Positions 1 to 64,000 of a DNA stretch of 64,000 bases are shown piece by piece. Each line of letters begins with the position of its first letter. The stretch's first letter is position 1. The notes below the pieces were generated by a model that was given only the letters and a program-made list of their open reading frames with translations, was not told the DNA's origin and ran no database searches. Origin of the DNA: Chrysaora quinquecirrha (taxonomy: Eukaryota > Cnidaria > Scyphozoa > Semaeostomeae > Pelagiidae); the NCBI GenBank assembly GCA_014526335.1, contig JACTAT010000026.1, positions 877,565 through 941,564 of the forward strand, written 5' to 3'. The position numbers and the translations under genes were made by a program.

Positions 1-51
1 CTTCTACATGTAGGTTCCTTATAAAGTGGTTCTTTATAAAAAAAGCGTGTA
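1..51. mobile_element. Right end of a TACACG-MITE (word AAGGAAC)
   Basis: CTACATGTAGGTTCCTTATA through AAAAAAGCGTGTA matches the right end of the element at 25636-25903; the left part lies outside the window. Confidence 0.8.
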
Positions 52-199
52 TTTCTCATTACTGTACCCATTGATGCACAATAATAAATCCATAAACTCT
101 TAACTTTGTCCAGGATTATCCCTTATCCCTTTTAATTTTTTCTGGAAATATCCCATACCCTGGGGGGAGGGGGTTAGAATAAGTTTCGGGGGTTTCGGA

Positions 200-592
200 T
201 ACACGTTTTTTTTATAAGAAACCGGTTGATAAGAAACCTAGAACTAAACACCCAAAAAGTTAAGCAACTTTTAGAACTACGAGGAAGGAGTCAAGAAACT
301 TCAGAAATTTTTGCGTCCGTTTTCCAACATAACTGATTCACATTTGTGGAGGTAGTAATCAGTTCTCAAGCATTTCCATGCGATTTCTCGCACCAGCGTG
401 GCTAATTTCGTGCGATTTCTCGCATCTGTAAGCAATACTGTATCCCACAGAAGGTTTTTTGTTGTTTTTACTGTAATTTATTTCAATTATTTAAGAAACT
501 GTTAAGAAACTTTTAGAACTACAATTGGGCCAAAAAGTAAGAAACTTTTAGAACTAGGCCCCTAGCCAGGTTTCTTATAAAAAAAACGTGTA
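200..592. mobile_element. TACACG-MITE, word AAGAAAC
   Basis: Ends TACACGTTTTTTTTATAAG and CTTATAAAAAAAACGTGTA, with TA at both borders. The word AAGAAAC or its inverse occurs at least seven times inside, often as TTAAGAAACTTTTAGAACTA. Close relatives at 12528-12861 and 40586-40960. Confidence 0.88.
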
Positions 593-1225
593 GGGGTGTG
601 CCGCCCGAGAAACAAAATGGCTACACATATTTATACCAAATTCCTGAAAATTTGTACCAAAAATGACACGAAAATATTAACTCGTACACTACTTTATCCT
701 TTATATGCCTAAATTTACTATAATATGTTAATTCGAATAAAACTTCACCAAGAAAAGTGAAAACAAGCGAAAATAAGACCGTTTTTTTATAAAGTCGATA
801 CCGATTTTCCAGAAATTTACACCCTCATATTTACACCAATTTTCAGAAATGCAATGCCCATGTTTGTACCAAAATCATGAAAAACGATACCCTTTTGTGC
901 AGTCTATATTAAGTACCCCTCCCCCGGGATACCATATCCCTATTACCGTAATGGGGCCTTATGGCCTTACCATAGAAGGGAAATTTTCCCCCTTTTATTA
1001 TTTATGGCCTCACGAAAAGACTTTTCAGACACATTATGTTCTATGGTTCCTAAAAGAATACGTAAGGGGAAATCAGAGGAAGTGGGGAACAAATAATATT
1101 TTAAAAAATTCAAAAAATTCAAATACAATACTTTTTGTAAAAACTAACAGTATCACAGTATACCAGTACTTGGCAGTGACATTGGAGCCTATCCCGCTAT
1201 GAACGTGGGATAAAGAGCAACTGTC
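593..1225. other. Non-genic stretch with a CCCGGG repeat
   Basis: Contains AT-rich sequence and GTACCCCTCCCCCGGGATAC at about 914, of a type repeated at 42880-42900. No exon seen; the open frame at 849-1202 has no recognisable domain. Confidence 0.4.
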
Positions 1226-2660
1226 GTTTCTTTAATTCATGAGAATCCTACGTTATGAACTGCGAGCGTAATGTGCATTCGTTTTTGCTAATTTGTTTTT
1301 GTTGTCAGTGGGCTGTTCGTCTTAGTAGCAGCTGCTTTTGCATTGGACATCCGAGCCGAGCGAGACCACAGCTCTACTTTTTCCAACGATTCTATGGCCA
1401 GGGGCGGACTGGCAGGGATGCTAGGTTGCGATTGCAACCCGGGCCTTCTTATTATAGGGTATTTAACAAACTGTTTCTGTTGTTTCTTGAGCAAATCTCT
1501 TCGATTTTTTGGGATTTTGAAGAGATTTGGATTGGTTTCGCTCAGTCTGAAAACAGTTGGAAATAACAGAAATTGTTTCTAAATGCAAATTTGGAAATAT
1601 AATCAGCATATGCGCACAAAAATATGGAAGCAAGAACACATAAAAAATGCGAAAATATGTGTCAAGGGAGACGATTTTGCCATCAAAATATCGCAAATAA
1701 GAAAAGAAGTATTAACATGAACAGTAGCCCTTGCCTTGAATTGATTTTTTACAGAGGAGCTCGCTAGAAGCAACAGACAAAAAAATCGCTATAGTAAAAA
1801 CAGGCCCCTTTTACTGGAAATAGCAACCCTGCCAGTCCGCCTCTATCTATGGCCTGGGATACTACTTCCTGAAGGGGATAATTCCATTTTTTCAATAAAC
1901 CAGACGTGCCACCCTAATGGGTTACTTTTTCAGCCACAATTTCCTTAGATACATATCAGGGTTATTTAGGGGTTTACAAGTTGCCCTGTTCCCTTGAGAA
2001 AATCCCCTTATTCCTGGAGTTTTTAGGATTATTTTCAGATTGATAATCAAGCGGATTGATAGGGAAGAATATCCCTGATTCGCGATGTTCCCTTTTTCCC
2101 TTTTAATTTTGGCCACGTTCCCTTAGGGCTTAGTCCATGGATACATTTCATGTGTTCCCATTTTTGTTCCCTAAATAATCGCAAAAGCCCAAAACGACCC
2201 TCGTCGCATATGATTTTCTTGTTTCTCAAAAAGAATCTCCACACATATACGTTAAAACAATAGTTAAAACAAGTTTTTTACGTTAAAACAATACTTTTAA
2301 ACATGGATTGCTTTGAAAACTTGACTATAATTTTTTCGAAAAAGAAACATAAAAAAATGTAAAAATTCGCGTGGACCCATGGCGATCCCTTTCTTCTGCC
2401 CTCTCCTTCAAGATCTCCATGGTGACTAATATTGAAAGAGACTGGAACCGAATGGTTGATAAACCAGAAAAAAATTGGCGGCAAATTTTAGCAACAATTA
2501 TTAGGGCTTGGCAAACAAAAAGTGCATTATTATCTAGTTTTTTATTTATTAGATACAACTCATTACAGTAATTAATTAAAAATGTAATCAACTTCAAATG
2601 GAAAATAAAGTTTTAATTTCCTTGATCTAATGTCCAAGGAATGAGTATTATTGGATGGAA
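1226..2660 (+). repeat. Segmental duplication A, copy 1
   Basis: Direct duplicate of 6808-7812. Shared landmarks: ATGAACTGCGAGCGTAATGT at 1255 and 6839, and 2034-2650 against 7237-7812, which is almost base for base. Copy 1 has gained a 447-bp hAT-like MITE (1399-1845) that copy 2 lacks. Open frames in it (for example 2325-2597 on the minus strand) are also in copy 2 but resemble nothing I know. Confidence 0.85.
1399..1845. mobile_element. hAT-like MITE with 8-bp target duplication
   Basis: Ends CAGGGGCGGACTGGCAGGG and the inverse of TAGAGGCGGACTGGCAGGG, flanked by TCTATGGC at 1391-1398 and 1846-1853. The duplicate copy at about 7050 shows the site without the insert (ttccatggtccggggtac). 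The 8-bp duplication and YAGRG ends fit the hAT superfamily. No transposase remains. Confidence 0.9.
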
Positions 2661-3604
2661 TAAATTAGACCATAAATTTCCCAACGGTATATTTATTGGC
2701 AGCGTGCGATTGTGTCTTATCTCTCAACTTCACGCTCAAATACAATACTACAGTACTGTTGTAAACAAACAAGGCTTTCCGACTCCAGCGATGTAAAAGC
2801 TTTTATGTCAACAAAAGTCCCAAGACGAAAGTAGAATTTTAAGAGTTAAGAATGAAATTTCAAAGAATATGAGAGTTTCTGGTGATTTTTCAAGGATTTT
2901 CTGCCGATTAATAGATGATTCCAGATGAATTGGACATTTCTGGGTGGTTGTGGGTGCTTTTCATCAAGTTTTCAAGGGTCAAAGGACGTCAAAGGACTCT
3001 AGGAGACTGTAGGCCTAATTAATTTTGGAATTTTACTCATATTCTTTCCGTTTTCAAGAAGAGTTCTTGCTTTGATTATTTCCATGAATCGCCAGGCTAA
3101 ACATTGTGTTTACTGTTTCAGTGCATATAAAACACTACTAAGAGGCCAAAAAATTTTCGGGTTTCAAGTTGAATGTTCTTTTGAAAATTCAGAGCACAAA
3201 CACACAAAATGAAAATCGTTCCGATATAATGAGATATTTATTGTTCATGAAGGACATTTAGAATTAAAGTCTGCGATGAGAAAGGGATAGGATTTTCGAA
3301 TTTACGCAGCAGTAATACTACTAATTTTGCGTCTTAAGTTGACACAAAAGCGTTTGGAATATTCTCAGTAGATCTGGAAATTTGGTGGCAAAAATTTCAT
3401 TAAGCATTACCATACCATCGAACTGTTTGACTATTTAGGCTGTTAATAATAGGATTTTCGAGTGCAGACAGGGCATAGAAACTTTGCATTAGAATTCAGG
3501 TGGATGAAACACAGTCAGAGATACCCTTAACCTCCTTCACTGGCTCACTCCCACCCAAAGGTTTTATAAAACTTGGCTTATATTTGACCTTCAGCTTTCA
3601 TATT

Positions 3605-3890
3605 ATAATGATGATGATGATGATGATTTTGATGACATGAAGATAATGATGATTGTGATGATGATGATGATGATTATTATTATTATTATTATGATGAAAT
3701 TGATGATGATGATGATGATGATGATCTGATGATGATGATGATTATGATGATGATGATTATGATGATGGTAATGATGATGATGATGAGGATGATTCTAGTG
3801 GTGATTATAATGTTATAGTTGATGATGGCAATAATGATAATTTTGACGGTGATGATAACTATGATGATGATGATGATGATAATGTTCTTT
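3605..3890 (+). repeat. (GAT)n microsatellite in duplication B1
   Basis: Imperfect GAT/ATG trinucleotide repeat with GATTATTAT interruptions; diverged counterpart at 6084-6367. Confidence 0.95.
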
Positions 3891-3960
3891 TTTGTCCACA
3901 GTTTAATACCCTTTTATCAATTCTCTTATGTGTTTACATTACAAGTAGACTAGCTTTTAA

Positions 3961-4041
3961 CTTGACGCCCGCGATGCGGGCGAGCTTTTCTTGACACCCG
4001 CGATGCGGGTGAGTTTCTATGACACCCGCGATGTGGGTGAA
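3961..4041 (+). repeat. Tandem hairpin repeat, three units (B1)
   Basis: Units of about 28 bp, each a perfect stem around a GAT loop: CGCCCGCgatGCGGGCG, then CACCCGCgatGCGGGTG, then CACCCGCgatGTGGGTG. Stem changes occur on both arms (see findings). Confidence 0.9.
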
Positions 4042-4056
4042 TATTAGTACCAGTTT

Positions 4057-4264
4057 AGCCTTGGAAAGACAAGATACCACTCAGCTGCCTTTTAACTTGC
4101 TGCCTTTTAACTTGCAGCCTTATGAACTTTCGCTAGAGTCCGGGGAGGTTCGCTTCCCATTGCATCCCACAACCTCCCCGGACTCTAGCGAAAGTTCAGA
4201 AGGCTGCAAGTTAAAAGGCAGCAAGTTAAAAGGTAGCTGAGTGGTATCTTGTCTTTCCAAGGCT
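4057..4264. repeat. 208-bp near-perfect palindrome (foldback)
   Basis: Begins AGCCTTGGAAAGACAAGATA and ends with its inverse; the arms include AACTTTCGCTAGAGTCCGGGG and its complement around a short CCCATTGCATCCCA centre. Related palindromes lie at 6545-6682 and 6725-6812. Confidence 0.9.
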
Positions 4265-5089
4265 ATCTATATTACTAAACTCCTTAAATGCAAATGAGGT
4301 TGGCCCTTTGTTATGGCCCATTGTTCGATTACACAAGAAAGGCTTTTTCCCTGGGCCACCTAGAAGTGCGATTCTTTTTTTGATCGAAGCCCTTTCTGCC
4401 CAGGTAGTGCATGCCGTATTTTTCTAAATCTTTTGAGAACCGTAAGTTGGTGAAAATTTCGATTTTATCTCAGCCTCAAAAAGTTTCGTTTTAAATGGCG
4501 GCCATCTATTATGTTCTTTTCACTACAAGAACAGTGCTTCTTTTGTCCTGCGAAAGTTTGTTGTGCTTACTAAAACGCGGAACCACCCAAAACGACCCAA
4601 AACCAGCCAAAATCACGCAAAACGACCCATGATCGAATTAAAACCACCAAACACCACCTAAAATTATTCTAAAATAGTAATTTCCATTATTAAGGGCCAG
4701 AAAACTCTCAAAATACTCAGATTCTAGCAAAATATCATCGCTGTGTAGTAAATTATCTTTTCCCTTTGGGCCAATAACGTGAACAATGCGCTTTTACTTA
4801 TTTCAGATTGAATCTTTTGCGTGCAACTCTCAGGGTTTATTCAATCACTTGCGGCCTTAAAAGCCTGGATTCCACATAAAATCTTAACTGTCGTACGATT
4901 ATCGCACATTCGTGAGACGTGAGAATTTCTTTTCGCACGATTATCGCACGATTATAAATACAAATTGTGACATTTTTGTCGTAGCAGAGCCTTCACGGAT
5001 TACATTACTACGATTTAGTTGTGATTGTGATTTCTTGCAAGATATTTTGAGACATGAAAATGAAACACGCTTTCCAGACAATGGATACC
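4265..5089. other. Spacer between duplication B copies
   Basis: No coding exon seen. 4572-4672 is a run of AACCACCCAAAACGACCC-like short repeats, inverted relative to 5352-5455, giving a possible 900-bp element with roughly 100-bp inverted ends. The rest is AT-rich with no feature I recognise. Confidence 0.4.
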
Positions 5090-6083
5090 TTTCCCAACGG
5101 TATATTTATTGGCAGAGTGCGATTGTGTCTTATCTCTCAACTTCACGCTCAAATACAATACTACAGTACTGTTGTGAACAAATAAGGCTTTTCCAACTCC
5201 AGCGATGTAAAAGGTTTTTATGTCAACAAAAGTCCCAAGACGAAAATAGAATTTTAAGAGTTAAGAATGAAATTTCAAAGAATATGAGAGTTTCTGGTGA
5301 TTTTTCAAGGATTTTCTGCCGTTTAATAGATGATTCCAGGTGAATTGGACATTTCTGGGTGGTTTTGGGTGCTTTTCATCAAATTATGGTTCGTTTAGAG
5401 TGCTTTTGGCTGGTTTTGGGAAATTTTGGGTTGTTTCGCGTTTTTGGTAAGTACGTTTTCACGTCTTCAGGGGTCAAAGGACGTCAAAGGACACTAGGAG
5501 ACTGTAATTCATTTTGGAATTTTGCTCATATTCTTTCCGTTTTTAAGAAGAGTTCTTGCTTTGATTATTTCCATAATTCGCCACGCTAATTTTACTGTTT
5601 CAATGCATATGAAACACTACTAAGAGGCCATAAATTTTTCGGGTTTCAACTTGAATGTTCCTTTGAAAATTCAGAGCACAAACACACAAAAGGAAAATCG
5701 TTCCGATATTTATTGTTCATGAAGGACATTTAGAATTAAAGTCTGCGATGAGATAGGGATAGGATTTTCGAAGTTACGCAGCAGTAATACTATTAATTTT
5801 GCGTCTTAAGTTGACACAAAAGCGTTTGGAATATTCTCAGTAGATCTGGAAATTTGGTGGCAAAAAATTTCAAGCATTTTCCATCGAACTGTTTGACTTT
5901 TATTTAGGCTGTTAATAATAGGATTTTCGGGTGCAGACGGGGCATAGAAACGTTGCATTAGAATTCAAGTGGATGGAACACAGTCAGAGATACCCTTAAC
6001 CTCCGTGACTCACTGGCTCACTATCCCTCCCAAGGTTTAGTTTTATAAAACTTGGCTTATATTTGACCTTCAGCTTTCATATT

Positions 6084-6367
6084 ATAATGATGGTTGTGAT
6101 GATAATGATGATGATGATTATTATTATGATTTTGATGGCATGATGATGGTGATGATGATGATAATCTGATGATGGTTATGATTTTGATGATGATGATGAT
6201 TATGATGATAGTAATGATGATGATTATGATGATGATGATGATTATGATGATGGTTATGATGATGATGATGAGGATGATTCTAATGGTGATTATAATGTTA
6301 TAGTTGATGATGGCGATAATGATAATTTTGACGGTGATGATAACTATGATGATGATGATGATAATGT
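6084..6367 (+). repeat. (GAT)n microsatellite in duplication B2
   Basis: Counterpart of 3605-3890 with different interruptions, so the repeat has changed since duplication. Confidence 0.95.
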
Positions 6368-6446
6368 TCTTTTTTTATCCACAGTTTAATACCCTTTTAT
6401 CAATTCTCTTATGTGTTTACAATTACAAGTAGACTAGCTTTTTAAC

Positions 6447-6534
6447 TTGACGCCCGCGATGCGGGCGAGCTTTTTACCTTGACACCCGCGATGCGGGTGA
6501 GTTTTTACCTTGACACCTGCGATGCAGGTGAATA
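6447..6534 (+). repeat. Tandem hairpin repeat, three units (B2)
   Basis: Same array in the second duplicate: CGCCCGCgatGCGGGCG, CACCCGCgatGCGGGTG, CACCTGCgatGCAGGTG. The third stem differs from its B1 counterpart at paired positions. Confidence 0.9.
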
Positions 6535-6544
6535 TTAGTACCAT

Positions 6545-6812
6545 TTTAGCCTTGGAAAGACAAGATACCACTCAGCTGCCTTTTAACTTGCTGCCTTGAA
6601 CTTTCGCTAGAGTCCGGGGAGGTTAGCTCCCCATGGCATCCCACAACCTCCCGGACTCAGCGAAAGTTCAGAAGGCTGCTTAAAAGGCAACAAGTTAACT
6701 TGTATCTGCCTTTATAACTAAATGCAGCCTTCTGAACTTTCGCTAGAGTCCGGGAGGTTAGCTCCCCATGGCATCCCACAACCTCCCGGACTCTGGCGAA
6801 AGTTCAGAAGGT
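6545..6812. repeat. Doubled palindrome in duplication B2
   Basis: Two hairpins with arms GAACTTTCGCTAGAGTCCGG and complement, around TTAGCTCCCCATGGCATCCC. It is a tandem version of the single palindrome at 4057-4264. Confidence 0.85.
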
Positions 6813-6934
6813 TCTTTAATTCATGAGAATCCTACGTTATGAACTGCGAGCGTAATGTGCATTCGTTTTTGCTAATTTGTTTTTGTTGTCAGTGGGCTGT
6901 TCGTCTCAGTAGCAGCTGCCCTTGCATTGGACAT

Positions 6935-7027
<93 letters not shown>

Positions 7028-7812
7028 CAAGTCTACTTTTTGAAACGATTCCATGGTCCGGGGTACTTCTTCCTGAAGGGGATAATTCCATTTATTTCAA
7101 CCCGACGTGCCACCCTAATGGGTTACTTTTTCATCCACAATTTCCTTAGATACGTATGAGGGTTATTTAGGGGTAACATGTTCCCCTGTTTCCTGGAGAA
7201 AGTCCCCTTATTCCCTGGAGTTTTGTGGGGTTTTTTTGAGATTGATAGTCAAGCGGATTGATAGGAAGGATTATCCCTGATTCGCGATGTTCCGCCTTTT
7301 CCCTTTTAATTTTGGCCACGTTCCCTTAGGGCTTAGTCCATGGATACATTTCATGTGTTCCCATTTTTGTTCCCTAAATAATCGCAAAAGCCCAAAACGA
7401 CCCTCGTCGCATATGATTTTCTTGTTTCTCAAAAAGAATCTCCACACATATACGTTAAAACAATACTTTTAAACATGGATTGCTTGAAAACTTGACTATA
7501 ATTTTGTTCGAAAAAGAAACGGAAAGGACCCATAGATCCCCTTCTTCTGCGCTTTCATAGAGATCTCCATGGTGACTAATATTGAAAGAGACTGGAACCG
7601 AATGGTTGATTGACCAGAAAAAAATTGGCGGCAAATTTTAGCAACGATTATTAGGGCTTGGCAAACAAAAAGTGCATTATTATCTAGTTTTTTATTTATT
7701 AGATACAACTCATTACAGTAATTAATTAAAAATGTAATCAACTTCAAATGGAAAATAAAGTTTTAATTTCGTTGATCTAATGTCCAAGGGAATGAGTATT
7801 ATTGGATGGAAT
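6808..7812 (+). repeat. Segmental duplication A, copy 2 (ends 50 bp before the kinesin start codon)
   Basis: Direct duplicate of 1226-2660 without the MITE and with a GA microsatellite in its place (6937-7023). Similarity stops after TTGGATGGAATAA at about 7812, so it probably contributes to the kinesin upstream region or 5' UTR. Confidence 0.85.
6937..7023 (+). repeat. (GA)n microsatellite
   Basis: About 43 uninterrupted GA units, present only in duplication copy A2. Confidence 0.99.
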
Positions 7813-7862
7813 AAGTCAGACCAGGTGGCTGAGAGAGCCTGCAAAAAGTTTTAGGCCGAAAC

Positions 7863-8663
7863 ATGTCGAACCAGAAGACTCCTGATCGTCAAGCTCAAAG
7901 GACGAAAAGAGGACTGCCCTTTTCAGGATCTACCCCTGCTAAGAAAAAAGCAAATGTATTGGAGAAGCAAATATCATCGGGAAAAATAGCAATTTCTGAT
8001 AATGCCGCTCAAGAAATGTTACGAAAGAAAGTTAGGCCAAGTCCAGGCAGCAGATACCCTGCGAAAGCTTTGACTCCCACAGCCAGGAAAACTTGTCAAC
8101 GAAATCTTAAAAAATCATCAAGTTATTGCGGGAAAAATATAAGGAGTGAGGAAAAGACCTGCGAGGGGAATTTTAATACAATTCGGGATAATTTTAGAAA
8201 GAAAAATAATTTTTCTCTGGAAGTGGAATAAATTCTCAGGGAAATTCTGTTGGTGTTGGGTTGACATCGTCATCGTCGTCGTTGTCTTCGTCTCCTGCCT
8301 CAGCTAATAGGCAGAAACATGTGAAAACTCTTTTTAAAGAAAAGAAGAAAAAGGCTGGTGAAGCTGAGCAGGGAGATCCAAATTCCGGATCACAGAAATG
8401 TTTGGAAAACGATGATAATAAAACTGATGAGGTCGACTCTAATGAAATGATGAATACAAAAATAATTATTCAAAACCAGTTGCTGAAATTAAACCAAGTC
8501 AGACACCATTGAGGAGTCCATTTCTTCCAAATAAAACAACTCAGAGCATCTCAAAGGCTGAAAATCTTGGAGATTCTTCTTCTCAAGCTCAATTAACATC
8601 TAACCAAGGACCAGGGAATTTTTCTGTTCATGTTGCTGTTAGAGTGAGACCCTTTTCTGAGAG
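7863..8663 (+). CDS. KIF14: Exon 1: N-terminal extension and first motor strand
   Basis: Starts at ATG 7863 (context gaaacATGtcg), encoding [17 protein letters not shown] and a Lys/Ser/Pro-rich, probably disordered region, as in KIF14 N-terminal extensions. The last codons read [12 protein letters not shown], the first beta strand of a kinesin motor, ending at donor gtaatt (8664) in phase 2. The open frame changes twice: frame of 7863 until about 8205, a second frame from 8210 to about 8460, and a third from 8446 to 8663. Each step equals loss of one base and lies beside A or T homopolymers. Sequence errors are the simplest cause; a small intron ending at cag 8239, or a decayed gene, are alternatives. 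All later exons are intact. Confidence 0.8.
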
Positions 8664-11600
8664 GTAATTTTGGTTTGTCTGTCTAGAAATTCAAGTCCAT
8701 CGAAAGGAAAATTGAATTGGGGGTGAGGGGCTAAACAATTGGAAAGTATTTGAGTTATTTTCAAAATCATTTGGAGATCTTCACCCCCCCCTGACTTCTA
8801 ACAAGCCTGAACAAACAGTTTTTCTTCTACAGGTTTTTGTTATAAGAAAGTGGTTTATAAGAAAGTAGTGCTCAACATCTTAAAAACTTAAGAAAGTTCG
8901 ATACTGGATTCTTGAAACTTAAGAAAGTTCTGTTCCATACTTTCACTCCTAATGTTCCGTATGTTATTTTTGCTCTTCTGCTCAGTTGCTCATCTTGCTA
9001 TTAAGTATTTGTGCAATGTATACAGTGCCTTAAACTGTGCATTCTTAGAAATACTGTATTCCAAAATTTTTGCTAAGAAAGTCACAAGAAAGTTTTGATA
9101 CTGAAAACATGAAATATCTAAGAAAGTTTCAATACTGGCCTAAAAAAACTTTCTTATAAAAAACGTGTATAGGTGTTTTCCTGTCTTATATTCATTGAGT
9201 GTAAATCCTACTGAAAAGTCAAATTCACTGTTTTGGTTGTGATGCCCAAAACATTCTCAGAAAATTTCCCATTTTTCCTGATTTGCAAAGGTTACTTCTT
9301 TTTCTTTGACTTATTTTTCAGAGAAAAGGACAACCCAGATAACCATTGTATTATTGAGATGTACGAAAATTCCACATGTATTACAGAAAGTAATGGAAGC
9401 TCTCACAATTTCACATTTGATATGTCATATTGGTCATTTGATGTAAAAGACCCTATGTACTGTGATCAAGAAAGTGTTTATGAATCATCTGCACAACCAT
9501 TACTTGATGGAGTTCTACAAGGATACAACACTTGTCTCTTTGCTTATGGCCAGGTAACATCATAACCATTGTCTCTTTGGTAGGCTTGAGAGCTGGCTGA
9601 TTAATCCCTTAGAGCTTGTGGTTGAGGGTGCTGTTTCGTCATCGTGTAATCAAGCTGACTCGTGGTGTCAGGAGCTCAGTGTGGTCAGGGTTCGAGCCCA
9701 GCCATGGTACACGTTTTTTTATAAGAACACTTGGCTTCGATTTCTGCCGGCCTGTTTTTTATTTTTGAAGCGATTTTTCACTAACTTGTCACCCCATACC
9801 CTTCTCGAAGGTGCTGTGGCGTCGTGGTGTAATCCAGCTGACTTGTGATGACAGAAACTCAGTGTGGTTAGGGTTCGAGCCCAGCCACGGTAGCGTCACG
9901 GCCAGGGTTGAGGTCTCGATTAGTTAACCTACTACTGTGATCCTAGCGACTGGCGTTAAAACATCAATTCAACTCCAACTTCACCTTCTCCAAACATGTT
10001 TAACTTGCATTTCCGGGCAAGGGCATTACGCTGGTGAACTTTACTTTTGCGTATCTCAGATAGTTTCGGACATAGCAAAAATTTTCACCCAAATTTCAGC
10101 CTGGTGTTTCCTTTAAAGGTTGTTCTTATAAAAATAATGTGTAGCGTCACAGCAAAGTGTCGAGGTCTCGATTAGTTAACCTACTACTGAGATCCTATCG
10201 AATGCCGCTAAAAAACCATTTCACCTTCACCTTCCTTCGTTCGTGTTTTATGATGCTTTTTTGTTGTTGTTGCATGATGCCTAAAACTAGGCTTGTTTCG
10301 GAATTGGACAAAATACAGTCGAGTCTAATTGAAAACGGCAGGCGACGTTATGAGGACATTATTTCGGATCTTTTTCGCAAGAAGACCACAAGTTTTTCGG
10401 CTGATGAAAAGTACAGTCCGCAAAAGTGCACTGCTTACCTAAAAATGCCGTGGCTTGTCATTGTTTCCTTGCGATTCGAAGATCAAATTAAAAATACCAT
10501 TACTAAGTGTTTCGATTCTGCAAACGCTCGGTTAGTTTTAGCACTCGGAAAGTTCTGCTATCTATTCAAAAGGATTGCGTGCCTACCACAGAAAAAAGTT
10601 TGATTATTTTTGAAATAATGCGCCCTTGTGATATGTAGCTAGGTTGCACTTCCAGAGATTAGGAGATAAAATCAACAGCATGTTCAAACTAATATTCGTC
10701 AGTGCAATTTTCGACAAAGAGATCAGCCACCCCTCAACTCTAGGCAACAACCCACCCTTAAGCATGATTCTGTCATAGGACAACTTTTGCTGGATCACCC
10801 AGAGTGTACAGAAAATTACAGCAAGGACTATTTTCGTATAATTGGCAAAGCTAGATCAATGTTTTATTTAAGTGATTTGGAATCTGTCCTTATGGAAACA
10901 CAAAGGCCGATTCTGTGTAGACAGAAAGAATTCGTTTTCCCACTCTTAGACCTGTTTCATACGTCGTGCGCGCCATACCGAGTAAATTTTGACTGATTTC
11001 AGGTGGTTCGGCGCTGCGCGACTCATACGAAACCAATTTCACACTCTGTTCGACTGGTCGTATAGTACGGCGAAGGCCTCTTGTCCAGGTCGACCTAGAG
11101 CGACGTATGAAACTAAAACAGTCGCGCCGCGCCGTACCTTTCTTCCAAATGTGCACAGAATTATGAACTTCAGCGGTTTTTTCTTTCAAAATATAGTCCC
11201 AGGAGAAGTCCTTGTCGGGTGAAAATGTCTTTGTTGAAAATATTCACAATGTTTTGTGCGGTACGGCGCCACTAGAAAAATGCCTTATGAAGCAGAGGCG
11301 TACCCAGTCGAACCATAGTCGAACTTTATTTCTGTTAGTTCGGCACGGCACGGCTCGACGCATGAAACGTCGCCTTAAAAAGATTTTGTTTGTCTTTCCG
11401 CTGTATTCTGCAACCTTGCTAGTGTTCAAACCACAATACCAATACAGCCCAACTTTTCTGATTGGTGATTTTCGATCGGCATGTTAGTTTATATTCTGCT
11501 TTTGTCAATTACTTAGGTCCGCTACTGATGTATCACTCTGAAGAGTGTCAGACGAAAAAAGTGCTTTGATGTTTCGTTTGGTGATCATCGCAATTTTAAA

Positions 11601-14600
11601 ACTCTGTACATCTCAAAAATTACATACAGTTTGGGTTGCATGTCTCTAACCAAAATCCGTTCATCCCTCCCATTTATATAGTGGGCGCGTTCTTTTGAAG
11701 CGAATCAGAGATTTGCTTAGCTTTTTTGATTCTACAAAATATTGGAACCGAAGCAAAAGGAAAAGAACTCACTGATTCGGTCTTTCAAGTAAATTTCAAG
11801 TTTCCAAGAAATATCTAGCATCTTTCTAGTAGCTGTCGCAACAAACTCTGAAAATCAACGCAATAAATCAAAATTTTAATCCAACAGCTGCCAAATCTTG
11901 ACAAAAATCTTTAAAAGTTGGCTTCCCCTCCTTTCCATATGGCGCGAAAATCAGACTCGACCCAGTCCTAAATTATCACGTAAGCAAAAGACGTACCAAG
12001 AAACAGCAACGAAAACCGAATCTGGTTCAAAAGAACAAAAAAATCTTCGTTGCTTCGCTAAGCAATAAAAACGAATTGCTACGAAAGCGATTCGCTTGAT
12101 TCGCTTGAGAAAAGCGAAGGTGAAGGTGAAATGAAGGTGAAATGGTGTTTTAGCGCCAGTTGCTAGGATCTCAGTAGTAGGTTAACTAATCGAGACCTTA
12201 ACCCTGGCTGTGACGCTACCGTGGCTGGGCTCGAACCCTGACCACCGTGGCTGGGCTCGAACCCTGACCACACTGAGCTTCTGACACCACGAGTCAGCTG
12301 GATTACACCACGACGCTACAGCACCTTCACCAGCTTCGCTACTTCGCTACTACACTGAAAAGAACGATAAAATTTTGAATCAAACTTTTGCTTCGCTCCA
12401 AAAGAACGCACCCAGTCTATGCTATAAGCAGCAGCATATACCTATAATCATTTCTATTTTTTTCAGACTGGCTCCGGCAAATCCTACAGGTAAAATAAAG
12501 AGATTGCATAAGTATAATGTTTTTGAATACACGTTTTTTTTATAAGAAACCTAGAACTAGACACCCCAAAAGTTAAGAAACTCTTAGAACTAGGAGGAAG
12601 GAGTTAAGAAATTTAAGAAATTTTTGTGTCAGTTTTCCAACATACTGATTTCACATTTGTGGACGTAGTAATCAATTCCGTGCGATTTCTAATTTTAATA
12701 ATTTGCTTGCTATATTCACTTTTTTTATCGTTTCTACTACAATTTATTTCCATTAAATCAAGAAACTGCTAAGAAACTTTTAGAACTAAAATTGGGCCAA
12801 AAATTAAGAAACTTTTAGAACTAGGCCCCGAGCCAGGTTTCTTATAAAAAAAAGACGTGTAGTGTATTTTTTGCGAGCAAGGGCTTCTAACTTATTTGTT
12901 TAATTTTGGAGTTCTGCAAACTACAGTACGCTAGATCTTTCCAGGCTAAATGACATCTTTGTGGAATGCCTTGTTTCAAACAAATGCTGAGCTCAAAGGT
13001 TCATTTTTTACTCCGCCAATCAACTTCTTGGGTAGATAATTGTAACGAATGGTGAACACTAGGATAGATTTTCCGATAAGTGGCATACCACAATAGATGG
13101 GATTCGATTTTGGACTCTATAACCAGAGAGCCAGCCCAAGGCTCTCTCTCCTCCCTTTTGACTTCTTTTTTCCACATGTGACGCAACACATTAGATGGGG
13201 TGCGAGTCTGGACTGCATGACTAGAGAGCCAACGACAAAAGATGAACACAAGGATAGATTTTTCCATAAGTGACACAACACAACCGATGGGATTCGAACT
13301 TGGACTAGAGAGCCAACGCTGTTCCACTGAGCTTTAGAGCTTGGATTAAATCACTGAGTAACTTTCAAAGTCATACAGCCCAAGGCTGTCCTCCCATTTT
13401 GACTTTTTCGCTATGTTGAGCCTTCAAAAATGTTACGCGGCAGAACAGCCTTGGGCCGTATGGTTGGGAGAGTTATTCGGTGATTCCATTGAGCTCTTTT
13501 GCTCCGTGGAAACGTCGCTGGCCTTCTGATCATGCAGTTCAGGTAATCCCATCTGCACTTTTTTTTAATAAGCAACTGGTCAATAAGCAACTAAGGGCTG
13601 AGATTTTTTTCAAATTTTTCGTTGAGATAGCTTTCTTTATACAATACATATTTGCAAGCTTGCCAATCACATTGAAAAGCAAGAAAAGAGAAAAAAGGAA
13701 TTTTCAAGGGGTACCAGTCATTCTGTGAGGGCTGAAAGACCAGATACGTTAAGCAACTTTGATGGCTGGACCAAAAGTCCAGTTGCTTATTAAAAAGGGT
13801 ATTGTGGATAATCTATGAAAATTATTTCGTGACAGTATGATGGGATATCAAGATACTGATGCTGGCATCATACCTCGATTTTGTGAAGAGTTATTTCAGA
13901 GAGTCGAGGAAAAATCAAATGTAAGTAATTTATGTGTACGTATTGTTACGCTTTTGGTCGAGAATTATCCACACATTTATCTACCCAGCACTTTGAAATT
14001 GTGTGACCCCCGGATTTTTATGCTATCTAAAGCCATAATTACACTAACATCCGTCAGACTTGAGCCCTGGCTAAACTAAGAGACATATCGCACGCGACAT
14101 TGTATTCGGCGTGTCTACCAGGGTGGCTAAACATGCGAGTGACAAGCGAGCAACATGTCCATCGAGTTGCGGAGACTAAAATGTGTCTGTTGTCTCCCAG
14201 AAACATTGTGTATCTCTTGCTACAAATTTTCCGTTGCGGCTAAACCTGGGAGACGTCGAGGGGACATGTCACGCGCGACAATGTCTCCCGAAACATGTCT
14301 CCAATTTTAGCCAGGCCTAGTTCCGTGAGAATGAGTTGTATTGGGTGTAAGTATATTCGAACTTATTAAGGCGTTGACACTATTTTTATAAGAATACTAT
14401 AAATTTTGTCCAGCCTCAATATTCTTAAGAAATGTTCGCTTTGAGCCTGAATATATTCTTAAAGTATTCTTATTTTTTCAAATCTGATATGGTTTCAGAG
14501 GAACATAGTTAAAAGAAATTTCATGACGAAGAAATGGCCAAACGAATGAAAAAATTAAGCTATTATAACAATAAGAATGTTGTTCAAAATGATGAAATTT

Positions 14601-15361
14601 TGTTTTAACATTGCAAAACAGGCAACTGCTGAAAAATGAGACACAAATAATGCGAGCTGAGGCTGAGCAATATTCTTACAATATTCTTAAAAATAAGATG
14701 ATTCTAAGCCTGCATATTCTTATAAGCAATATTCTTATAAAAAAGAGTGTAATGACAGACTTGATAGTATTTATCACGGGAACGTTTTGGAAAAGCTCCG
14801 TCACCCAACATTGTCCCATGATTGAAGTTGGATCTCTCCTGAAACGTAACCCTGAAGAATATTAAAGTCTATTGACGATATGATGATTAGCATGTGAAAC
14901 TTTCGTTGCCCCTGTGTTGTTCAACGATGTCTTACTTCTTATTTTTCTAGGTAAATTTTGCTGTGGAGATTAGCTTTTTTGAGATTTACAATGAAAAGAT
15001 TCGTGATCTATTAACCTACGCACAAGAAAATAAAAAACAGGTAGAAATTATCGTTATAAAATAATTTTGTTCTCCTACTTCATCATCATAATGGATCACT
15101 ATCATCATCACCATCATCATCACTATCACCAATCATTGTCTTCAACATGATCAACATTGTTGAAGAAGATGATGATCATGTTGAAGATGATGATGACCAT
15201 GTTGAAGACGGTGATCATCATTTTCGTCTTCAACGTGATCATCATCATCATTGTAGTCATATTCGAGCATCATAATCATCATCATGATCGTCTTTAGCAT
15301 GATCATTATGGTCATTATCATCCTATTCAAAGTCATCATCATCTTGAAAATCATCATCATT

Positions 15362-15398
<37 letters not shown>

Positions 15399-18300
15399 CC
15401 AACATAATCATCATTCTCATTATCGTTGTCTTCTTCTTCGTCATCTTTGTCATTATTAACATCATCTTCACCATTATCATCATCATCATCAGCGTCCTTC
15501 GGACATTTCTACGGCGTTGCTATTTTCTTATTCTGCGTTATTACTCTATGGTCAGCGCCGCAACTCTGTTATGCAATCTGATTGTCCTGTCCGAAAACCC
15601 TCAAATGCGACCTAATGAAGGGCACTATTACCAGGTAGTCCTAGCCTGCGTGCAGACTCGACTGGTTGCCTCCAAAGTAGTTTAGTTGAATCGAAAAGTG
15701 AAATTTTCTCTCCCAGAAGTTTTGTCTACTGGGAGACAAACTTTGAAATTTTAATTCAACTCAACTCTTGTGGAAGTAAACACCAGTTGAGCCTGTAGAC
15801 AGGCTGCAATCCAACCTCGTCCCCAGGGCGAATAGGCCTCTACGTGAAACTCCGCTGTCCATATTCGACCCTGGTATCGGCCTTGTCTATTCGCAATTTG
15901 ATTGGCTGTTCAAACAATAGATATTTTAAGTGACGTCACAGTTTCTTCAAAATTTCACACCAAAATAGGCCGAAAAATATGTGAAAAACATCTATAAAAA
16001 CCAAAAAATGATGCTACATGAGATATTGTATCTTGCCTTATAGTTATCAATGAAATTCTTTGCGTTTCCTTTCTAAGAACATCTGCTTTCAGAATCTTCA
16101 TCATGTTTTGATGCCTAGGCCAAATTTGCCGTATTTTGGCAGATTTTTGTTGCCGGTACCAGGGCGTAAGTCGATTTGACGGATTAGATTCGAGGAAATT
16201 CAATTTGGGGCCTGGGGATGAGGTTGGCTGCAATCATGGACGAAGATTATGAGACAAATTGGATTTTTCTACATTATCGCCCCATTCCACCCTATTCAAT
16301 GTTGAAAAGTGTTGAAAACGACATGAAACAACAAGAAAATGACAATGTGGCAACTTTTTATACGAGCAACATTGAAACAGGAGGAGGGGGTAGAGGCACT
16401 CTCAAAGCAAAATTTGTCTCCTAATATTTTGTTCAGGATTGTAGGTAATGCCCGCTCACGGGTTTAGAATGTTGCACCAGCTTTCTTATATTTGGCGTGT
16501 ATTTTCATTGAAGAACGGCCTTATTGGTAGAATTCAAGTCAATAAATTTCTTTTTGTTTTAGCTGCGAGTAAGAGAGCATCCAGAACATGGCCCATACGT
16601 TCAGGATTTGTCAATGTAAGTTGGTTTGATACGCAACTCAATTTATTCTGGTTGGTATGTTTGGATAACTCATTGTTTGTCAGGGTAACTCATAGTATGT
16701 CATAATAACTCCTGGTATGTCAGGGTAACTCATGGTATGTCATAATTACTCCTGGTATGCCAGTGTAACTCATGGTATGTCCGAATTACTCCTGGTATGC
16801 AGTGTAACCCATGTATGTCAGAATAACTCCTGGTATGTCAGGGTAACTCCTGGCATGTCAGAAGAACTTTTGGCATGTCCGTGTATCTCATGGTATGTCA
16901 GAATAGCTCATAGTATGTCATTATAACTCTTGGTATGTCAGGGTAACTCATGGTATGTCAGGGTAACTCATAACATGTCAGAAGAACTTCTGGTATGTCC
17001 TTGTAGCTCATGGTATGTCAGAATATCTCATAGTATGTCATTATAACTCTTGGTATGTCAGGGTAACTCATAGTATGTCATAATAACTACCGATATGTCA
17101 GGGTAACTCATGGTATGTCTGAATTACTCCTGGTTTGTCAGAGTAACTCATGGTATGCGAGAAAAACTCCTGGTATGTCAAGGTAACTCATGGTATGCCA
17201 GGGCTACTCATGGTATGTCAGAATAACTCTTGGTATGCCAGGGTAACTCAGGGTATGTCCTTTGGACAAATCAATTCTTTTAAGAAACTATCGGTTTTAA
17301 TAGGCCGATGAACTGAGAATTATCACCCCAATGTCTGCAGATGATACCACTAGCCTTCTCCCTGTGTTTCGTTGAATTTCACCTAAATCTGAACGATAGA
17401 CAACAAACTATCCAATTAGCATAACCATTAAAAGTTCGTTCTCATTGCAAAAGAATCAACACCCCGAAATTATCGGATGGAGGTCTAGTCTAAAACACCA
17501 CACAAGTCTGAACACGAGTGTTTGATAATTTCCTAAGTGCCTGCTGCCCTTATGCATGAATAAAATGAGATGTCTTCCAATCCAATTACTTTTTCAACTA
17601 TATAACAATGTATGTGTACTGTCTCACTTTTATTTTACTTTCAATTCAAGGTTTACAGTCAGATGTTATCAAGATATTGAGGTATTCTATCTAAACTATT
17701 TTTGACCTGGGTAAAGGTGAAATGTTGCATTAAGCGCCAGTCTCTAGGACCTCGACCCTGGCTGTGATGCGACCGAGGCTGGGGCTTGAACCCGGACCTC
17801 ACTGAACTCCGGACACCACGAACCGGACACAACGAGCTTTCAAAGCAATATGCCATCTCAGTGCTACTCTCTGATTGGTTCTTTTTTATCTGCATCTTGG
17901 TATCAATTACGCCCTTTTCGGGCGTATTTTTTTGGTCACATTGCGTTTTCAGCAGACGCCTTCTTTTTTCGGTAGATGTCGAAACGTATTTTTTTGGTAC
18001 CGTCTTCTGAAAACGGCAGGTTTGGCAGGCCTCCAAAACCTTCTGCCCCCGAAGCTGGAAGGTTTCGCAGACATCGCAAGGAATCTCGTTCTGAATGTTG
18101 AATAGTAATTTCATAGTTAATTTCAAACCTTTAGAGATGATGTAATCTTGTAAAAAAGCTGTTCAAGTTGAAAATAATGCCATAATGCCATAATGCTGCA
18201 TAAGGTAATTTAGAACGAAATGTTCACTCAGTTGGTCTATCGGTATATCTACTCCCCTCTATGTCACAGTTCACAACAAAGAAAGCGCTCACTATCACGT

Positions 18301-21300
18301 TTGAAATGTTTTTCAATTTCGCGGGCAACCCTTTAGAAATTATCGGCATCCCTTAAAAATGGCGCTTGCTCAAACAAATTTCACAAGTGTGGCAACCAAG
18401 GAAGCGGACGCCTTGTTCGATCTGCATACGATTTTCGGCAGCCCCTTTTTTTTTGGTAGACGAAACTTTTTCCAGCTAAGTCTACACATAGGGTCTACAG
18501 TTTTCAAAATTCGGAGAGTCTGCGAAAACAGAAGATACCCAAAAAAATACGCCCTTCAATTGTTTCGGTCTGTTTTTGACGTTTTCTCTTACGAGTTTCA
18601 GACTGAAAAGCTTTTCAGTATGTCCAAAGATGATCCACTACTGCTCGTTAAATCCAGTATGGTGGAGGTGAAGGTGAAATGGTGTATCTAGCGCCAGTCG
18701 CTAGGATCTCAGTAGTAGGTTAACTAATCGAGACGCAACATCGTCCCCAGGCCCCAAGTCGAATTTCATTGAATCTCAACCGTCAAATCGATTTTGGCCC
18801 TGGTTCCGGCCACAAAATCTGCCAAAATACTGGCAATTTTGGCCTAGGCATAAAAACAAGATGTAGATTTCGAAAGCAGATGTTCTTAGAAAGGAAATGC
18901 AAAGAATTTCATTGATAACTGTAAAGCAAGATACAATATCCCATGTAGCATCATTTTTTGGTTTTTATAGATGTTTTTACATAGTTTTCGGCCTATTCTG
19001 GTGTGAAATTTTGAAGAAACTGTGACGTCACTTAAAATTCCTATTGTTTGAACAGCCAATCAAATTGCGAATAGACAAGGTCGATACCAGGGTCAAATAT
19101 GGACAGCGGAGTTTCACGTAGAGGACTATTCACCCTGGGGACGAGGTTGATCAAGATCGTGACCCTGGCTGTGACGCTGCCGTGGCTGGGGCTCGAACCC
19201 CGACCTCGCTGAGCTTCTGACACCATTTCTTTTGATATAGATATAACTGTGGTATATGAAGACAATACCATGCCTGTTTAATACCTTTATACTTCAATAT
19301 GGATAGCGCCTCGTTTCATTCTAGTATAATTTCAATATCATTAGGCATGGTTGGCAGTCGGCAATAAGAATCGTGCAACAGCAGCAACAGGAATGAATGA
19401 CAAAAGCAGCCGATCGCATTCTGTTTTTACGATTTCCTTGAGACAGAGTCAGGTATTTCAAGTTTATTCACATCCACTATGTTTCCAACTACAGTTGACA
19501 TCCGCTATCTCCAACTCTCAAGAGATACTGGAATTTGTTCGAGATAGCGAATGTTCGAAATAACGGGTGCCCCATATAAATATAAAAAGTTATTGTTTTT
19601 AAGTCAGAAAAGGCTATTAACATGCTATTAACATGCAGAGTCTTATCCCAAATTTCATCAAACAAGTTTGGTAATGTTTACATAGGAGTCAAAGCTCATC
19701 TGCTTTCATCCCTACTATTGGTGAAATTGAGACAATGGCGATGCAGCACATCTCGAAAGAGAACAGCTTCATCTATTCTATACATGGGCAGCATATCACT
19801 TAGCTGCTGCCATTCCCGCTCCGCTAGGCGAACTTATACATATTTTCCGCCTGTCTCTTTATCTAGTTCAGCAGAAAATTTGGCAAAGAGATAAAGAGCA
19901 GGTTTTCCTCCATGGGAAATCGAAAATGGTTCGAGACAGCGAATGTTCGAGATAACGGGGTTCGAGATAGCGGATGATTTTTCTATCCAAACCCTTATAC
20001 CAAAACGAGGGGAAATGGAAAATCGTTCGAGATAGCGAATCTTCGAGATAGCGGACAGTCGAGATAGCAGATTCCATTTAATTCAATTGCTCAACTTTGC
20101 TACTACACTAGACCACCCAAAGAGGGAACAAGGGAAAACTTGCCACAGGGCCTTGAGCTAAAAGGGGGCTCATAAAAGAAGAAAAGTATGTATGTAAAAG
20201 AGCCGAATATGACAAAGAAAGAAGCATACACCGATGCAAATATCGCGAATAGACCTTTTCAAAGAGATCTGGGTCGGGCGCGACATTTTTCTGGAAAATG
20301 GTAGGCATATCGAGTAAGGGTATCCTCTCAACGGACGAAGACCAGAATTGTAGTCGCTTCAGAGGAAGAAGTGCAGCAGATTTTACTCCCTTTACTACCT
20401 TCTTACCTTTTACCAAACTTTTCATTTTAGTGTGCGTTATATTTTCTGTCATTTTTCGTGTGTCGTCTCACGTCTGCAATATACAATATGTAATGTACTA
20501 CACTGCATATTATCGTACCATCATTACCATCTAATGGAACCTGCCCCAATCCAGATTGTAACTGACAAAAAGTTTTACTCGCAATACAAATGATACTAAT
20601 ACTATTTTAATTAACACTCGCACAGAGCCACGTCTACTCAACTCGAAGTTAAAACTTCGAGCCAGGCAGGATTTGAACCTGCTAGCCACAAGTCGATAAT
20701 AAGGATTGAGTTTGCATGTGTTCCCAACTGTAGCCAGTAGCTCAGTTGGTAGAGCGTTGGACTAGAATTCCGTGGTCGCAGGTTCAAATCCTGCCTGGCT
20801 CGAAGTTTTAACTTTGAGTTGGGTCGACATGGCTCTTTGCGAGCGTTAATTAAAATAACATTCAAAAATAGTAGCAAAAACCTTTGAAGATACTAATACT
20901 GCTAATTTTAGGAAGAGGTCTTTGAAGGTTCAGACACACAGCTTTGCCGAAGCAGCAAAGTCAACCTTATTGATCTGGCCGGCAGCGAGAAAGCAAGCTA
21001 CGTCATGAGTAATGACGCATTGGAAAACCAAGAAGCTGCAAACAATCGTCTCAAGGTAATAATTAGGCTGTTTTAGCAAAAGGACGCCACAAATGAAGAA
21101 GACGTCGCAAGCAGACAAAGAATCTGGGCACTAGTTATTTTCCCGCGTCTTCATATTTTGCGTTTTGGCGACAACGTCACCTTGGCTCTTTTGAGATAAT
21201 GGCGATGCAGCATATCTCGAAAGAGAACAGCTTCATCTATTGTCTACATGGGCAGCATATCACGTAGCTGCTGCCACCCGCTCCGCTAGGCGAACTTATA

Positions 21301-24300
21301 CATATTTTGAGCGTGTTTCTTTATCCAGTTCAGCAGAAAATTTGGCAAAGTTCGAGATAAAGAGCAGGTTTTCGTCCGTGGGAAATCGAAAATGGTTTGA
21401 GACAACGAATGTTCGAGATAACGGGGTTCGAGATAGCAGATGATTTTTCTATACAAACCCTTATACCAAAGCGAGGGGAAATGGAAAATCGTGCGAGATA
21501 GCGAATGTTCAAGATAGCGGGCAGTTGAGATAGCGGATGTCACCTGTATTGTAATTGGTACTAAACTGCTTTATATTTCTTCTCCAGGAAGGAAGTTGTA
21601 TCAACAAATCGTTGCATACTCTTGGCAAAGTAATATCACTTCTATCAGAGCAACAAACTGGATCGAAGAAAAAGGTTTTTGTTCCATACCGAGAATCTGT
21701 TTTAACATGGTATGTATGCAATATACACTTATTCTTTTCTTTGAAGTACAGTAAAAACCCTCACATAAGAATCATCATCTAAGCCGTGGCTACGCGTGCG
21801 AGTTTGGGCTGGAAATGGCATGCAAGGTATGAAGGACCCTCATCACTTTCAAACTGAAGGAGGTCCAACATAGCCAAAACACAAAGCCTTATTGGAGGAG
21901 AGCCTACAGCTTTTAAACTTGGATGGACGTTGCGTAAACGGTCTCATTGGAATTGTTTCTGCTTTCTGATCATGCATTTTTGGTTCGAGCCCAATCAATC
22001 ATGCTATGTCATTTGTGTGAAAATCTATTTGAAAAATGGTGTTTTTATTGCTAGGTTATTAAAAGAGAGTCTTGGTGGCAACTCAAGAACAGCTATGATA
22101 GCAACAATTAGTCCAGCGAACATTCATTTTGCTGAAACATTGAGTACTTTAAGGTAAGTCTTTGATGCAACAGGATCGATCGGTAGCCAGAAAGTACACC
22201 ATTTGGCTTTACTTGCAAACTTGCTTATCAACTTGCTTGAAATTTGCTTATCAAGTAATGTTTGGGCGCCAGAAAACACTGCTTAACAGAGACAATTCAA
22301 AAAAAATTGTTTTGAAGATTCAAGATGCAAGGAAAAAGTATTTGACGAGCAATGTTTGCACGGTGTCCAAACAATAAAACATTTTGCTTGACATACAAAT
22401 TTGCTTATCGACTTGCTTGAAATGTGCAATTTGCATATGTTTCAGTGTTTGGCGAAGTCACAAAACACTGGTTGACAGGCACAGCTCGAAAACATTGTTT
22501 GCAAGATGCAAACAACAAGTATTTGACGAGTAATGTTTTGGGACGCTGGCCAAACAATATAATATTTTGCTCGACTTGTAAACTAGCTGATAACCTTGCT
22601 TGAAATTTGCTTGTCAAGCAATTTTTGAATGTTAGGCCACGTCACAAAACAATACTTGAAAACACAGCTCAAAAACATTGTTTGCATTATGCAAGCGAAA
22701 ATGTTTGATCAACATTGTTTTCGGTTGGTTGCCAAGCAATAAAACATTTTGCTTGACATGCAAACTTGTTTTCAATTTTAAAAATTTGCTTGTCAACCAA
22801 TGTTTGAATGTTAGGCCACGTCACAAAACAATGCTTGAAAACACAGCTCAAAAACATTGTTTGCATTATGCAAGCGAAAATGTTTGATCAGCAGTGTTTT
22901 CGGTTGGTTGCCAAGCAATAAAACATTTTGCTTGACATGCAAACTTGTTTTCAATTTTAAAAATTTGCTTGTCAACCAATGTTTGAATGTTAGGCCACGT
23001 CACAAAAAATGCTTGAAAACACAGCTCGAAAACATTGTTTGCATTATGCAAGCGAAAATGTTTGATCAGCAGTGTTTTCGGTTGGTTATAAACAATAAAA
23101 CATTTTGCTTGATATGTAAACTTGTTTTCAATTTTAGAATTTGCTTGTCAAGCGATGTTTAGGCGTTTGGCCATGTCACAAAACAATGCTTGAAAACACA
23201 GCTCAAAAACATTGTTTGCATTATGCAAGCGAAAATGTTTGATCAGCAGTGTTTTCGGTTGGTTGCCAAGCAATAAAAAATTTTGCTTGATATGTAAACT
23301 TGTTTTCAATTTTAGAATTTGCTTGTCAAGCGATGTTTAGGCGTTTGGCCATGTCACAAAACAATGCTTGAAAACACAGCTCAAAAACATTGTTTGCATT
23401 ATGCAAGCGAAAATGTTTGATCAGCAGTGTTTTCGGTTGGTTGCCAAGCAATAAAACATTTTGCTTGACATGCAAACTTGTTTTCAATTTTAAAAATTTG
23501 CTTGTCAACCAATGTTTGAATGTTAGGCCACGTCACAAAAAAATGCTTGAAAACACAGCTCGAAAACATTGTTTGCATTATGCAAGCGAAAATGTTTGAT
23601 CAGCAGTGTTTTCGGTTGGTTGCCAAGCAATAAAACATTTTGCTTGATATGTAAACTTGTTTTCAATTTTAGAATTTGCTTGTCAAGCGATGTTTAGGCG
23701 TTTGGCCATGTCACAAAACAATGCTTGAAAACACAGCTCAAAAACATTGTTTGCATTATGCAAGCGAAAATGTTTGATCAGCAGTGTTTTCGGTTGGTTG
23801 CCAAGCAATAAAAAATTTTGCTTGATATGTAAACTTGTTTTCAATTTTAGAATTTGCTTGTCAAGCGATGTTTAGGCGTTTGGCCATGTCACAAAACGTA
23901 GCTTTACAGGAGCAGTTTAAAACATTGTTTGGAAGTTGCAAGCAAAAAGTATTTGACGAATAATGTTTGGACGCTGGCCAAACAATAAAATATATTGCCC
24001 GACTTGCAAACTTGCTTATCAACTTTCTTGAAATTTGCTCGTCAGGCAATTTTTGAATGTTTGACCACGTCACAAAACATTGCTTGTTAAGCAAACTTCA
24101 AAACAATCTTAACAAACAAACTATAAATGTTCGACAAACAATATTTTATCGTTTCGCTTGGGCCTTAGAAACCTCTCAGAAATGTAACCCCCAAGGTTCC
24201 TTAATTGTTCCTTTTCTTTTAAATTTATCCTGAATTGATTCTGGGTTTCTTTATAAAAAGTGTTATGAAATAACGTATTAGTCAGCCATCTTTCTCCTCG

Positions 24301-27300
24301 CTTGACCTTTTGAAGTTAGCTTATTAGAAAGAGAGCTGAATCGGTGCAGATGTTTCTGATAAAGCTGCTCTAGCATTCATTCGGAAGTTATGTGACTTAA
24401 CTCCATATCTCTCAGTTACACAGGGAAACTTTGACCTATCTTATCCACATACATTTTATAACATCACAAACATCGCTAAAAACAACGCTTAGTGTTCGGT
24501 GTTCCCTTGAACTCAGTCATGCAGATTTTTAACAGCGAAAAGTCTGCAAACTCTTGCTACACTCTCACGCTGGATGTTTGTTTCAGCCGGCCATTAGTCG
24601 ATAGTCGGACTACTTATCCCACACAAGCAGCTGCTATAGCCACTTTTTGTATGTTTTGCTCTGTTTTTTCCCTGAGTAGACTTGGTTGTAATCGATGATA
24701 TGTAAATCTGCACTAATTGGTTCTAACAGCCAAAGTGCTTGCAGAAACACAAAAAATTAACTCTTTACATTGGGGCATACTACACCTATTTTAATGAGGA
24801 ACTTTCTTCTCGGCCAGCTTAAAAGTTTCTTGAATACAGAATTATCCATCCAACAAGAAATTGACTTATAAGAACCTTCAGCCTGTCAGATAGCATAATA
24901 CATGTCCTTTTGATATATATTTATAAAAGCAAAATAGGAGGAGGGCTTTGGGCTGTATGACTTGGAGAGTTAATGGCAATTTCATTGAGCTCTGTAGCTC
25001 AGTGGAAACGTCGTTGGCTCTCTGATCATGCAGTCTTGGGTTCAAATCCTATCAATTGTGATATGCCACTTGTGGAAAAATGATTATTCTTGTGTTCGCG
25101 ATTCATGACAACTTGATATATATATTTATATATATTTATAAGAAACCAAGCAGCATGGTTTTACAGTAATGAATTTCTCAGTGGCGGGGTAATACTTTAT
25201 ATAAGATTTCAGTCTGAAAGCCAAGCTTATGTGGACCTCTGATACGATAGAACTAACACAAACTAATTGTCACTGCTAACATATTTTGACATGTCAACAC
25301 CTAGGAAGAAGTTATAGCCTACAGCTGATTCGTGGTCGCAAGAGCGCTCAGGTCGCAAGAGCGCTAACATGAATCAGTTGTCAACCAATCGGAAATGTAG
25401 AACAGGCCTAGCTCTACAAGCGGGTATCCAATTAAGTTATTAATTTTTTCACTGATTATTCTCTCACCAGGTACGCAAGCCAAGCGCGGAATATCGTCAA
25501 CCAAGTGAGAGTGAATGAAGACTCAAATTCGAAACTGATACGAGGTAGCTTTCTGTTCCATATTCTTGTCTTGATTTTCCAAGCTCAGCGTCTCCCCTCT
25601 CTCTCTCCTTTACGCTGATTCGTCAGTTCCTAACATACACGCTTTTTTTTATAAAGAACCTAGCTCAAGGCCTAGTTCTTAAAGTTCCTTATTTTTGGAC
25701 TTCTTTTGTGACGATTGTAGTTCCAAAAGTTCCTTAATAGTTCCTTAATTTTAACTGCATGTTCAGTTTCATGACTACTATACAGAGACGGTTAGGTGTG
25801 ACTAAGCTCGAGACTACTCACGGAAAGTATAAGCTCTTTAAATTTTCGGGCCTTCTACATGTAGGTTCCTTATAAAGTGGTTCCTTATAAGAAAAAGCGT
25901 GTAGCGATCTTGATGATGCCGCACCTACCCTGGGTGCCAGACTCTCGAAATTAAAAAACGAGAGTCTGGTTCAGTGCGCCCTGACCTCGTTCCTTTGCAG
26001 ACCGCCTGAACTCATTTGAAAGTTCTTCTTGCCAATTCCACTGACTGGACTACGACTGTACAAGGAGGAGTTCGTCTGAAACATATGCTGGAGTTTGAGA
26101 GAGTTTTGTTTAAGATATTACATATACCATTGTCAAAGAATCATAATTACGGCACAAACAGATGGATCGACACGCTGGGTGATGGATCGATGATTTAGAG
26201 CAGCGATGTGGCCAGACAGACGTTTCAACTGCATCCTTTTCCATCCAGCGTCTTTTCATGGCCTAAGAGGGAGTATTCTGATCTTTGATGCAAAGAAAAA
26301 TTTCAAAACTTTTCAAGACCGAAATTGAACTTAAGGAAATTACGCAACAGCATCATGATGTGAAATATATGAAAGCTGCACGTAGCAGATGAAATTTTAA
26401 ATCACACACAGACATGCTAATTGGTTGATTAGATAATATCAAACTATTGTTGTAAACACAGTGCTTGGTGTCAGCACTGCACCACCAAAAGTTGCCGAGT
26501 TGTTTCATTGAAGACGCTCAAATATTTTACACAAACTTGGATTAAACTCAAGATACTATGAAAAAGCACTTGTTGGCAATTAGGGCATCCTTTGTAATAC
26601 ATTGTTTTCAAATAAAATAAGATGAAGGCAAAATTGAAAACATACATAGGTACTGTCTGTCAGGCTTAAAACAATGCACAATGCAATAATTAAGTTATAG
26701 TAAATGTTTTCAACGATAGTTCTTAATTATTCTTATTAAACAAAATGTTTTATAATTTTGCAGCAATTTCAATTTTGTAGCAGTTTTTTCTGACAGGGAT
26801 TGCATGGTTCAGATAATGTTGTTTTACATGCATTGACTTTTTTCAGCATTGACCATCTGTCATTGCACCTAACTTCTCAAATTGGGACATGATCATTGAC
26901 TTGGTGCAATGTTAAAATTTTATCTAACTTGGTACTATTCTTTCTTTAATTTGAGCAATATGCCACTCCAAAGATTTTTGTGGCTTGTGTGTAAAAGAGA
27001 ATTGTCTCTTGAGGGAAAATTTTGTGCAAACTAACAGATAATAAGTTAAAGTTATTTCAGAGAAATCAATTGAAATCTTTTTTATTTTCCACAAAGGTCT
27101 CTTTTGAAAATGTGACATGCAGCAACTTGTGATAAATCTTTGCACCAGAAATGTATTCACTAAGATACCAGGGCACAGACATCAACATTTTGAGAAATTC
27201 GACAGAAATCTGCTCTCCAAACTTGAAGTTTGATCACTTAACAGATGGTAAAGATCATATGAGAAAACTAAAGGATGATTTGTAGTGCTTGACTAATAAG

Positions 27301-30300
27301 ACCTAGTGTCCATTCACATCATGCTCTTTGTAAACATTTCCCTGAGTTCTCTGATTTGTTGATGTCAGTTTGATCACTCTTAACAATGCCATGAAAATAC
27401 TAGCACACTTTAGGATACAACCATTGCAGATATGATTAGTATGTACCAATTAAAATGTTTATATTTAGATGTGAACAGTTTCATCACAGACAACAAAGGC
27501 AGTATCACAACTACCACTGGTTTCTCCACAAGGCCTAACTTCTTTGCGAAGAGAGGCGCCGCCTGAAATATCAGTGACTTTCCAAAGCCAGTTGGCAATA
27601 TGGTGAATGTGTCCTGTCTTTCAACAAACAAAGCTCCTAATGATTTCAGCTGCTCTCTGTTGAGTTCCACAACATGAGGAAAAAACTCTTCGATAACAGC
27701 TTAAACTGCATCTTCGGACTTTGCGGCCGCCATTATCAATCGATATTCTCTTCTGTTCAGCGTTTTACACAGGAGGTTATTTCAAGTGCTGGACATTGTT
27801 TTACCATGACCTTTTGAACTTACAGAAATATGTATACTGGCTCCTTATTGGTCAAAACAGGCTCATCAGAACGAGGTCGGGGCGCACTGAACCAGACTCT
27901 CGTTTTTTAATTTCGAGAGTCTGGCACCCAGGGTATGCCGCACCAAGCTTTTCTATCTTTCGCTAGTTCCTTAATTAAGCTAAGCATAGCATCGTATTTA
28001 CTTGAATGAACTCCCGGGGTACTTATTTAGGCCCTGTTTACACTAGGAAGAAAAAACGGAGAAGTGGAGCTTTTTGCTCACACTTCGATCTTGGTTCCAT
28101 TCTAGTTTGAGCATTGGTCAGTTCTTCTTTGATTTCACCGGAAATTGGGTGACTATTTGCGCATTAACGCAATTAAAAGACATTGAGATGCACCCAAAGA
28201 AAAAACCAAACAAGTAGAACATGCCCGATGCTCTTTGTCAACAAAACGGTCTTGGTTTGAGCATTGGTCAGTTCTTCTTTGATTTCACCGGAAATTGGGT
28301 GACTATTTGCGCATTAACGCAATCAAAAGACATTGATATGTGCCCAAAGAAAAAACCAAACAAGTAGAACATGCGCGATGCTCTTTGTTAACAAAACGGT
28401 CTTGGTTTGAGCATTGGTCAGTTCTTCTTTGATTTCACTGGGAATTGGGTGACTATTTGCGCATTAACGCCATCAAAAGACATTGAGATGTGCCCAAAGA
28501 GAAAACCAAACAAGTAGAACATGCGCGATGCTCTTTGTTAACAAAACGGTCTTGGTTTGAGCACGGGTCAGTTCTTCTTTGATTTCACTGGAAATTGGAT
28601 GACTATTTGCGCATTAACGCAATCAAAAGACTTTGAGATGTGCCCAAAGAGAAAACCAAACAAGTAGAACATGCGCGATGCTCTTTGTTAACAAAACGGT
28701 CTTGGTTTGAGCACGGGTCAGTTCTTCTTTGATTTCACTGGAAATTGGATGACTATTTGCGCATTAACGCAATCAAAAGACATTGAGATGTACCCAAAGA
28801 AAAAACCAAACAAGTAGAACATGCCCGATGCTCTTTGTTAACAAAACGGTCTTGGTTTGAGCATTGGTCAGTTCTTCTTTGATTTCACTGGGAATTGGGT
28901 GACTATTTGCGCATTAACGCCATCAAAATACATTGAGATGTGCCCAAAGAGAAAACCAAACAAGTAGAACATGCGCGATGCTCTTTGTTAACAAAACGGT
29001 CTTGGTTTGAGCACGGGTCTGTTCTTCTTTGATTTCACCGGAAATTGGGTGACTATTTGCGCATTAACGCCATCAAAAGACATTGAGATGTGCCCAAAGA
29101 GAAAACCAAACAAGTAGAACATGCGCGATGCTCTTTGTTAACAAAACGGTCTTGGTTTGAGCACGGGTCAGTTCTTCTTTGATTTCACTGGAAATTGGAT
29201 GACTATTTGCGCATTAACGCAATCAAAAGACTTTGAAATGTGCCCAAAGAAAAAACCAAACAAGTAGAGCATGCGCGATGCTCTTTTTTAACAAAACGGT
29301 CTTTGCTGTGGGTGACTCTTTGGTTCCTCATTAAGGAACCGCTGACTAAAGATTATTTCACTAACACCTCCTTATACAGGGTGGCCCAAAAAAGGGACCC
29401 CCTAACTAAATAATTTATAAATAATTTATTCTTAAGTTAGAATTTCAGGAAATTAATACTACATGATATTCAACTCAAGTGAGATATATCATGTAAATAT
29501 CATGATGATATGGGTTAGTATCTCTGAATAAATTGACTTAAAAACTTCACAATCCAAATACGTACTGTAACAAAATATGGAACTTTATACCCTTACGTAA
29601 TCCTTACGCAACAAAACAGAAAAATCAATAACTCATTCTTTCAGTCAAATGATACTCAAAATGTCCTCAATCCTGCTCAATACACTGGCAGATCTGACTG
29701 AACATACATTAATGGTCGTGACAATTTTACTCTGGGATAATGATTCTCTTTCACGCACGATTGCAGTACAGTGCGCAATGATGGAAAAAAAAACAGCTGG
29801 TTTTTGGACATCATGAATTTAATGTCCCATTGCGCCGAGATGGAAACTCTTATCACCAACATGTTTCTACACGATAGCGCACTTGACTTGAATATTACCT
29901 GGTATAAATTTAATAAAATTCCTCCTTGAGAAAATTTATTCAGAAATTATTTACCTAAGGGGGTCCATTTTTTGGGCCACCCTGTTTATAGCCGACACCT
30001 ATTAACAAGGGAAAAACAGTGGTCCTTTAGGTGTCCGTTATAAAGAGGTTTCCACTGTAGTGAGTTCTCACTGTACTTTTTCCTTTCAGAGCTTCTGTGT
30101 GAAATAGAGAGACTGAAATCTCTGCACAACAACCCTTGCCAAAATGAAAGCAATCTTGCCTACGTTACTGAAATTGAAATGCTCCGTAGAAAATTGAAAG
30201 AAACGACAGCCCTGCTAACAGAATCATCAAGGTAATAGTTAAAATTAATTTTTTGTATTTTTAAAGTTCAACCAGGACCATTCTCAAAATTTATTGCAAT

Positions 30301-33300
30301 ATCTCAACCTCGTCCCCAGGGTGAATAGGCCTCTACGTGAAACTCCGCTGTCCATATTTGACCCTGGTATCGGCCTTGTCTATTCGCAATTTGATTGGCT
30401 GTTCAAACAATAGAAATTTTAAGTGACGTCACAGTTTCTTAACAATTTCACACCAAAATAGGCCGACAACTATGTAAAAAACACCCATAAAAACAAAGAA
30501 TTAGCCACATGAGATATTGTATCTTGCCTTACAGTTATCAATGAAATTCTTTGCATTTCCCTTCTAAGAACATCTGCTTTCGGAATCTACATCTTGTTTA
30601 ATGCCTAGGCCAAAATTGCCAGTGTTTTGGCAGATTTTTGTGGCCGGTACCAGGGCCAAAATCGATTTGACTGTTGAGATTCGTGGAAATTCTATTTGGG
30701 GCCTGGGGACGAGGTTGGCAATATCTATCTCACTTGGGCGTTCCAGTACATTCTCAACCTGGGAGGGCAAATTATGCTCACCCATATTTATCTCAGCTAT
30801 TGTATCACTTGGGAAAAAACAACTAATATCCCTGCCCCAACAGCAGCCACAATGCAAAGAGAAGTTGGCCGAAATGTAAGGGTGTACCGGATATCCGGTA
30901 GGCGGGATAATCCGGTGCCGGAACGCCGATTTGTCAAAAATCTGGTTCTGGCCGGATATGTTTTCAAAATCCGGCCAGCCACCGGATTTTCAAGAATTGT
31001 ATTTAGAACTGAAACAATATGCTCAGAATGGCAAAAACCATTATCAAAGTGGTGAAAATGTAGCTACAATCCTTCACAAAATATGTTTGGACTAGTAACG
31101 AAATCGAAATACATTCACTGCCATCAGTCAAAATTTTTGTATTTCACCCCCCCCGCAAACAATGTTGTGGGCGGGGAGCGCGGAAAGGGGAGGGCTGACG
31201 TTTTCTGGCGGTTTTAAAAAGTGACTATGCGACTTTTACTCAAAACTATGAAGATGTTAGCTAATCATTTCGATACATTCTCTTGACTTTGTCTTTCAAT
31301 TGTCCGTCAGTAATACGTTCGGATTATTAAGGAGCGAGAAGAGCAAGCAGTCTCACAATTTTTGTGGACGATTGTAGCTAGAAGAATTTAACAGTTATCA
31401 AAACAGTAGAACAGAGCATTAAACGCAATTTAATATCCAGAACGGAAGTCCTGCTTCATTAAAAACAAATAATGATGTGATTTTAAAGTTAAAACCACCC
31501 AAAGTTATGATGCAAGAAATGCAACTTCTCGTCTTTCCTTGGAAGTCATGAAGACGTTTCCAGTCTCTGAAAATAATTTCCTTTTGTTCTTAAAGGCTTC
31601 TCTGGTAAATCTTGAAAATTCTTATTACAGCAAAATCCGGTACTAGCCGGATTATCTGGTAAAATCCGGCAGGATTATCCGGCCAGATTCTACCGAAAAT
31701 CCAGATTCTGACAGTCCTGATCCGGTACACCCCTACCGAAATGTTGATTGGGTATAATGTAAGCAATGCTTGTCCAAGTCGTTTAATACATATCAACTTA
31801 AGCCGCGGGCACACTTGCGATTTTGCCTGTTCTGGCGACACGACACACCTGAAAATGTCCTGTTTTGAGAAATCCTGAGGTGGCTACGCGCTGCGACAAA
31901 TGGCTACACGCTGCGACAAAATGCTGCGACAGAAACTCTGCGACAATCAGCTTGCGAGATAAGAAGAATTGGTCCTAGAACCTTTCCTGGAAAACGCGTG
32001 ACAACAATACAAGGTGTTGCGTCGCTAGTGAAAAAGAACCGGCTACCCACTTCGACATTATTGGCTACAAGGAAAGCAATGTATTGAAGAGTTCAGCCAA
32101 ATCAATGTTCTTGGGCAGTGTTTCCTCAGGTGGTAGAACATTTTGTTTGAAAATCTATCCCTGGTTACACCTTTGACTTTTAGTTTTGGGGTCGTGTCGA
32201 CAATTTTATCATGTCTTGTTGCCATTTCAAGGAAAAAGTCGCACGTTTAAGGCCCATTTCCACTTCGTTCGCATTCGCTGTTCGCTGTACGCTAGCCATC
32301 AATAAAAGGCGAGCGCGAAGCGATTTTGATTTCCGCTGCAAGTTAAGCTCAAGCTTTCGAAAAAGTTTTACTTTGTTTTTTGCCTAAAATTGATCACGAA
32401 GGCTGTATTCTGTTCGCAAGCGAGCGGCGAACTTCAAATTCGCTAGCGAACAGAGAATGCGGACGAAGTTGAAATGGGTCTTTAGTCGTGGCATCACCTG
32501 TATAATTACTTAATCAATTACAAGCCAACGTACTTGTGTATTGATGTTCCTATTCAGAGTATTGGAAGCAAAACATAAACAGTCCGAAGACAAACAGCAA
32601 AAGGAGGCAGAAAGGCTAAGGGTAAGTTTACGCTTTCAAAAGCAAAATACATTAGAAAACATCACATAAAAAATCATTGCAAAATCCCTAAACTTGCAGC
32701 ATTTTTTCTAGTAATTACAGAAGCAGAGAAACAGTTTTTAGTCTTATTTGGTGAAAGAGACTTTCAGGTGACTCGCGGGATGATGAAAAGGCGGAAAAGG
32801 GAATCTCTATCAAATGAATTTTAACTTACTCAGTTACAAACTAACTAACTTACTTCATGACTTACTTGTAACTTACTCAGTTACAAACTAACTAACTTAC
32901 TTCATGACTTACTTGTAACGTACTCAGTTACAAACTATCCAACTTACTTCATGACTTACTTGTAACGTACTCAGTTACAAACTAACTTACTTCATGACTT
33001 ACTTGTAACTTACTCATTTACAAACTATTTAACTTACTTCATGACTTACTTGTAACGTACTCAGTTACAAACTAACTAATTTACTTCATGACTTACTTGT
33101 AACTTACTCAGTTACAAACTAACTAACTTACTTCATGACTTACTTGTAACTTACTCAGTTAAAAACTAACTAACTTACTTCATGACTTACTTGTAACTAA
33201 CTCAGTTACAAACTATCCAACTTACTTCATGACTTACTTGTAACGTACTCAGTTACAAACTAACTAACTTACTTCATGACTTACTTGTAACGTACTCAGT

Positions 33301-36300
33301 TACAAACTAACTAATTTATTTCATGACTTACTTGTAACTTCCTCAGTTACAAACTATTTAACTTACTTCATGACTTACTTGTAACTTACTCAGTTACAAA
33401 CTAACTAACTTACTTCATGACTTCCTTGTAACGTACTCAGTTACAAACTATTTAACTTACTTCATGACTTACTTGTAACGTACTCAGTTACAAACTAACT
33501 AATTTACTTCATGACTTACTTGTAACTTACTCAGTTACAAACTAACTAACTTACTTCATGACTTACTTGTAACTTACTCAGTTAAAAACTAACTAACTTA
33601 CTTCATGACTTACTTGTAACTAACTCAGTTAAAAACTAACTAACTTACTTCATGACTTACTTGTAACGTACTCAGTTACAAACTAACTAACTTACTTCAT
33701 GACTTACTTGTAACGTACTCAGTTACAAACTAACTAATTTACTTCATGACTTACTTGTAACTTCCTCAGTTACAAACTATTTAACTTACTTCATGACTTA
33801 CTTGTAACTTACTCAGTTACAAACTAACTAACTTACTTCATGACTTACTTGAAACGTACTCAGTTACAAACTAACTAACTTACTTCATGACTTACTTGTA
33901 ACTTACTCATTTACAAACTATTTAACTTACTTCATGACTTACTTGTAACTTACTCAGTTACAAACTAACTAACTTACTTCATGACTTACTTGTAACGTAC
34001 TCAGTTACAAACTAACTAACTTACTTCATGACTTACTTGTAACTTACTCATTTACAAACTATTTAACTTACTTCATGACTTACTTGTAACTTACTCAGTT
34101 ACAAACTATCCAACTTACTTCATGACTTACTTGTAACTAACTCAGTTACAAACTATTTAACTTACTTCATGACTTACTTGTAACTTACTCAGTTACAAAC
34201 TAACTAACTTACTTCATGACTTACTTGTAACTAACTCAGTTACAAACTATTTAACTTACTTCATGACTTACTTGTAACGTACTCAGTTACAAACTAACTA
34301 ATTTACTTCATGACTTACTTGTAACTTACTCAGTTACAAACTAACTAACTTACTCCATGACTTACTTGTAACTAACTCAGTTACAAACTATTTAACTTAC
34401 TTCATCACTTACTTGTAACTTACTCAGTTACAAACTAACTAACTTACTTCATGACTTACTTGTAACGTACTCAGTTACAAACTAACTAATTTACTTCATG
34501 ACTTACTTGTAACTTACTCAGTTACAAACTAACTAACTTACTCCATGACTTACTTGTAACTAACTCAGTTACAAACTATTTAACTTACTTCATCAATTAC
34601 TTTTAACTTACTCAGTTACAAACTAACTAACTTACTTCATGACTTAATTGTAACTTACTCAGTTACAAACTAACTAACTTACTTCATGACTTACTTGCAA
34701 CGTACTCAGTTACAAACTATTTAACTTACTTCATGACTTAATTGTAACTTACTCAGTTACAAACTAACTAACTTACTTTATGACTTACTTGTAACTTACT
34801 CAGTTACAAACTATTTAACTTACTTCATGACTTAATTGTAACTTACTCAGTTACAAACTAACTAACTTACTTCATGACTTACTTGTAACGTACTCAGTTA
34901 CAAACTAACTAATTTACTTCATGACTTACTTGTAACTTACTCAGTTACAAACTAACTAACTTACTCCATGACTTACTTGTAACTAACTCAGTTACAAACT
35001 AACTAATTTACTCCATGACTTACTTGTAACTAACTCAGTTACAAACTATTTAACTTACTTCATCAATTACTTTTAACTTACTCAGTTACAAACTAACTAA
35101 CTTACTTCATGACTTAATTGTAACTTACTCAGTTACAAACTAACGAACTTACTTCATGACTTACTTGCAACGTACTCAGTTACAAACTATTTAACTTACT
35201 TCATGACTTAATTGTAACTTACTCAGTTACAAACTATTTAACTTACTTCATGACTTAATTGTAACTTACTCAGTTACAAACTATTTAACTTACTTCATCA
35301 CTTACTTGTAACTTACTCAGTTACAAACTAACTAACTTACTCCATGACTTACTTGTAACTAACTCAGTTACATACTATTTAACTTACTTCATGACTTAAT
35401 TGTAACTTACTCAGTTACAAACTAACTAACTTACTTCATGACTTACTTGCAACGTACTCAGTTACAAACTAACTAATTTACTTCATGACAAACTTACTCA
35501 GTTCAAACTAACTTGACTTATACTTTTAATTTACTCACTTACAAGCTAACTTACTTCATGACTTACTTGTAACTCACTCAGTTACAAACTAACTTACTTC
35601 ATGACTTACTTGTAACTTACTCAGTTACAAACTAACGAACTTACTTCATGACTTACTTGCAACGTACTCAGTTACAAACTATTTAACTTACTTCATGACT
35701 TAATTGTAACTTACTCAGTTACAAACTATTTAACTTACTTCATGACTTAATTGTAACTTACTCAGTTACAAACTATTTAACTTACTTCATCACTTACTTG
35801 TAACTTACTCAGTTACAAACTAACTAACTTACTCCATGACTTACTTGTAACTAACTCAGTTACATACTATTTAACTTACTTCATGACTTAATTGTAACTT
35901 ACTCAGTTACAAACTAACTAACTTACTTCATGACTTACTTGCAACGTACTCAGTTACAAACTAACTAATTTACTTCATGACAAACTTACTCAGTTCAAAC
36001 TAACTTGACTTATACTTTTAATTTACTCACTTACAAGCTAACTTACTTCATGACTTACTTGTAACTCACTCAGTTACAAACTAACTTACTTCATCACTTA
36101 CTTGTAACTTACTCAGTTACAAACTAACTAACTTACTTCATGACTTACTTGTAACGTACTCAGTTACCAACTAACTAATTTACTTCATGACAAACTTACT
36201 CAGTTCAAACTAACTTGACTTATACTTTTAATTTACTCACTTACAAACTAACTTACTTCATGACTTACTTGTAACTTACTCAGTTACAAACTAACTTACT

Positions 36301-39300
36301 TCATGACTTACTTGTAACTAACTCAGTTACAAACTAACTAACTTACTTCATGACTTACTTGTAACTTACTCAGTTACAAACTAACTAACTTACTTCATGA
36401 CTTACTTGCAACGTACTCAGTTACAAACTATTTAACTTACTTCATGACTTACTTGTAACTAACTCAGTTACAAACTAACTAACTTACTTCATGACTTACT
36501 TGTAACTTACTCAGTTACAAACTAACTAACTTACTTCATGACTTACTTGCAACGTACTCAGTTACAAACTATTTAACTTACTTCATGACTTAATTGTAAC
36601 TTACTCAGTTACAAACTAACTAACTTACTTTATGACTTACTTGTAACTTACTCAGTTGCAAACTATTTAACTTACTTCATGACTTACTTGCAACGTACTC
36701 AGTTACAAACTAACTAATTTACTTCATGACAAACTTACTCAGTTCAAACTAACTTGACTTATACTTTTAATTTACTCACTTACAAGCTAACTTACTTCAT
36801 GACTTACTTGTAACTCACTCAGTTACAAACTAACTTAGTTCATGGCTTACTTTTAACTCTACAGAAAGGCAATTTCTGGAGGGAGGGGGTTGAAAAACTC
36901 TCCCCCCCGGCCACGTAAGATCAAAACAAGCCCGATAGAGTTACGGTTAAATTTTGGAGAACAAACGCGAAACGCATTTACGCAACGCTTTTTTCAAAAT
37001 CTAGAATGGCGACGAACCGGGCCGATCATGGTGTCTCGTGCGAAGGGTGATCATCTTCAATTGTGAGAACGAACAGAAGAGAAACAGCAAACTACAAATG
37101 TTCAACTTTCATGTTAAATCACATCATTCGAGTAAGATAGAAAGTTCGATGATATCGCGCTTTGCGAAAAACGCTCCGGCTCTCTTTTCAGTTTACCATC
37201 GTCTTCGTCGTCCACTTACCACATGTCTCCAACTGATGTATGGATCTGTTGGAAAGAATTCATGTTCTTAATATTCATATTTTCCTTTTTTGTATACCTT
37301 ATCGCCTCTAAAGCACTCCGAAACATTTGTTAAATTTTGGAGATGTACACCTTTTCAACTAAGGGCCTCGTTTTCAAAAGAATTGAAAATTGTGTCGCAG
37401 AAACATTTTGACGTCAGATTCGAATTCAGCACCTTCGTTTTAGTGTTCGGAAAAACTTTTAGGCTTCTAGTCCTTGAGATGTTGCTTTTATAGGGATAAA
37501 AGTTTGTAAAGTTGTTAGTGGTTTAATGATGAAAATCAATGAGGGTTTCTTAAAGCCCTTACAGATTTGCGAAGTTTTCGTCGTTATAAAATCAACATCG
37601 TAAGGACTAGAAGCGTATATAAATTAGCCTCAGCACTAAAAAGAAGGTGCCCAATCTGAATCTGGGGTCACCATTTTTGTACGAAAAAGATTTTCGTAAA
37701 ATTTTCAAAAAAAGGCTCTAAGTTGAAAAGGTGTATTTGATGTGGCGTTTATCAGAGGGAGGAGTTAATATAGGATCACTACACCAGTTTCTACTTTTCG
37801 CTTCCCTACTCTTGATCTGTCGCTCCAACCCACTCAAACAAAGAGCGAGTATAGAATGGAAAAAGGTTGAGGTTTATTAGGAGTCGTTTTGTTCAGAGCT
37901 GTAGACGTACAATAGAGGGAATAAGTTACTATTAAAGATTACGCAAGGTTACTAAGACCTGCCAGCTGCTGATCTTAGACTCCATTCACACTACACGGTT
38001 TTTTTTATAAGAACACTGAAATTGAAGAAAGCCATGCAGTGTTCTTAGTTTTCCCGATTTGAAGACTCAAAATGTTCTTAACATGTTCTTAATTTTCTTG
38101 CTTTTTAAAAAGCTGTTGTTCTTCAAATTAGGTGACAATTGCTACGAAAAGGGACGCACATGTAAAAATGTCACATAGCCACAATTATTGATAGTTTGCC
38201 TGTTTTCTAGAAAGGAGAACAGGACAGCGCCAATAAAATTCTAATTTGTCTAGCTTCACAAAGCCTTGTTATGTTCTTAGCATGTTCTTAACTTTTCAGC
38301 CTCTGAAGCCTTATGTTCTTATATACTTTATTTATAAAAAAACGTGTATACTGGATAGCTATCGGAGCGCTGTGCCTTGCATTGACCCATGCTGAATAGG
38401 GCAAGTGTTTACATTATACTGGATAGCTATCCTGCTTCATGATTTTCATATCGGATGGACCCGTTTACACTATACCTGATATGGTAGAAACAAAAAAATT
38501 CAATAGTTGTAGCTTCGGCTAATGCGCATCAATCCATGTAGGCGATGCATCCACGCGCACAAAAAACATACTCAAGCTCTACTCTTCGTTTCCGAAGACA
38601 GGAGAAAATAAATATGATGATAAACAAAATGTTGAAAATTGATGCTACGAAAACTGCCATGACCACTGTTTTTCACTCCCAACATTCCATTTTCATTTCA
38701 CAAAGCACATGATTGTCCGTATCATTGTCCAAAGAAGAGGTCTTTTAAAAGGGGGCAGCAAATCACTTTACAGTTGGTAAATATATGGTGGTGCCTACCA
38801 TAGTGTCTGTGTGTTAGGAGAGAAAATACCTTGCTACGGAAAGTAAGTGTACGCAAGTCATGCAAAACAAAACAAAAATCAAACCATTTCGTCCAGTTTT
38901 GACTTCATCATCGACCTCATCTGCTTCCTCAGGGCCAAACATGTCTATCACATCATTATCATCAAGATCTTCCTCGTAAGCATCTAAATTGAAGTTTTGA
39001 CATCAGTTGCATGCAATTACTACTGAGGAAATTGTGCAACGAAATGGTTTCGACATTTCTTAACAACAACAAATATAACTATGTGTGGTGCTGAACTGAG
39101 TCCCAACACAGCCGAAACGCAAAAGTCAGATGGGAGGAGGGCCTATGGCTGTATGATCGGGAGAATTGCTTGATGATTTCATTCAGCCCTATAGCTCAGT
39201 GGAAACGTCCTTGGCTCTCTGGTCATGCATTCTTGGTTAGAATTTCACCTATTGTGGTATGCCACTTGTTGAAAAATCTATCCTAATGTTCGCCATTCAT

Positions 39301-42300
39301 GACAAATATATACAAAATATGTATGGTGCTGAAGAAGGCTCAACAAAGCACCATCTATTGTTGTGTTCTACTTGTTGAAAATTTATTGTAGTGTTCGCCA
39401 TTCATGACAAATATAAAGATATATGTATGGTGCTGAAGAAGGCTCAACATAGCCGAAACACAAAAGTGAAACGGGAGGTAGCCTGAGCGCAGACTTTTGT
39501 TACTGGGGAGGAGAGGAAGGAAAGGAACTACAGTAGTAGTAGGAACTTTTTAGTTACTTCCATTCCTCTCCTCCCCAGTAACCAAAGCCTGCACACAGGC
39601 TAAACGGGAGGAGAGTATTGGGCTGTATGACTTATAACAGCTACTCGACGATTTCACATTGAGCTCTTAGCGCAGTGGAAACGTCTTTAACAATGATGGA
39701 ACGAACGCTAAACTTACTGCAAACTGAAAATGCAAGTCCAAGAACAAGAAGCAAAAGGAAAACGGTCTTCATTTTCAGGCTGTCTTTTTGTCAATCCTGC
39801 AATGGAAGTCACTGTGAAATAACTGTGCTCATTTTCGCAAGGATGATAAAAGAATTATTTACATGAATTTAATAAAAGTTTCAAAAACAAAATCTTTCTG
39901 CTGGTCGTGATCGTGCCTAGGGGCAAATCACTGATTAAAATCACATATATTTTCAAGATTAATCACAAAAAATCAAATTAATCACAATTAATAAAAAATA
40001 ATCATATTAATCACAAAATAATCAAATTAATCACAACTTAATCAAATTAATCACAAAATAATCAAATTAATCACAAAAGAATCAAATCAAAATCACGCAC
40101 ACTTTCCAGGTTAATCACAAAAGAATCAAATTAATCACAATTAATAAAAAATAATCATATTAATCACAAAATAATCAAATTAATCACAACTTAATCAAAT
40201 TAATCACAAAATAATCAAATCAAAATCACGCACACTTTCCAGGATAATTACAAAAAAATCAAATTAATCACAAATGATCAAATCAAAACCAACGCACACT
40301 TTCCAGGATAATCACAAAAAAATCAAATTAATCACAAATAATCCAATTCATCATAAAACAATCACATTATTCACAAAATAATCAAATTAATCACAAATAA
40401 TCAAATTAATCACAAAAAATTAAATTAATCACAAATAATCAAAATAATCACAAATTAATCAAATAATCATAAAGTAACTAAATAAATCATAAAATAATCA
40501 AATAAAAGCACATACACTTTCAAGATTAATCATAAAAAAGTCATATTAATCACAAAACATCACATTAATCATAAATTAATCACATTACACGTTTTTTCTA
40601 TAAGAAACCGGTTTATAAGAAACCTAGAACTAGACACCCAAAAATTTAAGAAACTTTTAGAGCTACGAGGAAGGAGTTAAGAAACTTTAGAAATTTTTGT
40701 GTCAGTTTTCCAACATACTGATTTCACTTTGTGGAGGTAGTAATTAGTTCTCAGCATTCCCAGTGTGGCTAATTCAGTGCAATTTCTCGCACCTGTCTGC
40801 AATACTGTATCCCACAGGGTTTTTTGTCGTTTTTACTGCAATTTATTTCCATTTAATTAAGAAACTGTTAAGAAACTTTTAGAACTAAAATTGGGCCAAA
40901 AATTAAGAAACTTTTAGAACTAGGCTCCGAGCCAGGTTTCTTATTAACAAAAAACGTGTAATCACACAAGATTAACCCCTGATCAATAAACACGTACGCT
41001 TATTGAGGGAGTGATTTGCCTCTGGGATCGTGCTTCGGGAAGGGGTTTTGCAGAAATTTCGCCATAATTCTTTAAATAAAATGTAGATACAAGTTACTAC
41101 ATACAAGCATCTTTGATCTGTAATGTAAGTGAGAATAGTAAAGCGACAAACCTTTTTTGGTTCAAGAACACCTCAGACAGTCAGATGATAACTTGAAACA
41201 CCAACTGAACTCTTTCAGAGCAATCAGCCCTTTGTAACCCTTTTATACCCCTCTACAATACTTCCACCCATTCAAATTGAGTTTTTGTACCAGAGGAAGA
41301 ATAATTGTTTTCACCAAAGGATTCTTCCGCCCTTACAAAAGTAGTCTTTTCTTGCAGCGAAAAATTATCTGTTTGGCACGGAAGAGAGTTCGGCTGTCTG
41401 TTATACCCGGAATGACGGAATACCGGAATGCGGGAATCTGTAAAAGCCGGAATCTCTATACGTAGTTTTATTTTAAAAGGAACACTATACTGTATCAAAA
41501 CTTTGTTGATACGCTCTTTTTAAAATAAGAATACATTGATCTTTGCTGAGTCTCGATTATTCTTAAAATTTTTAGATTTCCAGTCAAATCATTTTTTATC
41601 GACAATACAATGTACACATTTTATGGTTTTATTTAACAAGCAACTTGACTTTTGTCCAGCCCTCAAAGTTGCTTAAAATTTTAGACATTTCAGCCCTCAA
41701 AGTTGCTTAAAAGTTGCTTAACCTTTTTTACCTAACAACCACCCCTGACTTTTCGGGTCAAAATCATCAACTGTTAGGCCTACAACACAACTTTTGGGAG
41801 ACAGCAAGTGGAAAAACGTTAGCTAACGAACTTTAACAAACAAAACCTAAGAACGAACAATTTCTTAAAAACAAGAAAGAGAATAAGCTTGATTGTTTGA
41901 CTTCTTAGTTGCTTACAGTAATTCAATTGAGCCCTCAAGTATCTTAATGTTAAGCTCAGTTCAGCCCTAGTTGCTTATTGAGCGGTTGCTTATTAAAAAA
42001 GTTTATTCAAAATTGATCTTCTTAGCAAAAATGATACCCCAAGTTTGTAATTTTAGCAAATATGATACCCCAAAATTTATTTTCCACCCCTAAAAAGGTA
42101 CCTCAAAAAATGGCACATCCCGTACCCATACATATGGGAGTTACCCCCAGGATGCCTGACCATGTTTCCGCTGTTTATCGCAATTTTGAACTTTATACTA
42201 CTAAACGTTACGTACAGTTATCTTCTATCTACTAGGTACAACAACATTTGGGAATTCACAATCGCAGCAAGAGAACATTGATATAAAATTAGACGGACCA

Positions 42301-45300
42301 CTTGTTGCTGACTACCACTGGTATTCCAATTATGAAGTTCCTGTTTTGTTTTGATCTAAGGCCCTGGCCAAACGATCAAACATTGTTGGTCAAACATTTG
42401 AAATTTGCTTTACAGCAAATGTTTTACCTTTTAGTCATGTCAAAAAAACATTGCTCGTTCAACATTTTTGAGGACGAACGTTACCATCTTCTATTGTTTT
42501 TCAAGTTAATTTGTTTCCCTGTGCGTACTAGCTACATGCCCGGGGGGTTACATGACTTATGAATGGACGGGGATGTGCCTCCCAGATTTTGGAAACCCAC
42601 CCACATATAAAGCAAACCTTTGCAGAAACAGACCCTATTTTATGAGTAAAAATAAGCCGAATGTGAGAATAATAAGACATTCTAGACCTTATTATTGCTT
42701 GATATTGTACTTAACATCTTTGACGCGATTTTGCCACTTTTTTACCGAATTAAAGTTAAACTTCGACTTTTCTTCAATTTGCCACCTGCTTTTATGGCGT
42801 TTTGATTAAAATCATATCCATGTTTAGAGAATATCAGGACCAAAGTATGGGCGGCACATACCCAATACCCAAATTATACAAAGTACCCCTCCCGGGGCTA
42901 CATGTTCCAGATTCTTGCCGTATGTCCTTTGAAGTGACGAAACACGCCCTGCCCAAAATCCTTTATGCTATATTATTTGTTTTTCAGTTACATTACTTAT
43001 GAGCTAAAGCAAGTGCTTGTGGGACCTATGTTATTGTCCGTTGTAGAGAGGTGTCCGCTGTATGGAGATGTATTTCTACAGTGGAACCTCCATATAACGG
43101 ACACTTGTGGGACCAATGTTATTAAATACAGTGGATTCGTTGTAGAGAGGTGTACGCTGTATGGAGGTTTGTTTTGTTTGTCTATAGTGGAACCTCCATA
43201 TAACGGACACCTGTGGGACCAATGTTATTAAATACAATGGATTCGTTGTAGAGAGATCTACGCTATACGGAAGTTTGTTTTGTTTGTCTATAGTGGAACC
43301 TCCATATAACGGACACCTGTGGGACCAATGTTATTAAATACAATGGATTCGTTGTAGAGAGATCTACGCTATACGGAAGTTTGTTTTGTTTGTCTATAGT
43401 GTAACCTCCATATAGCGGACACCTGTGGGACCAATGTTATTAAATACATTGGATTCGTTGTAGAGAGGTGTACGCTGTATGGAGGTTTGTTTTGTTTGTC
43501 TATAGTGGAACCTCCATATAACGGACACCTGTGGGACCAATGTTATTAAATACATTGGATTCGTTATAGAGAGGTGTACGCTGTACGGAGGTTTGTTTTG
43601 TTTGTCTATAGTGGAACCTCCATATAACGGACACCTGTGGGACCAATGTTATTAGATACAGTGGATTCGTTGTAGAGAGATGTACGCTATACGGAAGTTT
43701 GTTTTGTTTGTCTATAGTGGAACCTCCATATAATGAAGGGCGTTGTTGCGTCTGTATCCACGCCCTTTGAAGGTGCTGTGGCGTCGTGGTGACTCGTGGT
43801 GTCAGAAGCTCAGTGTGGTCAGGGTTCGAGCCCAGCCACGGTAGCGTCACAGCCAGGGTCGAGGTCTCGATTAGTTAACCTAATACTGAGATCCTAGCGA
43901 CTGGCGCTAAAAACATCTTTTCACCTTTACCATCCCGTAGATAAAAACTCCACCTTTAAACCCGAGTGTTGTATAATCAGACAAGCCAAGGTCTTTTCTG
44001 CTGTAGTTTGGCGGTAAGATCCTTCTTAGGTAGGGAAGTCCTATGTCCTTGATAAGGTTTATTAGTAGGGATTTTGACTGCGTTGGTCCCCTCGGTGTAC
44101 GGGGAGAGACGGGCGATGTGAACGATGGGTACGGCAGGGACTCTTGTAATGTATTATGTCGAAGAAAAGGACCGGATCAAAAGATGCTTGTATCGAAGAC
44201 GTAGATTATAAAAATTCATTTCAGAAATACACGTAGTATGCGTATATAATTGCCATGAATGGCGATTCATGACAATTAAATACAAATATGTATGGTGGTG
44301 AAGAAGGCTCAACATAGCCGAAACACAAAAGTCAACCTGGAGGAGAGTCTTGGGCTGTATGACTTATAAGAGCTACTCGACGATTTCACATTGAGTTCTT
44401 AGCGCAGTGGAAACGTCGTTGGCTCTCTGATCATCCAGTCTAGGGTCGAATCCCATATATTTTGGTATGCTACTTGTGGAAAAATCTATCCGTAGTATAC
44501 GTATATGTGGTGCTAATATTTCACCCTGGCATTCAGGGCTTCTTAAGAGCTAAATTCAACAGTTTCTGCCGTTTTGTGTTGTTCCTTAAATCAGTTTTAT
44601 TCTCCTTTGGAGCCCGTGAACAGTTGGTAGAGCAAGTGTGTACAAAGTGAACCCAAGGTCTAATTTATTATTTATTTATTTGTTAGGGTGACAGAATTGT
44701 TATTGGTGGAGCTCACTTTTTTGGGTTAGTATTTTGTTTCTCTAAAACATATTTCTGCAACCGAAGCTCAAAGCTCTGACCAAATGATCAAACATTGTTG
44801 GTCCAACATTAGAGATTTGTTTGCCAAGCAAAATGTTTGACTGTTTTGCTACGTTCAAAGCCACAGCTCGTCCAATAATTCTGTTGTACGTCAAGCAAAA
44901 TATGTTTTGAACTTGTTCGAAAAAATCACACCACAAATTTTGTTACTTTTGCTTGTCAAGCAATGTTTTGACGTGGTCAAACGGTCAAACATTTGTTGTA
45001 AAGCAAATTTCAAATTTTGGATCAACAATGTGTGATCATGTAGCCGCAGCCTAAGAATTTGTCAAGCAATGTTTTGTGAAGTCGCCAAACGGTCAATCAT
45101 TTGTTGTAAAGCAAATTTCAAATTTTGGATCAACAATGTGTGATCGTTTGGCCAGAGCCTTACAGTGCAAAAATATGCCATTAAACATATTCTTATAAAT
45201 GGCAAGCATTAGGCCCTGCCAAACGATCAAGTTTTGTTAGTCAAACATTTTAATTAGTTGTACAACAGATGTTTGACCGTTTGGCCACGTCAAAAACATT

Positions 45301-48300
45301 GCTTGACAAGCAATAGTAAGCAAAATTTGTGACGTGATGTTTTTGAAAAAGTTTAAAAACATTTTTGCTTGATGCAAACAAAAATTGTTGGACGAGCAAT
45401 GTTTTTCGACGTCGCCAAACGGTCAAAATTGTTTGACAAGCAAATCTCAAATGTTGGACCAACAATGTTTGATCGTTTGGAAGACGGCTGAGAATACGTT
45501 TGTATAAACACATTCCTGACTCTTTTTTTAGCTTCAACCAGCCGAACACAGTCAAGTCAACTAAGAGAGAGGGCCGAAAAAAGTGGGATGGACTGACTCT
45601 GAAAGATTTTGAATATGCGAAAAAGGAACTGACAGAACAGCAAAATGCAAAGTACGAAAGTTTAGCAAAAAAACATCTTATTTACCCGTTCATGAATTTT
45701 CTTAAAGGATGTGGCCAAAAGTTATTTTCTTATTCATAAATTCAAATGAAAATAACTTTATTTACTTATCATACTTATATCTACTTCACGCTAAAATACA
45801 ATACAAGAATTATATCTTACAAGTATAGTAAAGTCAGTCTAGCGATTTTATGTAATTTATGTCGATCTCACCAAGCATAATACATCGTTCCTTGACCGTC
45901 TGTTCAAAGGGAGGGGTGGGGTGGGCAATCTTACTTCTCAACGAAATCGCTATCGACGTGTGAAGACTCTTGATCACTCACAAGCTTATATACTGTATAC
46001 TCCCTTGGGTCCTAACTTATGATGCAGTACTGCAATTCTAACATTCCACGAAATACCTTCCTTTCTAAAACAATGTATCACGCTTATATCCTTTCTCCTG
46101 GGTTATGGGATAAGAAAATTCATTACGGTATGCAATGCCAGTTATCAACAGTGAAAGCCTGGGCATGGATGTTCATTTTTATCTACGGAAACTAGTTCAT
46201 AATTTAACACAGTTAGGCCTAGTTCGTGCGTTTAAGTTATGCAGCAGCGAATTTAACCCTATCTCACCTGGGCATTTCAGAACATTCTAAACCTAAGGGG
46301 GTACATTGCCCCCCCCCTATTTATCTTAGCTATTATGTTAGATAGAGTATCCAAAACTAGTAAAGGACTACTTCATAAAGGAATTCATAAAGAAAGTCTA
46401 CATTAAGAAAGTCTACATAAAAAAATTTGCCAATACCTAATCTTCCTGGTGCCTATAGAATTAACACAAGATGCTTCGGGATGGTTTATCGGCGGAAAAC
46501 TTCTTTTCACCACGAATTATTCTTAGGCATTCAAGCAGCTAACCAAGTCGAGGATCAAATCTGGTTTGCTGCTTGAATGCCTAAGAAAAATTCGTGGTGA
46601 AAAGTTTTCCGTCGATAAACCATCCCGAAGCATCTTGTGTTAATTCTGTAGGCACCAGTAAGATTAGTTGTATACAAGATTGTTATCCAAAACGTCTATA
46701 CATATAACAGTATGTAGAATTCGAATAAAATAATGATGAATCTGAAGCCAATGCCAATACATATATATAGGTGATATTACCTCTTGTAACAGTTTTCGTG
46801 TGATGACGTCATCATTTTTGAAGAACATCAAAATCAAAATATTGACGCTGGTAGATAATTTTCATGTGAAAAAACTCCACCAAGCATCATTCTGCCGCTA
46901 ATTACTAGATACTTTGGCATGCAGAAAATAAAATTTCGTTTCTGCTTTCCAGGCTACTTCTGAGAAGCAGATCTATTTACAGAAACAAGCTTACAAAGAA
47001 GAAATATCCAACCTTCAAAAAATGTTGGTAAGTTGTCGGCTGTTTGTTATGTCTGTTATACTCATCAAAATACATTATGTTTATGTTTATGTTTATGTTT
47101 ATGTTTATGTTTACGCTTATGTTTTATGATGATACTTATGTTTATGTTTTGTTTTATGTTCATACTTTGTTTATATATATATATGTTTTTATACTTATGT
47201 ATATGCTTATGCTTATGATTACGTTTATGTTTTGTGCTTATGTTTATTTTTACATTTATAGTCATGTTTTCGTTTATACTTACGCCTATGCTTATGATTA
47301 CTTTTATGTTTATGTTTACGTTTATGTTTCCTGTTTATGTTTCTATTTATTTTTATGTTTATGCCTATGTTTTTGCTCATATTTATATTTATGCACGTGC
47401 TTATGTTTATGTTTGTATTTTTGTTCAAATTTATGCTTATTTTTCTGTTCACATTACTGTTTATATTTATGTTTATGTTTAGGTTTATGTTTTTGTTTAT
47501 GTTATGTCAATGTTTATGTTTATGTTCATTTTATGTTTATGTTTTTGTTTATGTTTATGTTTATGGTTGTATTTATGTTTTTGTTTATGTTATGTTTATG
47601 TTTATGTTTATGTTTATGTTTGTGTTTATATTTATGTTTATGCTTATGTGTATGTTTATGTTTATGTTTATGTTTATGATTGTAGTTATGTTTATGTTTA
47701 TGTTCATGCTCATGTCTATGTTGATGCTTATGTTTGGGTTTATGTAATTTGACGCCGATTATATATAGTTTTTCTTATTTCCATTTAGCCTTTTACTCCT
47801 GATTTCCTCTGTATGAAAACCGTTTTGTTTAATTGCAGGAAGAAGCAGAAAATGAGAAAAAACTTGCTGAAGAAAACCAACAAATTGCAGAAGATAAGAT
47901 TGCTGAGCTTAAGTCTCACAAAGAAGTAAGCATTTGTGTTTGCATAGTCGGGGATGAGTTTGTCTAGATGGGCCATGATCTCTGCTTACAGTACTATAAA
48001 CGAGCTTGACTCGCAGTCCATAGAGCAAAGCCCTGTTCACAGTACAAAAAGTAACCCTAGCTCGGCTTAATTTTACGTTAATCTTGCCCAGGCGCGAGTT
48101 TAAAGACGTGAAACTTGTGTTCGGCCTTTGTTTTCTCGTACTTGGCCGAGTCAAGCTCGGAACCATCGCCCAATTGCCCCGGGCCATCGTTTATGTGATC
48201 TTCTAATCCAACCCTCCCAATTCCTAAACCGTTCTTGAGACCATGGCCAAAAAATCATCAACTGTAGACTGTAGTTCGCTTCAATATGTTATATGATGAG

Positions 48301-51300
48301 TTTGCCATTTAACAGAAGACTTTCTTGTGTTTGTTTTATATATTATTGTTTTTCTTTTATTTTTTTATAGTCCCTTGTCGAAGAGATACTGCTAAACAGA
48401 AAGAGACTTCAAGATGAAGCCAAAGCTGCTAAACAGGTTTGAGCTTAAAAATTTTTGACCGTGTTTGACATTTTGGCATGGTGTCAATAGCTTAATGAGA
48501 TCGGTGCTCGAGTCCCAGCCCCGATATCGTCACAGACAGGGTGAACGCCCCGTTAGTTCATCTACTTCTGAGATCTTAGCGACTGGCTCTAACTATTGAA
48601 AGCGCTGTGACGTCGCGGTCTTATCCAGCTAGCTCATGGTTTCAATAGCTTAGGGAGGTCGGGGCTCGAGTCCCAGCCAATGTAGCGTCACAGACAGGGT
48701 GAACGCCCCGTTAGTTCATCTACTTCTGAGATCTTAGCGACTGGCGCTAGCTATTATTAGAAGTGCTGTGACGTCGCGGTCTTAACCAGCTAGCTCATGG
48801 TGTCAATAGCTTAGGGAGGTCGGGGCTCGAGTCCCAGCCAATGTAGCGTCACAGACAGGGTGAACGCCCCGTTAGTTCATCTACTTCTGAGATCTTAGCG
48901 ACTGGCGCTAGCTATTATTAGAAGTGCTGTGACGTCGCGGTCTTAACAAGCTAGCTCATGGTGTCAATAGCTTAGGGAGGTCGGGGCTCGAGTCCCAGCC
49001 AATGTAGCGTCACAGACAGGGTGAACGCCCCGTTAGTTCATCTACTTCTGAGATCTTAGCGACTGGCGCTAGCTATTATTAGAAGTGCTGTGACGTCGCG
49101 GTCTTATCCAGCTAGCTCATGGTTTCAATAGCTTAGGGAGGTCGGGGCTCGAGTCCCAGCCAATGTAGCATCACAGACAGGGTGAACGCCCCGTTAGCTC
49201 ATCTACTTCTGAGATCTTAGCGACTGGCGCTAGCTATTATTAGAAGTGCTGTGACGTCGCGGTCTTAACCAGCTAGCTCATGGTGTCAATAGCTTAGGGA
49301 GGTCGGGGCTCGAGTCCCAGCCAATGTAGCGTCACAGACAGGGTGAACGCCCCGTTAGTTCATCTACTTCTGAGATCAAAGCGACTGGCGCTAGCTATTA
49401 TTAGAAGTGCTGTGACGTCGCGGTCTTATCCAGCTAGCTCATGGTTTCAATAGCTTAGGGAGGTCGGGGCTCGAGTCCCAGCCAATGTAGCGTCACAGAC
49501 AGGGTGAACGCCCCGTTAGTTCATCTACTTCTGAGATCTTAGCGACTGGCGCTAGCTATTATTAGAAGTGCTGTGACGTCGCGGTCTTATCCAGCTAGCT
49601 CATGGTTTCAATAGCTTAGGAGGTCGGGGCTCGAGTCCCAGCCAATGTAGCATCACAGACAGGGTGAACGCCCCGTTAGTTCATCTACTTCTGAGATCTT
49701 AGCGACTGGCGCTAGCTATTATTAGAAGTGCTGTGACGTCGCGGTCTTAACCAGCTAGCTCATGGTGTCAATAGCTTAGGGAGGTCGGGGCTCGAGTCCC
49801 AGCCAATGTAGCGTCACAGACAGGGTGAACGCCCCGTTAGTTCATCTACTTCTGAGATCAAAGCGACTGGCGCTAGCTATTATTAGAAGTGCTGTGACGT
49901 CGCGGTCTTAACCAGCTAGCTCATGGTGTCAATAGCTTAGGGAGGTCGGGGCTCGAGTCCCAGCCAATGTAGCGTCACAGACAGGGTGAACGCCCGTTAG
50001 TTCATCTACTTCTGAGATCAAAGCGACTGGCGCTAGCTATTATTAGAAGTGCTGTGACGTCGCGGTCTTAACCAGCTAGCTCATGGTGTCAATAGCTTAG
50101 GGAGGTCGGGGCTCGAGTCCCAGCCAATGTAGCGTCACAGACAGGGTGAACGCCCGTTAGTTCATCTACTTCTGAGATCAAAGCGACTGGCGCTAGCTAT
50201 TATTAGAAGTGCTGTGACGTCGCGGTCTTAACCAGCTAGCTCATGGTGTCAATAGCTTAGGGAGGTCGGGGCTCGAGTCCCAGCCAATGTAGCGTCACAG
50301 ACAGGGTGAACGCCCCGTTAGTTCATCTACTTCTGAGATCAAAGCGACTGGCGCTAGCTATTATTAGAAGTGCTGTGACGTCGCGGTCTTAACCAGCTAG
50401 CTCATGGTGTCAATAGCTTAGGGAGGTCGGGGCTCGAGTCCCAGCCAATGTAGCGTCACAGACAGGGTGAACGCCCGTTAGTTCATCTACTTCTGAGATC
50501 AAAGCGACTGGCGCTAGCTATTATTAGAAGTGCTGTGACGTCGCGGTCTTAACAAGCTAGCTCATGGTGTCAATAGCTTAGGGAGGTCGGGGCTCGAGTC
50601 CCAGCCAATGTAGCGTCACAGACAGGGTGAACGCCCCGTTAGTTCATCTACTTCTGAGATCAAAGCGACTGGCGCTAGCTATTATTAGAAGTGCTGTGAC
50701 GTCGCGGTCTTAACCAGCTAGCTCATGGTGTCAATAGCTTAGGGAGGTCGGGGCTCGAGTCCCAGCCAATGTAGCGTCACAGACAGGGTGAACGCCCCGT
50801 TAGTTCATCTACTTCTGAGATCAAAGCGACTGGCGCTAGCTATTATTAGAAGTGCTGTGACGTCGCGGTCTTAACCAGCTAGCTCATGGTGTCAATAGCT
50901 TAGGAGGTCGGGGCTCGAGTCCCAGCCAATGTAGCGTCACAGACAGGGTGAACGCCCGTTAGTTCATCTACTTCTGAGATCAAAGCGACTGGCGCTAGCT
51001 ATTATTAGAAGTGCTGTGACGTCGCGGTCTTAACCAGCTAGCTCATGGTGTCAATAGCTTAGGGAGGTCGGGGCTCGAGTCCCAGCCAATGTAGCGTCAC
51101 AGACAGGGTGAACGCCCCGTTAGTTCATCTACTTCTGAGATCAAAGCGACTGGCGCTAGCTATTATTAGAAGTGCTGTGACGTCGCGGTCTTAACCAGCT
51201 AGCTCATGGTGTCAATAGCTTAGGGAGGTCGGGGCTCGAGTCCCAGCCAATGTAGCGTCACAGACAGGGTGAACGCCCGTTAGTTCATCTACTTCTGAGA

Positions 51301-54300
51301 TCAAAGCGACTGGCGCTAGCTATTATTAGAAGTGCTGTGACGTCGCGGTCTTAACCAGCTAGCTCATGGTGTCAATAGCTTAGGGAGGTCGGGGCTCGAG
51401 TCCCAGCCAATGTAGCGTCACAGACAGGGTGAACGCCCCGTTAGTTCATCTACTTCTGAGATCAAAGCGACTGGCGCTAGCTATTATTAGAAGTGCTGTG
51501 ACGTCGCGGTCTTAACCAGCTAGCTCATGGTGTCAATAGCTTAGGGAGGTCGGGGCTCGAGTCCCAGCCAATGTAGCGTCACAGACAGGGTGAACGCCCG
51601 TTAGTTCATCTACTTCTGAGATCAAAGCGACTGGCGCTAGCTATTATTAGAAGTGCTGTGACGTCGCGGTCTTAACCAGCTAGCTCATGGTGTCAATAGC
51701 TTAGGGAGGTCGGGGCTCGAGTCCCAGCCAATGTAGCGTCACAGACAGGGTGAACGCCCGTTAGTTCATCTACTTCTGAGATCAAAGCGACTGGCGCTAG
51801 CTATTATTAGAAGTGCTGTGACGTCGCGGTCTTAACCAGCTAGCTCATGGTGTCAATAGCTTAGGGAGGTCGGGGCTCGAGTCCCAGCCAATGTAGCGTC
51901 ACAGACAGGGTGAACGCCCCGTTAGTTCATCTACTTCTGAGATCAAAGCGACTGGCGCTAGCTATTATTAGAAGTGCTGTGACGTCGCGGTCTTAACAAG
52001 CTAGCTCATGGTGTCAATAGCTTAGGGAGGTCGGGGCTCGAGTCCCAGCCAATGTAGCGTCACAGACAGGGTGAACGCCCCGTTAGTTCATCTACTTCTG
52101 AGATCAAAGCGACTGGCGCTAGCTATTATTAGAAGTGCTGTGACGTCGCGGTCTTAACCAGCTAGCTCATGGTGTCAATAGCTTAGGGAGGTCGGGGCTC
52201 GAGTCCCAGCCAATGTAGCGTCACAGACAGGGTGAACGCCCGTTAGTTCATCTACTTCTGAGATCAAAGCGACTGGCGCTAGCTATTATTAGAAGTGCTG
52301 TGACGTCGCGGTCTTAACCAGCTAGCTCATGGTGTCAATAGCTTAGGGAGGTCGGGGCTCGAGTCCCAGCCAATGTAGCGTCACAGACAGGGTGAACGCC
52401 CGTTAGTTCATCTACTTCTGAGATCAAAGCGACTGGCGCTAGCTATTATTAGAAGTGCTGTGACGTCGCGGTCTTAACCAGCTAGCTCATGGTGTCAATA
52501 GCTTAGGGAGGTCGGGGCTCGAGTCCCAGCCAATGTAGCGTCACAGACAGGGTGAACGCCCGTTAGTTCATCTACTTCTGAGATCAAAGCGACTGGCGCT
52601 AGCTATTATTAGAAGTGCTGTGACGTCGCGGTCTTAACCAGCTAGCTCATGGTGTCAATAGCTTAGGGAGGTCGGGGCTCGAGTCCCAGCCAATGTAGCG
52701 TCACAGACAGGGTGAACGCCCCGTTAGTTCATCTACTTCTGAGATCAAAGCGACTGGCGCTAGCTATTATTAGAAGTGCTGTGACGTCGCGGTCTTAACA
52801 AGCTAGCTCATGGTGTCAATAGCTTAGGGAGGTCGGGGCTCGAGTCCCAGCCAATGTAGCGTCACAGACAGGGTGAACGCCCGTTAGTTCATCTACTTCT
52901 GAGATCAAAGCGACTGGCGCTAGCTATTATTAGAAGTGCTGTGACGTCGCGGTCTTAACCAGCTAGCTCATGGTGTCAATAGCTTAGGGAGGTCGGGGCT
53001 CGAGTCCCAGCCAATGTAGCGTCACAGACAGGGTGAACGCCCGTTAGTTCATCTACTTCTGAGATCAAAGCGACTGGCGCTAGCTATTATTAGAAGTGCT
53101 GTGACGTCGCGGTCTTAACCAGCTAGCTCATGGTGTCAATAGCTTAGGGAGGTCGGGGCTCGAGTCCCAGCCAATGTAGCGTCACAGACAGGGTGAACGC
53201 CCGTTAGTTCATCTACTTCTGAGATCAAAGCGACTGGCGCTAGCTATTATTAGAAGTGCTGTGACGTCGCGGTCTTAACCAGCTAGCTCATGGTGTCAAT
53301 AGCTTAGGGAGGTCGGGGCTCGAGTCCCAGCCAATGTAGCGTCACAGACAGGGTGAACGCCCGTTAGTTCATCTACTTCTGAGATCAAAGCGACTGGCGC
53401 TAGCTATTATTAGAAGTGCTGTGACGTCGCGGTCTTAACCAGCTAGCTCATGGTGTCAATAGCTTAGGGAGGTCGGGGCTCGAGTCCCAGCCAATGTAGC
53501 GTCACAGACAGGGTGAACGCCCGTTAGTTCATCTACTTCTGAGATCAAAGCGACTGGCGCTAGCTATTATTAGAAGTGCTGTGACGTCGCGGTCTTAACC
53601 AGCTAGCTCATGGTGTCAATAGCTTAGGGAGGTCGGGGCTCGAGTCCCAGCCAATGTAGCGTCACAGACAGGGTGAACGCCCGTTAGTTCATCTACTTCT
53701 GAGATCAAAGCGACTGGCGCTAGCTATTATTAGAAGTGCTGTGACGTCGCGGTCTTAACCAGCTAGCTCATGGTGTCAATAGCTTAGGAGGTCGGGGCTC
53801 GAGTCCCAGCCAATGTAGCGTCACAGACAGGGTGAACGCCCGTTAGTTCATCTACTTCTGAGATCAAAGCGACTGGCGCTAGCTATTATTAGAAGTGCTG
53901 TGACGTCGCGGTCTTAACCAGCTAGCTCATGGTGTCAATAGCTTAGGGAGGTCGGGGCTCGAGTCCCAGCCAATGTAGCGTCACAAACAGGGTGAACGCC
54001 CGTTAGTTCATCTACTTCTGAGATCAAAGCGACTGGCGCTAGCTATTATTAGAAGTGCTGTGACGTCGCGGTCTTAACAAGCTAGCTCATGGTGTCAATA
54101 GCTTAGGGAGGTCGGGGCTCGAGTCCCAGCCAATGTAGCGTCACAGACAGGGTGAACGCCCGTTAGTTCATCTACTTCTGAGATCAAAGCGACTGGCGCT
54201 AGCTATTATTAGAAGTGCTGTGACGTCGCGGTCTTAACAAGCTAGCTCATGGTGTCAATAGCTTAGGGAGGTCGGGGCTCGAGTCCCAGCCAATGTAGCG

Positions 54301-57300
54301 TCACAGACAGGGTGAACGCCCCGTTAGTTCATCTACTTCTGAGATCAAAGCGACTGGCGCTAGCTATTATTAGAAGTGCTGTGACGTCGCGGTCTTAACC
54401 AGCTAGCTCATGGTGTCAATAGCTTAGGGAGGTCGGGGCTCGAGTCCCAGCCAATGTAGCGTCACAGACAGGGTGAACGCCCCGTTAGTTCATCTACTTC
54501 TGAGATCAAAGCGACTGGCTCTAACTATTGAAAGCGCTGTGACGTCGCGGTCTTAACCAGCTAGCTCATGGTGTCAATAGCTTAGGGAGGTCGGGGCTCG
54601 AGTCCCAGCCAATGTAGCGTCACAGACAGGGTGAACGCCCCGTTAGTTCATCTACTTCTGAGATCAAAGCGACTGGCTCTAACTATTATGAGAAGTGCTG
54701 TGACGTCGCGGTCTTAACCAGCTAGCTCATGGTGTCAATAGCTTAGGGAGGTCGGGGCTCGAGTCCCAGCCAATGTAGCGTCACAGACAGGGTGAACGCC
54801 CCGTTAGTTCATCTACTTCTGAGATCAAAGCGACTGGCGCTAGCTATTATTAGAAGTGCTGTGACGTCGCGGTCTTAACCAGCTAGCTCATGGTGTCAAT
54901 AGCTTAGGGAGGTCGGTGTTCGAGCCCCAGCCACGCTAGCATGCTTGTACCATGCTGATACCACGCTGGGTGCATCAATTCATCGCACCTTCACATCATT
55001 TTACCTTCCACCTTCCATCATGAAACGCGAGTATTTCTTCCATCTAGGCCCTTGAAGAAACAAAAGCAAATCAGATGGAAGTTATCACAGAACTTGAAAT
55101 CGAAAAAAGGAGAATCGAAGATGATGTACGAAGACTTAAATCTAAAAAGGTATTTTTTCTCAAAACAATTCGATTTTGTATCTGACGTTGCTTTTACAAG
55201 AATACACTCTTTTAATAAGCAACTGGACTTTTGTCCAGCCTTCAATGTTGCCATAAAGTTTTGACATCTCAGCCCTCAGAGTTGCTTAATGGTTGCTAAA
55301 GATTTATCGTACCTAATAGCCCCCATGGCTTCGTGGGTCAAATCATCAACTGTTAAGCTATGGCTATTACCTAAGACTTACAGTTGACATCCGCTATCTC
55401 GACTGCCCGCTATCTCGAACATTCGCTATCTCGAACGACTTTCCATTTCCTCTCGTTTTGGCATAAGGGTTTGTATAGAAAAATCATCCGCTATCTCGAA
55501 CCCCGTTATCTCGAACATTCGCTATCTCGAACCAATTTCCATTTCCCATGGAGGAAAACCTGCTTTTTTTCTCGAACTTTGTCAAATTTTCTGCTGAACT
55601 GGATAAATATGTATAAGTTCGCCTAGCGGAGCGGGAATGGCAGCAGCTAAGTGATATGCTGCCCATGTATACAATAGATGAAGCTGTTCTCTTTCGAGAT
55701 GTGCTGCATCGCCATGAGAGCAGATGAGTTTTGACTCCTATGTAAAAAATACCAGACTTGTTTGATGAAATTTGGGATCAGTAACGCTGCATGTTAATAG
55801 GGGTTCCTTTTCTGACTTAAAAACTATAATTTTTTATATCTATATGGGGCATCCGTTATCTCGAACATTCGCTATCTCGAACCAATTCCAGTTTACCTTG
55901 AGAGTTCGAGATAGCGGATGTCAACTGTATATCTTTTCACATCAATATTTTGACATGAATTCTGCAGTTGGTTGTTTGACTTCTTAAGGCCTGGCTAAAC
56001 TAGAAGACATATCGCAAGGGACATTGTCGCGCGTGACATGTCCCCTCGATATCTCCCAGTTTAGCCACCTCGGAAACTTTGCAGCGCGCGACAAAATTTG
56101 TAGCAAGAGACACGCAAATGTTTCTAGGAGACAACAGAAACATTTCTTCTCTCAGCGATTCGGGGGACATTCTGCTCGCTTGTCACTCGCATGTTTAGCC
56201 ACCCTGAAAGACATGCCGAATGAAATGTCGCGTGCGACACGTCTCCTAGTTTAGCCACAGCTTTAGTTGCTTGCAGTAATTTAATTGCGCCCTCGAGTTG
56301 CCTAATATTCAGGTCAGTTCAGCCCTAACTGCTTATTGAGCAGTTGCTTATTAAGGAAGTGTACAGTCTCTTTTTACACAACTGATACAATAAAAACACG
56401 AAAGATGATGTGATATAATAAAATATGTTTTTCTGCGTTATGTTAACGTTTTTTTTTTGTAAATTTTCCACCAACAGGCACAACGAGAAGTAGTCAGAAA
56501 TGAAATCCGATCAGCATTATCCTCTGTTAACGATAAAGGTATACAAATGTCTCTCAAGGGTCACTTTTCACTTCCTTTTAACAACGTATAGAACGAACCT
56601 TTGTATAACAGAAGCCTCTCTAGAACAGACAACAACATTGGAGATTTCAGAAAAATCCATACAGAATCCATAACAGAAAAAAACCGAACAGATGTCCAGT
56701 GGAAACTCCATAAACGGACACATGTGGGATTAAAGTTATTGTCCGTTATAGAGCTTTTACAAAAATTGACCTTTTGGGCAAAAGTTTTTGTCCCTTCTTC
56801 GTTCGTCAAAGGTGTCCGCTAATCGCCAGTTGCAGTATTGATCTCTGTAGAGGTGGGACCTAAGTTAACGTACACTAGGTGTCCGATACATGAATAACAT
56901 GTTTCTGTTATTGAAGGCCCAGGGCCCTTCTTGAATTATTAAGGAATTTGTGGCGTTTATGAGAGGGAGATGTTGATTAGGGGGGGGTCATTTATTACAA
57001 AATGGAAACGATTCTATACGTAGTTATCAAAGAAAAACCACAAGATCTCTTGCTTTCTTCCACTGTTGTCATTAAATAGGGTGGGGAGGGGTAACTAATC
57101 AAGTCAGTACATCGTCTTCTTTGCACTTTCTGTTATTTAATGGAATGCCACATTTAACATGTACGTCGTTTATTGGATAAAGGCTTTTATTAAAGGGGGA
57201 GTGTTCGTTGTCATTTTTGTGCTGAAAGGGTTGACGCTAGAATAATGAGGCCTTCATTTGAGGGTTTTAGGCCATGAATTGTTAGAAGAGAAACGGTGGC

Positions 57301-60300
57301 AAGTTTTTTTTAGAAATTTTAGCAGTTCATAATAACTTTGTAGCTACTTTTCCTTCGCTAGGTGTTGAAAACAAGAGAGATCTCTTAAAGATAGCATTGC
57401 TACTCAGAGAAGCTAATAAAATTAGCCAAAAACTTGGGAAATGCATTGTAAGTTGAACTATTACTGTCTTTTATCTGATCTGAATTTGAGCGTATTCCAT
57501 AGTGCAAAATTTTAGTACGCTTTATGTATGGCATACATTGCGAAAAGGTTGCCTAAGCTTTTGCAGTCGACTCTCTTCAAGTGTGGAAAATCTGACTTTG
57601 GCTGAAGTAAAGTTGACCTCCATTAACGGACACCTGCAAACAACGGACATCTCCAGAAAACGGACAATTTTAAGTCCAAAAGGTGTTTTTAACAGACCTC
57701 CATGCAGAGTACACGCATCTGGAATGGACAATAACACTTACAGTATGTTGACCTCCGATATGTATGATTCCCTACGATATACAATAGAGCTAACGCCAAC
57801 TAGTTGTAACTGCTAACTTATCTCATCATGTCAACAACTAGTCAGAGCTTATAGAAAACGGTTGGTTGCAGTCGAGCGCTCAGGTCGACTGCGACTTATG
57901 GGAATCAGTTTTCAACTAATCCCAGAAGTAGAACATGCCCAACTTTCGGGGCATGTGTGCCGACCAGTTGCAGTGAAAAACCAACTGGTTGCCAACTAGT
58001 CACCAGAGTGCTTATGTGGATAGGTCAGTTGCGATTGATTCGTCCCAAAAAGTTCTGACTAGTAGTTCTGACTGTGCGCAATGTCAAATAGTTTTCATTT
58101 ACCGATCTGGGAAAGATGGAAAGAACATCAAGCTGAGAGGAAAATGGGTTTCTTGTGGAGAAATTTTAATACAGCTGATAATTATCAATAAATTTCTTTT
58201 TCTAGATGTTCAGTAGAGATGATATTCTTGAGAATGATAAGGTAATTTCTTATTTGAATTGCAGTTGTTGTTTGCGGGGGACTAAAATTGGTCAAAAAGA
58301 TCGAAGATATCATCGATTTTTCCGAATTTTCAATCTCCCATTTTAGTCGTTAAACTTCCCCTTCTCTCCCCTCTTCTCCTACAAGGGTAAAGTGGCTTTA
58401 GTCAGTGTCCGTTAGGCAACAGAAGTTAAGCTTGGTCATATGAAGTCAGTATTGGATGGGTGACTATCCTGATGGATGACTAAACAACTCACTCTGCCGT
58501 CCATGGGAAGGGACGTTAAACTAGGGGTCTCATGCCTGGATGCGGCATGCTTAGTAGGCCTAAATTAGCTGAAAAATCTAGAAATAACAGCCTTCTCAAA
58601 AAATAGTAACAACATAACACCAAATAGCGTCAAGATTTCTATATCGTCATACGCGATAGAGGCACGTCCCGTACACAAATGGACAAACATTCTTGTAAAA
58701 TCTCACATTTTGACAAACAACTAATCGCTTGACCAGGGCCTCAGAATGTTTCGCACTAATTAATATGACAGAAAAGGGTGAAAAGACCTTTCGGCCTACA
58801 AAACCCTGAAAGTTTAACAGGAAACATAGTCATATAGCTACGTTATACAGTCTTTGAAACACTTTCAGTGACTACTTCATGATAAAGACTGTTCTAGCCA
58901 TTCACGATTCTTTGAGTTAAATACCCTCTCTTCTAAGTCTTGAGTTACTAAGTCTTTAGTTTTGTATTGTGACCAGGAATGTTGAATCATTCATTTTGAA
59001 GATCCCCAAAGTAAGCTCGAGCGAGTGTACAAAGCACTTTTCGAGAGCCACATCCGCTATGGCAGTGTTATATGGGACAGCCTGACTCAAATAGAATTAG
59101 AACATTTACGATGTCTTCAAAAACGAGCTAAAAGCATTATTCTGTCCGCCAAATACAAAGATGCTTGGACACCTCAATGGCTCTCGATACGAGACATCTT
59201 GTTCTTTGACAAAGCAGTCATGACATGTAAAATTATTCATGGTCTTGGTCCAGACAAACTTAAGAATTAATTCACCCAAAGATCAATGGTCTCTGCTTAC
59301 AGGACAAGAAACTACTTCGACCTTGAAATCCCAAGAGCTAGGCTTGAATAGTATTAATACAGTATTAAAACAAGTATTTCCGTAACTGGCTTCAAACAAG
59401 GTCTAAAAAATTTCTTTTTCCTTCTGAACAAATAGTAACCAAACTTGACCCCTTGGAAGAACAGCACTACTGTTAGGTTTAATTAGTTAGCTTTATATGC
59501 ATTAGCTATATAATTTACTTGGAATGTATTTTAATTTGCCGAAAGATTCTAAAGATTGATTAAAAAACAAGAAATTCTTACTTATATGCTTTGCTTGCAT
59601 AAACTAAAGTTACCTACATTCATTTTACAGGTGGAGATTCGCATAAGGCTAAATGACACAAAACACGGCAGAACAACGCTTTGGTCATTGGACAAGTTTG
59701 AATACATGGTTGAAAGAATGAGAGGGCTATATCAGGTTTTATATCTTATTCTATAACTATTTCAAGAATAAAGGATAGATTTTTCCACAAGTGGCATACC
59801 ACAATAGATGAGATTCGAACCTGGACTGCAGGACCAGAGAGCCATCGATGTTTCCACTGTGCTATAGAGCTCAATTTGAAATCGTCAAGTAACTCTCCAG
59901 GTCATACAACCCAAGGCTCTCCTCCCGTTTGATTTTTGTGTTTCGGCTATGTTGAGCCTTCTTCAGCACCATACATATTGTTATTTATTTGTGATGAATG
60001 GCAAACACAGGGATAGATTTTTCCACAAGTGGCATACCACAATAGATGGGATTCGAACCTGGACTGCAGGACCAGAGAGCCATCGATGTTTCAACAGAGC
60101 TATAGAGCTCAATTTGAAATCGCCGAGTAAGTCTCCAAGTCATACAGCCCAAGGCTCTCCTCCGTTTTGATTTTTGTGTTTCGGCTATGTTGAGCCTTCT
60201 TCGGCACCATAGATATTTGTATTTATTTGTGATGAATGGCAAACACAAGGATAGATTTTTCCACAAGTGGCATACCACAATAGATGGGATTCGAACCTGG

Positions 60301-62413
60301 ACTGCATGACTAGAGAGCCATCGATGTTTCCACTGAGCCATAGGGCTCAATGAAATCGCCGAATAAGTCTCCAAGTCATACAGCCCAAGGCTCTCCTCCG
60401 TTTTGATTTTTGTGTTTTGGAAAATTTTGCTAATTTTGCTAAGGCCCTGGCCAACTGATCAAACATTGTTCGTCGAACATTTTAAATTTGCTTCACGATA
60501 AATGTTCGATCATTTAGCCACGTCCAGAAACATTGCTGTCCAACATTCTGCACCAACGAAGTGATTGCTAATGCGCAAGCACGAACGCCTTGTTGCTAAC
60601 AAATGTTGCTAAGTGCTGAAGTGTAGCACATTGTTGCAGTTTTTCACAAGTACAAAAATGTTTGACAAGCAATGTTGGAATGGCAGCCAAACGATCAAAC
60701 ATTGCCTGATAAGCAAAACTAAGCAAAATTTGCGGCGTAATGTTTTTGAAAGTTCAAAGACATATTTTGCTTGACGCAAGAAAAAATGTTGGACGAGCCA
60801 TGTTTTTGGCCAGGGCATTAACAGAAAAGGGCGTAATAATGGCTGGAACAGTCTCAGTGCTTTTTCCAGTCAAGAAGGACGCTGCTGAAATTAAAAGGTG
60901 AACCAGATGATAACCCACTTTGTAGCTAAAGAGTTAATTAAGAGGAATCTTTACTTATTTAAGTATCTTAATACTTTTAGCCCTGCTTTTATCGACTTAG
61001 GCAAACGGAATTTTAGAAGAAGGAACCGAAGATCCATTTTGTAATCCGGAGGATGATTGGGTTGAGGATTTCATATTGGATTCTCCAACTACTCCGGAAC
61101 CGAGGTGAGGCAGCCGAATGATAGTGGTAGTAAAGGAGCGTACCGATCTTGGGTCGACGTGGCTCTGTGCGAGTGTTAATTAATTAACATTCAAACATAG
61201 TACCAAAAACCTTTGAAAAGAGTCAATATTGATTGATAGATTTATCAAAAATTAGCTCTGTCTGCTACGAGACGCCTTGCCTCATTCTAGGAGGTTACCA
61301 TCTGACTCGGACCCATCCCCACTCTTCTCCCGCTTCATTTTTGCCTTACTCTTTTTCTTCTAAACCTTGTTTCTCCCTCCATTGCCTGTTTCGTAATCCT
61401 GATTTTATTCATCCTTGATAAATGACCAAACCATCCGAGTCTTCTTCTGTCCCCATGTACCCTTAGAGCAACCATCTCTGAGTCACCCCATCCACCCTTT
61501 GAAAATGCATCAGGGGCTGTCTTCCCCAGCCCGATCTCCAGCGTCCTTGAATCTTTGAAATCTTTTTCAAAGATGTTTGCTGGTTGGCAATTAATCTAAT
61601 TTTACTTTCAGTGGCTCGCATATGTCTGTGAAGAAGAGATACTCATTGAACCATTCACTCAATATGTTGACCAATCTGAACGCATCATTATCGGAGGTAA
61701 GATGGGGCTCGCTTATTAGTCTTTCTGCATAGCTAAGCTGTGGCGTTGTGGCCTAATCCAGCTGGCTAGTGGTGTTCAGAAGCTTAGTGATGTTGGCGCT
61801 CCAGCCCAAGCTACGGCAGCGTCCCATCCAGGGGCTTGCTTGCTTGCTTGATTTCTTGCTTCTTTGCTTGCTTGCTTGCCTGTTGCCTTGCTTGCTTGCT
61901 AGCTTGCTTGCTTGTCTGCCTGTTGGCTTATTTGCTTGCTTGTGGCTTACTTGATTGCTGGCTTGCTTGCTTGACTGTTGGCGTGCTTGCTTACTTGCTT
62001 GCTTGTTGGCCTGCTTGCCTGCTTGTTTGTTTACTTGCTTGCTTGCTTGTCTGGTTATTTGCTTGCTTGCTTGCTTGCTGGTTGCTTGCTTGCTTGCTTG
62101 CTGGTTGGCTTGCTTGCTTGCTTGCTTTCTCACTTGCTCGCGTGCTTGTTTGTTTGCTTGCTTGCCTGTTGGCTTTCTTGCTGGCTTGCTTGCTTGCTGT
62201 CTTGCTTGCTTGCTGGCTTGCTTGCTTGCGTGACTGCTTGCTCGCTGCTTGCTTGCTTTCCTGTTGGCTTTCTTGCTTGCTTGCTTGCATGACTGCTTGC
62301 TCGCTTGCTTGCTTGCTTTCCTGTTGGCTTTCTTGCTTGCTTGCTTGCTGGCTGCTTGTATGACTGCTTGCTTGCTTGCTTTCCTGTTGGCTTTCTTGCT
62401 TGCTTGCTTGCTG

Positions 62414-62447
<34 letters not shown>

Positions 62448-62928
62448 TGGCTTGCTTGCTTGCTTGCTTGTTTGTTGGCTTGATTGCTTGTTGGCTTGCT
62501 TGCTTGCCTGCCTGTTGGCTTACTTGCTTGCTTGTGACTTGCTTGTTGGCTTGCTTGCTTGCTTTCTTGGTTGGCTTGCTTGGTTGCTTAGTTTTTGCTG
62601 ATTGTTTCTGTCATTTTACAAATTTTATATTGTAGAATTTAAAATAATAATTCACTGAGAGTTTAAATTTACTTTGACGTGAAATATCCAATAAGACTTT
62701 GTCGCCTTTTGCCGATCGTTTCCGGAGCTCATATCGGCTGATACTCTTATTCCCGCTGTTTACTGTTCGATAGAACAGTGGACCCCTGTTTGTTTCCTCT
62801 TTATACCCAGCGTTCCCTGAAATCCTGGCATTGTTTTTGGGAATTCTAAAAACGGCTTACTCAGTTATCAAAATGTTCTTTATAGTTGTCAGCAAGACGT
62901 AGATCATCGTATCTTAGCACCAGTCAAG
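7863..62928 (+). CDS. KIF14: KIF14-like kinesin-3 motor protein gene (28 exons seen, 3' end outside window)
   Basis: Microtubule motor gene read as a chain of GT-AG exons whose phases fit one another. The motor domain has the P-loop GQTGSGKS (exons 2-3), switch I NDKSSRSH (exon 8), switch II DLAGSE (exon 9), the INKSL helix (exon 10) and the [18 protein letters not shown] region (10-11). Assignment to KIF14 rather than another kinesin-3 rests on a long N-terminal extension before the motor, an FHA domain after the neck ([12 protein letters not shown]), and KIF14-like C-terminal segments ([27 protein letters not shown]). KIF14 proteins act in cytokinesis at the midbody; that role is family knowledge. 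About 3.15 kb of coding sequence lies in 55 kb; introns are nearly all repeats. At least three exons were not found: FHA start, FHA middle and start of the second coiled coil. Exon 1 contains two apparent frameshifts. No stop codon was found before the right edge. Confidence 0.93.
8828..9169. mobile_element. TACACG-MITE, word AAGAAAG
   Basis: TACAGGTTTTTGTTATAAG start and CTTATAAAAAACGTGTA end with TA borders. AAGAAAG occurs at least eight times inside (for example TTAAGAAAGTTC, CTAAGAAAGTTTC). Confidence 0.85.
9322..9553 (+). CDS. KIF14: Exon 2: motor N-terminal half up to the P-loop
   Basis: Acceptor ttttcag before 9322, donor gtaaca after 9553. With the split Arg codon it encodes about 77 residues beginning [14 protein letters not shown], containing FDMSYWSFD (the kinesin Y-x-F-D region; Trp-Ser-Phe-Asp is KIF14-like) and ending [18 protein letters not shown]. 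The last two residues are the start of the nucleotide-binding P-loop completed by exon 3. Ends in phase 0. Confidence 0.95.
9708..10143. mobile_element. TACACG-MITE, word AAGAACA, inserted in a SINE
   Basis: TACACGTTTTTTTATAAGAAC start, GTTCTTATAAAAATAATGTGTA end. It splits a SINE-A copy at GG-TA-GCGTCAC, duplicating the TA; other SINE copies in the window show the uninterrupted site, which proves a 2-bp TA target duplication. A second SINE-A (about 9808-9995) lies inside it. Confidence 0.9.
9808..9995 (+). mobile_element. SINE-A copy (tRNA-derived)
   Basis: GGTGCTGTGGCGTCGTGGTG start, B-box GGTTCGAGCCC, then CCAGCCACGGTAGCGTCACG and GAGGTCTCGATTAGTTAACC. Nested inside MITE 9708-10143. Confidence 0.9.
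10255..10960 (+). pseudogene. Penelope-like retroelement fragment (RT C-terminus plus GIY-YIG nuclease)
   Basis: Reading 10157-10603 gives [19 protein letters not shown] and [20 protein letters not shown], the thumb-like region and the LPWxG..S-x-L..QIK motif of retroelement RTs that carry a GIY-YIG domain. After a stop, damaged frames give [25 protein letters not shown], then [20 protein letters not shown] and [17 protein letters not shown], the typical end of such proteins. It has stops at 10603 and about 10640 and a frameshift near 10670, so it is inactive. A Penelope-like element is the best fit; another GIY-YIG RT lineage is possible. Confidence 0.72.
10961..11640. other. Non-genic stretch with CG-rich inverted repeats
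   Basis: GTTTCATACGTCGTGCGCGCC near 10957 and an inverse-like GGCACGGCTCGACGCATGAAA near 11340 suggest a diverged foldback element. No coding exon seen. Confidence 0.35.
11676..12419. mobile_element. Foldback element with GGGCGCGTTCTTTTG ends
   Basis: Left GTGGGCGCGTTCTTTTGAAGC and right inverse GCTCCAAAAGAACGCACCC, with AAGCGAA repeats inside. It carries a minus-strand SINE-A at 12116-12330. No transposase; class not assigned. Confidence 0.6.
12116..12330 (-). mobile_element. SINE-A copy with duplicated B-box
   Basis: Minus orientation; the 26-bp block ACCGTGGCTGGGCTCGAACC plus CTGACC occurs twice in tandem (about 12218-12269), so the Pol III B-box is doubled. Confidence 0.88.
12467..12489 (+). 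CDS. KIF14: Exon 3: 23-nt microexon carrying the P-loop TGSGKSY
   Basis: Acceptor tttttcag, donor gtaaaa. The 23 bases give TGSGKSY plus two bases of a Ser codon completed by exon 4 (GKSYS-MMG). Together with exon 2 this forms the Walker A motif GQTGSGKS that binds ATP phosphates. The preceding intron (2.9 kb) is filled with SINEs, MITEs and a Penelope-like fragment. The 38-bp gap between the exon and MITE 12528-12861 leaves little room for the donor region. Confidence 0.93.
12528..12861. mobile_element. TACACG-MITE, word AAGAAAC
   Basis: TACACGTTTTTTTTATAAG start and CTTATAAAAAAAAGACGTGTA end, TA borders; close relative of 200-592. Confidence 0.88.
13020..13552. mobile_element. Cluster of SINE-B fragments
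   Basis: Minus copies around 13060-13330 (ACACTAGGATAGATTTTCCG, GGGATTCGA B-box complement, TTCCACTGAGCT) and a plus copy at about 13440-13553 (CCATTGAGCTC, CGTGGAAACGTCGCTGGCC, ATCATGCAGTTCAGG). SINE-B is a second tRNA-derived family, with A-box TAGCTCAGTGG and B-box GGTTCGAATCC in better copies. Confidence 0.75.
13554..13801. mobile_element. TACACG-MITE, word AAGCAAC, inserted in SINE-B
   Basis: CACTTTTTTTTAATAAGCAAC start and GTTGCTTATTAAAAAGGGTA end. The SINE-B consensus ATCCCATCTATTGTGG is split at its TA (left TA now TG), a second demonstration of TA target duplication for this family. It ends 35 bp before exon 4. Confidence 0.85.
13836..13920 (+). CDS. KIF14: Exon 4: motor segment [20 protein letters not shown]
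   Basis: Acceptor gtgacag, donor gtaagt. Encodes 28 residues starting [10 protein letters not shown] and ending RVEEKSN; the [11 protein letters not shown] stretch is typical of kinesin-3 motors. The acceptor lies only 35 bp downstream of a MITE (13554-13801) inserted in a SINE, and its polypyrimidine tract is weak. Confidence 0.95.
14060..14325. mobile_element. Harbinger-like MITE (TGGCTAAACT ends)
   Basis: CCTGGCTAAACTAAGAGACA start and inverse TCTCCAATTTTAGCCAGGCC end, rich in GCGACA/TGTCGC. Second family copy at 55984-56266. Class is inferred from a possible TTA duplication at the second copy only. Confidence 0.6.
14376..14751. mobile_element. TACACG-MITE, word AAGAATA
   Basis: CACTATTTTTATAAGAATAC start and ATTCTTATAAAAAAGAGTGTA end. 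TATTCTTA occurs at least six times inside. The framework TTTTGTCCAGCCTCAA is shared with the AAGCAAC copies, where the other word sits in the same place. Confidence 0.85.
14951..15040 (+). CDS. KIF14: Exon 5: motor segment with [11 protein letters not shown]
   Basis: Acceptor tttttctag, donor gtagaa, phase 0 to phase 0, 30 codons from [16 protein letters not shown] to QENKKQ. The FxEIYNExxxDLL motif is the conserved alpha2a/beta4 segment of kinesin motors. Confidence 0.95.
15075..15490 (+). repeat. (ATC)n degenerate microsatellite
   Basis: CATCATCATC-rich stretch with GATGAT islands on the same strand; no exon. Confidence 0.95.
15642..15805. mobile_element. Small MITE with TAGCCTG ends
   Basis: TAGCCTGCGTGCAGACTC start and CTGTAGACAGGCT end, with an internal inverted pair (AGTTGAATCGAAAAGTGAAA / TTTGAAATTTTAATTCAAC). 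Similar ends to the element at 39479-39602. Confidence 0.55.
15812..16226. mobile_element. MULE-like MITE (CAACCTCGTCCCC), 9-bp target duplication
   Basis: Ends CAACCTCGTCCCCAGG and CCTGGGGATGAGGTTG, flanked by GCTGCAATC at 15803-15811 and 16227-16235. Three copies in the window, each with a 9-bp duplication, which fits the Mutator superfamily. Confidence 0.88.
16563..16615 (+). CDS. KIF14: Exon 6: motor segment [17 protein letters not shown]
   Basis: Acceptor ttgttttag, donor gtaagt; 17 codons plus two bases (phase 2) that become Met with exon 7. LRVREHPxxGPYV is the kinesin-3 signature before helix alpha3. A tandem repeat of about 19 bp begins 70 bp downstream. Confidence 0.95.
16684..17262 (+). 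repeat. About 19-bp tandem repeat (GGTAACTCATGGTATGTCA)
   Basis: Some 30 imperfect units of GGTAACTCATGGTATGTCA alternating with AATAACTCCTGGTATGTCA, in the intron after exon 6. Confidence 0.95.
17651..17681 (+). CDS. KIF14: Exon 7: 31-nt microexon
   Basis: Acceptor caattcaag, donor gtattc. Completes Met from exon 6 and reads [10 protein letters not shown], in the position of the loop leading to helix alpha3 (human-type proteins have a similar-length segment ending in DI before W). Assigned by exact phase fit with exons 6 and 8 and by position. Confidence 0.85.
17712..17835 (-). mobile_element. SINE-A fragment
   Basis: Minus copy lacking the central tail: GCGCCAGTCTCTAGGACC joined to CTCGACCCTGGCTGTGA and a B-box complement GGGGCTTGAACCC. 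Confidence 0.8.
17907..18560. mobile_element. Foldback element with ACGCCC ends
   Basis: CAATTACGCCCTTTTCGGGC and GTATTTTTTTGG on the left, inverse CCAAAAAAATACGCCCTTCA ATT on the right; CAATT flanks both ends. Minus-strand open frame 17659-18126 crosses its border and a SINE, so it is not a gene. Confidence 0.5.
18662..19228 (-). mobile_element. SINE-A copy interrupted by a MULE-like MITE
   Basis: SINE-A parts 18662-18735 and 19150-19228 are continuous in the consensus across GGTTAACTAATCGAGACC. Confidence 0.85.
18736..19149. mobile_element. MULE-like MITE (CAACCTCGTCCCC), inside SINE-A
   Basis: Opposite orientation to 15812-16226. Flanks ATCGAGACG and ATCAAGATC are a mutated 9-bp duplication of the SINE sequence ATCGAGACC. 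Confidence 0.85.
19345..19452 (+). CDS. KIF14: Exon 8: switch I exon
   Basis: Acceptor tatcattag, donor gtattt, 36 codons in phase 0. Reads [16 protein letters not shown] then [20 protein letters not shown]. The NxxSSRSH motif is switch I, which coordinates Mg-ATP; all key residues are present. A pogo-like MITE starts 38 bp after the donor. Confidence 0.97.
19490..20075. mobile_element. pogo-like MITE (TACAGTTGACATCCGC)
   Basis: Left end TACAGTTGACATCCGCTATC; the interior repeats GTTCGAGATAGCGAATG; right end is degraded near GTCGAGATAGCAGATTCC. CAGTTGAC-type ends with TA fit pogo/Tigger-like elements. Starts 38 bp after the exon 8 donor. Confidence 0.75.
20603..20853. mobile_element. Foldback element carrying a tRNA-like sequence
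   Basis: Left arm TTAACACTCGCACAGAGCCA through CTCGAAGTTAAAACTTCGAG and right inverse arm ending GGCTCTTTGCGAGCGTTAA. Part of the tRNA-like sequence is present in both arms. A solo relative occurs at 61145-61215. Confidence 0.65.
20731..20801 (+). tRNA. tRNA-like sequence (pseudo-tRNA inside a foldback)
   Basis: TAGCCAG acceptor strand, D arm GCTCAGTTGGTAGAGC, anticodon arm TTGGACTAGAATTCCGT with apparent anticodon AGA, T arm GCAGGTTCAAATCCTGC, 3' strand CTGGCTC. The T arm and most of the acceptor pair well, but position 1-72 and 27-43 are mismatched and the variable loop is too short for a Ser tRNA, so a functional tRNA is unlikely. A partial inverted copy lies at 20650-20690. Confidence 0.5.
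20912..21055 (+). CDS. KIF14: Exon 9: switch II exon with an enlarged loop L11
   Basis: Acceptor taattttag, donor gtaata, 48 codons in phase 0. Contains [13 protein letters not shown], the switch II motif DLAGSE. Between DLAGSE and EGSCINKSL (start of exon 10) there are 22 residues rich in Asn/Ala/Glu (about [18 protein letters not shown] plus the flanking residues), where I expect about 14 in vertebrate KIF14. The extra residues lie in loop L11, which senses the microtubule. Frame and splice sites are intact, so this is probably real rather than an error. Confidence 0.95.
21190..21548. mobile_element. pogo-like MITE, right half
   Basis: Shares ATGGCGATGCAGCAYATCTCG, AGCAGGTTTTC and GTTCGAGATAGCGGATG with 19490-20075 and 55379-55930; ends GATAGCGGATGTCACCTGTA 40 bp before exon 10. 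Confidence 0.75.
21588..21709 (+). CDS. KIF14: Exon 10: helix alpha4 and L12 of the motor
   Basis: Acceptor cttctccag, donor gtatgt; 40 codons plus two bases of a Trp codon completed in exon 11. Reads [20 protein letters not shown] then [11 protein letters not shown]. Helix alpha4 (INKSLxxLGxVI) is the main microtubule-binding helix; the YRxSxLTWLL motif follows. A pogo-like MITE ends 40 bp before the exon. Confidence 0.96.
22055..22153 (+). CDS. KIF14: Exon 11: motor C-terminal segment
   Basis: Acceptor ttattgctag, donor gtaagt. Reads [20 protein letters not shown] then [12 protein letters not shown], the conserved LGGN-T-MIA-ISP motif and the alpha6 helix start. Enters in phase 2 (Trp) and leaves in phase 2 (Arg). 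Confidence 0.97.
22190..24165. repeat. 178-bp tandem array derived from a foldback MITE
   Basis: GTTTGCATTATGCAAGCGAA recurs at 22680, 22859, 23037, 23215, 23393, 23572 and 23750, a 178-179 bp period; flanking units are diverged. Sub-motifs CAAACATTGTT and TTGCTTGTCAAGC match the dispersed foldback family at 42357, 44765, 45211 and 60441, so the array probably arose from one of those. Confidence 0.9.
24936..25115 (+). mobile_element. SINE-B copy (tRNA-derived)
   Basis: Body GGGCTTTGGGCTGTATGACT, tRNA-like part with A-box TAGCTCAGTGG and B-box GGTTCAAATCC, tail GCCACTTGTGGAAAAATGAT. Confidence 0.85.
25230..25450. repeat. Dispersed repeat, relative at 57760-58050
   Basis: Shares TACGATAGAACTAACACAAA / GAGCGCTCAGGTCG and CAACCAATC-like blocks with 57760-58050. 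Unclassified. Confidence 0.5.
25471..25544 (+). CDS. KIF14: Exon 12: end of motor and kinesin-3 neck
   Basis: Acceptor ctctcaccag, donor gtagct. Completes the LSTLR-YA-QAR motif of helix alpha6 ([18 protein letters not shown]) and ends SNSKLIR, the neck-linker and neck helix of kinesin-3 motors. The 3.3-kb intron before it holds the 178-bp tandem array. Confidence 0.95.
25636..25903. mobile_element. TACACG-MITE, word AAGGAAC
   Basis: TACACGCTTTTTTTTATAAAG start and CTTATAAGAAAAAGCGTGTA end, TA borders. GTTCCTTA occurs at least six times inside. Confidence 0.88.
25926..27935. mobile_element. 2.0-kb DNA transposon with 67-bp TIRs and a helicase remnant
   Basis: Left end TACCCTGGGTGCCAGACTCT continues for 67 bp and matches the inverted right end (27869-27935) with one mismatch. 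Each TIR contains a palindrome CCAGACTCTCG ... CGAGAGTCTGG. The 9-bp TGCCGCACC flanks it at 25917-25925 and 27936-27944. A RecQ-like helicase first exon lies at the right end on the minus strand. I recall helicase-encoding Academ-type transposons with 9- or 10-bp duplications, which would fit; this identity is from memory. Confidence 0.9.
27480..27733 (-). pseudogene. RecQ-like DNA helicase N-terminal exon (nonsense-interrupted)
   Basis: Minus strand from ATG 27733: [10 protein letters not shown], stop TAA at 27701-27703, then [46 protein letters not shown] and [13 protein letters not shown]. These are the Q-motif-like lead, motif I (PTGFGKS) and motif Ia (V-x-x-PL-x-x-M) of an SF2 RecQ-type helicase. 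Nothing after motif Ia is recognisable in the element, so it is a truncated, inactive remnant. Confidence 0.8.
28107..29306 (+). repeat. Eight-copy 150-bp tandem repeat
   Basis: The block TTGAGCATTGGTCAGTTCTT recurs at exactly 150-bp spacing (28108, 28258, ... 29158) with no indels. Variants (attgg/cacggg, aatc/catc, cattg/ctttg) are shared between non-adjacent units. No frame is open through the unit. Confidence 0.97.
29375..29986. mobile_element. mariner-like non-autonomous element
   Basis: TACAGGGTGGCCCAAAAAAG start and TTTTTTGGGCCACCCTG end, with AT-rich interior. The CAGGGTGGCCCAAAA end is of mariner type; no transposase motif seen. Confidence 0.75.
30090..30231 (+). CDS. KIF14: Exon 13: neck and first coiled coil
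   Basis: Acceptor ttcctttcag, donor gtaata. Reads [15 protein letters not shown] then a linker and [20 protein letters not shown] with heptad Leu spacing; the LIRELxxEIxxLK continuation from exon 12 is typical for kinesin-3. The 4.5-kb intron before it carries the helicase transposon, the 150-bp array and a mariner-like MITE. Confidence 0.92.
30305..30717. mobile_element. MULE-like MITE (CAACCTCGTCCCC), perfect 9-bp target duplication
   Basis: Flanked by GCAATATCT at 30296-30304 and 30718-30726. Same family and orientation as 15812-16226. Confidence 0.92.
30877..31735. mobile_element. hAT-like non-autonomous element (TAAGGGTGTACCGG)
   Basis: Ends TAAGGGTGTACCGG and CCGGTACACCCCTA, flanked by CCGAAATG at 30869-30876 and 31736-31743 (8 bp). 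Subterminal ATCCGG repeats at both ends. No transposase seen in 859 bp. Confidence 0.9.
32250..32482. mobile_element. Foldback MITE (AAGGCCCATTTCCACTTCG)
   Basis: AAGGCCCATTTCCACTTCGT start and CGAAGTTGAAATGGGTCTTT end, with TTCGCTGTTCGC / GCGAACAGAGAA inner pairing. Confidence 0.75.
32558..32621 (+). CDS. KIF14: Exon 14: coiled-coil segment
   Basis: Acceptor cctattcag, donor gtaagt. Completes Arg and reads [20 protein letters not shown], a charged helix equivalent to the KIF14 stretch just before the FHA domain. Ends in phase 0. The 47-bp satellite begins about 200 bp downstream. Confidence 0.88.
32820..36855 (+). repeat. 47-bp tandem array, about 86 units
   Basis: Unit ACTTACTTCATGACTTACTT + GTAACTTACTCAGTTACAAA + CTAACTA, itself built of ACTT/ACTA-like tetramers. 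Variants: GTAACGTACTC, TATTTAAC, TATCCAAC. From about 35140 the array shows a higher-order repeat near 490 bp: the aberrant block GACAAACTTACTCAGTTCAA recurs at 35487, 35977, 36187 and 36727. The + strand is very poor in G. Confidence 0.97.
36870..37985. other. Intron sequence, nothing recognised
   Basis: AT-rich; open frames at 37038-37271 and 37290-37493 show no domain. The missing FHA start exon was looked for here and not found. Confidence 0.4.
37992..38348. mobile_element. TACACG-MITE, word AAGAACA
   Basis: TACACGGTTTTTTTTATAAG start and TTATTTATAAAAAAACGTGTA end. ATGTTCTTA occurs at least six times inside. Confidence 0.87.
38830..38983 (-). CDS. Possible antisense exon, acidic (uncertain)
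   Basis: On the minus strand, acceptor tcaatttag precedes an open frame [20 protein letters not shown] then [13 protein letters not shown], ending at a donor-like AAG-gtattt. Coding-like composition and flanking splice-like sites, but no family recognised. Could be an exon of another gene or a decayed transposon gene. Confidence 0.3.
39110..39690 (+). mobile_element. SINE-B copies in tandem
   Basis: Two to three units of GGTGCTGAAGAAGGCTCAAC, GAGGGCCTATGGCTGTATGA and CTATAGCTCAGTGGAAACGT; the last one stops after AGCGCAGTGGAAACGTC at about 39688. One unit is split by a 124-bp MITE. Confidence 0.8.
39479..39602. mobile_element. 124-bp palindromic MITE in SINE-B, 9-bp duplication
   Basis: TAGCCTGAGCGCAGACTTTT start with inverse end AAAGCCTGCACACAGGCTA; arms continue through TTACTGGGGAGGAGAGGAA. 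Flanked by AACGGGAGG at 39470-39478 and 39603-39611; other SINE-B copies show the empty site. Mutator-like by duplication length. Confidence 0.88.
39930..40585 (+). repeat. AT-rich minisatellite (AATAATCAAATTAATCACAA)
   Basis: Irregular repeats of AAATTAATCACAAAATAATC interrupted at about 40090, 40220 and 40290 by ATCAAAATCACGCACACTTT CC blocks. Confidence 0.93.
40586..40960. mobile_element. TACACG-MITE, word AAGAAAC
   Basis: TACACGTTTTTTCTATAAG start and CTTATTAACAAAAAACGTGTA end; close relative of 200-592 and 12528-12861. Confidence 0.88.
41613..42005. mobile_element. TACACG-MITE, word AAGCAAC
   Basis: TACACATTTTATGGTTTTAT and AACAAGCAACTT on the left, GTTGCTTATTAAAAAAGTTTA on the right; AGTTGCTTA occurs at least six times. 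A partial left end of the AAGAATA type (TACGCTCTTTTTAAAATAAG) lies just outside at 41510. Confidence 0.8.
42007..42200. repeat. GTACCC-type dispersed repeat
   Basis: AAATGATACCCCAA repeats and CCCGTACCCATACATATGGG; related to 42535-42905 and to 900-960. Confidence 0.45.
42236..42320 (+). CDS. KIF14: Exon 15: FHA domain segment
   Basis: Acceptor tctactag, donor gtattc. Reads (G)[20 protein letters not shown] then PLVADYH with a split Cys codon. It aligns with the KIF14 FHA stretch that follows the first beta strand (GTTTVGK...I-L-G--IA--HC). It needs one base from a preceding exon, which I did not find between 32622 and 42235, so an FHA start exon is missing from the model. Confidence 0.85.
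42357..42480. mobile_element. Half of a foldback MITE (GGCCCTGGCCAAACGATCAA)
   Basis: AAGGCCCTGGCCAAACGATC through TTGGTCAAACATTTGAAATT and the inner TTTAGTCATGTC; the right arm is missing. Begins 37 bp after exon 15. Confidence 0.7.
42535..42960. repeat. CCCGGGG-type dispersed repeat
   Basis: Starts CATGCCCGGGGGGTTACATG and contains TACCCCTCCCGGGGCTACAT, an inverted pair. Probably a diverged MITE; no exon seen. Confidence 0.5.
43014..43738 (+). repeat. 106-bp tandem repeat, about seven units
   Basis: GTGGAACCTCCATATAACGG at 43081, 43187, 43293, 43399, 43505, 43611 and 43717, exactly 106 bp apart. Single diverged relatives (TCCATTAACGGACACC) at 30010-30055, 56585-56900 and 57600-57665. Confidence 0.96.
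43769..43925 (+). mobile_element. SINE-A copy
   Basis: AAGGTGCTGTGGCGTCGTGG, B-box GGTTCGAGCCC, CCACGGTAGCGTCACAGCC, tail AGATCCTAGCGACTGGCGC. A useful near-consensus copy. Confidence 0.92.
44255..44500 (+). mobile_element. SINE-B copy
   Basis: GGTGAAGAAGGCTCAACATA, TTGGGCTGTATGACTTATAA, AGCGCAGTGGAAACGTCGTT and TGCTACTTGTGGAAAAATCT. Confidence 0.85.
44687..44724 (+). CDS. KIF14: Exon 16: 38-nt FHA exon [12 protein letters not shown]
   Basis: Acceptor atttgttag, donor gttagt (weak). The 12 codons [12 protein letters not shown] match the last FHA strands (GDRVxxGGxHxF), common to kinesin-3 FHA domains. Phase 0 start does not match the phase 2 end of exon 15, so a middle FHA exon must lie in 42321-44686; it was not recognised. 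Confidence 0.85.
44765..45165. mobile_element. Foldback MITE (CAAACATTGTTGGTCCAAC family)
   Basis: AAGCTCTGACCAAATGATCA start and GATCGTTTGGCCAGAGCCTT end. Confidence 0.8.
45211..45490. mobile_element. Foldback MITE (CAAACATTGTTGGTCCAAC family)
   Basis: AGGCCCTGCCAAACGATCAA start and CCAACAATGTTTGATCGTTT end; 40 bp upstream of exon 17. Confidence 0.8.
45532..45651 (+). CDS. KIF14: Exon 17: end of FHA domain and linker
   Basis: Acceptor tcttttttag; codons read [20 protein letters not shown] then [19 protein letters not shown]. FNxP after the FHA and FEYAKKEL match KIF14. The donor gtacga at 45652 is a choice; the frame stays open to TAA at 45739 if not spliced. At least one exon (about 30 residues) is missing before exon 18, judging from phase and the family. 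Confidence 0.8.
46438..46666. repeat. 229-bp palindrome (foldback)
   Basis: TAATCTTCCTGGTGCCTATA start and inverse GGCACCAGTAAGATTA end; arms of about 100 bp include ACACAAGATGCTTCGGGATG and TCTTAGGCATTCAAGCAGC with few mismatches. Confidence 0.9.
46953..47027 (+). CDS. KIF14: Exon 18: second coiled coil
   Basis: Acceptor gctttccag, donor gtaagt; 25 codons, phase 0: [20 protein letters not shown] then LQKML. Heptad-like helix matching the KIF14 coiled coil. Confidence 0.88.
47065..47748 (+). repeat. (TTTATG)n degenerate hexamer repeat
   Basis: TTTATGTTTATGTTTATG with CTTATG and TTTTTG variants; yields long meaningless open frames on both strands. Confidence 0.97.
47839..47925 (+). CDS. KIF14: Exon 19: second coiled coil
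   Basis: Acceptor taattgcag, donor gtaagc; 29 codons, phase 0, [20 protein letters not shown] then IAELKSHKE. Very high Glu/Lys, typical coiled coil. The intron before it is mostly a TTTATG repeat. Confidence 0.9.
48371..48436 (+). CDS. KIF14: Exon 20: second coiled coil
   Basis: Acceptor tttttatag, donor gtttga (non-consensus after GT); 22 codons, phase 0: [20 protein letters not shown] then KQ. Matches the KIF14 segment with the pattern E-E-I-x-x-N-x-K-R-L-E. The SINE-derived satellite starts 37 bp after the donor. Confidence 0.88.
48474..54945 (+). repeat. 161-bp satellite derived from SINE-A, about 40 units
   Basis: GTGCTGTGACGTCGCGGTCT recurs every 160-161 bp. The unit contains in order the SINE-A blocks: GTGCTGTGACGTCG, CCAGCTAGCTCATGGTGTCA, B-box-like GGGGCTCGAGTCCC, CAATGTAGCGTCACAGACAG, CCGTTAGTTCATCTACTTCT and TTAGCGACTGGCGCTA. 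Early units have GAGATCTTAGCG as in SINE-A; most later ones have GAGATCAAAGCG. The one-base length difference is GAACGCCCCG against GAACGCCCG. Both borders are diverged units, the last running into CAGCCACGCTAGC. Confidence 0.96.
55048..55149 (+). CDS. KIF14: Exon 21: second coiled coil
   Basis: Acceptor tccatctag, donor gtattt; 34 codons, phase 0: [20 protein letters not shown] then [14 protein letters not shown]. Splicing from exon 20 must cross the whole 6.5-kb satellite. Confidence 0.9.
55379..55930. mobile_element. pogo-like MITE, complete, TA duplication
   Basis: TACAGTTGACATCCGCTATC start and GATAGCGGATGTCAACTGTA end with TA on both sides. Interior repeats CGCTATCTCGAAC in both orientations. 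Confidence 0.87.
55984..56266. mobile_element. Harbinger-like MITE (TGGCTAAACT ends)
   Basis: AGGCCTGGCTAAACTAGAAG start and CTCCTAGTTTAGCCACAGCT end, flanked by TTA, a PIF/Harbinger-type duplication. Internal GCGACA and GGTGGCTAAAC-type motifs. Confidence 0.7.
56478..56538 (+). CDS. KIF14: Exon 22: end of coiled coil
   Basis: Acceptor caccaacag, donor gtatac; reads [20 protein letters not shown] plus one base of Gly. Phase 0 to phase 1. Confidence 0.82.
57362..57447 (+). CDS. KIF14: Exon 23: KIF14 C-terminal segment
   Basis: Acceptor ccttcgctag, donor gtaagt; [20 protein letters not shown] then SQKLGKCI. EANxISxKL is a recognisable KIF14 motif after the coiled coil. Confidence 0.87.
57760..58060. 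repeat. Dispersed repeat, relative at 25230-25450
   Basis: CTACGATATACAATAGAGCT, GTCGAGCGCTCAGGTCGACT and GTTTTCAACTAATCCC-like blocks in the same order as at 25230-25450. Unclassified. Confidence 0.5.
58206..58241 (+). CDS. KIF14: Exon 24: 36-nt exon
   Basis: Acceptor tttctag, donor gtaatt; 12 codons [12 protein letters not shown], phase 0. Matches in place and character the KIF14 stretch with F-x-R-x-D-I between ISxKL and the next beta-rich segment. Confidence 0.75.
58395..58560 (+). mobile_element. 5S rRNA-derived SINE or 5S pseudogene
   Basis: AGAAGTTAAGCTTGGTC (5S box A: GAAGTTAAGC), then AGTATTGGATGGGTGACTAT CCTGATGG (box C: TTGGATGGGTGACCGCCTGG). The 5' third of 5S is not recognisable. 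Following AAGGGACGTTAAACTAGGGG TCTCATG looks like a SINE body, so a SINE3-type element is more likely than a plain pseudogene. Confidence 0.65.
59004..59475 (+). pseudogene. LINE reverse transcriptase C-terminal fragment
   Basis: [20 protein letters not shown], then [40 protein letters not shown], followed in another frame by [20 protein letters not shown]. This is the typical end of CR1/Jockey/RTE-type LINE proteins (S-x-x-x-YG--VW; LQKRA-R-I; K-x-IHGL-P). 5' truncated, frameshifted, no start; dead 3' end of a LINE. Confidence 0.8.
59631..59735 (+). CDS. KIF14: Exon 25: KIF14 C-terminal segment
   Basis: Acceptor cattttacag, donor gtttta; 35 codons, phase 0: [20 protein letters not shown] then [15 protein letters not shown]. 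The pattern IRVRxL..G.T.WSLxKFE..L..M..LY is characteristic of KIF14. Confidence 0.92.
59764..60415 (-). mobile_element. Three tandem SINE-B units, minus strand
   Basis: GGATAGATTTTTCCACAAGT recurs at about 59774, 60011 and 60249 (237-bp period). Each unit has the B-box complement GGGATTCGAACC, TTTCCACTGAGCTATAG and CATACAGCCCAAGGCTCTCC. Starts just 28 bp after exon 25. Confidence 0.9.
60441..60822. mobile_element. Foldback MITE (CAAACATTGTTGGTCCAAC family)
   Basis: AAGGCCCTGGCCAACTGATC start and CATGTTTTTGGCCAGGGCAT end; internal GATCAAACATTGCCTGATAA. Confidence 0.8.
61001..61104 (+). CDS. KIF14: Exon 26: KIF14 acidic segment
   Basis: Acceptor atcgacttag, donor gtgagg; [20 protein letters not shown] then [14 protein letters not shown] plus two bases of Arg/Ser. 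The D-x-F-C-x-P-E-D-x-W motif is shared with KIF14. Confidence 0.92.
61612..61696 (+). CDS. KIF14: Exon 27: C-terminal segment
   Basis: Acceptor ttactttcag, donor gtaaga; completes Ser and reads [20 protein letters not shown] then NLNASLSE. Basic and Ser-rich, as expected after the acidic segment. Phase fits exon 26. Confidence 0.82.
61738..61833 (+). mobile_element. SINE-A fragment abutting a CTTG array
   Basis: CTGTGGCGTTGTGGCCTAAT, CCAGCTGGCTAGTGGTG and a decayed B-box GGCGCTCCAGCCC, cut at CATCCAGGGG where the CTTG repeat starts. Confidence 0.75.
61836..62590 (+). repeat. (CTTG)n tetranucleotide array
   Basis: About 750 bp of CTTGCTTGCTTG with CTGG and TTTC variants. A higher-order block TTTCCTGTTGGCTTTCTTGC recurs at about 62258, 62319 and 62380. 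Confidence 0.98.
62893..62928 (+). CDS. KIF14: Exon 28 (candidate): 36-nt exon
   Basis: Acceptor atagttgtcag, donor gtaatg; 12 codons [12 protein letters not shown], phase 0, fitting exon 27. Support is splice sites and phase only; no clear family motif. The rest of the gene is expected beyond 64000. Confidence 0.5.
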
Positions 62929-62929
62929 G

Positions 62930-63185
62930 TAATGAATTCAATTTCTTTATCGCTCTATGTTATCTTCGTTACCTTGGTATATTTAATTTCCGCGTAGAAG
63001 TTGCAGACAATGAATTTTGGACCCCTTAGAACTTTTACCTTTGAAATTAAAAGCATGCCTTAGAAAGCGTTTCAGTGCTCGTACACATTGTCACTCATAT
63101 TTGTGGAAGATTCGGATAATGAAATATTTCCTCGGATGTATAGCAAGTCAAATTTTCTCGAGTTTATTTCTATGAGTCATGTAAG
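62930..63185. other. Intron sequence, nothing recognised
   Basis: No exon or repeat identified after candidate exon 28. Confidence 0.4.
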
Positions 63186-63189
63186 ATAT

Positions 63190-63320
63190 AGGTGCTGTGG
63201 CGTCGTGGTGTAATCCAGCTGACTTGTGGTTTCAGAAACTCAGTGTGGTCCGTGTTGGAGCCCAGCCACGGTAGCGTCACGGCCAGGGTCAAGGTCTCGA
63301 TTAGTTAACCTACCTGAGGT
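63190..63320 (+). mobile_element. SINE-A copy
   Basis: AGGTGCTGTGGCGTCGTGGT, CCAGCCACGGTAGCGTCACG and TCGATTAGTTAACCTACCTG; the 3' part is missing. Confidence 0.88.
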
Positions 63321-63504
63321 GTGCACTCTTAAATACTATGGTACTGGGGATGTGTGACAAGAATGAGTGACTTTTTTTGTTCGTTTTCCCTTTACTTTAT
63401 GATGGGGATGTTTTTCTAGTATTTTTACCTTAGAATGGGCTCATTTTTTCAATTCATTAACCTGAGAAATGGTGTTTTTCTAATTTATCTGCCTATGATT
63501 TTTT

Positions 63505-63620
63505 TTCAATTACCATTGCGCCTTAGTCGCGAAAGTTTAAACCCGCGAAACATACCGTTATGCTTCAGTCGCGAAAATCGTTCCCGCGAAACATACCATT
63601 ATGCATTGTTCGCGAAAGTT
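63505..63620 (+). repeat. CGCGAAACATACC tandem repeat, two to three units
   Basis: TAGTCGCGAAAGTTT, CCCGCGAAACATACCGTTAT, CAGTCGCGAAAATCG and CCCGCGAAACATACCATTAT, unit about 54 bp. CpG-rich against the AT-rich background. Confidence 0.8.
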
Positions 63621-64000
63621 TCTTTCGTTGTAGTTTCCTCCCTTAAAGTATCTCCGAAATTGCGATGAATAGCGGAAACATTTTCGGGCCTACTTAAAAG
63701 CTTAAAAGCTCTGCCATCAGTGGTGTTCCCAGACTAAAAATACCGGGGTGGACAAAAATGCTTGGGTGTTGAATTTTTGGGGCCACGCCCTTCAAGCGCT
63801 CGGAAAAGGAGGCCAACGCCCATTCAAAATCATCCTAAGATGAAATAGAAATAAGCAAAAATCAACTATTTACTACTAACTTGCAAAAATTATCCCACTG
63901 AAAGATATAACAATGACGTAACAACGACGAAAAGTTTTTGAAATTTACTGCATTCAAAAATTAAAGAACATGTTTTTGTGACAGCCTTTTTGATTGCTAA

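Follow-up and report, generated by a model that had tools for sequence, protein, structure and literature searches.

Results

The elements and their ends

The window analysed here, 64,000 nucleotides from the jellyfish Chrysaora quinquecirrha (contig JACTAT010000026.1), contains eleven MITEs, all of them lying exactly where a preliminary description had placed them. Each element carries repeated copies of a short word; its word, tail type and counts are given below.

200..592, plus strand: MITE, word AAAC, type I tail (AGAACTAGG), A end on the left; 7 AAGAAAC, 1 AAGCAAC
8828..9169, plus strand: MITE, word AAAG, variant of the type I tail (ATACTGG); 8 AAGAAAG
9708..10143, minus strand: MITE from a family with mixed words, both ends AACA; a SINE is nested within it, and the element is itself inserted in a SINE copy
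12528..12861, plus strand: MITE, word AAAC, type I tail; 6 AAGAAAC
13554..13801, plus strand: MITE, word CAAC, type II tail (GGGCTGAA), left TA altered; 4 AAGCAAC, 1 AAGAAAG
14376..14751, minus strand: MITE, word AATA, type II tail, left TA altered; 8 AAGAATA
25636..25903, minus strand: MITE, word GAAC, type I tail; 5 AAGGAAC
37992..38348, minus strand: MITE, word AACA, type II tail; 8 AAGAACA, 1 AAGAAAG
40586..40960, plus strand: MITE, word AAAC, type I tail, eight-site copy; 8 AAGAAAC
41613..42005, minus strand: MITE, word CAAC, type II tail; 7 AAGCAAC, 1 AAGAAAG
55203..56363, minus strand: MITE, word CAAC, type II tail, unrelated interior sequence; 4 AAGCAAC, 1 AAGGAAC, some decayed sites

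With at most one mismatch, the end sequence TACACGTTTTTTTATAAG occurs at 909 forward and 922 reverse places of the 328-Mb genome (1831 in total), and its reversed control at 0 and 2. Of the eleven window elements, nine are bordered by TA on both sides; in the other two the left side reads TG (the 13554 element) or GA (the 14376 element). A TA target duplication had been claimed for the whole group. The duplication itself was demonstrated in one case, 9708-10143, where the uninterrupted SINE copy used as reference (the one nested inside this very element) has a single TA and two of them surround the element.

One word in most elements

The preliminary description spoke of a variable 7-bp word. 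Its variable part in fact comprises four letters, the preceding (A/T)TAAG being constant. Of 32 elements, 30 have four to eight copies of a single word out of a set of six, and at most two copies of any other in the set. These 32 comprise the eleven window elements and 21 elements picked by hand among 36 end pairs outside the window; the picking discarded overlapping or spurious end pairs and merged two listed pairs into one element in L022, and the right end used for the L018 element was spurious. Both exceptions, 9708-10143 and L019:4319-4563, belong to one family.

A word-blind scan of 264 kb revealed 73 clusters, 30 of them within a satellite of the window (32.8-36.8 kb). Outside the satellite, 39 of 43 clusters use one of the six words, and the other four use CATA, AAGA, CCCC and TCTA, one each. 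Control scans anchored on eleven other tetramers returned 8 to 94 clusters, a rough figure in which satellite clusters are included. Among ten family representatives, counting six-word sites only, 171 of 193 word pairs within elements are identical; shuffled sets averaged 33 and peaked at 58, and the observed value was reached in none of 20000 shuffles. When all TAAG sites of these representatives are counted, identical pairs make up 171 of 432 within elements and 198 of 3939 between them (shuffle mean 36, maximum 66). The expectation that words are more uniform within than between copies is thus borne out, and the word pattern is real and stronger than first described. The further claim that all sites of a copy changed together is too strict, since two mixed-word families exist, described below.

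The site array

One asymmetric array of sites, each consisting of (A/T)TAAG and the four-letter word, is common to the six word classes. TAAG sites were listed in all 32 elements and slots were fitted in 14 of them. At the A end, word sites lie approximately 15, 30, 61, and 72 and/or 92 bp from the end; at the B end they lie approximately 99, 88, 54 and 15 bp from it, the outermost (15 bp) being inverted. Individual copies lack some of the sites. Words had been reported in both orientations, which is true of this one end site; the inner sites all point in the same direction within an element. Pairs of equal words are most frequent at spacings of 15 bp (28 pairs) and 11 bp (13 pairs), every other spacing between 9 and 21 bp having at most 5.

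Many words are followed, about 10 bp on (about one helical turn), by a tail motif, either type I (AGAACTAGG/AGTACTGG) or type II (GGGCTGAA/CAGCCT). Type I carries the words AAAC, AAAG, CAAC and GAAC; CAAC and GAAC are found with both types.

Sequences flanking the words were compared in ten elements from nine families. Different slots of the same element share 1141 of 3904 flanking letters (0.29), whereas the same slot across word classes shares 1970 of 4160 (0.47); for different slots across word classes the figure is 9114 of 31040. In each of two frameworks, none of 2000 slot-label shuffles reached the observed same-slot identity (0.536 against a shuffle maximum of 0.439 in one, 0.450 against 0.411 in the other). 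Word letters are identical at 951 of 976 positions within elements and at 570 of 1040 between classes, an agreement inflated by the choice of sites, since those kept lie within one mismatch of the class site. For this reason the flanks serve as the test. Words have evidently been exchanged site by site on inherited frameworks, the surroundings of each site being kept.

Partner transposases

Autonomous partners with such ends, whose search the preliminary description had proposed, do exist: pogo-type (DDE_1) transposases were found inside elements. At locus L016, a coding remnant adjoins an AATA-class B end. The remnant displays a weak Tudor-like match (PF21743, 24.1 bits, below the cut-off of 27.2), a 56-residue piece of it has 21 places in the genome, and a search with it returned the homologues P0005 and P0006, both with DDE_1. 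Against a cut-off of 22 bits, DDE_1 (PF03184) scores 37.5 in L029:6120-7634, 39.1 in L039, 38.8 in P0005 and 41.1 in P0006. P0006, 665 aa long, has in addition a CENP-B_N match (22.8 bits, cut-off 21.2), an HTH_Tnp_Tc5 match under its cut-off (15.5 against 22.2 bits) and a very weak Tudor-like match; it also aligns weakly with 1hlv, a DNA-binding structure of CENP-B (E 0.05). BrkDBD matches below cut-off and weak C2H2-like matches at the N-terminus were seen in the partner transposases.

The last two Asp residues are separated by 35 residues in L029 and P0006 and by 36 in L039. We read L029 and P0006 as DD35D. The elements are perhaps near the Passer family, which combines DD35D with BrkDBD/HTH_Tnp_Tc5 (PMC7386202).

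The L029 transposase has 88 matches among the candidates scored in the genome. The locus itself contains two side-by-side elements, both with two ends and a transposase of their own, broken into frames:

L029:595-3266 (2672 bp): AATA at eight sites
L029:5204-8046 (2843 bp): AAAC at seven sites

A word could be assigned to 14 of the 16 copies with a fetched transposase body (L016, two in L029, L030-L042):

AATA: L016 (B end alone seen), L029
AAAC: L029, L030, L035 (B end alone seen in L035)
AAAG: L031, L032, L038 (A end alone seen in each)
CAAC: L033 (B end alone seen)
AACA: L036, L037, L042
Mixed AACC/AAAC: L039, L041 (L041 by one pattern match)

Among the 16 copies, no word was assignable in L034, and the L040 ends are treated below. 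For AAAC, AAAG, tail-I CAAC and AATA, the best score of MITE ends fell on autonomous ends of the same class, in a comparison where words were left unmasked and both ends were available for some classes but not all. For example, the A end of 8828..9169 has its top score against the autonomous-type loci L031 and L032, and the nearest autonomous-type element to 14376..14751 is L029:595-3266 (B-end score 99). For GAAC, tail-II CAAC and tail-II AACA, no partner was present among the fetched loci, a subset of the genome matches.

A deeper branch and families with mixed words

L036, L037 and L042 have other outer ends (TACAGTAAAAACCCGCATAAAAG) with the same kind of array, in which the word is AACA. 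A pattern search for TACAGTAAAAACCCGCATAAAAG-type ends with the word left free found 126 places, against 16 for the reversed control, and end words of these families were read among the approximately 100 matches listed of the 126. The AACA family of this branch carries AACA at both ends, one C387 end being off by one letter. In a sister family, the A end has AAAC in C102, C179, C193 and C523 and AATC in C146, and the B end has AACC in C146, C179 and C193, which makes it a second mixed-word family. Over 202 residues of their DDE pieces, L037 and L039 are identical at 132 (65%).

The family of 9708-10143 is truly mixed: AACA stands at the ends and, in the better copy L019, AAAC at the adjoining sites. 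The two mixed families thus pair AAAC with either AACC or AACA. All seven words (AAAC, AAAG, CAAC, GAAC, AACA, AATA, AACC) are linked by single-letter steps, and we infer that the mixed-word families are intermediates.

The recognition helix

The first helix-turn-helix was read in 13 word-bearing copies, representing seven related lineages that we aligned by hand. Their recognition helices are as follows:

AAAC: DKSMVTKW (L029), HKSLVSKW (L035; a stop lies within the frame)
CAAC: CKSLVTRW (L033)
AAAG: DESLVSKW (L031), NESLLSKW (L032)
AATA: NQSLISKL (L029)
AACA: DRSLVVKW (L037), NRSLVVK before a stop (L042), DRLLVVKW in a shifted frame (L036)
Mixed AACC/AAAC: SKSQVVKW (L039, L041, L052), SKFQVVKW (L051)

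A tree of the C-terminal block shows the lineages to be related. Positions 1, 2 and 6 are the usual specificity positions in such helices. At position 2, all four lineages with a C-ending word have Lys, and the remaining three have Glu, Gln or Arg; this position is the sole column of 38 which separates the C-ending words. Because 5 of the 35 possible four-of-seven groupings, the real one included, have one perfect column, we keep the link between helix position 2 and the word as suggestive only. Across the seven lineages the first helix-turn-helix differs with the word; the two families that mix words depart from the originally proposed rule of one word per lineage.

A finer code in which Glu specifies a final G was dropped. 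The L040 helix, SESMISRW, has Glu, and a word ending in G was forecast before the end was read; the forecast failed. Three sites of the L040 B end carry GTAT, GTAT and GAAT, and its outermost site has no clear word. Aligned over 96 bases with the B end of L035, which is of class AAAC, this end agrees at 69% and may represent another exchange of words on the L035 framework. In L043, an A end with AAAC words, resembling MITE copies in L018 and L020, lies approximately 1.7 kb upstream of the L040 helix; if it were part of the L040 element, it would break the rule that Lys goes with C. N-terminal stretches of the copies at C467:5896762, C319:339114 and C320:416816 yielded helices as well (L044, L048 and L050, with Arg, Glu and Arg respectively at position 2), which are excluded from the helix-word link because the ends were not reached. 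In the frames read, L045, L046, L047, L049 and L053 contained no such helix.

Discussion

We assign these MITEs to the pogo superfamily, which belongs to the IS630-Tc1-mariner group and has TA as target. In our opinion, with a probability of about 0.82, their words are predicted binding sites of pogo-type transposases and have co-evolved with them. Co-evolution with diverging transposase domains had been among the explanations first offered. What has come out in its favour is that the transposases are of pogo type and that their first helix-turn-helix differs by word class. Drosophila pogo has repeated binding motifs.

The most probable mechanism would be the following. Each end carries an ordered, asymmetric array of sites, to be read by the N-terminal helix-turn-helix of the partner transposase, which, seated on the subterminal sites, would build a paired-end complex. 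The recognition helix would dictate the word of the lineage. Following a change in the helix, the sites of elements mobilised by that lineage would be selected towards the new word, slots and flanks being inherited through the change. We infer both this co-selection of words with the helix and the order of events.

Several alternatives deserve consideration. Sites in one copy could have been homogenised by recombination, in the manner of tandem repeats and with no binder driving the process; such concerted conversion had been proposed along with co-evolution. The near identity of words inside an element is what it predicts, and tandem-repeat formation is the proposed route for VANDAL motifs (PMC5735166). 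However, conversion tracts of ordinary length would carry the surroundings of the word along, and flanks of different slots stay at background while those of one slot are clearly alike across classes, which disfavours long tracts. Moreover, the distance between sites is 11 to 40 bp, and they do not form tandem units. The flank argument concerns tracts that extend a few bases past the word, not those hardly longer than the word itself, and taken together we hold conversion to be very improbable.

The words might instead be bound by a protein of the host, such as a pipsqueak or CENP-B-like factor, the elements having diverged to escape or recruit different host factors. A common spacing requires only some shared binder, and domesticated host genes with such domains are known (PMC7386202). 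Nevertheless, in every word class with a partner, the element itself encodes a transposase whose helix is that class's own, and the outermost sites lie about 15 bp from the element ends. A host binder has very little probability in our eyes. As for plain divergence of families, the words would be merely lineage-specific sequence of old, internally repetitive families, under no selection to match a binder. Word classes are indeed families with their own frameworks, copies in a family are alike by descent, and the helix-word link alone is not significant. Yet uniformity persists with one representative per family, and uniform words sit at scattered slots with differing flanks, which descent could hardly produce without selection at each site. 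We consider such divergence extremely unlikely to account for the pattern.

A bolder version of the transposase reading would see a readable recognition code: seven words in a network of single-letter steps, the mixed families AACA/AAAC and AACC/AAAC on its edges or close to them as living intermediates, the start of the helix setting the word and Lys at position 2 reading the final C. New classes would then arise through few changes in the helix followed by slot-by-slot capture of MITE sites, isolating each transposase together with its MITEs. The failed L040 forecast moved us from regarding such a code as somewhat unlikely to regarding it as unlikely.

How a DNA-binding protein can shift its specificity when eight sites must shift too is a long-standing question. 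A single genome here combines related transposases, words, MITEs, mixed-word families and about 1800 end matches. It appears to preserve, in nature, the joint evolution of a protein and its DNA address. With this material one can test directly whether helix and word are coupled, and how new transposon lineages gain independence from older ones.

Likeness to the pogo superfamily as described in PMC7386202 extends to DDE_1 (in L029, L039, P0005 and P0006), the TA target duplication and the CENP-B_N-type domain of P0006. Published pogo elements measure 1.2-5.2 kb and encode transposases of 300-977 aa (PMC7386202), ranges into which both L029 elements and P0006 fall. Unlike pogo as published, the present elements have about eight exchangeable subterminal sites (the word 'subterminal' is absent from the main text of PMC7386202) and the weak N-terminal C2H2-like and C-terminal Tudor-like matches. 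A search of the open-licence literature, by titles and beginnings of abstracts, turned up no pogo elements described as exchanging words slot by slot.

Turnover of motifs along with their binder is already known or proposed in plants. In the VANDAL/VANC system of Arabidopsis, a short motif is repeated in each element, motifs of related elements differ by few letters, and protein and motif change together (PMC5735166). VANDALs differ from our elements in being plant transposons of another superfamily, whose motifs accumulate in tandem repeats and have an anti-silencing role (PMC5735166); the sites described here stand singly at set positions in a pogo element and most likely serve transposition. 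Membership in VANDAL, with its Mutator-type transposase and VANC, was rejected, the partner transposase having DDE_1. CACTA elements (En/Spm, Tam1, Tgm) likewise possess many-copy asymmetric subterminal motifs, bound by TNPA-like proteins and diverging from family to family, and joint evolution with the binder has been suggested for them (PMC2613891). They form a different superfamily, marked by CACTA ends and a duplication of 3 bp; little is shared among the motifs that PMC2613891 compares, and slot-wise exchange is not followed in that comparison. The TA duplication, together with ends mostly reading CACG or CACT and then a T-run, led us to reject CACTA membership.

Two further systems offer partial parallels. 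Galileo has several sites for the DNA-binding domain of its transposase within one end (THAP sites within long inverted repeats) but is a P-superfamily element with a THAP domain and another architecture (PMC3688188). CMITE of Acropora is a coral MITE group with an unusual conserved interior, linked by its authors to piggyBac-like transposons, in which it differs from our elements (PMC2872659). ISL2EU was suspected as a partner because L022 carries two suggestive genes, one with THAP, HTH_Tnp_4 and DDE_Tnp_4 and one with YqaJ, and was rejected as well. The 4-kb gene stretch of L022 contains no TAAG followed by any of the six words, though the element may extend past this stretch, and the published hallmarks of ISL2EU, an AT duplication and ends usually beginning with GG, alongside THAP and YqaJ proteins (PMC4482050), stand against the TA and CAC ends seen here. 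HTH_Tnp_4 was detected at 150 or more places in the genome.

Further families and word variation

The genome-wide search for outer ends, in which the word was left free, returned a further family with ends AAAAACCCGCATATAAG, at places such as C162:597179 and C290:7150510 (contigs of the same genome), whose word differs among the matches listed (AACC, AAAC, AATC and AGCC). Loci fetched from outside the window contain another:

L018:9540-9861, L020:678, L043:1-120 and L035: third AAAC family, ends like TACACTCATTTTTT

The first two sites of this family are spaced by 14 bp, not 15, in L018, L020 and L043. The B end of the site array at L040:2426-2521 is similar to that of L035, yet carries the words GTAT/GTAT/GAAT and possibly represents an eighth word class.

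Other repeats and transposase genes

Of the 73 clusters in the word-cluster scan, 30 are supplied by a single region:

window 32800-36810: repeat array

GC skew is strong there (-0.385 at 32-36 kb). The CAAC element at window 55203-56363 encloses CGCTATCTCGAAC repeats along with further insertions, and this enclosed material looks like a separate mobile element.

A gene pair at L022:20-2355 is ISL2EU-like, with THAP, HTH_Tnp_4 (slightly below cut-off) and DDE_Tnp_4 domains, together with a YqaJ domain; HTH_Tnp_4 is found at no fewer than 150 places in the genome. The transposases L029:6120-7634 and L016:6359-6652 display a weak, below cut-off Tudor-like match (PF21743) at their C-terminal end.
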